DNA of 30,913 bases, from assembly GCA_018268695.1 (NCBI GenBank), contig JAFDWD010001082.1, forward strand, positions 1-30,913. The letters are read 5' to 3'. Positions within the stretch are counted from its first letter, which is position 1, and each line of letters starts with the position of its first letter. Below the pieces are notes generated by a model, which was not told the DNA's origin, did no database searches, and worked only from the letters and a program-made list of their open reading frames with translations. The stretch comes from Actinomycetota bacterium. Lineage in GTDB: Bacteria; Actinomycetota; Thermoleophilia; Solirubrobacterales; 70-9. Positions 1 through 30,913 of the stretch are shown here, one piece after another. The translations under genes were made by a program, and so were the position numbers.

Positions 1-704
1 TGGAATTCCTGCGAGGCATCGACGCTGAACTTCTTGCGGGCGATGAACTTCGACGCCGGGACAGGGGCGGGGATACCGGCAAGGGTCTCGCCGTAGATCG
101 CGTCTTCGCCAGGGTTCGGCTTGCAGCCGCTGGTCGTCTGCAGGACCCTCATGTCGGAGACGATCGGGCCGGGGCAGGCGCCCCAGGGGAGCATGCCGAA
201 ACCGGCGCCGAGGCCGAACTTCCCAGCCGCCCAGGAGAGCGCGACGCCGACCTTTGCCTTTTCGGTCCCGCAGTCACGGTTGTCGGCGATCTTCGGCAGC
301 GGCTCCAGGTCACCATCGACCCAGCCGCACGGGCGGCCGTTGATCACCGAGAACTTTCCGCTCTTCGTGATGCTCCCCGGCGCCGTGTAGCTGCCGCTGA
401 CGTTGAACGAGGAGAACTTCACCCCGGTGCCCGCGAGGGTCGTCTGCGCCGGGATCGGCTTCTTCGACTTGAAGGCCATCGAGATCGCCCCCGAACCGGA
501 TGCCTTCTGGCTCGCGGTCCCGTAATACGCTTCGCACGCTTCCGGGATTTCGGCGTCGAAGCTCCATTTGAGGGTCTGCTTGCCGGAGACGGAGACCGCC
601 CAGTCGGTCGGCGGCGCGATCAGCGCCTGGGCGCCAGTCGCGCCCAGGAAGAGGGCGGCGAGCACGGCGAGCGAGGCGATCGCTGCGAGGCGACGGAGCA
701 TCAT
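1..704 (-). CDS. Partial secreted protein of unknown function
   Basis: The reading frame starts at tandem ATG ATG codons (704 and 701) and stays open to the window edge, so about 234 N-terminal residues are visible and the C-terminus is missing. Residues 1-27 form a clear signal peptide: MMLRR, then a hydrophobic stretch, ending in the cleavage motif AQA. The mature part is rich in Gly, Ser, Lys and Pro and has several Cys (for example in EACEAYYG, GRPCGW, NRDCG, GACPG, SGCKP), suggesting an exported disulfide-bonded beta-rich protein. I recognise no family. Codon use is typical of the window. It is divergent from purK, with about 67 bp between the starts, so the two probably have back-to-back promoters. 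Coding status is well supported; function is unknown. Confidence 0.75.
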   Translation of the reverse strand, partial: MMLRRLAAIASLAVLAALFLGATGAQALIAPPTDWAVSVSGKQTLKWSFDAEIPEACEAYYGTASQKASGSGAISMAFKSKKPIPAQTTLAGTGVKFSSFNVSGSYTAPGSITKSGKFSVINGRPCGWVDGDLEPLPKIADNRDCGTEKAKVGVALSWAAGKFGLGAGFGMLPWGACPGPIVSDMRVLQTTSGCKPNPGEDAIYGETLAGIPAPVPASKFIARKKFSVDASQEF

Positions 705-771
705 CCGGCGACGTTCGCAGAGCCCCGGCTGCCCCGCATCAGTCAAATCACGGGTCTTATGATGGCCGCGG

Positions 772-1968
772 ATGGTAGATCGGACCTTGGAGCCCACCGC
801 GGGCAGTGACGCTCAGTGGACCGGTGCGCCGCGGTCGGACGATCGCAGCGCCGTAGTGGCCATGGCCGGGGCGGGGCAGCTGGCGCAGATGACCCAGCAG
901 GCGGCGATCTCGCTGGGGATCGAGCTGCGGATCCTGGCGGAGAAGGAGACGGAGTCGGCCGTCCTGGCCGGGGCGCGGACGCTCGTCGCGGAGACCTCGG
1001 CGGAGAGCCTGCGCGAGTTGGCCGAGGGCGCGGCGGTGCTGACCTTCGACCACGAGGGCTTCGATCCCGACCTGCTGGCGCAGTTGAGGGACGAGGGCAT
1101 CCACATGGCCCCGCCGCCCGAGGCGGTCCTCTTCGCCCAGGACAAGCTTGTTGCGCGGGAGAACCTTGCCCGCGGGGGCTTCCCGCTGCCGGCGTTCGCG
1201 GTGGCCGAGTCGATCGAGGACTTCGACTCGTTCGCGGGCGAGCACGGCTGGCCGGTGGTCGCGAAGACGCCGCGGGGCGGCTATGACGGCGGCGGCGTGT
1301 TCATCGTCGAGGACCGCGAGGCGGCGGCGGATCTGGTCGGGAAGGTCGACGGCGTCCTGATCTTGGAGCCACTGCTCACCATCGAGCGCGAGTTCGCCGT
1401 GCTCGCCGCCCGCAGCACCACCGGCGAGATCGCGATCTACCCAGTCGTCGAGACGATCCAGAAGGACGCGATCTGCCACGAGACGCTTGTTCCGGCGGCG
1501 CTGCCGGAGGAGATCAGCGCGGAGGCGACCGAGATCGCGAGAAAGCTGGTGGAGGAGATCGGTGCGACCGGCATCATCGCGGTGGAGTTCTTCCTCACCG
1601 ACGACGGCGTCCTCATCAACGAGCTTGCCCTGAGGCCCCACAACTCAGGTCACTGGACGATCGAGGGTTGCGTGACCTCGCAGTTCGAGCAGCACCTGAG
1701 GGCGGTGCTGGGATGGCCGCTGGGATCGACCGAGCTCCGTGCGCCGGCGGTGGCGCTGGTCAACATCCTCGGACCCGACAACGGAGTCGATCCCCTCGAA
1801 CGAGTCCCGAACCTGATCGCCGATCCCGACGTTCGCCTGCACCTCTACACCAAGGGATATAGACCGGGCCGAAAGCTCGGCCACGCGACGGTCCTGGGCC
1901 CGGACCTGGACACCGCCCGCGCCAAGACCCTGCACGCCCGCGCCCTACTCCAAGGAGAGCACTCATGA
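772..1968 (+). CDS. purK: N5-carboxyaminoimidazole ribonucleotide synthase
   Basis: ATP-grasp enzyme of de novo purine synthesis. It carboxylates 5-aminoimidazole ribonucleotide with ATP and bicarbonate to N5-CAIR, the substrate of PurE. The 398-residue product has the family layout: N-terminal nucleotide-binding strand with AGAGQLAQM (residues 32-40, usually GGGQLgrM), FDHEGF near 92-97 and QDK near 123. The ATP-grasp loop [11 protein letters not shown] is at 165-175, and the C-terminal signature [18 protein letters not shown] at 283-300. The usual P in NEiAPRPHNSGH is L here. The start at 772 gives a roughly 27-residue leader before the conserved core, longer than typical; a GTG just before AMAG could be an alternative start. 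The last codons overlap purE by ATGA, so the two are translationally coupled. Confidence 0.95.
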
Positions 1969-2459
1969 GCCAGCCCCTGGTAGCCATCGCGATGGGCAGC
2001 GAATCCGACCTCCCCACCATGACCCCCGCGGCCGAGGCCCTCACCGAGCTCGGCATCCCCTCCGAACTCCGCATCCTCTCCGCCCACCGCACCCCCGACG
2101 AGATGATCGCCTTCGGCCGCCAAGCCGCCACCAACGGCTTCAAAGTCATCATCGCCGGCGCCGGCGGCGCCGCCCACCTCCCCGGCATGCTCGCCGCCGT
2201 CACCCCCCTCCCCGTCATCGGCGTCCCCCGCTCCCTCGACAACCTCGACGGCCTCGACTCCCTCCTCTCGATCGTCCAGATGCCAAAGGGCGTCCCGGTG
2301 GCGACGGTCGCGATCGACGGGGCGCGGAACGCGGGGCTGTTGGCGGCGCGGATCCTCGCGACGTCCGACGAGGGGCTGCGGACCCGCCTCGAAACCACTA
2401 CCGAGGAGACCTCGGCCGCGGTCCGGGCGAGCGACGAGCGCCTTCGCGCAGGCGACTGA
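1965..2459 (+). CDS. purE: N5-carboxyaminoimidazole ribonucleotide mutase
   Basis: Class I PurE converts N5-CAIR made by PurK to CAIR in purine synthesis. The 164-residue length is normal for the family. Motifs seen are GSESDLPTM (11-19), SAHRTPDEM (39-47, containing the catalytic His), [12 protein letters not shown] (64-75) and the long conserved [21 protein letters not shown] segment. The pairing with purK, not a stand-alone class II enzyme, fits class I. It starts at the ATGA overlap with purK, with AAGGAGAG just upstream as ribosome binding site. The first two thirds of the gene (to about 2270) uses almost only C in third codon positions, then switches abruptly to mostly G. Confidence 0.96.
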
Positions 2460-2477
2460 CCGGCGGGGGTGGGCGCC

Positions 2478-2500
2478 CCTGCCGAAGGGGTGTCGGCAGG
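2478..2500 (+). terminator. Stem-loop after purE
   Basis: A perfect 8-bp inverted repeat (CCTGCCGA / TCGGCAGG) with a 7-nt loop lies 19 bp after the purE stop. There is no following T-run, so it would be a GC-rich hairpin terminator of the kind common in high-GC actinobacteria; its strength is unknown. Confidence 0.4.
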
Positions 2501-2607
2501 CCGGCGGTGGACGCGGCCCTCTGGGACGCTCGCCGCATGTCCACGGAATCCACCTCACGGGTCGAACCCGCCCCACGTTGCCACGCCGCCCGGAAGGCGA
2601 GCCGACC

Positions 2608-2796
2608 ATGATCTACGTCGGCCTCGGCATCCTCTACCTGGTGCTTCTCGTCGTCCTCGGCGTGAAGACCTTCCAGAAGAAGCACTACGTCCTCTTCGGC
2701 TTCGGCTTCTTCATCCCGCTGCTCTGGATCGTCGGCGCGATGGTGCCCCGCAAGGGCATGTCACGCATCGATGAGCTCTACGGGAACCGGGACTAG
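2608..2796 (+). CDS. Small two-helix membrane protein, unknown function
   Basis: 62 residues. An N-terminal hydrophobic helix (MIYVGLGILYLVLLVVLGV), a short basic loop TFQKKHY, and a second hydrophobic segment (VLFGFGFFIPLLWIVGAMV) are followed by a charged tail ending DELYGNRD. The basic loop and charged tail suggest both ends face the cytoplasm. The ATG at 2608 is preceded by GGAAGG at a slightly long spacing. An upstream in-frame ATG at 2578 would add a non-hydrophobic PRRPEGEPT extension and has no better binding site. The 3' end overlaps the convergent ferric-reductase-like gene by 36 bp. It resembles short actinobacterial hypothetical membrane proteins; no function is assigned. Confidence 0.65.
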   Translation: MIYVGLGILYLVLLVVLGVKTFQKKHYVLFGFGFFIPLLWIVGAMVPRKGMSRIDELYGNRD

Positions 2797-3396
2797 GTCG
2801 ACCGCGTCGCTGGAGTTGGACCGCGGACTCATGGCTGCCCGAACGGGGCTCACAGCGGGCGCGGCCGGGAGCATGCGGTACGCGAGTGCGAACACGATCG
2901 GCAGGCTGAGCAGTGAGAGCATCGCGAGCATCCAGCCGGATCGCCCATCGGTGCCGGCACCGACCACGTGGGCAATCGCCAGAACGTAGACGACCAAGGT
3001 CCAGCGATGTAGCCAACGCCAGGTCTTCGGTCCGATCCAGCGGCGCAGGTAGAAGGTGAGTCCGAGGATCGCGGCCAGCCAGGCGGCGATCACGCCGACG
3101 CCGGTCCACACCGGCTGGTAGGCAAGGTGGAACGGGAGCAGGACCCCGAGCAGTCCAGGCCGCAGGTAGCCATCGGCGAGCAGCAGGCCGGCGTGCGCCG
3201 TGACCATCGCGAGGGTGACGAGCGCCGTCGCCTCGTGCAGGCGCCTCAGCTGTGGCGGCAGAGTCGATAGGCGCAGCAGCCGCGTCGACATCAACAGCCC
3301 GAGCCCGACGCTGATGCCGAGCAGCGCGATCGCGACGATGCCGACCGCGCGACTGGCGAGCCAGAAGATCTGCGGGGTCGTCGCCGCGAGGTTCAC
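2761..3396 (-). CDS. Ferric-reductase-like transmembrane haem protein
   Basis: 211-residue integral membrane protein with about six hydrophobic helices. It has the His pattern of the ferric reductase-like domain (FRD/MsrQ type): H54 and H68 on one helix (LHEATALV...TAHAG) and H130 and H143 on another (LHRWTLVVYV...AHVVG). In this family these bind two stacked b-haems and carry electrons across the membrane. The GTG start at 3396 overlaps the apbE stop (GTGA), so it is coupled to apbE. The FAD/NADPH-binding domain of true ferric reductases is absent, as in MsrQ-like proteins. With ApbE upstream, a likely role is electron transfer to an extracytoplasmic flavin or metal centre. The exact partner is not shown. 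Confidence 0.85.
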   Translation of the reverse strand: MNLAATTPQIFWLASRAVGIVAIALLGISVGLGLLMSTRLLRLSTLPPQLRRLHEATALVTLAMVTAHAGLLLADGYLRPGLLGVLLPFHLAYQPVWTGVGVIAAWLAAILGLTFYLRRWIGPKTWRWLHRWTLVVYVLAIAHVVGAGTDGRSGWMLAMLSLLSLPIVFALAYRMLPAAPAVSPVRAAMSPRSNSSDAVDLVPVPVELIDA

Positions 3397-4349
3397 GACG
3401 CCAACCTCCAGGTCCCCGAGCCGAGTCCGCCGGCAAGGACCAGCTCCCCGCTGTCGAGGACAAGCGCCCCGCCGTGACGGGCGAGCACCTCCCGTCCCGC
3501 CAGGGGCCCTCGCAGCAGCGCGGCCTTCGCCAGGGCCTCGGCTTCGAGCGTCGTCGGCGCCAAGGCGGTCGCCTGCACCACACCGGTCCATGCCGGCACC
3601 CCGGTTTGCGGGTCGATCAGGTGATGCGCGTACCCGCCGTCGTGCGCCCAGAGGCGAGTGCGCAGGCCGCTCGTCGCGACCGCGCCGACACCGAAGGCGT
3701 AGCGATGCACGATCCCCTCGTCGAACGGGTCGGCGATCTCGACGCGGCGCTCGACGGGAGCGCTCCCACCGAGGCGGATGTCGCCGCCGGCGTCGACCGC
3801 GAACGCCGGGCATTCGGCCAGGAGGTCGGCTGCCATGTCGACGGCGAGACCCTTGGCGCTGCCGCCGAGATCGAGCCTCGCTCCCCTCGGCAGTCGAATC
3901 GCGCTGCGCGGATCGACCTCGATCCGCTTCCACCGCTCACCTGGCGCGGCTGCCGCCGGACGGCGGGGCGGCGCGGCCGAGAGGGCGACGCTCAGGTCGG
4001 GTGCCGCCAGACCGACGCGCGAGCGCGTGTAGCCGGCGCGCTCGAGGTGCGGCGCGAGGGTCGGGTCGACGAGGCCGCTGCTGATCCGCGCAGCGAAGAT
4101 CGCCGCCCGAACAGCACGCAGGACGCTGTCCGAAACCGTCACCCATTCGCCCGCACGAGAGTTCAGCCGGGAGAGCCCACTATCGGGGTCGAACCGGGTG
4201 AGATTGCGTTGCAGATCGGCGATCTTCCGTTGCACCCGGGTTGCGAGCGCGACCCGGTCCCTACCCTCACCGCGGCCCCCGATCAGGAGGCGCACCTCGG
4301 TGCCAAGGGCCTCGAAACAGTGCTCATGCTCAGTCCACGTCACGCTCAT
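3393..4349 (-). CDS. apbE: FAD:protein FMN transferase
   Basis: 318-residue ApbE-family flavin transferase. These enzymes attach FMN from FAD to a Thr/Ser of target proteins, with Mg2+, usually outside the membrane. Family motifs are present in order: TRFDPDSGLSRLN (51-63), DLGGSAKG (160-167), VDAGGDIRLGG (185-195), ATSGLR (225-230) and HHLIDPQTG (242-250). No signal peptide or lipobox is visible at the N-terminus (MSVTWTEHEHCFEALGT), so secretion is not obvious, unlike many ApbE lipoproteins. It overlaps the upstream 66-residue membrane protein (ATGA) and the downstream haem protein (GTGA), giving a tight operon. No canonical FMN_bind substrate gene is in this operon, which is odd. Confidence 0.92.
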   Translation of the reverse strand: MSVTWTEHEHCFEALGTEVRLLIGGRGEGRDRVALATRVQRKIADLQRNLTRFDPDSGLSRLNSRAGEWVTVSDSVLRAVRAAIFAARISSGLVDPTLAPHLERAGYTRSRVGLAAPDLSVALSAAPPRRPAAAAPGERWKRIEVDPRSAIRLPRGARLDLGGSAKGLAVDMAADLLAECPAFAVDAGGDIRLGGSAPVERRVEIADPFDEGIVHRYAFGVGAVATSGLRTRLWAHDGGYAHHLIDPQTGVPAWTGVVQATALAPTTLEAEALAKAALLRGPLAGREVLARHGGALVLDSGELVLAGGLGSGTWRLAS

Positions 4350-4546
4350 GAGCTCCGGGTCGTGACTGGCGCCGGGCCACCGCCGGCCGCGGGGCGCCCG
4401 TCGCCGCCCTCACGGCTCGCATCGTAGAAGAGCGCCGACCAGATCAGCGCCGCGGCCGCGATCGCACCTGCGGCGACTCCGAAGCTGGTGCGGGATAGCG
4501 AGGGGCGGGGAGCGCGCGCGGCGTGTGGGGTCCGAGTGTCAGTCAT
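4346..4546 (-). CDS. Small single-pass membrane protein in apbE operon
   Basis: 66 residues. A basic N-terminus (MTDTRTPHAARAPRPSLSRTS) is followed by one hydrophobic helix (about residues 22-42, FGVAAGAIAAAALIWSALFY) and a Gly/Pro/Ala-rich tail, consistent with cytoplasmic N-terminus and a short external tail. It overlaps the preceding small gene by 8 bp and apbE by 4 bp, so the three are almost certainly co-translated. I recognise no family. It may be a scaffold or tether for the flavin/haem redox module. Confidence 0.6.
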   Translation of the reverse strand: MTDTRTPHAARAPRPSLSRTSFGVAAGAIAAAALIWSALFYDASREGGDGRPAAGGGPAPVTTRSS

Positions 4547-4772
4547 CGTCTCCCCCCTCCCCGTCGACGAGCCCGCGAAGATCGTCGATGAGCTGCTGAG
4601 CGGTGCCGAGAGCCCCGCCGTCCGACGACTCCGCGGTAGGCGCCGCTGACGAGGTTGCGGCGGACGACACGGCTGGGCCGTCGGAGTGGGTGGCGATGCC
4701 GACCACGGCGATCGCGACGAGAAACAAGGCGGTCAGCGCTGCCGCGACCTTGATGCGGGTCTTGTCGGTCAT
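4539..4772 (-). CDS. Small membrane-anchored protein, first gene of apbE operon
   Basis: 77 residues starting at ATG 4772, with AGAG just upstream; longer in-frame extensions run through the divergent promoter region and look non-coding. MTDKTRIK is followed by a hydrophobic segment (VAAALTALFLVAIAVVGIA, about residues 9-27) that acts as signal anchor or signal peptide. Then comes a Ser/Ala/Thr-rich stretch (DGPAVSSAATSSAA) and an acidic tail ending GEGGDDD. The Ser/Thr-rich part faintly resembles flavinylation sites of FMN_bind proteins (SGATxTS type), but the spacing does not match and low-complexity sequence could produce this by chance. It is divergent from the response regulator, so the two-component system may control it. 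Confidence 0.6.
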   Translation of the reverse strand: MTDKTRIKVAAALTALFLVAIAVVGIATHSDGPAVSSAATSSAAPTAESSDGGALGTAQQLIDDLRGLVDGEGGDDD

Positions 4773-4898
4773 TGAAACTTCTCTGCCTTTCGCGAACGAT
4801 TGCTTGGGCGAGAAGGCTCGCGGAGGCCGGAAAGGGCTCGGTAAGCGCCAGTTGAGAAGGCTCTTACCTGGGAAGCGGAGACGCCGACAGCACCTAGC
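4773..4898. promoter_or_regulatory. Divergent promoter region with 10-bp direct repeat
   Basis: This 126-bp gap separates the start of the apbE operon from the response regulator gene. It contains two copies of GAGAAGGCTC, at 4810-4819 and 4854-4863, 44 bp apart (close to four helical turns). OmpR-family regulators bind direct repeats, so these are candidate sites for the adjacent regulator; two copies alone are weak evidence. Confidence 0.35.
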
Positions 4899-5582
4899 AT
4901 GCCGACGATGAGGATCCTGGTGGTCGAGGACGAGCGCACGCTGGCCGGCTTTCTCGCCCGCGCGCTCACTGCCGAGGGACATACCGCGACGGTCGTGCAC
5001 GACGGCGAGCGGGGCGCGGCGGAGGCGCTGGGCGACGACTACGACCTGGTTCTCCTGGACGTGATGCTTCCAGGCATGAGCGGACTCAGTGTGCTCGAGG
5101 CGATCCGTGCCCACTCCCCGTCTCTGCCGGTGATCCTGATCACCGCTCGCGGGGCGATCGAGCAGCGCGTCGAAGGGTTGGACCGAGGGGCCAACGACTA
5201 CATCACGAAGCCGTTCTCATTCGACGAGCTGCTGGCGCGCGTCCGCGCTCAGCTCCGCCTGCCCACCCAACGCGAGGCGTCGGTGCTCGAGGCCGGCGGC
5301 GTGCGCTTGGACCTCCGTACCCGTCGGGTGGAATACGGGGACGACGTGGTCCGACTCACCGCGCGCGAGTTCGAGCTCCTCGCCTACCTCGCCCGCCATC
5401 CCGACCATGTCCTCTCCCGCGAGCAGATCCTCAACGCGGTCTGGGGCTACGACTTCGACCCCGGGACGAAGGTGCTCGAGGTCTACATCGGCTACCTGCG
5501 CAAGAAGCTCGGCGGGGGCGAGGGAGAAGGCCCGATCGAGACCGTGCGCAACGTCGGCTACCGCCTGCGCGCGGTGCCATGA
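4899..5582 (+). CDS. OmpR/PhoB-family response regulator
   Basis: 227 residues: receiver domain (about 4-118) followed by a winged-helix DNA-binding domain (about 130-227). The receiver has the acidic pair in VVEDE, phospho-acceptor D54 in LVLLDVMLPG, a Thr in ITARG and K104 in YITKPF. The DNA-binding half shows LTAREFELLAYLARHPDHVLSREQIL, VWGYDF and VEVYIGYLRKKLG-like sequence ending in VRNVGYRL. ATG 4899 is used; ATG 4908 (three codons in) would also leave the domain intact. The stop overlaps the kinase gene start by ATGA. It probably regulates the divergent ApbE/ferric-reductase-like operon and possibly itself. Confidence 0.93.
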   Translation: MPTMRILVVEDERTLAGFLARALTAEGHTATVVHDGERGAAEALGDDYDLVLLDVMLPGMSGLSVLEAIRAHSPSLPVILITARGAIEQRVEGLDRGANDYITKPFSFDELLARVRAQLRLPTQREASVLEAGGVRLDLRTRRVEYGDDVVRLTAREFELLAYLARHPDHVLSREQILNAVWGYDFDPGTKVLEVYIGYLRKKLGGGEGEGPIETVRNVGYRLRAVP

Positions 5583-7018
5583 GGCTGCGTTGGCCGGGTG
5601 GCCTGCGCAGCCAGCTCGCCGTCGTCATCGCCCTGATCACGGCCGTGGTGCTTGGACTGAGCTTTGTCGCGGTGTATCGCGACACCGGTTCACAGCTCCG
5701 CGACGGGATCGATGAAGACCTGAAGGCAGAGCTCCTCCGGTGGCAGCAATTCAGAGCCGGCAAAGACCTCTCCGAACCGGCGGCCCTCGAACGGGCGGCG
5801 CGCCGCTACCTCTCCGCGCAGCAGTACAACCCTGCCGCTCGCATCTTCGTCTTCCAGGTGGTCGGCGGCCAGGTGGTGACCAACGAGCCCCAGGTCCTCA
5901 GGCATGAGGATCGCGAGCACGGGGAGGATGGCGATGAGGAGCATGAGGACGGAGCGGCGGAAGGCGAGGGAGTGATCGAGGCCCCGCTTGGCCTGGCCAG
6001 CACCACCATTCACGAGGCCGGGGAGGTCCGCGTGCTGAGCGCGCCGATCGTCGAGGCCCACCTACGGGTCGGCACGATCCAGATCGCCGATCCCCTGAGC
6101 GCGGTCAGCGCGGCGCAGGACAGCCTACGCCGCACCTTCGCGGTGGTCGGGGCGCTCGCGATGGCGCTGGCGATCCTCGCGGGTGTGGGTCTCGCGACGC
6201 TGATCGCCCGGCCACTACGCCGCATCGCGGGGGTGGCGGCCGAAGTCGACGCGGGAGACCTGTCGAGGCGCACGGGCGAAGGAGACGCGCACGGCGAGGT
6301 CGGGGTGCTCGCGAGGGCCTTCGACCGCATGCTCGACAGCCTCCAGAGATCGTTCGCGCGCCAACGTAACTTCGTCTCCGACGCATCGCACGAGCTGCGC
6401 ACGCCGCTTGCGGTGCTGCGCGCGCAGATCGAGCTGCTGGACCGCGAGGAAGACGAGCGGGAGCGCCACGAGGCGACCGCACTGGTGCTGCGGCGACTGG
6501 ACGAGATGGACCGCCTCGTTGCCGACATGCTCACCCTGGCCGGCGCCGAGGCCGGCCAACTGGTCGAGCCGCAGGAGATCGAGCTCGACGACTTCTTCGA
6601 GGACCTGCGTCGCGACCTGCCGCTCTACGGAGAGCGCGACTTCCGGTTCGACCCGGTCGGCGGCACCCTCAACGCCGATCCAGACCGTCTGACCCAGGTC
6701 CTTCGCAATCTGATCCGCAACGCCGTCGCGCACACCGCGGTCGATGACCGCATCGAGGTCACCGCGCGCGGTCGCGGCGGTGACCTACTGGTCACCGTGG
6801 CCGACACCGGGTCCGGGATCAGCCCCCAGCACCTGCCCCACATCTTCGAGCGCTTCTTCCGCGCCGACGAGAGCCGCTCACGCGACAGTGGCGGCAGTGG
6901 CCTCGGCCTCCCGATCGCGCGCGCGATCGTCGAGGCCCACGGCGGCCGCATCTGGGCCGACTCCGAGCCGGGCGAGGGCACCACGATCGGCTTCGAACTG
7001 CCGGGCTATGCGGCCTGA
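5579..7018 (+). CDS. Two-component sensor histidine kinase
   Basis: 479-residue membrane kinase, partner of the regulator it overlaps. TM1 is about residues 12-33, an extracytoplasmic sensor region runs from about 34 to 186, and TM2 is about 187-210. Then HAMP (211-262), HisKA with SDASHELRTPLA (phospho-acceptor H271) and HATPase with N box LIRNAVAH, G1 DTGSGI (409-414), F-box IFERFFR and G2 GGSGLGL (438-444). The sensor region contains an unusual loop at 108-130 dense in His, Asp and Glu (RHEDREHGEDGDEEHED), suggesting metal or cation sensing. Next to a flavin/haem redox operon, sensing iron, copper or another metal is plausible but not shown. The last 13 bp overlap the convergent beta-helix gene. 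Confidence 0.94.
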   Translation: MRLRWPGGLRSQLAVVIALITAVVLGLSFVAVYRDTGSQLRDGIDEDLKAELLRWQQFRAGKDLSEPAALERAARRYLSAQQYNPAARIFVFQVVGGQVVTNEPQVLRHEDREHGEDGDEEHEDGAAEGEGVIEAPLGLASTTIHEAGEVRVLSAPIVEAHLRVGTIQIADPLSAVSAAQDSLRRTFAVVGALAMALAILAGVGLATLIARPLRRIAGVAAEVDAGDLSRRTGEGDAHGEVGVLARAFDRMLDSLQRSFARQRNFVSDASHELRTPLAVLRAQIELLDREEDERERHEATALVLRRLDEMDRLVADMLTLAGAEAGQLVEPQEIELDDFFEDLRRDLPLYGERDFRFDPVGGTLNADPDRLTQVLRNLIRNAVAHTAVDDRIEVTARGRGGDLLVTVADTGSGISPQHLPHIFERFFRADESRSRDSGGSGLGLPIARAIVEAHGGRIWADSEPGEGTTIGFELPGYAA

Positions 7019-8328
7019 GAGCGCCTGGAGGGGCGATGACCCGGTCGACGAATCAGGAAATGCCGCTTGGCGGGCGTGGTGTCGACCACCCCGCTGCTGA
7101 CGGAGCGCACCCGGAAGGTGTGTGGCCCCGGTTTGAGGTGTCCGTAGATCTTCGGCGACCGGCAGGAGTGCCAGCGACGGCGGTCGAGCTTGCATGAGAA
7201 TCCGACAGCAGAACCGCTGCCGCCCGAGCCGGTGAAGCGGAACTCGGCCCGGGTGCCTTCGATCTTCGCCTTCGAGATCTTCGTTTGCAGCGGCGTCGGT
7301 ACGGCCGACGGCGTCGGTACGGCGGAGGTCGACTGCGGCGGAGCGGGACAGCTCGGCTGCGCCGGGACGAACTCATAGGCACCGATATCCGTGATGGCCG
7401 GCGGCGGCGAGCCGCAGGTCAGGAAGGCGGGAAGGGCGCGAGGGCTACCGGCAAGGTCGGTCGCCCTGTTCGCCGGGTCGTCGATACCCGCGTCGACGGT
7501 CGGTGAGCTCGCCGCCTCACGGTAATCGCCGCCTGCCGCGTTGACGAAAAGCGGTGGGGCCGTCTGGCTCGCGATGGCGGTGACGGTGCCGTTGCTGGTG
7601 TCCAGGTTCGAGTGATCGAAAGCGATCGCCGCCGTCCCCCCGGGCGTGGCCCCGGCTTCGGCATCGAGATGGGTACCCTCCGCGATCACGTTGGTGGCAT
7701 CGATCGTCACCGTGGCGGCGGGGTTCGTGACGAACACGGAGATCCCGACCGATCCGGGGCCGGTCGCGATCAGCGTGTCGTTGCGGAGCTGCGGGCTTCC
7801 CGATTCCACGCCTTGGACGAACAGGGCGGCCGTTTCCCCGTCGCTGGTCAGGAGGCTGTCGGTCAGCGTGAACTGGATGCCGGGCCGGAGCGCCAGGGTG
7901 GCGATGCCGTGACCGGCCAATTCGAGGTGGTCGAAGACGTCACCGGTGCCGAAGGCGGCTATCGCGCCCAGGGAACTTTCGGTCGCTTCGACCGCCAGGT
8001 AGCCGAGCGAGACCGAGGGAGCGGGTAGTGCCAACGGCACGACGCCCGGGGCACCGATGATCCGCGGCAGCGGCTGGCCGGGGATCCCGTGGACCGAGAG
8101 CGGCACCGTCGATTCGATCTTGCCGGCGACGTCGTAGGAACCGGAACCGACGATCACCTCGTCGCCTGCCGCCGCGCCGGAGATCGCGGTGGCGAGCGAG
8201 CAGGGCTGCACCTGCGGGCAGCCCGGGGTCGTGCCACCGCTCGGCGATGCGTAGCGGACGGCGGCGAGAGCAGCCGTCGGCGATCCAAGCGTGGCGATCA
8301 CGGCAAGCAGCAAGACGACGCGCTTCAC
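7006..8328 (-). CDS. Secreted right-handed beta-helix repeat protein
   Basis: 440 residues with a GTG start and a signal peptide (residues 1-22, ending AALA). The mature start RYASPSGG...C...PCSLATAI is the usual opening of parallel beta-helix proteins of the polymorphic-outer-membrane/choice-of-anchor type. It is followed by repeated strands rich in V, T, N, D and G (for example LTSDGETAALFV, IDATNVIAEGTHLD) and a closing SPTVDAG...DLAGSPR segment and DIGAYEF, as in that family. A linker of TPSAVPTP repeats leads to a C-terminal domain (about 350-430) with FSCKLDRRRWHSCRSPKIY and LKPGPHTFRVR, a domain I associate with Thermoleophilia exported proteins. It is likely cell-surface or secreted, perhaps carbohydrate binding. 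No catalytic residues can be assigned. Confidence 0.85.
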   Translation of the reverse strand: MKRVVLLLAVIATLGSPTAALAAVRYASPSGGTTPGCPQVQPCSLATAISGAAAGDEVIVGSGSYDVAGKIESTVPLSVHGIPGQPLPRIIGAPGVVPLALPAPSVSLGYLAVEATESSLGAIAAFGTGDVFDHLELAGHGIATLALRPGIQFTLTDSLLTSDGETAALFVQGVESGSPQLRNDTLIATGPGSVGISVFVTNPAATVTIDATNVIAEGTHLDAEAGATPGGTAAIAFDHSNLDTSNGTVTAIASQTAPPLFVNAAGGDYREAASSPTVDAGIDDPANRATDLAGSPRALPAFLTCGSPPPAITDIGAYEFVPAQPSCPAPPQSTSAVPTPSAVPTPLQTKISKAKIEGTRAEFRFTGSGGSGSAVGFSCKLDRRRWHSCRSPKIYGHLKPGPHTFRVRSVSSGVVDTTPAKRHFLIRRPGHRPSRRSQAA

Positions 8329-8494
8329 GTCGCGAGTCTAAGGGGGGTCGAGCACGCGCGCCAGGGGCTCTTATGGAATTGTCACGGTGTATCGACCCGT
8401 AGCGACCGCTGTTCGGTGAATGATCGGAACGGCCGCCCGAGACCCGACCCGGATCCCCTTAGACGCTGGCTGATCGAAGCGGGAGACTCCTTCC

Positions 8495-9766
8495 GTGGCC
8501 CTGCCGATGTCGGAGCTGGATTTCCGCGGGAGCATCCTTCCGCTCGCCGTCGCGCTCGGGATCGGCTTGATGCTCGGAGTCGAGCGGGAGCGGCGGAAGG
8601 GTCGGGGGCCGTCGCGGGCCCCCGCCGGGATACGAACCTTCGCACTGGTGGCGTTGCTGGGCGGGTTGGCGGAGCACGTGGGTCACACGGCCGTGGTCGT
8701 CGTGGTCGCCGGTTTCGTCGGGCTCGCGGTGGTGGTGGCCTACCTACAGAGCGACCGCGATGACCCGGGGATGACGACCGAGATCGCGCTGATGATCGCG
8801 TTCCTCCTCGGGGTCCTCGCCCAACAGGACACCGCCCTGGCGGCGGGCTTGGGGGTCGCGGTGGCGCTGATCCTCGCTCACCGCGAGCGTTTCCACCGGA
8901 TCGCGCGCCAGACGCTCTCCGAGCAGGAGATACACGACGGGTTGCTGATGGCCGCCGCCGCTCTGATCGTCCTCCCGTTGCTCCCCGACGAAGGGTTGGG
9001 GCCGAACGGCGCCTTCAATCCTCTCGTCGTCTGGCGGCTGGTCGTGATCGTGATGGCGGTCCAGGGGGCCGGCTACGTCGCCCTACGGGTGATCGGCCCG
9101 CGGTACGGGCTCCTCGTCAGTGGATTCATCTCGGGCTTCGTCTCGAGCACGGCGACGGTGGCGGCGATGGGCGCCAGGGCGGTCCGCGAGCCGAAGCTGC
9201 TGCGCTCGACGGTCGGCGCGGCGGTCGCCTCCTCGGTGGCGACGGTCGTCCTGCTCGCCGTGGTCGTCGGGGCGACCAGTGGCGCGACGCTGCGGGCATC
9301 CGCGCTGCCGCTGATCATGGCCGGCGTCGCGGCCGGCGGGTACTCGGCCGTCGTCTCGGCCAGGGTGTTGCGGGAGCGTCCCCCCGACCGTTTCGAGTAG
9401 GGCCGCGCCTTCGACTTCAGGATCGCGCTGATCCTCGCCGCCACGATCTCGCTGCTGCTGGTGGTTGCGGCGGCCCTGAACGAGAGCCTGGGACGCAAGG
9501 GGGTGACCCTCAGCGCCGCGATTGCCGGCTTCGCCGATTCGCAGTCGGCAGCCGTATCCGCGGCTTCGCTGGTTTCGACGGGGAAGATCTCGGCCCACGA
9601 AGCGGTGATCCCCGTCCTCGCCGCCCTGACGACGAACACGGTGTCCAAGGCGGTCCTCGCCTACACCATGGGCAACAAGCGCTTCGCGGGTGAGGTCTGG
9701 CTCGGCCTGGCGCTGCTGCTGATCGCCGCCTGGGGCGGATGGGCGCTGGTCCAAGCGGTTGATTGA
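8495..9766 (+). pseudogene. MgtC/SapB-DUF4010 membrane protein with in-frame TAG
   Basis: One reading frame runs from GTG 8495 (GGGAG nine bases upstream) to TGA 9764-9766, broken only by TAG at 9398-9400. The N-terminal part has the MgtC/SapB-like motif ALGIGLMLGVERERRKG (residues 19-35), then multiple hydrophobic helices. The DUF4010 part shows SGFISGFVSSTATVAAMG and, beyond the stop, AIAGFADSQSAAVSAASLV and TNTVSKAVLAYTMG, all conserved in that family. The total of about 423 codons matches full-length family members, so 301 residues would be a truncation that loses the last helices. A single substitution (such as GAG or CAG to TAG) explains it. Alternatives are a sequencing error or readthrough. 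The downstream frame keeps normal codon use, so the change is recent or not real. Confidence 0.8.
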
Positions 9767-9768
9767 GT

Positions 9769-9820
9769 GACCTTCAGCTACCGGCTTCTGCCAACCGTCA
9801 ATCCACAGCGTCGAAATCCG
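9769..9820. repeat. Left copy of 43-bp direct repeat
   Basis: Bases 9778-9820 match 29845-29887 at 41 of 43 positions in the same orientation; a further 8 of 9 bases match at 9769-9777 against 29822-29830 if a 14-base indel is allowed. It sits directly after the broken DUF4010 gene and before the MFS gene end. In the right copy the sequence includes the 3' end of a protein gene (DFDAVD stop) and part of its downstream tRNA-like segment, so this left copy looks like a remnant of a similar gene end or a recombination/attachment scar. Confidence 0.7.
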
Positions 9821-9829
9821 GCGGATACT

Positions 9830-11092
9830 TCAGTCACCCGGTCCGATCGGCGCCTCCAGGGCCGACGCGAAGTCGACGCTCGTGGTCGAGCGCAGACCGC
9901 GCACACTCGGCACGGCAAGGACCGCGGACTGGGTGAGCAGCAGGAGCGCCGCCCCGGCCCAGAGCACCGGAGAGATCCCGACCCCCGCGGCGAGCGCGCC
10001 GACGAGGGCGAAGCCGAGCGGCTCGATCGCCAGCGAGCCGAACCAGTCGTAGGCGCTCACCCGTGCCAGGGCCCCGGTGGGGACGTGCTGCTGGATGGCG
10101 GTCTCGTAGAGGACGCCGGCGACGCTGAGGCCGAAGCCGGCGACGAACGCTCCGGGCGCGACCGCAGCCGTCCCCGCCCCCGACGCCAGGAGGAGCATCG
10201 GCACGATCAGGGCGAGGACCGCGGCCTCGGCGAAGAGGAGGATGCGGGCGACACGGATCGTGATCGCGGCGATGCCGCCGGCGACCGAGCCGAGGCCGAA
10301 GGCGGCGGCGATCAGCGCCCAGGACCCCGAGCCGCCGAGGGAATCCTGGGCCACCGTCGGACCGAGGACCTGGAACGCTGGGAAGAAGATCGCGTTCGAG
10401 GCCGCCGCGGCGGCGACACAGACCCAGAGCCAGGTTCGCGAGGAGAACTCCGTCCAGCCTTCGCGCAGGTCCTCGACGAATGAGGAGCCAGGCGCGGGAC
10501 CGACAGGTCGAGCGGCGATCCGCAGCAGGAACGCGGCGCTCACCGCGAAGGTCGCCGCGTCGACGAGGAGCGCGTCCCCGGGGGAGCCGAGGGCAAGCAA
10601 CACCCCGGCGAAGGCGGGGCCGGCCACCTGGCCCACCGATTTCGAGAGGCCGATCAGGGCGTTCGCGTCCTGCAGCCGCGAGGTCGGTACGACCGCGGGG
10701 ACGATCGCGCTGGAAGCGGGGTTGAAGAGGGCCGTCCCCAGCCCCTCGAGGGCGTAGAGGCCGGCGAGCTGCCACACCTGGGCAGTCCCCGCGACCAGGA
10801 GCGCTCCCATCGTCCCCATCACCGCGATCCGACTCAGGTCGGCGACGATCATCGCGACCCGGGGCGAGATCCGATCGGCCCAGACCCCACCCGCGAGGAT
10901 GCAGACGACGACCATCAGACTGCGGGCGGCGAGGACGATGCCGAGGTCCGCGGTCGAGCCGGTCAGCTCGAGGACGGCGAAGGCGAGTGCCACGGGAGTC
11001 ATGCCGTCGCCGATCAGGGAAACGGTCCGGCCCGCGTAGAGGAGGGCGAAGTTCCGTTCCCGCAGGACGCCGAGCCCGGCCCTGATCCTCAT
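9830..11092 (-). CDS. MFS transporter, probable efflux type
   Basis: 420 residues with about 10-12 hydrophobic helices. The opening LRERNFALLYAGRTVSLIGDGMTPVALAFAVLELTGS is typical of the MFS_3/EntS-like exporter group. Loop 2-3 has GGVWADRISPRVAMIVADLSR, matching the MFS motif A region (GxLaDRxxRRxxm). Further conserved parts are PASSAIVPAVVP and ANALIGLSKSVGQVAGPAFAGVL. These exporters use proton motive force; the substrate cannot be inferred. It is a single gene, divergent from the SDR at 11327, and does not carry the island operator on its own side. Its stop is 10 bp from the left repeat. Confidence 0.88.
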   Translation of the reverse strand: MRIRAGLGVLRERNFALLYAGRTVSLIGDGMTPVALAFAVLELTGSTADLGIVLAARSLMVVVCILAGGVWADRISPRVAMIVADLSRIAVMGTMGALLVAGTAQVWQLAGLYALEGLGTALFNPASSAIVPAVVPTSRLQDANALIGLSKSVGQVAGPAFAGVLLALGSPGDALLVDAATFAVSAAFLLRIAARPVGPAPGSSFVEDLREGWTEFSSRTWLWVCVAAAAASNAIFFPAFQVLGPTVAQDSLGGSGSWALIAAAFGLGSVAGGIAAITIRVARILLFAEAAVLALIVPMLLLASGAGTAAVAPGAFVAGFGLSVAGVLYETAIQQHVPTGALARVSAYDWFGSLAIEPLGFALVGALAAGVGISPVLWAGAALLLLTQSAVLAVPSVRGLRSTTSVDFASALEAPIGPGD

Positions 11093-11300
11093 CGGGGTTG
11101 GACCCGGGCGCTCCGGCGGATCAGATTTCCTCGCGCGTTCGACAGACGCCGACCTTAACCCGCTGCCCGGGCGCGGCCGGGCCGCGGCGTATCCAGGTCA
11201 CCTAGCCTGACTTCAACCCGCCGAGCGGCGAGCGCCCCGGCCGGCGACAGTTCAAGTAGTTGAGAAAGTCGAGGCGAAGCCGTTCGACCGCAAGCGAGCT

Positions 11301-11312
11301 GGAATCGATTCC
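11301..11312. promoter_or_regulatory. LacI-type operator upstream of SDR 11327
   Basis: Perfect 12-bp palindrome GGAATCGATTCC with central CG, typical of LacI-family operators. It ends 14 bp before the GTG start of the SDR. Matches lie at 16852, 16940 and 29179, at or near the starts of the other catabolic units, so it is probably bound by the LacI protein encoded at 12119-13222. Confidence 0.7.
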
Positions 11313-11326
11313 TGTAGGCTGTTCGC

Positions 11327-12118
11327 GTGTCGTCCCCATCACACAGCGACCCTCTCTCGCTGGCCCGTGGCGTAGCCGACAGGGGGACGCTCGTCACCGG
11401 TGCGTCAGGCGCGATAGGAGCCGCCGTGGCCGCCGCCTTTGCTGCGGCCGGCGCCCGCTTGGTGCTGACCGATCTCGACCTGGGCGCGTTGGAGCGGACC
11501 GCCTCCGGACTGCCTCCCGCGGCCGAGATCCATCTGCTCCCATGCAATCTACGGGACGCGGGCGAGCGGATTGCACTGCTGGAGGGGGCGAGAGAGCGAC
11601 TTGGCCGGGTCGACTCGCTCGTACACACCGCGGCGGTGATCGTCCGCAGCCCAGACCTTGCCAGCGTCACCGACGCCGACTACGACCTGCAGCAGGAGGT
11701 GAACCTACGCGCCACCTTCTTCCTCGCTCGCGACCTGGCCAACCACATGCGCGAGGACGACGGAGGAGGGCAGATCACGCTCACCACTTCGCAGGCATGG
11801 TGGACGGGTGGCCTGGAAGGCTCGACGGTGTACGCCGCGACCAAGGGTGGTGTCGTCACCCTCACCCGCGGCCTCAGCCGCAACCTCGCCGCCGCCGGGA
11901 TCCGGGTCAACTGTGTCGCCCCGGGTGCGGTCGACACGCCGATGCTGCATGAGGACAGCGACCCGGCGAAGCTGGAGCAGTTGCGCAGCTCGATCCCCCT
12001 CGGCCGCTTCGCCGATGCCGCGGAGCTGGCCGGCGTATTCCTCTTCCTCGCCTCCGACCATGCCCGCTACATCACCGGCGCGACCCTGAACGTGACCGGT
12101 GGCCTGCTCGACTACTGA
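11327..12118 (+). CDS. Short-chain dehydrogenase/reductase
   Basis: 263-residue NAD(P)-dependent SDR, soluble. The cofactor motif is TGASGAIG (24-31), with D49 at the end of the second strand (VLTDLDL) favouring NAD. The usual NNAG is replaced by VHTAA (about 99-103). The catalytic set S155, Y169 and K173 (YAATK) is intact, and the C-terminus has the common GATLNVTGG motif. The GTG start lacks a clear ribosome binding site, and an operator-like palindrome ends 14 bp before it, so the transcript may have a very short leader. It is convergent with the LacI gene without a gap. It probably oxidises a hydroxyl of the imported sugar or a pathway intermediate. Confidence 0.9.
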   Translation: MSSPSHSDPLSLARGVADRGTLVTGASGAIGAAVAAAFAAAGARLVLTDLDLGALERTASGLPPAAEIHLLPCNLRDAGERIALLEGARERLGRVDSLVHTAAVIVRSPDLASVTDADYDLQQEVNLRATFFLARDLANHMREDDGGGQITLTTSQAWWTGGLEGSTVYAATKGGVVTLTRGLSRNLAAAGIRVNCVAPGAVDTPMLHEDSDPAKLEQLRSSIPLGRFADAAELAGVFLFLASDHARYITGATLNVTGGLLDY

Positions 12119-13222
12119 CTAGGAGCTGCTCGCGCCGCGTCGCGCATTCGACGGCGGTGCGCAGCTTGCGCGAAAGACGAATTCGGTCGGCAGGACGATC
12201 TGGCGCGGCGGCTGGTCGTCGCGCATCTGCTCGAGCAGGAGCTGGGCGGCCTTACGGCCGAGCTCGCGGTTGTCGCGGCGGACCACGGCGATCGGCGGCT
12301 CGAAGAACTCGGTGACCGAGATCGCGTCGCAGCTGACCAGCGAGAGGTCGTCGCCCACCTTGAGCCGGCGGGCGCGCAGCTCCGCCAGGGTGCCGCTGAT
12401 GAGCTGGTTGCCGCCGACGACGATCGCCGTCACCGGCGCGCGATCGTCCAGCATCCGCGCCGTCGCCTCGCGGCCGAACTCCTCGGTCAGGCTCTCCTCC
12501 AGCACCAGCGATTCGTCTACGAGAGAGCGTTCGGCGTAGGCTTCGCGCAGGCCGATCAGGCGCTCGCGCGAAAAGCGCAGGCTGGGTCCGAGGATCAGGC
12601 CGATCCGGCGGTGGCCGAGATCGAGCAGGGTGCCGACCGCGTTGCGCATGCCGTCGCGGTGTTCGGAGATCACCGAGCCGGCCTCGACCGCCGGCGGCAT
12701 CTCGCGGTCGATCAGGACGATCGGAATCTCCGTCTTCTCCAGCAGGTCGATCGTCTCCGGGTCGTCTTCGGCGGCCAGAGAGAGCAGCAGGCCGTCGACC
12801 CGCCGGCGGGTCAGCAGGCGCAGGTGGGCGGCGTCGAGGCTCGGCTTGTTTTCGGAGTTCATCAGCAACATGCTGTAACCGGCCTCGCGCAGGGTGGTCT
12901 CGGCCCCGAGCGCGATCGTCGAGAGCAGCGGGTTTGAGACGTCGCCGACGACGAACCCGACAGTGAAGGTGGCCCGCCGGCGCAGGCTCTGGGCAAGCAT
13001 GTCGGGCTGGTAGCCGAGCTCGTCGACCGCGCGCTCGACCCGCTCGCGCATCTCGTTGCTGACGTCGGGGTGGTGGGAGAGCACCCGCGAGACCGAGGAC
13101 ATCGCGACGCCGGCGTGTTCGGCGACCTCGCGCATCCCCGGCCGTTCGACCGCCCGCGCGCGGCGGCGCCCGGAGGCGCCATCGCTCGAGTTCCCTTGGC
13201 CCGTTCCGCTCGGCTCCGCCAT
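12119..13222 (-). CDS. LacI-family transcriptional regulator
   Basis: 367 residues. A Gly/Ser/Arg-rich leader precedes the LacI DNA-binding domain (about 30-82: MREVAEHAGVAMSSVSRVLS, then DVSNEMRERVERAVDELGYQPD and the hinge helix MLAQSLRR). The periplasmic-binding-protein-like effector domain follows (FTVGFVVGDVSNPLLSTI, NSENKP, RRRVDGLLLS, PIVLIDRE, GHRRIGLI, PVTAIVVGGNQ, DLSLVSCD). It is the last gene of the leftward operon 16799-12119, 27 bp after the SDR at 13250, so it is autoregulated if the operator at 16852 is its site. The four palindromes found in the island fit this family. The effector is probably the pathway substrate or an intermediate; which one is not visible. Confidence 0.94.
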   Translation of the reverse strand: MAEPSGTGQGNSSDGASGRRRARAVERPGMREVAEHAGVAMSSVSRVLSHHPDVSNEMRERVERAVDELGYQPDMLAQSLRRRATFTVGFVVGDVSNPLLSTIALGAETTLREAGYSMLLMNSENKPSLDAAHLRLLTRRRVDGLLLSLAAEDDPETIDLLEKTEIPIVLIDREMPPAVEAGSVISEHRDGMRNAVGTLLDLGHRRIGLILGPSLRFSRERLIGLREAYAERSLVDESLVLEESLTEEFGREATARMLDDRAPVTAIVVGGNQLISGTLAELRARRLKVGDDLSLVSCDAISVTEFFEPPIAVVRRDNRELGRKAAQLLLEQMRDDQPPRQIVLPTEFVFRASCAPPSNARRGASSS

Positions 13223-13249
13223 TGATCTAGCCTACCGAGCGCTTCCGCG

Positions 13250-14029
13250 TCAACCGACGCGCGGGCGGGAGTTCACGAACGCGTGCCGGATCGGCGACCC
13301 GCCGGGAGACTTGGCGATCGAGTAGCCACCGTCGACCGGAATCACAGCGCCGTTGACCGCCGCCGCCGCGTCGCCGGCGAGGAAGGCACACATCGCCCCC
13401 ACCTCGACCGGCTCGATCAGCCGCGCGGCCGGCGTCGCCGCCACCGCGAGCTCGCGGTCGACCTGCTCGTCGAGGAAGCTGGACGGCGTCCAACCGGCGG
13501 CGACCAGGTTGCAGGTGACACCGTGCGGGGCCAGCTCCATCGCCGCCACCTGCGCCAGCGTGCCCTCCATCGCCTTGACGATCCCGTGCGCGAAGCTGCC
13601 CGGGACGGTGCGCAGCCCGGCGCTCGTGCCGAGCAGGATCAGGCGGCCCGGCGCACCGCGCTCGATCAGGCGGCGGGCGACCCGCTGCATGCAGAGCAGC
13701 GCACCGCGCACGTCGACCTCGACGCAGCGCCGCAGCTCTGCCTCGCGGGTCTCGAGGAAGGAACCGAGGACGTGATGCGTGGCACCGGCGACGAGGACAT
13801 CGACCTCGCCCAGCTCGGCGACGACATCGGCGAAGGCAGCTTCGACCTGGGCGGGAACGCTGACGTCGGCGCGCCGGACGAGAGCGTCGAGGCCCTGCGG
13901 CTCGCCCGCCGTCCCGTCGTGCAGGACCGCGACCCTCGCCCCCTCGGCGGCGAACGCCGCGGCAACGGCGCGGCCGACCGGACCGGCACCCGTGACGACC
14001 GCGACGCGGCCCTCCAGACTGCCCGCCAT
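13250..14029 (-). CDS. SDR-family protein with substituted catalytic Tyr
   Basis: 259 residues from ATG 14029, which overlaps the TGA of the upstream SDR by one base. The fold is clearly SDR: GRVAVVTGAGPVGRAVAAAFAAEGARV at the N-terminus, VDVLVAGATHH in place of NNAG, MELAPHGVTCNLVAAGW, and a C-terminal GAVIPVDGGYSI. The cofactor motif is one residue short (TGAGPVG). The catalytic Y-x-x-x-K is H148-G-I-V-K152, with S136 in LLGTS; the Tyr is therefore His. It may be a degenerate enzyme, a lyase- or epimerase-like variant, or a structural partner of the SDR next to it. It is co-transcribed with the Zn dehydrogenase and the second SDR, so a role in the same pathway is likely. Confidence 0.85.
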   Translation of the reverse strand: MAGSLEGRVAVVTGAGPVGRAVAAAFAAEGARVAVLHDGTAGEPQGLDALVRRADVSVPAQVEAAFADVVAELGEVDVLVAGATHHVLGSFLETREAELRRCVEVDVRGALLCMQRVARRLIERGAPGRLILLGTSAGLRTVPGSFAHGIVKAMEGTLAQVAAMELAPHGVTCNLVAAGWTPSSFLDEQVDRELAVAATPAARLIEPVEVGAMCAFLAGDAAAAVNGAVIPVDGGYSIAKSPGGSPIRHAFVNSRPRVG

Positions 14030-14802
14030 CAGTGCTTCCCCACCACGAGCCCGCCGTCGACGCGGAGGTACTCGCCAGTCACGTAGGCGGCGTCCTCGGA
14101 GGCGAGGTAGGCGGCCGCCATCCCCAGCTCGCGCGGGTCCGCCGCGCGGCCTGCCGGGATCATCGCCACGGTCGCCTCGACATCCTCCTCGGTCAGCAGC
14201 GACGGTGAGGCATCGTTGATCGCCGACTTGACCCAGCCCGGGCCGATGTGGTTGACGGTGATCCCGTGCGGGGCGAGCTCGACCGCGGCCGCGTCGACCA
14301 TCGCCCGCATGCCGGCCTTGGTCGCACCGTAGATCGCCATTTCGGGGAACGGCATCTGCACGTGGACCGAAGAGGTGACGATGATCCGGCCCTCGCTGCC
14401 GGCATCGACCAGGCGCCGGGCGCCGACCTGACAGACACTGAAGGTGCCGATCAGGTTGGTGTCGATCAGCCGCCGCCAATGCGCCTCGTCGACGTCGACC
14501 ACCGGCTGCCAGCCGGCGACCCCCGCGTTTGCGCAGATCACCGTCGGCAGCCCCAGCTCGGCGATCGCATGCTCGAACAGGGATTCCACCTCCTCGCGCT
14601 TGCCGATGTCGGCCCGGTGCCAGATCGCCCGACGCCCGCCGGCGCGCAGTTCCTCGACCAGCTCCAGGCCTTCGCCTTCGGCGGAGCAGTCGTTGACGAC
14701 CACGTCACAGCCTTCCTCCGCGAGGCAGGTGGCGATGCCGCGACCGATGCCGCGTTCGCGCGCGGCACCGGTGACGACGGCAACTTTCCCTGCGAGACGC
14801 AT
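14029..14802 (-). CDS. Short-chain dehydrogenase/reductase
   Basis: 257 residues, a full classical SDR. The cofactor loop is TGAARERGIGRGIA (11-24), slightly longer than the standard TGxxxGIG. NAG is at 92-94 (CANAGVAG), SS at 144-145, and catalytic Y158 and K162 in YGATKAG. The end has VTGEYLRVDGGL. It starts at ATG 14802, sharing one base with the TAA of the Zn dehydrogenase (TAATG), and its own TGA shares a base with the next SDR start; the four genes downstream of 16799 therefore read as one operon. It probably acts as a sugar/polyol or hydroxyacid dehydrogenase with NAD(P). Confidence 0.92.
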   Translation of the reverse strand: MRLAGKVAVVTGAARERGIGRGIATCLAEEGCDVVVNDCSAEGEGLELVEELRAGGRRAIWHRADIGKREEVESLFEHAIAELGLPTVICANAGVAGWQPVVDVDEAHWRRLIDTNLIGTFSVCQVGARRLVDAGSEGRIIVTSSVHVQMPFPEMAIYGATKAGMRAMVDAAAVELAPHGITVNHIGPGWVKSAINDASPSLLTEEDVEATVAMIPAGRAADPRELGMAAAYLASEDAAYVTGEYLRVDGGLVVGKH

Positions 14803-15842
14803 TACCCGACGTTGACGATCGTCTTGATCGCGCCGTCCTCGCGGGCGACCTGGCGGCCGATCGCACCGCTCAGATCGTCGAGCGAGGCGTGGGTGGTGAT
14901 GATCGGATCGGTGTCGACGATCTTCTGCTCCAACAGCTTGATCGTACGCGGCCACTGGTTCGGGTACCACAGCGAGAAGCGGATCGTGCGGTCGGCGATC
15001 AGGCTGTCGAGCATCGGCACGGCGACGGTGTCGTCGGGGCCGGTGACGGCCATGAAGACGATCGTCGCCCCGGGGGCGCAGAGGCCGAAGGCCTCCTCGT
15101 TGGCGGCCAGTGAACTGGTCGAGACGATCACGCGATCGGCCAGCCGGCCGTACTGCGCTTCGATCTCCTCGGCGAGGCCGGCGCCGTCGCCGACATTGAC
15201 CGTGAGGTCGGCGCCGAGACCGGCACCGACGGCGAGGCGGTCGTCGCGGGTGCCGGCGAGGACGACGCACGCGCCCTTGTTCTTGGCCAGCTGGACCATC
15301 GCCAGGCCGACCGGGCCGGGACCGCTGATCAGGACCAGGTCACCGGGGTCGATCGCCGCCTTGTCGATGGCGTTGACCGCCGCCGCCAGCATCTCGACGA
15401 AGGCACCTTCGTCGTCGCTGATCGAGTCCGGCAGCTTGTAGGCGTGGGCGACGTTGGTCCGCGCCTTCTCGGCGAAGCCGCCGTTGGTGGTGACGCCGAG
15501 GACGCTGAGGTTGGCACAGAACTGCGGCCGGCCCGAGCGGCAGCCGTCGCAGCGGCCGCAGCTCTGGATCGGGTTGACGGCGACGCGGTCACCGATCTCG
15601 AGCGCCCCCTCGGGGACGGCGGAGCCGATGCCCGAGACGCGGCCCATGAACTCGTGGCCAAGGACGAGCGGGCCCTTGCCCGTCGCCGTCCCGACCGGGC
15701 TGCGCCCGTAGTAGTACTCGATGTCCGAGCCGCAAATGCCGACCGCGTCGACGTCGACGATGACGTCCTCGGGACCGAGCTCGGGCTCGGGGATGTCCTC
15801 GATGCGGACGTCCTCGGCCTCGTAGAAGACAGCTGCCTTCAT
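14802..15842 (-). CDS. Zinc-dependent medium-chain alcohol/polyol dehydrogenase
   Basis: 346-residue MDR family enzyme. Catalytic zinc motifs are ICGSD (about residues 36-40) and GHEFMG (62-67). A structural-zinc lobe with four Cys is present (CGRCDGCRSGRPQFC, about 94-108). The cofactor site is VLISGPGPVGLAMVQLA. The pattern fits the sorbitol/L-threonine/L-idonate dehydrogenase branch, which oxidises secondary alcohols of polyols or sugar acids with NAD(P). AGGAGAG lies seven bases before ATG 15842. It is second gene of the leftward operon, 27 bp after the TIM-barrel gene. Substrate assignment is not possible from motifs alone. Confidence 0.92.
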   Translation of the reverse strand: MKAAVFYEAEDVRIEDIPEPELGPEDVIVDVDAVGICGSDIEYYYGRSPVGTATGKGPLVLGHEFMGRVSGIGSAVPEGALEIGDRVAVNPIQSCGRCDGCRSGRPQFCANLSVLGVTTNGGFAEKARTNVAHAYKLPDSISDDEGAFVEMLAAAVNAIDKAAIDPGDLVLISGPGPVGLAMVQLAKNKGACVVLAGTRDDRLAVGAGLGADLTVNVGDGAGLAEEIEAQYGRLADRVIVSTSSLAANEEAFGLCAPGATIVFMAVTGPDDTVAVPMLDSLIADRTIRFSLWYPNQWPRTIKLLEQKIVDTDPIITTHASLDDLSGAIGRQVAREDGAIKTIVNVG

Positions 15843-15869
15843 CGTTCTCTCCTTTTCCTTTCCCGGGGC

Positions 15870-16799
15870 CTACGCGCCGCGGACGTGCTTGTCGAGGGCC
15901 TCGTCGAGCCAGATGCGACCGTCCCAGGTGTCGGCCCAGGACTCGCTCGTCATCGGGATCGCGTCGACCGCCCACCAATCGCCGTCGTAGCCGGACTCGA
16001 GGATCGCCGGAATCAGCGCGTCGAAGTCGATCACTCCTTTGCCGAAGCCGAGGTGGGTGCCGAAGGCGTTGCCCCAGGTGTTGGAGTCGGTGTCACAGAG
16101 GTGGACGTGGCCGATGTGGCCGGCGACCATCTCCACGAACTCGACCTGACCGCCCTCCAGTTTCTCGAACGGCTGCACCTGGTTGTGGGCAAGCACGGCG
16201 CCGGCCTCGACGTGGCCCACGTCGTAGAGCAGCTTGAAATTGTCGTCGCCGACGTCCTCGAGCAGCTTCACGACCTCCGACGGCTTGACGAAGATCTGCC
16301 CGGTCTCGTACTCCCAGAGCATCAGGACGCCCTCTTCGCGGCCGCGCTGGGCGTGCTTGCGGAAGGTCTCGACGACGCGATCCCAGGCCTGGTCGTAGTC
16401 GGCCTCGCGGGGGAGCGGGCCGAAGTCGCCCGGATCGACGCGCATCGCCGGACTGCCGATGTCGACGGTGAAGCGCAGGTGATCCTCGAAGAACTGGTCA
16501 TAGGCCTTGACCACGTCCTCGCCGCCGGTCGCCCAGGGCAGGCGGCCGAAGTCACCGTAGGGGCCGGGGGCGTAGCCGCAGACCTCGAGATCGAGGGACT
16601 TCACTTTCTCCACCAGTTGCTGCCGCGAGGCGCTGTCGGGGAAGCGCTCGATCGTTGCGTGGTCGAGGAAGCCGCCCAGTTCGACCCCGTCGTAATCGAA
16701 GGCCGACAGGACCTTGAGCGCTTGGTCGAGGGAGGGAACGGGGTCGAAGCCGAAGGCGACGCACCAGGTACCACGGCTGATCTTGGCAGTTCGTGACAT
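15870..16799 (-). CDS. Sugar phosphate isomerase/epimerase-type TIM-barrel protein
   Basis: 309 residues of the AP-endonuclease-2-like/xylose-isomerase-like TIM-barrel family. Conserved positions are FDYDGVELGGFLDH near the N-terminus, AMRVDPGDFG, LMLWEYETG (metal-binding E), FKLLYDVGHVEAG (metal-binding D and H), GHIGHVHLCDTD (H and D) and GFGKGVIDFDALI. These supply the divalent metal site of isomerases, epimerases and dehydratases such as IolE and hydroxypyruvate isomerase. It is first gene of the leftward operon; GAGGAGAG precedes ATG 16799, and a LacI-type operator lies 52 bp upstream. The neighbouring Gfo/Idh protein and dehydrogenases make a keto-sugar isomerase, epimerase or lyase role plausible. 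Confidence 0.88.
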   Translation of the reverse strand: MSRTAKISRGTWCVAFGFDPVPSLDQALKVLSAFDYDGVELGGFLDHATIERFPDSASRQQLVEKVKSLDLEVCGYAPGPYGDFGRLPWATGGEDVVKAYDQFFEDHLRFTVDIGSPAMRVDPGDFGPLPREADYDQAWDRVVETFRKHAQRGREEGVLMLWEYETGQIFVKPSEVVKLLEDVGDDNFKLLYDVGHVEAGAVLAHNQVQPFEKLEGGQVEFVEMVAGHIGHVHLCDTDSNTWGNAFGTHLGFGKGVIDFDALIPAILESGYDGDWWAVDAIPMTSESWADTWDGRIWLDEALDKHVRGA

Positions 16800-16851
16800 G
16801 CGGTCTATCTCTCCTCAGAGACGGCCCAAGGACATGCAATCCGGTGGGCTT

Positions 16852-16863
16852 GGAATCGTTACC
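16852..16863. promoter_or_regulatory. LacI-type operator, leftward operon
   Basis: GGAATCGTTACC, an imperfect palindrome identical to the copy at 16940 and close to those at 11301 and 29179. It lies 52 bp before the start of the TIM-barrel gene. Immediately next to it, 16864-16876, is a second near-palindrome GGGAACGTATCCC that may be a weaker tandem site. Both fall in the divergent promoter region between the two catabolic operons. Confidence 0.65.
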
Positions 16864-16939
16864 GGGAACGTATCCCAGATCGCGGCTAGAATGTCAAGCG
16901 GCCCCCAGGCTCCCCTTCTTGACAAGCCACAAACGCTCT

Positions 16940-16951
16940 GGAATCGTTACC
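16940..16951. promoter_or_regulatory. LacI-type operator, rightward operon
   Basis: GGAATCGTTACC, flanked by CT and AG so that the outer arms CTGG/CCAG are perfectly inverted. It ends three bases before the probable GTG start (16955) of the enolase-superfamily gene and would block transcription start if the leader is very short. Confidence 0.65.
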
Positions 16952-16954
16952 AGC

Positions 16955-18091
16955 GTGACCGCCACCGTCACCCGTGTGAGGAGTTGGACCCTGCGCCTGC
17001 CGCTGCCCACCCCGATTGCCCTGGGCCGGATGGCGGTCGCCGAGCGCGAGTACGTTGTCGTGCGGGTCGATGACGAGGACAGCGGTGCCGCCGGCGCGAG
17101 CTGGAGCCTGACCCGGGGCCTGCCGATCGCCGAGTCGCTCGACCGGCTGCTCGCCGAACGGGTGGTCGGGGCCGGGGTCGCCGACACCGCCCGCTTCTGG
17201 CACGAGGCGCTGAACGTCGCAGGCCCGGCGGGGCAGAGCGGCACCGCGATGCGGGCGTTGAGCTTGCTCGACATCTGCCTCTGGGACCTGAAGGCCCGCG
17301 TTGCCGGTCTGCCGTTGCACCGGCTGCTCGGCGGCCTGCGTCAGGAGGTGCCGGTGATGGCGATCAGCGCCTATCCGATCGTCGGCCTGATGGCCGACGC
17401 CGCCGGCGAGCGGCTGGCCGAGCTGCGCCGCGCCGGCCACGACCTGGTCAAGGCGGCCCGCTGGCCCGACCCGGCCGACACCGCCCGGCTGATCGCCCGC
17501 GCCGGGTTGCCGCCCGGGACCCTCGTCGTCGACGCCGCCTGGGCATGGGATGGCGCCTTCGCCGCCCTCACCGAGCTGCGCCGCTGGGGCGAGGTCGAGC
17601 TGGCCTGGCTCGAGGATCCGATCGCCGCCGGCCGCATCGATGCCTACCTGCAGCTGCGCGAGCGCTGCCCGCAGCCGCTCGGGGTCGGCGACGAGGTCTC
17701 CGACCTGCAGCTGCTCGACCGCCTCGTCCGCGAGGGGATCGCAGACGTGCTGCGCCTCGACGCGACCGTGGCCGGTGGCATCACCGGCATCCAGCGACTG
17801 CTCGACTCCTGCTGGCTGGCCGGCGTACCCGCCTCGCTGCACGTCGGGCTGCCGATCCACCTGCACCTGGCGGCCGCCCACCCCGCCGTCAACTACGTCG
17901 AGGCCTTCGTCGGCGAGGACCTCGCCCTCGACCCGGTCGAACGGCTGCTCGGCACGGCGCCGACGGTAGAGCGCGGCCGGGTCCGCGCCCCGGCCGGGCC
18001 CGGCCTCGGCTTCGAGCTCGACTGGGAGCAGGTCGAGGCGCGAGCGCACTTCCATACCGACACAGACAGACAAGGACAGGAGCCCCGATGA
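16955..18091 (+). CDS. Enolase-superfamily (mandelate racemase/MLE) protein
   Basis: 378 residues from GTG 16955; upstream in-frame sequence runs through the operators and is unlikely to be coding. The N-terminal capping domain is RVRSWTLRLPLPTPIALG and RALSLLDICLWDLKARVAGLPLHRLLGG. Barrel residues in order: K166 (VKAAR, where the superfamily usually has KxK), D193 (VVDAAWAWD), E220 (AWLEDPI), D246-E247 (VGDEVSD), D269 (LRLDAT) and H296 (SLHVGLP). The metal ligands D193, E220 and E247 and the D269-H296 dyad match the mandelate racemase subgroup (acid-sugar dehydratases and racemases). The missing second Lys makes the reaction uncertain. The stop overlaps the next gene (ATGA). Likely an acid-sugar dehydratase or epimerase in the pathway. 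Confidence 0.85.
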   Translation: MTATVTRVRSWTLRLPLPTPIALGRMAVAEREYVVVRVDDEDSGAAGASWSLTRGLPIAESLDRLLAERVVGAGVADTARFWHEALNVAGPAGQSGTAMRALSLLDICLWDLKARVAGLPLHRLLGGLRQEVPVMAISAYPIVGLMADAAGERLAELRRAGHDLVKAARWPDPADTARLIARAGLPPGTLVVDAAWAWDGAFAALTELRRWGEVELAWLEDPIAAGRIDAYLQLRERCPQPLGVGDEVSDLQLLDRLVREGIADVLRLDATVAGGITGIQRLLDSCWLAGVPASLHVGLPIHLHLAAAHPAVNYVEAFVGEDLALDPVERLLGTAPTVERGRVRAPAGPGLGFELDWEQVEARAHFHTDTDRQGQEPR

Positions 18092-19053
18092 CCACCACCT
18101 CCGCCCCGGTCGAGATCGCCGCCGGCGTCTACCGCGTTCCCTCCCAGCTCGGTGTCCGCCGCATCGCCCAGTGGCTGGTCCTCGGCGACGAGGGCGTCAT
18201 CCTGATCGACAGCGGCGTCGCCGGCACGGTCCGCGAGCAGATCCTGCCCGCGCTCGCGGCGCTTGGCCGGAGCCCGGAGGAGATCGTCGAGGTCGCCATC
18301 TCTCACGCCGACGTCGACCACTACGGCGGCAACGCCGAACTGCGCGAGCTGGCGCCGCAGGCGCGGATCCGCTGCGGCGCCGCCGACCGGCCGCTGATCG
18401 AATCCTGGCAGCGGATCGGCTCCGAGCGCTATGGCTGGTACCCCCAGCACGGACTCGCCTACGACGAGGCGACGCTGCGGTGGCTGCGGGACGCCGCCGG
18501 CCCCGACACCGAGCTCGACGGGGTCCTGGGCGAGGGCGAGGAGATCGGTGCCGGCGGCGCGACGCTGCGGGTGCTCGAGCTGCCCGGCCACACTCCCGGC
18601 CACATCGGCTTCGCCGTCGAGGACACCGTGATCGTCGTCGACGCGTTGCTGGAGAGCGGCCTCTACAACGTCGACGGCGAGCGGATCAGCCCGCCGATCT
18701 ACGTCACCGCCGGCGGCTACCGCAGCTCGATCGAGAAGGTGCGCGCGCTCGCACCGGCGCGGCTGGAGACCGCCCACTTCCCGGACGTGACCGGCGAGGA
18801 CGTCGCCGAGTTCCTCGACCTGAGCGCCGCTTTCGTCGCCGACCTCGACCGGATCGTCATCGAGCAGCTGGCCCAAGGCGCGTGCACCGTGGCGGAGATG
18901 ACCGAGGCCGCGGCCGCCGAGCTCGGCCCCTTCCCGGAGATGGGTATCGAGCTCGGGCGCAGCGTCGGCGCCCACCTCGACGACCTCGTCGAGGTGGGCC
19001 AGGCACGGCAGGTCGAGGGCGCCGAGAAACCCACCTGGGAGGCCGATGCATGA
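18088..19053 (+). CDS. Metallo-beta-lactamase-fold hydrolase
   Basis: 321 residues; ATG 18088 has AGGAG six bases upstream and overlaps the previous stop. The N-terminal half has GVYRVPSQ...WLVLGDEGVILIDSGV, then the metal motif ISHADVDHYGG (H73, D75, D77, H78), LPGHTPGHIGF (H168, H172), D185 in VIVVDALL and AHFPDVTG. The canonical HxHxDH is HxDxDH here. Residues from about 240 on form a helical C-terminal extension (LSAAFVADLDRIVIEQLAQ...) resembling a small winged-helix-like tail. A lactonase or thioesterase role in sugar-acid catabolism is plausible: it is coupled to the enolase-type gene, where a sugar lactone would need opening. Not proven. Confidence 0.85.
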   Translation: MTTTSAPVEIAAGVYRVPSQLGVRRIAQWLVLGDEGVILIDSGVAGTVREQILPALAALGRSPEEIVEVAISHADVDHYGGNAELRELAPQARIRCGAADRPLIESWQRIGSERYGWYPQHGLAYDEATLRWLRDAAGPDTELDGVLGEGEEIGAGGATLRVLELPGHTPGHIGFAVEDTVIVVDALLESGLYNVDGERISPPIYVTAGGYRSSIEKVRALAPARLETAHFPDVTGEDVAEFLDLSAAFVADLDRIVIEQLAQGACTVAEMTEAAAAELGPFPEMGIELGRSVGAHLDDLVEVGQARQVEGAEKPTWEADA

Positions 19054-19061
19054 TAACTTGA

Positions 19062-19095
19062 TTTCACTATATGAATAAGATTTCACAATCTGAAA
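19062..19095. promoter_or_regulatory. Two inverted repeats over the IclR gene start
   Basis: An AT-rich island holds TTTCA-CTATA-TGAAT (19062-19076) and TTTCA-CAATC-TGAAA (19081-19095), 15-bp inverted repeats with centres 19 bp apart. The first covers the ATG at 19071 and the second lies within codons 4-9. IclR proteins bind similar short palindromes as pairs of dimers, so this is a probable autoregulatory operator. Confidence 0.6.
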
Positions 19096-19889
19096 AAGCT
19101 GCATCTCCTTCCTCCTCCCGCATCCAGTCCGTCTCCCGCGCCGCCCGGCTGTTGATGTACGTCGCCGGACAGGACGACGGGGCCACCACGACCGACGCCG
19201 CCGCGGCAGCCGCCCTCCCCGTCCCCACGGCACATCACCTGCTCTCGACGCTCACCGAAGAGGGCCTGCTGGCGCGCGGCGAGGGCCGGCGCTTCGTCCT
19301 CGGCCCCGGCGTCGCCGCGCTCGCCGCCGCCTACACCCAGGCCGAGGCCGTGCCGGGCTGGTTGCTGGAGCCGCTGCGCCGACTCGTCCGCGAGCAACAG
19401 GAGACCGCCTATCTGAGCGCCTGGCGCGGCGACGAAATCCGCGTCCTCGCCTCGCTCGAAAGCGGCGCCGCGGTCCGCGTCGCCGGTGCCGAACGCGGTC
19501 CCTACCCCTCCCCTCACGGCCGCGCCACCGGCAAGCTGCTCCTCGCCCTGGCCGACCCCCAGCAGCGCGCCGCGGTCCTCGGCGAGGGCCGGCTCGAGGC
19601 CGCCACCGCGAAGACCATCGTCGACCGCGAGGCGCTCGCCGCCGAGTTCGAGCAGATCCGCAAGCGCGGCTGGGCGGTCGACGCCGAGGAGTACATCGAG
19701 GGCGTCTGCTGCATCTCGGCCCCGGCCATCGTCAACGACGTGGTCGTCGCCGCCTACACGGTCTCGGTCCCCGCCCACCACTTCGACCGCCGCCGCGCGG
19801 TCCTGCTCGGCGCCGTCGAAGGCGCCGCCACGGAAGCCACCCACGCCCACGTCCAACACTCGGAGGAAACCCCCGATGACCAGCACTGA
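19071..19889 (+). CDS. IclR-family transcriptional regulator
   Basis: 272 residues. Helix-turn-helix domain from about 17 to 80 (RIQSVSRAARLLMYVAGQ, then TTTDAAAAAALPVPTAHHLLSTLTEEGLLAR) and effector-binding domain from about 95 to 265. The latter has ETAYLSAWRGDEIRVLASLES, PSPHGRATGKLLLA and RGWAVDAEEYIEGVCCISAPAI, the usual IclR ligand-site segments. The ATG at 19071 has no ribosome binding site and lies in an AT-rich segment, so leaderless translation is possible; no later start precedes the conserved domain. It overlaps the start of E1alpha by 14 bp and so lies in the same transcript. It probably controls the E1/E2 genes in response to an acid intermediate. Confidence 0.93.
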   Translation: MNKISQSEKAASPSSSRIQSVSRAARLLMYVAGQDDGATTTDAAAAAALPVPTAHHLLSTLTEEGLLARGEGRRFVLGPGVAALAAAYTQAEAVPGWLLEPLRRLVREQQETAYLSAWRGDEIRVLASLESGAAVRVAGAERGPYPSPHGRATGKLLLALADPQQRAAVLGEGRLEAATAKTIVDREALAAEFEQIRKRGWAVDAEEYIEGVCCISAPAIVNDVVVAAYTVSVPAHHFDRRRAVLLGAVEGAATEATHAHVQHSEETPDDQH

Positions 19890-20859
19890 GGAAGCGACCC
19901 CCGCCGCTCCGACGAAGGAGGTCCAGCTCGACCTCCTGCGGGCGATGGTCGAGATCCGCCATTTCGAGGACGCCTGCCACCGCCTCTTCGCTCAAGGCCT
20001 GGTGCGCGGCTCCACCCATCTCGGCCAGGGCCAGGAGGCCGTCTCGGTCGGCGCCTGCCGGGCGCTCGGCGAGGGCGACACGATGACCTGCACCTACCGC
20101 GGCCACGCCGCGACCCTGGCCATGGGGGCGCCGCTGGATCGCTCCTTCGGCGAGATCCTCGGCAAGGCCGGAGGCCTCTGCGGCGGCAAGGGCGGCTCGA
20201 TGCACCTGACTGACGTCAGCGTCGGCGCGATGGGCTCCTTCGCGATCGTCGGCGCCCACCTGCCGATCGCCACCGGTCTCGCCTTCGCCTCCCGCTACCG
20301 CAAGACGAGCGAGGTCAGCGTCTGCTTCTTCGGCGACGGCTCCACCAACATAGGCGCCTTTCACGAGGCGCTCAACCTGGCCTCGATCTGGAAGCTGCCG
20401 GCGATCTTCGTCTGCGAGAACAACCTGTACGGCGAGTACTCGCCGATCGCGACGACGACGCCGGTGGCCAATATCGCCGACCGCGCCGACGCCTACCGGA
20501 TGGCGAAGGCTACCGTCGACGGCAACGACGTCCTCGCTGTCGGTGCGGTCACGGCGGAAGCGGTGGCGCGGGCGCGCGGTGGCGCGGGTCCGACCCTGAT
20601 CGAGGCGCTCACCTATCGCCAGAAGGGCCACTCGCGCTCGGACCCGGCGAGCTACCGCCCCGAGGGCGAGCTCGAGGCCTGGCTGGAGCGCGATCCGATC
20701 CTCGTCCACGAACGCGCCCTGCGGGCCGCCGGTGTCGGGCAGACCGAGATCGACGAGGTCAAGGCGGCCGCCGAGGGCGCCGTCGCCGCCGCCCTCGAGC
20801 GTGCCACCAACTGGCCCGACCCCGCCCCCGAGTCCCGACTGGAGCACGTCTACGCATGA
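19876..20859 (+). CDS. 2-oxoacid dehydrogenase E1 component, alpha subunit
   Basis: 327 residues, thiamine-diphosphate E1alpha of the pyruvate/acetoin/branched-chain 2-oxoacid dehydrogenase family. Motifs: THLGQGQEAVSVG (47-59), TYRGHA, GGKGGSMHL (103-111), and the ThDP-binding GDGSTN (from 153) with NN (182-183) exactly 26 residues after GDG. KGHSRSDP is the phosphorylation-loop-like segment. The GGLCGGKGGSMH wording is close to acetoin dehydrogenase AcoA and related enzymes. GGAGG lies nine bases before ATG 19876, and the gene overlaps the IclR gene. With E1beta it decarboxylates a 2-oxoacid (or cleaves a diketone-like compound) and passes the acyl group to E2. The actual substrate is unknown. 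Confidence 0.94.
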   Translation: MTSTEEATPAAPTKEVQLDLLRAMVEIRHFEDACHRLFAQGLVRGSTHLGQGQEAVSVGACRALGEGDTMTCTYRGHAATLAMGAPLDRSFGEILGKAGGLCGGKGGSMHLTDVSVGAMGSFAIVGAHLPIATGLAFASRYRKTSEVSVCFFGDGSTNIGAFHEALNLASIWKLPAIFVCENNLYGEYSPIATTTPVANIADRADAYRMAKATVDGNDVLAVGAVTAEAVARARGGAGPTLIEALTYRQKGHSRSDPASYRPEGELEAWLERDPILVHERALRAAGVGQTEIDEVKAAAEGAVAAALERATNWPDPAPESRLEHVYA

Positions 20860-21836
20860 CCTCGACCGTGACCTACAAACAGGCCGTCACGATGGCGATG
20901 GCCGACGAGCTCGCCGCCGACCCTGACGTCTTCGTGATCGGCGAGGACGTCGGCGCCGCGGGCGGCGCCTTCAAGACCAGCGAAGGGCTGTTCGAGCGCT
21001 TCGGCCCCGAGCGCGTGCTCGACACGCCGATCTCCGAGCAGGCGATCGTCGGCGCCGCGATCGGCGCCGCCACCCAGGGCCTGCGCCCGATCGCCGAGGT
21101 GATGTTCGCCGACTTCGCCGCAGTCTGCTTCGACCAGATCGCCAACGAGCTCGCCAAGTACCGCTACATGACCGCCGGTCAGGTCTCGGTGCCGGTCACG
21201 ATCCGGATGGCGAGCGGCGCGGGCGCGGGCTTCGGCGCCCAGCACTCGCAGACCTGCGAGAACTGGTTCCTCAACGTCCCCGGCCTGAAGCTCGTCGTCC
21301 CCGGCACCTGCGCCGACGCCTACGCGCTGCTGCGGGCCGCCGTGCGCGACCCCGACCCGGTGCTCTACTTCGAGCACAAGGGTCTGTTCAATCTCAAGGA
21401 AGAGCTGCCCGAGCAGATCGAGCCGCTGCAGCTGGGCAAGGCCGAGATCGTCCGCCGCGGCAGCGACGTCACCGTCGTCGCCACCCAGGCGATGCGCCAT
21501 CGGGCGCTGGAGGCGGCCGAGAGCGTCGCCGGTGAGGGAATCGAGGTCGAGCTGATCGACCCGCGCACCGTCGAGCCCTTCGACTACGACGCCGTCTTCG
21601 ACAGCGTCGACGCAAGCAACCGCCTGCTGGTCGTCCAGGAGGCGAGCCCGGCCGGAAGCTGGGGCGCGACCCTGGTCGCCCGGGTGATGCAGGAGCGCTT
21701 CGAGTCGCTCGACGCGCCGCCGCAGCTGCTCGCCGCCGATCCCACCCCCGTTCCCTACGCCGGTGCTCTGGAAGCCGCCTGGATGCCGGACGTGGAGCGG
21801 ATCGTGGACGCCATCAAGTCGACCGTCAGCTTCTAG
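20856..21836 (+). CDS. 2-oxoacid dehydrogenase E1 component, beta subunit
   Basis: 326 residues, transketolase-like beta subunit. It has VFVIGEDVG (25-33), the conserved DTPISEQAIVGAAIGAA segment, MFADFAAVCFDQI, MASGAGAGFGAQHSQ and a C-terminal transketolase domain with DVTVVATQAM, ELIDPRTVEPFD and LLVVQEASPAGSWGA. It overlaps E1alpha by ATGA and precedes E2 by 11 bp with AGGAGGAAC, so the three are one operon. With E1alpha it forms the heterotetrameric E1. Length and order agree with AcoB/PdhB-type enzymes. Confidence 0.94.
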   Translation: MTSTVTYKQAVTMAMADELAADPDVFVIGEDVGAAGGAFKTSEGLFERFGPERVLDTPISEQAIVGAAIGAATQGLRPIAEVMFADFAAVCFDQIANELAKYRYMTAGQVSVPVTIRMASGAGAGFGAQHSQTCENWFLNVPGLKLVVPGTCADAYALLRAAVRDPDPVLYFEHKGLFNLKEELPEQIEPLQLGKAEIVRRGSDVTVVATQAMRHRALEAAESVAGEGIEVELIDPRTVEPFDYDAVFDSVDASNRLLVVQEASPAGSWGATLVARVMQERFESLDAPPQLLAADPTPVPYAGALEAAWMPDVERIVDAIKSTVSF

Positions 21837-21847
21837 GAGGAACAACG

Positions 21848-23044
21848 ATGCCCGACGTCCCCATGCCCCGCCTCTCGGACTCGATGGAGGAGGGCACCGT
21901 CTTGCGGTGGCTGAAACAGGTCGGCGAAGAGGTCGCGCTCGGCGAGCCGCTTGTCGAAATCGAGACCGACAAGGCGAACATGGTCTACGAGGCCGACGTC
22001 GCCGGAACGCTGACGCAGATCGTCGTGGCCGACGACGAGGGCGCACCCGTCGGCAGTCCTATCGCCGTGATCGGCGAGCCGTCGCAGGCGCCGGCCGCGA
22101 CGACGGCACCGGCGGCAACGGCCGAGGTGGCATCTCCTGCGACCGAGGTCCAGAGCGCACCGAGAGACAGCGGGCGGATCAGGGCTTCTCCCGTCGCGCG
22201 AAGGCTTGCCAAGGACCAGGGCATCGACCTGGCCTCGATAGCCGGGTCGGCGCGTGGCGGAAGAATCGTGAAGCGGGACGTGAAGCAGGCCGCGGAAGGT
22301 GCCGGCGGCACGCCGGGAGCTGACTCCGGGAGCGCCGGGACCGAGACGGCGAAGGGTGCGGCGGAGGTCCAGGAGTTGACGAAGTTGCAGCAGGTGGTGG
22401 CGCGTCGGATGGCGGAGTCAAAGGCGACGGCGCCGCACTTCTATCTGGAAGCCGAGGTCGACATGAGCCGCGCGGTCGAAGCACGAGCGGCGATCAAGTC
22501 CGCGGCGAACGATGGCGACGTCGTCCCCTCCTTCAACGACATGGTAGTCAAGGCCTGTGCTTTGGCCCTGAAGGAATTCCCCAGGGCCAATGGCGCATAT
22601 AAGGACGGGCGCTTTGAGCTCTATTCGCGAGTGAACGTCGGCATCGCCGTCGCCGCCCAGGACGCATTGGTGGTCCCGACCCTCTTCGACGCGGACACGA
22701 AGGGCCTCAGGCAGATCGCCGTCGAGGCAAGAGCCCTGGCAACCAAGGTCCGCGAAGGAACGATCACCCCACCGGAGCTCTCCGGCGGCACCTTCACCGT
22801 CTCCAACCTCGGCATGTTCGGCATCGACTCCTTCAGCGCGATCGTCAACTCCCCGCAGGCCGGGATCTTGGCGGTGGGACGGATCGCCGAACGTCCCGCC
22901 GTGCGAAACGGGCAAATGGTCCCCGCCCAGCTGATGAACGTCACCCTCTCCTGCGATCACCGCATCCTCTATGGCGCCGACGGGGCCAAGTTCCTCGCCC
23001 GGGTCCGGCAGCTGCTGGAGGAGCCGGTCGGCCTGGCGCTGTAG
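21848..23044 (+). CDS. 2-oxoacid dehydrogenase E2 (dihydrolipoamide acyltransferase)
   Basis: 398 residues. Single lipoyl domain (about 1-77) with lipoylation site K42 in ETDKANM. An Ala/Pro/Thr-rich linker is followed by the E1/E3-binding domain (about 111-146, RIRASPVARRLAKDQGIDLASIAGSARGGRIVKRDV in two stretches), a second linker, and the catalytic acyltransferase domain (about 178-398) ending with CDHRILYGADGA, where H371 and the D378-G379 pair follow the HxxxDG-type motif. It transfers the acyl group from E1 to CoA. AGGAGG precedes ATG 21848. No E3 (dihydrolipoamide dehydrogenase) follows, so a chromosomal housekeeping E3 must serve the complex. Transcription ends at the hairpin at 23051. 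Confidence 0.94.
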   Translation: MPDVPMPRLSDSMEEGTVLRWLKQVGEEVALGEPLVEIETDKANMVYEADVAGTLTQIVVADDEGAPVGSPIAVIGEPSQAPAATTAPAATAEVASPATEVQSAPRDSGRIRASPVARRLAKDQGIDLASIAGSARGGRIVKRDVKQAAEGAGGTPGADSGSAGTETAKGAAEVQELTKLQQVVARRMAESKATAPHFYLEAEVDMSRAVEARAAIKSAANDGDVVPSFNDMVVKACALALKEFPRANGAYKDGRFELYSRVNVGIAVAAQDALVVPTLFDADTKGLRQIAVEARALATKVREGTITPPELSGGTFTVSNLGMFGIDSFSAIVNSPQAGILAVGRIAERPAVRNGQMVPAQLMNVTLSCDHRILYGADGAKFLARVRQLLEEPVGLAL

Positions 23045-23050
23045 GCGTTG

Positions 23051-23084
23051 CCGGGGCGGCGCCGCCGAGGCGGCGCCGCCCCGG
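23051..23084. terminator. Bidirectional hairpin between convergent operons
   Basis: Perfect 16-bp inverted repeat (CCGGGGCGGCGCCGCC and its complement) separated by two bases, seven bases after the E2 stop and directly abutting the stop of the Gfo/Idh gene on the other strand. No T-run. It very likely ends transcription from both sides. Confidence 0.8.
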
Positions 23085-24161
23085 TCAGGAGTTGGCGGGG
23101 GTGAGGTAGTCGGCGATCGCCCGGGGCTCGTCGAGGCGGGCGGAGTCGGCGAGGGCGAAGGTGAGGGCGATCGAGCGGAGATTGTCGCGGCCATTGGTCT
23201 CCGGAGCCCTGCCGCTGACGAGGCTGCGGTGGAATGCCTCGAGGACGTAGCTGCGGTCCTCGGGGGTGTCCATCGGGATCTCGGCTTCGAGCCAGCCGTT
23301 GCGCTCGATGAAACCGTCCATCTGCACCGCGAGCCAGGGCAGCTCGGGGCGGACGAGGACGCGATTGTTCACGAATTCGATCTGGCCTTCCTCGCACTCG
23401 ATGTACCAGTCGCCGTCGAAGGTGGTCTGGCGGCCGCGGGCGCCCCAGGAGCCGAAGTACTCGACCACGCCGCCGCCCTCGAGCTGCAGCACCGCGTTCA
23501 GCATCGGCGGGTGGCGGAACCAGCTCCAGCTCGGGTTGTAGCTGTGGCCGTAGACGACGGCGGGCTCGCATCGGAGCAGGCCGCGGATCTGATCGAGGTG
23601 GTGGATCGCCATGTCGCGGATGTACTCGTAGGCGGCGAACCCGTGGGGCTCGTCCGGCGTGACGAAGTGGAGCTCCTTGCGGTACGTGATGTTGGCGAAG
23701 CCGAGCGGGCCCAACCAGCCTTCCTTCATGATTCGCGCAACGACCTGAGCGGCGCGGCGGAAGCGGTAGTTCTGGCTCACCATCAGGGTCCTGTCCGCAG
23801 CCTCGGCGCGGCTGACCAGCTCCAGCGAGTTGGCCATGGTGTCGGCCAGCGGCTTCTCGATCAGCACGTCGAGGCCGGCCTCGAAAGCTTCGGTGGCGAC
23901 CGCCAGGTGACTGGCGACGGGAGTGACGATCAGCGCCGCGTCGGCCTCGACGGCCGCGGCCGCCTCGGCGAGGCCGGCGAAGCGGCGCTCGGCCGGGATC
24001 CCGTGCATCTCGCCCTGCTCGGCCAGCGCCTCCGGGTCGAGGTCGGCGATCGCGACCAACTCCCACCGCGGCGAGGAGACGATGCGCGGCACCCAGGTCG
24101 CTCCCCAGCCGTTGACGCCGACCTGGATGACCCTCAGCTTGACCTCTCCTGCACTACCCAT
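23085..24161 (-). CDS. Gfo/Idh/MocA-family oxidoreductase
   Basis: 358 residues. N-terminal Rossmann fold with VIQVGVNGWGATWV (11-24), IADLDPEAL, and the family signature EKPLA (102-106). The C-terminal Gfo/Idh/MocA alpha/beta domain includes RDMAIHHLDQIRGLL (HHLD at 187-190), where family members place the catalytic His. These NAD(P)-dependent enzymes oxidise sugars, inositols or glycosides, often at C3. ATG 24161 overlaps the ABC ATPase stop by 8 bp, with GGAGAG upstream. It is last gene of the leftward transport operon. Pairing with the TIM-barrel protein is reminiscent of inositol, levoglucosan or 3-keto-glycoside pathways, which is a suggestion only. Confidence 0.9.
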   Translation of the reverse strand: MGSAGEVKLRVIQVGVNGWGATWVPRIVSSPRWELVAIADLDPEALAEQGEMHGIPAERRFAGLAEAAAAVEADAALIVTPVASHLAVATEAFEAGLDVLIEKPLADTMANSLELVSRAEAADRTLMVSQNYRFRRAAQVVARIMKEGWLGPLGFANITYRKELHFVTPDEPHGFAAYEYIRDMAIHHLDQIRGLLRCEPAVVYGHSYNPSWSWFRHPPMLNAVLQLEGGGVVEYFGSWGARGRQTTFDGDWYIECEEGQIEFVNNRVLVRPELPWLAVQMDGFIERNGWLEAEIPMDTPEDRSYVLEAFHRSLVSGRAPETNGRDNLRSIALTFALADSARLDEPRAIADYLTPANS

Positions 24162-25674
24162 TGACCATCTCTCCTTTCGTCTGATCGCCCTTTTCCCCGG
24201 TCACCATCGCCAGCGACAGGACCTTCTCCTCGTCGAGTTCGTCGACCGACAGCTCGCCGGCGATCGCGCCGCGGCGCATCACCAGGACGCGGTCGGCGAC
24301 CTCCTCGAGCTCGTCGAGTTCCTGCGAGATCACGATCACCGCCCGCCCTTTGGCGGCGAGCTCGCGCAGCGCGATCAGGATCTGGGCGCGGGCGTCGATG
24401 TCGACTCCCTGGCCGGGCTCGTCGAGGATCAGCAGCTGCGCGTCGGTGTGCAGCCAGCGCGCGATCACCAGCTTCTGCTGGTTGCCGCCGGAGAGGAAGC
24501 GAGGCAGCGCCACCGCCGATCGCGGCTTGACCCCGAGGCGCTCGATCCACTTCATCGCCGCGCGGCGCTCAGCGCGGGGACGCAGCAGCCCGAGACGCGA
24601 GATCGACTTCGCCAGGGTCACGTTCTTGGCCGCGCCGAGATCGAGTAGCAGCGCGTCGCGCTTGCGGTCCTCGGGGACGAAGCCGACGCCGCGGTGGATC
24701 GCGGCGCGCGGCGAGCGCGGGCTGTAGGGCTTGCCGAGCAGTTGCATCTCGCCGCGGTCGGCGCGCTCGGCGCCGAAGATCAGCCGCCCCAGCCGTGAGC
24801 GCCCGGAGCCGACCAGGCCGGTGATCCCGAGCACCTCGCCGCGGTGGATATCGAAGTTGACGTCGTGGATCCGGCCGCCCTGGCCGAGGCCGCGGACCGC
24901 GAGCACGACCTCGCCCCGGGTCCGCGCCTGCGCCTCGATCTTGGTCACGTCGTGGCCGATCATGTGGCGCACCAGCGTCGTCTCGCTCTGGCCCTCGGCC
25001 GCGCCGCCGAACACGGTCTTGCCGTCGCGCATGACGAAGATGCGATCGGAGAGCTCGAGCACCTCGTCGAGGCGGTGGGAGATGTAGATGACCGCGACGC
25101 CGGCTTCGGTCAGCGAGTGGATCACCTCGAACAGGCGCAGGCTCTCGGTTTCGCCGGCGGCGGCGGTCGGCTCGTCCATCAACACGACGCGGCTATCGCG
25201 GTACAGGGCCTTGGCGATCTCCAACATCTGCTGCCCGGCCGGGCTCATCTCGCCGGCGGTCATCCCGATCCGATCGCTGAGACCGACCCGCTCCAGGCAC
25301 TCGCGGGCCGAGAGCCGCTCGCGGCGACGGGCCAGAAGCGCGTGGCGGTGCGTCGGCTCGCGGCCGAGCACGATGTTCTCGGCCAGGCCGAGGGTCGGCA
25401 CCAGGCTCGGTTCCTGGTAGATCGTGGCGACGCCGAGACGCTGGGCTATCCGCGGCGTCAGCCCATGCCGGACCTCGGCGCCGATCCGGATCTCGCCCTC
25501 GTCCGGTTGCTGAGCGCCGGAGAGGATCTTGATCAGCGTCGACTTGCCGGCGCCGTTGGCGCCGACCAGGCCGACGATCTCACCCTTGCCGATGTCGAAG
25601 TTGGCGCCGTCCAGAGCCGTCGTCGCGCCGAAGCGCTTGACGACACCGGTGGCGGCGAGGACCGTCTCGGCCAT
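24154..25674 (-). CDS. Sugar ABC transporter ATPase, duplicated NBD
   Basis: 506 residues with two ABC domains, as in RbsA/XylG/MglA (CUT2 family). Domain 1 has Walker A GANGAGKST (38-46), signature-like EMSPAGQQ and Walker B VVLMDEPTAA. Domain 2 has the usual degenerate Walker A GLVGSGRSRL, signature LSGGNQQK and Walker B LLILDEPGQGVDIDA, where most family members have EPTRGVD. It energises import with the permease at 28114 and binding protein at 26959, though it is separated from them by the mandelate-racemase-type gene. It starts 3 bp after that gene's stop. Confidence 0.94.
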   Translation of the reverse strand: MAETVLAATGVVKRFGATTALDGANFDIGKGEIVGLVGANGAGKSTLIKILSGAQQPDEGEIRIGAEVRHGLTPRIAQRLGVATIYQEPSLVPTLGLAENIVLGREPTHRHALLARRRERLSARECLERVGLSDRIGMTAGEMSPAGQQMLEIAKALYRDSRVVLMDEPTAAAGETESLRLFEVIHSLTEAGVAVIYISHRLDEVLELSDRIFVMRDGKTVFGGAAEGQSETTLVRHMIGHDVTKIEAQARTRGEVVLAVRGLGQGGRIHDVNFDIHRGEVLGITGLVGSGRSRLGRLIFGAERADRGEMQLLGKPYSPRSPRAAIHRGVGFVPEDRKRDALLLDLGAAKNVTLAKSISRLGLLRPRAERRAAMKWIERLGVKPRSAVALPRFLSGGNQQKLVIARWLHTDAQLLILDEPGQGVDIDARAQILIALRELAAKGRAVIVISQELDELEEVADRVLVMRRGAIAGELSVDELDEEKVLSLAMVTGEKGDQTKGEMVNG

Positions 25675-25677
25675 GGT

Positions 25678-26844
25678 CTATTGGTCCTCGACCCGGTACC
25701 GGTTGGCGTAGTCCCAGTCGAGCTCCCAACCCAGGCCGGGCGCCGAGGGCAGCGTCAGCTCGCCGTCGACCAGCTCGGGCCGGTTGGTGATCAGGTTCCA
25801 CCAGAAGGGATCGCGGTCCGGCTCGAAGCACTCGACGTAGGTGCCGTGCGGCTGGCTGGCGAGGAGATGGGCGGCGATGTGCGGCTCCTCGTGGTGCCCC
25901 ATCTGGACTTCGGCGGCGTGGGCGATGGCCGCCGTGCGCCGCCAGGCCGTCGGCCCACCGGACCAGGAGGCATCGAAGTTGCAGACGTCGATCGAACCGG
26001 CCTCGATCAGGTCGCGGCAGCCGCTCGGCGAGTACTCGCTCTGACCGGCGCAGACCGGGATCCCGCCCCGCATCCGCACGTCGCGCATGCCGCGGCGGTC
26101 GTTCTGCCAGCCGACCGGCTCCTCGAACCAGCGGATGCCGACTCCCTCGAGCAGGCGACAGAGCCGCAGTGCCTCGGCGGTCGTGTAGCCCTGGTTGGCG
26201 TCGATCGCGATCACGAAGTCATCGCCGGCTGCCTCGCGAGCTGCGATCACGCGCTTCGCGTCCTCCTCCGGAGAGAGGCCACCGACCTTGAACTTGATCC
26301 CCGCCATGCCGCTCTCGCGGTGACGGTGCATCTCTTCGGCCAGCTCCTCCAGCGAGGCCGGGTAGTAGCCGCCGATCACGATCATCGGCAGGCTCTGGCG
26401 GTAGCCGCCCCAGAGCCGCCAGAGCGGCTGGCCGAGCGCCTTGCCGACCAGGTCCCAGATCGCGGCGTCGAGGCCGGCGAGCGCGACAAGGCCGAGGCGA
26501 CGGTCGCGGAGGATGTCAAAGGTGACCGGGAACGCCGCCTCCCAGCAGCGCTCGACGGCGAAGGCGTCGAGGCCGCGGACGGCGGGGGCGATCTCCTCAC
26601 GGAGGATCCGGACGATCGCCGCGAGGCCGTCGTCCTCGTCGCCGGCGTAGGCCTCGCCGACGAGCCCCTCCTCGGTGATCACGCGGGTGATGACCGTGGC
26701 CCGGTGCGTCATGCGGTAGTGACTGCCGCGGTATTCGCGAGCGAGGGGAGCGCGCAGCGCGATCACCTCGATGTCACGGATGGTAAGCCCGTTATGAGTT
26801 TCCCCCGGGGCCGCCGTGCCGGTGCCTACGTTGTTGCTCTCCAT
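25678..26844 (-). CDS. Mandelate racemase/enolase-superfamily sugar-acid dehydratase-like protein
   Basis: 388 residues from ATG 26844; a GTG two codons earlier (26850) is possible, but AAAGG at five bases favours the ATG. Full mandelate racemase subgroup set: KFK (184-186) on strand 2, D215 (IDANQGY), E241 (FEEPV), E270 (AGQSEYS), D291 (NFDAS) and H317 or H318 (MGHHEE). Both the Lys base and the Asp-His dyad are present, unlike the paralogue at 16955. Family members dehydrate acid sugars to 2-keto-3-deoxy acids or racemise them. It is embedded between the binding-protein and ATPase genes, so substrate acid and transport are linked. Confidence 0.9.
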   Translation of the reverse strand: MESNNVGTGTAAPGETHNGLTIRDIEVIALRAPLAREYRGSHYRMTHRATVITRVITEEGLVGEAYAGDEDDGLAAIVRILREEIAPAVRGLDAFAVERCWEAAFPVTFDILRDRRLGLVALAGLDAAIWDLVGKALGQPLWRLWGGYRQSLPMIVIGGYYPASLEELAEEMHRHRESGMAGIKFKVGGLSPEEDAKRVIAAREAAGDDFVIAIDANQGYTTAEALRLCRLLEGVGIRWFEEPVGWQNDRRGMRDVRMRGGIPVCAGQSEYSPSGCRDLIEAGSIDVCNFDASWSGGPTAWRRTAAIAHAAEVQMGHHEEPHIAAHLLASQPHGTYVECFEPDRDPFWWNLITNRPELVDGELTLPSAPGLGWELDWDYANRYRVEDQ

Positions 26845-26904
26845 CTTCACCTTTCAAAGTGTTGGGTCCGCCACGTGCGCCTATGCCCTGCCATCACCCT
26901 GTGC

Positions 26905-26936
26905 CTGCCCGCGGCGACCGAATTCGCCGCGGGCAG
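26905..26936 (-). terminator. Strong hairpin after the binding-protein gene
   Basis: A 12-bp perfect inverted repeat (CTGCCCGCGGCG / CGCCGCGGGCAG) with an 8-nt loop, extendable with one bulge, about 22 bp past the SBP stop and about 60 bp before the next gene. There is no T-run, and the downstream genes are on the same strand, so it is more likely a partial terminator or mRNA-stabilising structure giving more binding protein than ATPase. Confidence 0.65.
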
Positions 26937-26958
26937 CACAGTGGTGTGTTACTGCTGA

Positions 26959-28041
26959 CTATTTACCGTCGGGACCCGCACATTTAGTGGTCTTGATCCA
27001 TTTTTCGACCAGCGCCGGGGTGGCTTCATACGGTTCGGATTTGATTTCGCCGGGGTAATTCAGGGCGAACGGGGTCGCGCAGATCTTTTCCGCGGCCGGT
27101 TCGCCGGCGATGTCTTCCGCCAGCAGGCGGACCGAGAGGGTCGCCTCCTGCGTCGGAGACGCACCGATGGTCACCTTGAGCTTTTCCTTTTCGAGCAGTT
27201 CGTTGCCGACGGGAGAACCGTTCTGCGAGGTGACGGCGACCTGGCCGATCTTCGAGCCGAGCGCCTGGACGGCGCCGACGGCCATGTCCTCGTTCTGGAC
27301 GATCAGGCCCTTCAGGTCGGGGTACTTGGCCATGATGTCCTGGGTCAGAGAGAAGGCCTTCGGGCGCAGGTATTCGCCGTCGACCTCCTCGACGATCCGA
27401 GAGGAGTCACCGAAGCCTTCGGCAAAGGCCTGTTTGAATTCGACGACCTCCTGACGACCCTCGAGGCCGGTGATCATCGCGACCGGGCCGGTGGGGACGA
27501 CTTCGGCAAAGGCTTCGCCGAGCACTTTCGCGTAGTCCATGAAGTGGACCGCGGCGTCACCGGCGATCATCGGCTGCACTTCCTTCAGCGGGATGATGCC
27601 GACGATGCTGATCGGGATGCCCGCGTCGTTGGCCTCCTTGACCGCGGCCTTCTCGCTGGCATCGCTGAGCGGGAAGAGGACGATGCCGTCGACTTGCTTG
27701 GTGATCGCGTCCTGGACGTTGGCGAGCTCCTTGCTCGGGTCGAGTTCGGAGTTGAGCACCTCGGGGGTGCCGCCCAGTACTTCGATCGCCGTCTTCGCGC
27801 CTTCGGCGGAGTACTCGTAGTATTCGAGCGAGCCGGTCTGTATGTAGGCGATGGTCTTGCCTTCCAGCGGCTTTTCGGTCGAGCCGGAGGGCGCTTCTTC
27901 TTCACTGCTGGTACTCGCTTCGGACGATGCCGAGCTCGACGAGTCGGAAGACGACCCACAGGCAGCGACGCCGATCGCGAGCGCCACTACCGCCGCCAGG
28001 ACGAACACCCAGCGTACGCTCTCTTTGAGTTTGCTATGCAA
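26959..28041 (-). CDS. Sugar-binding lipoprotein of CUT2-type ABC importer
   Basis: 360 residues from a TTG start at 28041, supported by GAGGAGGA seven to eight bases upstream. A basic N-terminus and hydrophobic stretch end in the lipobox VAAC (C28), followed by a long Ser/Glu linker (to about 56). The mature protein is a Peripla_BP_4-type binding protein (KTIAYIQTGSLEYYEYSAEGAKTAIEVLG, DAITKQVDGIVLFPLSDASEKAAVKEANDAGIP, GLIVQNEDMAVGAVQALG). It captures the substrate outside the membrane for the permease/ATPase pair. It is second gene of the transport operon, separated from the permease by a small terminator-like hairpin. Confidence 0.95.
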   Translation of the reverse strand: MHSKLKESVRWVFVLAAVVALAIGVAACGSSSDSSSSASSEASTSSEEEAPSGSTEKPLEGKTIAYIQTGSLEYYEYSAEGAKTAIEVLGGTPEVLNSELDPSKELANVQDAITKQVDGIVLFPLSDASEKAAVKEANDAGIPISIVGIIPLKEVQPMIAGDAAVHFMDYAKVLGEAFAEVVPTGPVAMITGLEGRQEVVEFKQAFAEGFGDSSRIVEEVDGEYLRPKAFSLTQDIMAKYPDLKGLIVQNEDMAVGAVQALGSKIGQVAVTSQNGSPVGNELLEKEKLKVTIGASPTQEATLSVRLLAEDIAGEPAAEKICATPFALNYPGEIKSEPYEATPALVEKWIKTTKCAGPDGK

Positions 28042-28066
28042 CTTCTCTCCTCCTCTTAGTTCTTCG

Positions 28067-28089
28067 AAAACGGGACCAGACTTGTCCCG
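28067..28089 (-). terminator. Small intrinsic-terminator-like hairpin between permease and SBP
   Basis: Read on the minus strand, CGGGAC, a 7-nt loop and GTCCCG are followed directly by TTTT. The stem is only 6 bp. It lies in the 72-bp gap between the permease stop and the SBP ribosome binding site; it could attenuate permease readthrough or belong to an SBP leader RNA. Confidence 0.45.
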
Positions 28090-28113
28090 GCCTGACGACG
28101 AGTCCCAACCTCT

Positions 28114-29103
28114 CTAGCGAGAGCCTCGCTGTGCCATTACTGCGACGATGATCACCATGCCCTGGATTACGTACTGCAGGTTTCCGGTGATCGACAAAAG
28201 GTTCAGTGCGTTGGCGATCAACCCCAGGAGGAGTACGCCGAGGATCGTCCCGAACACACCCCCGCGGCCGCCCGCGAGTGGCGTGCCGCCGACCGCGACG
28301 GCGGCGATCGCCGAGAGTTCGAGACCCGACCCCATGTCGGGTGAGGCCGCCGAGAGCTGCCCGACCATCAGCGCGGCGGCGATGCCGACGAAGAGACCGT
28401 TCAGTCCGTAGAGAGCGATCTTCACCCAGCTGACGCGGATCCCGGCCAGCTTCGAGGCGCTTTCGGAGCCGCCGATCGCGTAGAGCCAACGGCCGAAGCT
28501 GGTCATGCTGAGGACCAGGTGGACGGCGACCGCGCAGACGATGAAGGCGACAACCAGAAGTGGCAGGCCGAAGACGTGGCCGTCGACCCAGTCGAGGTAG
28601 GATTCCGGTAGTTCGCTGATCGGCACGTTGGAGATCAGCAGCGCGACACCCTGCAGCAGGGTCAGCATCCCGAGGGTGAGGATGAAGGGGTGCGAGGTGG
28701 AGAAGGAGACAAGGGTCCCGATCGCCAGCCCGACCAGGATCGCCAGCAGCACCCCCGCCCCGATTGCGGCGATCACCGACCAGCCGTGGGTCATCAAGTA
28801 GCCGGTGGCGACCCCGGTCAGGGAGACGGCTGACCCGATCGACAGGTCGATCCCGCCCGAGACCATCAGCATCGTCGTCCCGCAGGCAAGGATGCCGACG
28901 ATCGAGACCTGGACGAGGATATTTTCGAAGTTCTGCCAGGTGAAGAACACGTCCGAGCCGGACGCGGCGATCACAACGATCAGCCCGATCACCGTCAGGA
29001 GCGCGAACTTCGAGCGGTGAGCCCGCGCGAAGGAGCCGAACCCCCGGACACCAAACCCGGCGGCTAGACCTCGCGCCTCACCAACAGCGTCTTCCGTCGA
29101 CAC
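28114..29103 (-). CDS. Sugar ABC transporter permease (RbsC-like)
   Basis: 329 residues from GTG 29103, chosen because GAGGAGG sits five bases upstream; an ATG at 29172 would add 23 residues without such a site. It is a BPD_transp_2 (CUT2) permease with about eight to ten hydrophobic helices. Family marks are ILACGTTMLMVSGGIDLSIGS, the segment SFGRWLYAIGGSESASKLAGI (AIGGNxxAAxLSGI in the family) and AVAVGGTPLAGGRGGVFGT. It forms the channel with the ATPase at 24154. It is first gene of the leftward transport operon, with a LacI-type operator 76 bp upstream. Confidence 0.94.
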   Translation of the reverse strand: MSTEDAVGEARGLAAGFGVRGFGSFARAHRSKFALLTVIGLIVVIAASGSDVFFTWQNFENILVQVSIVGILACGTTMLMVSGGIDLSIGSAVSLTGVATGYLMTHGWSVIAAIGAGVLLAILVGLAIGTLVSFSTSHPFILTLGMLTLLQGVALLISNVPISELPESYLDWVDGHVFGLPLLVVAFIVCAVAVHLVLSMTSFGRWLYAIGGSESASKLAGIRVSWVKIALYGLNGLFVGIAAALMVGQLSAASPDMGSGLELSAIAAVAVGGTPLAGGRGGVFGTILGVLLLGLIANALNLLSITGNLQYVIQGMVIIVAVMAQRGSR

Positions 29104-29178
29104 CTTCTCCTCCTCAATTCCCACTAGTTGACGGGACCCCGCTTCCCGATTCCTGGAAGCGATTTCGGGCACGATACC

Positions 29179-29190
29179 GCAATCGATTCC
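29179..29190. promoter_or_regulatory. LacI-type operator upstream of transport operon
   Basis: GCAATCGATTCC differs at one position from the perfect palindrome at 11301. It sits upstream of the permease gene, 76 bp before the chosen GTG, placing the import operon in the same regulon as the catabolic operons. Confidence 0.6.
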
Positions 29191-29796
29191 AAACGCAAGC
29201 GCATTCTCACGAAAACCGCCTATTTGCTGGTCTTTTTGGCGCCGTTCGCCGGACAGCTGATCATCCGGCCGTCAAACACGACATCTGTACTCGCGCCGAT
29301 GCGATTCGATGACAACGGCACTCGACGGCAAGGGAGGCACCGCGGCGAGATGTGCGGCGGACACCGGGGAGGCGTCACAGGGACCGGAGGTCGGTACCGG
29401 CAACGCTCTACTCGAAATTCTCAAACCTTGATACCCGGGCGCCGAAGCCTCCGTCTCTCGGCGTCGAAGATGCTCGGCGGTTCGGGCATCGTCGCGAGCT
29501 ACGCGCCCTGGGGCGGAGCAATCTGCGCGGCTTTGGCGGCCGGCGGCCGCCCGGGAAATTCATGCGCTGGAGTGGAGGGGAGGAGCTTCAGCTCGTGCTC
29601 GGCGAGGTCCGCCACGGCGCATTCCAAGTTCAGGGACCCGGGTGAGGTGCGCCGTTCAAAGGGACCGTGAAGGGGCCGAAACCGGTCGAAGAGGGGCCTT
29701 TGCTGACTCGGCTGACCTCTTCGACATCGGAGGGTCGACGAGCCGCCAATCGACGTTTGGAGCCAGATCCAGCCCTATGAGCCGTCCAGCAGGAGA
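29191..29796. other. Gene-poor stretch right of the island
   Basis: About 600 bp without a convincing gene. Open frames on the plus strand (for example ATG 29352 to 29645) have low-complexity Arg/Gly/Ser content and no recognisable motif. On the minus strand a short protein-like run (ECAVADLAEHELKLLPSTPA) lies at about 29640-29560 and is stopped soon after, possibly decayed coding sequence. The left end probably holds the promoter of the permease operon. Confidence 0.5.
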
Positions 29797-29830
29797 TGCG
29801 CCCGACCAGATTCGAACTGGCGACCTTCGG
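29797..29830 (-). other. 3'-end fragment of a tRNA gene
   Basis: Read on the minus strand, the sequence has a T-arm (GCCAG, loop TTCGAAT, CTGGT) preceded by a CCGAAGGTC stem/variable-like part and followed by the 3' acceptor strand CGGGCGC and discriminator A. The matching 5' acceptor strand GCGCCCG is not found at tRNA distance upstream and no anticodon stem forms, so only the 3' part is present. Such fragments are typical of integration sites in tRNA genes. Confidence 0.6.
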
Positions 29831-29887
29831 CCTGAGACCCGGATCTACCGGCCTCTGCCGACCGTCAATCCACAGCGTCGAAATCCG
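29822..29887. repeat. Right copy of 43-bp direct repeat
   Basis: Bases 29845-29887 repeat 9778-9820 with two mismatches. This copy overlaps the stop codon end of the hypothetical gene at 29865 and abuts the tRNA fragment. The two copies flank the whole catabolic island in direct orientation, 20 kb apart. Confidence 0.7.
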
Positions 29888-30530
29888 AGCCCCAGGCACG
29901 GGCGAGCGATCTCGGCAGCATCCAGGCGCCCAGGGCGGTGAGGCGCTCCTCGCGATCGATCACCCCCAGCACGAGCCAAGGGACCGCGAGAACCGAGAAC
30001 GCGGCTTCCAAGAAGGCGACGTCATCATCGGAATCCCCGCCCGGTCCCGGCTCGACCTCCGGACAGGCCGCGATCCCGGCGACGAGCGAGCGCGGCGAAG
30101 CGTCGGCACCCGGGCCGGCGCGCACCAAGCTGACGATCGCCCCAAGCCAATCGGCGTGCTCGATCGAGCTCATCATCGCCTCCTCCTCGGGGTCGAGGCC
30201 AGTCTCCTCGCGCGGTGAGATCGTCGCGGCGACGCAGCGGAGGAGAAGCTCCGTATCGTCATCAGGGGGCGCCTCGCGATCGAGGCCGGCAGCCCTGCCG
30301 ATCCAGTCGAACGGATCGACGCCGGTCGCCAACCCCTCGCGCATGCGAGAGCCGACGGCGTCAGGCTCCCCGTCCGGAATCAGTTCACCGCGATGCTCGC
30401 CGAGAGCCTCGCGCAGCACGCGCGCGGCCTGACGGTCGACCGCCTCCCAATCCGCGATGAATTGGTCGAGTTCGCGGTCATCGACGTCGAAGCCCTGGGG
30501 CGGGTCGGTCTCTGGCGGTTCGGCGCCCAA
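29865..30530 (-). CDS. Hypothetical acidic protein
   Basis: 221 residues from TTG 30530; the frame is open to 30620 (TTG, 251 residues), but that extension runs through the AT-rich repeat region and is probably non-coding, so the start is uncertain. The protein is acidic and mostly helical: FDVDDRELDQFIADWEAVDRQAARVLREAL, then DPFDWIGRAAGL, EEEAMMSSIEHADWLGAIVSLVRAG, and a hydrophobic C-terminal part VAFLEAAFSVLAVPWLVLGVIDREERLTALGAWMLPRSLARAWG. I know no function. Its normal GC-rich codon use and conserved-looking composition support coding. Its last codons lie in the direct repeat. Confidence 0.6.
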   Translation of the reverse strand: MGAEPPETDPPQGFDVDDRELDQFIADWEAVDRQAARVLREALGEHRGELIPDGEPDAVGSRMREGLATGVDPFDWIGRAAGLDREAPPDDDTELLLRCVAATISPREETGLDPEEEAMMSSIEHADWLGAIVSLVRAGPGADASPRSLVAGIAACPEVEPGPGGDSDDDVAFLEAAFSVLAVPWLVLGVIDREERLTALGAWMLPRSLARAWGSDFDAVD

Positions 30531-30570
30531 GACCGCACCGTAGCGCCACGGCGCTAGCCATCCTCTTTCT

Positions 30571-30658
30571 TCCCATTTATCGCTTGCCGACTTCCCATAT
30601 TCCCTAGAGTGATCTCCCAAATTGCATAGCTGACTTTCCCAATTTGCACTACGCTCAT
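30571..30658. repeat. Four direct repeats with exact 22-bp period
   Basis: TCCCA begins at 30571, 30593, 30615 and 30637, each time followed by an AT-rich triplet (ATT/TTT/TAT-like) and, in three of four, T or G then C; copies 3 and 4 share TCCCAAATTGCA / TCCCAATTTGCA. The period is two DNA turns, so all copies face the same side of the helix. The block is AT-rich compared with its surroundings and ends at the ATG at 30657, next to the ATPase remnant. It looks like a multi-site protein-binding array (operator or iteron-like). Confidence 0.75.
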
Positions 30659-30661
30659 GGC

Positions 30662-30913
30662 GATGTCAGCGAGCACCTCGCTGACGTACCCAGCCTTGAC
30701 AACCGAGCGGCGAGGGATGCGGCGAGCCGCGACCCCGAGGGATTCGTGGCCGGCCTCTCGCGCCCGGTCCTGCTCGACGAGGTCCAGCGGGCCGGCCCCG
30801 ATCTGCTGCTCGCGATCAAGGGGGCCGTCGACGCCGACCAGACGCCGGGCCAGTTTCTGCTGACGGGCTCGGCCAACGTCCTCACCAACCGCAAAGTCCA
30901 GGACGCGCTCACC
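30662..30913 (+). pseudogene. AAA_14/DUF4143-type ATPase remnant lacking its P-loop
   Basis: The frame through 30662-30913 reads SLDNRAARDAASRDPEGFVAGL, then PVLLDEVQRAGPDLLLAIKGAVD (Walker B LLDEVQ), and PGQFLLTGSANVLT (sensor motif), characteristic of AAA_14 ATPases with C-terminal DUF4143. These proteins normally start with about 40-60 residues including GPRQxGKTT; here that part is missing, since TAG closes the frame at 30605-30607 and only a TTG (30644) precedes the conserved part. ATG 30657 is in another frame. The gene runs off the window end. It is a 5'-deleted remnant, or the deletion fused the regulatory repeats to the middle of the gene. Confidence 0.7.

Follow-up and report, generated by a model that had tools for sequence, protein, structure and literature searches.

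The locus studied here raises the question of how a sugar or polyol could be broken down by a gene set in which importer, dehydrogenase and dehydratase-like genes are grouped with a 2-oxoacid dehydrogenase (E1alpha, E1beta and E2). The genes form an island, probably actinobacterial, at positions 11327-29172 of the window, i.e., the whole stretch of 30,913 nucleotides that was analyzed. A combined ORF and Pfam scan identified catabolic enzymes, E1alpha/E1beta/E2, a CUT2 importer and LacI- and IclR-family regulators, all in frame. The enzymes and importer listed in the first-pass annotation (three short-chain dehydrogenases [SDRs], a Zn-dependent MDR, a Gfo/Idh/MocA oxidoreductase, a TIM barrel, two enolase-superfamily proteins, an MBL-fold hydrolase, E1/E2 and CUT2) were recovered completely; its inventory lacked the two regulators, LacI (12119-13222, - strand; PF00356, PF13377) and IclR (19071-19889, + strand; PF01614, PF09339). 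It had also reported that no kinase, aldolase or FAH-type hydrolase is visible, and indeed no Pfam matches to FAH (PF01557), sugar-aldolase, sugar-kinase or E3 families, nor to DHDPS-family aldolases/dehydratases, were found in the scanned window ORFs, a set restricted to the longer ones.

On the + strand, the enolase-superfamily gene ENO1 (16955-18091, start uncertain) opens a single tightly spaced run with overlapping gene ends, in which it is followed by the MBL-fold hydrolase, IclR, E1alpha (19876-20859), E1beta (20856-21836; PF02779, PF02780) and E2 (21848-23044). On the - strand, the second enolase-superfamily gene, ENO2 (25678-26850), is enclosed by the transporter run. The latter has the components of a CUT2 importer: an ATPase with two PF00005 stretches (24154-25674), a lipoprotein-like sugar-binding protein (26959-28041; PF13407, Peripla_BP_4, 8.6e-30) and a permease (28114-29172; PF02653, BPD_transp_2, 5.9e-40). 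The ATPase scored 433 bits against an AraG-like model, under that model's cut-off of 689, and the binding protein belongs to the ribose-binding-protein family, with 2gx6 as nearest structure.

E1alpha (PF00676, 2.1e-72, matched on the longer ORF 19486-20859) is presumed to be part of a dedicated 2-oxoacid dehydrogenase. It contains the GDG...NN and GHSRSDP motifs, which we take to be the TPP motif, and E1beta has kept PISE and QHSQ, presumably contributing the catalytic Glu and His, the latter within a clade-typical QHSQxxENW. E2 has lipoyl, E3-binding and catalytic domains (PF00364, PF02817, PF00198), the lipoyl site ETDKA and the active-site motif DHRILYG, with Y where many compared E2s show D. 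The E1 motifs and the three E2 domains are those of 2-oxoacid dehydrogenases. No E3 was found with E1/E2 among the scanned window ORFs; E3 is commonly shared among complexes, and its absence is compatible with a working complex. In the tree, E1 falls in a separate clade with support of 100/99, calculated after L057, a control E1 cut by a contig end that was part of the first tree, had been left out. G001, the genome of a relative, has four further E1alphabeta/E2 operons with 38-47% E1 identity, all outside the clade, so that the cluster copy is not the sole one there; one of them adjoins an ORF judged by eye to be lipoamide-dehydrogenase-like. The separate clade supports in part the earlier suggestion of a dedicated 2-oxoacid dehydrogenase. 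At least 7,999 E1alpha homologues were scored, and many of the 120 matches listed are named acetoin:DCPIP oxidoreductase or pyruvate/acetoin dehydrogenase in their source. Pyruvate/acetoin-type complexes have the same E1alpha, E1beta and E2 domains and catalytic motifs, but the island E1 belongs to its own clade and is partnered with a sugar-dehydratase-type cluster, with no E3 found in the window.

Among 399 genomes of one class, 12 contain members of the E1 clade, at 15 loci in total. This count excludes L101 and L102, and L007-L015, L025-L048, L059-L070, L085 and L091-L096, which are short search loci, were not taken as clusters. At 12/15 loci, E1 has an enolase-superfamily gene no more than 10 kb away, compared with a chance mean per locus of 0.034 (79 strongest PF13378 matches, the 26 weakest of 105 being dropped) or 0.045 (all 105); even with all 105 matches the tail probability is <1e-11, calculated on loci that are not independent because of their common ancestry. 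The loci scored as misses were L072 and L081, on contigs under 5 kb, and L074, where 11.6 kb separate E1 from the closest enolase gene. When ENO1 and ENO2 served as tblastn queries, no enolase-superfamily gene was detected within 10 kb of E1s that fall outside the clade (0/8 loci).

The clearest relative is L079, in which ABC-PERM-PERM-SBP-Gfo-amidohydrolase-ENO2-SDR1-E1alpha-E1beta-E2 lie on one strand, in the order of the reactions proposed below; L078 is arranged identically. The first-pass annotation had proposed a genome-neighbourhood search for the whole gene set, and much of it is indeed conserved elsewhere, but it splits into two separately recurring blocks. ENO2/SDR1/E1, mostly with E2 and often with a CUT2 importer, Gfo and LacI (LacI relatives with 47-64% identity at 6/15 clade loci), recurs without TIM, MDR, SDR2 and SDR3, and these four recur elsewhere without E1/E2. 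Both blocks are present in L001, from another genome, as TIM-MDR-SDR2-SDR3-E1alpha-E1beta-E2-ENO2-LacI (45-72% identity). TIM-MDR-SDR2-SDR3 is therefore probably a separable front module, and the window enzymes probably do not form one linear pathway. E2 does not adjoin E1beta at five of the 15 loci (L077, L080, L082, L083, L084), where E1 might work without CoA transfer; at two more the contig ends there.

ENO2 (PF02746/PF13378; PF13378 5.1e-56) is of the mandelate-racemase type and very close (∼590 bits) to the solved structures 3msy, 3no1 and 4h83, which are named by superfamily only. Relatives with 63-66% identity occur at 6/15 clade loci. The positions KxK, D, E, E, D, H and E are invariant in 7/7 sequences, and we take these to be the catalytic positions of acid-sugar dehydratases, making ENO2 a candidate acid-sugar dehydratase of the enolase superfamily. 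Against the NCBIfam L-talarate/galactarate dehydratase model (cut-off 500), ENO1 and ENO2 remained at 125.8 and 167.9 bits. ENO1 matched 2og9 and 3ozm in the PDB, and a relative with 42% identity lies near an E1 in L101. Close ENO2 proteins, present in 6/396 genomes, are also found without E1: a clade E1 adjoins ENO2 only in G001 and a more distant E1 is present in one other (L101), whereas L098 and L099 show no E1 in about 20 kb. L097 and L100 are on contigs under 9 kb.

For opening of a lactone, the MBL-fold protein (18088-19053; PF00753, 2.6e-21) is the candidate. Relatives were found in L001 (52%), L005 (38%) and two haloarchaeal clusters (34%), and the HxDxDH metal motif is kept in 4/4. 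In L079 an amidohydrolase occurs, with best PDB sequence matches to 4dlf/4dnm, presumably L-fucono-1,5-lactonase. The Gfo/Idh/MocA oxidoreductase (23085-24161, - strand; PF01408, 3.8e-14) is a candidate for the first dehydrogenase, and SDR1 (11327-12118, + strand; PF13561, 1.3e-51) for a 4-dehydrogenase of the 2-keto-3-deoxy acid. SDR1 does not adjoin E1 in the window; its relatives (48-56%) occur at 7/15 clade loci and directly upstream of E1alpha in five. The best 60 PDB chains of the SDR1 profile are mostly FabG-like and include 4z9y, labelled 2-deoxy-D-gluconate 3-dehydrogenase; none of the 60 is labelled 2-keto-3-deoxy acid 4-dehydrogenase.

The front module is encoded on the - strand by SDR3 (13250-14029; PF13561, 1.4e-39), SDR2 (14029-14802; PF13561, 1.3e-56), the MDR (14802-15842; PF08240, PF00107), a predicted polyol/sugar dehydrogenase with sorbitol dehydrogenase as nearest PDB sequence, and the xylose-isomerase-like TIM barrel (15870-16799; PF01261), a putative isomerase/epimerase or lyase. 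In L001, L003, L004 and L016, SDR2 relatives (51-64%) lie near TIM/MDR and are followed by SDR3 relatives (34-56%). MDR and TIM share superfamilies with the Thermotoga inositol enzymes IolM and IolO and with IolE, but all scores were far under the curated cut-offs: 163.1 bits for MDR against NCBIfam IolM (cut-off 450), and 35.1 and 19.8 bits for TIM against IolE (290) and IolO (300).

From these gene families, motifs and co-localizations, the distinct E1 clade and the finding of no FAH gene nearby, we infer the reactions, their order, the type of substrate and the specificity of E1. At a probability of about 0.5, the island encodes a non-phosphorylative oxidative sugar/polyol pathway that ends in a dedicated E1alphabeta/E2 acting on the 2-oxoacid formed. 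A sugar or polyol would be taken up by the CUT2 importer and oxidized by one or more dehydrogenases, after which a lactonase-like hydrolase (MBL here, the amidohydrolase in relatives) would open the lactone and ENO2, perhaps also ENO1, would form a 2-keto-3-deoxy sugar acid. SDR1 would then probably oxidize C4; the gene order of the best relatives suggests such an SDR step between dehydratase and E1. Finally, E1alphabeta/E2, with the general E3 of the cell, would decarboxylate the resulting 2-oxoacid oxidatively to an acyl-CoA, in place of the aldolase, second dehydratase or FAH hydrolase of described routes. TIM-MDR-SDR2-SDR3 would be an add-on feeding a further substrate into this common path. 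A single succession of oxidation, lactone opening, dehydration and decarboxylation had been proposed previously; the association of the E1 clade with enolases above chance supports it in part, but the genes probably do not fit one line and the SDR step had no place in it. More tentatively, and with doubt, SDR1 could yield a 2,4-dioxo acid and E1/E2 a 3-oxoacyl-CoA, cleaved by general thiolases to acetyl-CoA and a hydroxyacyl-CoA, a fourth fate of 2-keto-3-deoxy sugar acids. None of the 15 clade loci has a thiolase gene (PF00108) closer than 10 kb, the nearest being 11-12 kb off at one (G113:C1), so the fate of the acyl-CoA is not encoded with the cluster.

The complex could instead be an extra pyruvate dehydrogenase, with pyruvate made from the sugar by enzymes here or elsewhere and converted by the co-regulated complex to acetyl-CoA. 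E1beta, with 344 bits, is above the NCBIfam pyruvate dehydrogenase E1beta subfamily cut-off of 321, the top PDB match of E1alpha is human pyruvate dehydrogenase E1alpha, and the best model for E2 is pyruvate dehydrogenase E2, although at 352.1 bits it stays below the cut-off of 445. E1alpha itself is under both pyruvate dehydrogenase equivalog cut-offs (327.7 bits against 393.85 for one model), the scanned window ORFs include no pyruvate-producing aldolase or FAH hydrolase, and the other E1/E2 operons of G001 could handle pyruvate. Near the relatives, FAH (PF01557) was detected at 0/15 clade loci when the same contig was searched out to 80 kb or to its end (a shorter reach at 7/15, with contigs of 3.8-87 kb); the family is present elsewhere in 12/12 genomes bearing the clade E1. 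A DHDPS-family gene, the only aldolase family looked at in relatives, lies within 10 kb at 1/15. An extra pyruvate dehydrogenase is thus considered rather unlikely. G001 could run a known route in parallel, since it has genes for a DHDPS-family protein and an aldehyde dehydrogenase at a distance of about 6-8 kb.

That the TIM/MDR/SDR and E1/E2/ENO2 genes are unrelated clusters abutting by chance, acting on different substrates without an intermediate in common, would agree with the recurrence of each block without the other. This is improbable, since L001 carries both in one run, ENO1, MBL and IclR occupy the stretch from TIM to E1 in the window, and contigs of identical length (21507 and 1060899) are among both the TIM and the E1alpha homologues listed, which suggests linkage rather than proving it. 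An acetoin-dehydrogenase-like complex would cleave a sugar-derived alpha-ketol or diketone (acyloin), supplied by MDR, SDRs and TIM barrel, to an aldehyde and an acyl-CoA without decarboxylation. The four window dehydrogenases could produce ketols and acetoin names are frequent among the 120 E1alpha matches listed, but these names look automatic and the clade is most often accompanied by an enolase-superfamily gene rather than by the MDR/TIM module, and we regard such a cleavage as quite improbable.

Set beside described routes, the proposed dedicated 2-oxoacid dehydrogenase pathway is close to Route III for L-fucose, L-rhamnose and pentoses, which uses a dehydrogenase, lactonase, dehydratase, SDR 4-dehydrogenase and FAH hydrolase (PMC6336799, PMC13406643, in the portions available). 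Up to the SDR step the enzyme classes are those of the candidate enzymes of the island, and an ABC sugar importer and regulator are clustered in both; the likeness of the L079 amidohydrolase to 4dlf/4dnm is a further resemblance. In place of the FAH hydrolase, the clade loci have E1, mostly with E2. Routes I and II proceed by an aldolase or by dehydration to 2-oxoglutarate (PMC6336799, same portion) and share with the proposed path the 2-keto-3-deoxy acid formed by an acid-sugar dehydratase, but differ from the clade loci in what follows it, given the single DHDPS-family neighbour. An E1/E2 ending thus appears not to be among Routes I-III as described in the available portions of these two papers. 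E1/E2 within a sugar-transport cluster is also seen in the rhizobial plasmid clusters L086 and L090 (NAD(P)H-dependent oxidoreductase, E1alpha-E1beta-E2-Lpd, sugar importer), but their E1alpha is 48-49% identical and on another tree branch, no enolase gene is listed in the annotated stretch, and the importer is annotated as another type.

If this reading is right, oxidative sugar pathways have a direct outlet into acyl-CoA, and were the fourth fate also true, sugar carbon would bypass phosphorylation, aldol cleavage, FAH hydrolysis and a pyruvate intermediate on its way to acetyl-CoA. The compact L079 cluster offers an enzyme set open to stepwise testing in vitro. The reading would also provide a physiological context for the solved proteins 3msy, 3no1 and 4h83, whose listed names give no function, and some environmental E1s labelled as pyruvate or acetoin dehydrogenase among the many homologues would be mis-named.

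The catabolic genes form a single island at window positions 11327-29172; an MFS transporter (9830-11092), a MgtC/DUF4010 protein, a two-component pair and PurK lie further upstream. All gene classes listed in the first-pass annotation were confirmed in the window, and LacI and IclR regulators, missing from that list, were also found in the island. The enolase-superfamily gene ENO1, the MBL-fold hydrolase (MBL), IclR, E1alpha, E1beta and E2 form a plus-strand run (~16955-23044) in which neighbours overlap or are less than 20 bases apart. The permease, binding protein, ENO2 (also enolase superfamily), ATPase and Gfo/Idh/MocA protein (Gfo) make up a run on the minus strand from 29172 to 23085, and a further run on that strand (16799-13250) contains the xylose-isomerase-like barrel (TIM), the Zn-dependent dehydrogenase (MDR) and the short-chain dehydrogenases SDR2 and SDR3.

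A search of 399 class genomes with an E1alpha profile (threshold E <= 1e-130) identified 15 loci in 12 genomes. In a phylum-wide draw, the profile matched 3 of 396 genomes, two already found in the class and G800, whose E1alpha falls outside the clade in the tree. In this tree of 32 E1alpha rows, midpoint-rooted for drawing, the window and the 15 loci (14 fetched stretches and L001) form one group with a support of 100/99. Genome G001 contains four more E1alphabeta/E2 operons, whose E1alpha proteins are 38-46% identical to that of the window and are placed elsewhere in the tree.

ENO2 is present at 63-66% identity in six of the 15 clade loci (L001, L071, L073, L078, L079 and L082), and six further loci carry other enolase-superfamily genes (26-34%). 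SDR1 occurs in seven (48-56%; L071-L074, L076, L078 and L079), LacI in six (47-64%), and the CUT2 ATPase plus permease, a second Gfo family and an amidohydrolase resembling that of L079 each in five. Within the same 12 genomes, an enolase-superfamily gene (Pfam PF13378) was located within 10 kb of E1 at 12/15 loci. The mean chance per locus was 0.034 for the 79 strongest PF13378 matches and 0.045 for all 105, with binomial tails (largest per-locus value) of 7e-14 and 2e-12, respectively, which are too strong because the loci are related. Two of the three remaining loci are on contigs shorter than 5 kb, and the third, L074, has such a gene at a distance of 11.6 kb. At non-clade E1 loci, tblastn gave ENO1/ENO2 matches in 0 of 8, three of these stretches being only 8-10 kb; L101, also outside the clade (54%), has ENO1-, ENO2- and LacI-like genes near E1.

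E2 adjoins E1beta in eight clade loci, the copy in L074 being a fragment and that in L081 being cut by the contig end. At five loci no E2 was found next to E1beta, so that these may rely on a distant E2 or on a different chemistry, and at two others (L073 and L076) the contig ends at this point. L084, which has no E2 beside its clade E1beta, carries one with a second, non-clade E1 set ~8 kb onward. In L077 (432-2918), L080 (8212-10667) and L083 (8309-11051), E2 is missing and a VOC/glyoxalase-fold gene adjoins E1alphabeta; an E2-independent use of E1 is possible there.

In L079, and also in L078, one strand encodes an ATPase, two permeases, a binding protein, Gfo, an amidohydrolase (PF04909), ENO2, SDR1, E1alpha, E1beta and E2, followed by LacI on the opposite strand. 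The best PDB sequence matches of the L079 amidohydrolase are 4dlf/4dlm/4dnm/4do7, which we take to be the Burkholderia L-fucono-1,5-lactonase, and those of Gfo include glucose-fructose oxidoreductase and scyllo-inositol/L-glucose dehydrogenase. The non-phosphorylative route described in two papers proceeds through an aldose dehydrogenase, a lactonase, an acid-sugar dehydratase and an SDR dehydrogenase to a FAH-family hydrolase (PMC6336799, PMC13406643). The enzyme order of L079 equals this route up to the SDR dehydrogenase, but has E1/E2 instead of the final hydrolase. The FAH family (PF01557) is present in all 12 clade genomes; none was found within 80 kb of E1 on the same contig at any of the 15 loci, seven of which are on contigs of 3.8-87 kb, and the shortest distance between an FAH match and E1 is 82 kb (G142). 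The DHDPS family (PF00701) was found within 10 kb of E1 at one locus (G001), and no thiolase (PF00108) was found within 10 kb of clade E1, the nearest being 11-12 kb away at one locus. In both L079 (16510-19000) and L078 (369-3320), ORFs resembling 3-oxoadipate CoA-transferase and protocatechuate 3,4-dioxygenase (by eye) sit a few kb away from E1/E2.

Six genome contigs were reached via TIM homologues. L001, titled a Solirubrobacteraceae MAG, contains TIM (72% identity to the window), MDR (66%), SDR2 (64%), SDR3 (56%), E1alpha (67%), E1beta (66%), E2 (45%), ENO2 (64%) and LacI (52%) in this order and all in one direction, with an MBL homologue (52%) upstream. The region beside its E1/E2 block (743-8007), with an aldose-epimerase-like ORF (by eye) and enolase-superfamily, DHDPS-family and aldehyde-dehydrogenase-like genes, resembles a separate Route II module. 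TIM, MDR, SDR2 and SDR3 are present without E1/E2 in L003, L004 and L016 (stretches of 12 to 20 kb), and these four genes are a separable front end. TIM is rare, occurring in 5/399 class genomes, four already among the known loci, and in 1/232 genomes of the order, G001 itself. Its barrel model is confident (pLDDT 87), but the fold points to no substrate, since many sugar isomerases and IolE share it. The L003 contig is titled Bifidobacterium breve MAG, probably wrongly, as the draw from the class to which the Solirubrobacteraceae MAG G001 belongs included its genome, G003. In L002 (2811-8569), a TIM homologue (71%) lies near a distant E1alphabeta (39/44%) and a cupin-like ORF, without E2.

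ENO2 also occurs apart from E1. In a phylum draw, close ENO2 homologues were found in 6/396 genomes, beside clade E1 in G001 and with a more distant E1 in L101; L098 and L099 showed no E1 with ENO2 in ~20 kb, and L097 and L100 sit on contigs below 9 kb. In L098 (9294-11654), the ENO2 orthologue (64%) adjoins an ORF that by eye is CitE/HpcH-like; Gfo and CUT2 genes are present there, and E1 is not.

The MBL family reads HxDxDH instead of HxHxDH (window 18088-19053; L001 8101-9057; L005 12106-13020; L022 12001-12936; L023 12001-12942) and is found in actinobacteria, in a planctomycete MAG and on haloarchaeal plasmids. Its neighbours in two haloarchaea are rbsD, ribokinase, deoC, GH88, SDR, enoyl-CoA hydratase and AMP-binding protein genes. 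Alphaproteobacterial plasmid loci (L086 14591-20751; L090 8603-14764; L088 8571-13238; L089 8583-13317) are a second sugar context for E1/E2: E1alpha-E1beta-E2 comes after a gene for either an NAD(P)H-dependent oxidoreductase or a homoserine dehydrogenase, Lpd is present in two of the four, and sugar-uptake genes adjoin three.

The TPP, catalytic and lipoyl motifs are intact across E1alpha, E1beta and E2. E1beta scores above the NCBIfam PDH E1beta subfamily cut-off, and source names among the E1alpha matches listed include pyruvate and acetoin dehydrogenase; therefore pyruvate or an acyloin is a possible E1 substrate. The clade E1beta motif QHSQxxENW may bear on the substrate pocket. The catalytic positions of ENO2 are kept in 7/7 sequences and are presumably those of mandelate-racemase-type acid-sugar dehydratases. 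MBL would take the place of the lactonase in the window. On the simplest reading, E1 would act on the 2-oxoacid released by the dehydratase, either unmodified or once SDR1 has oxidised it at C4.
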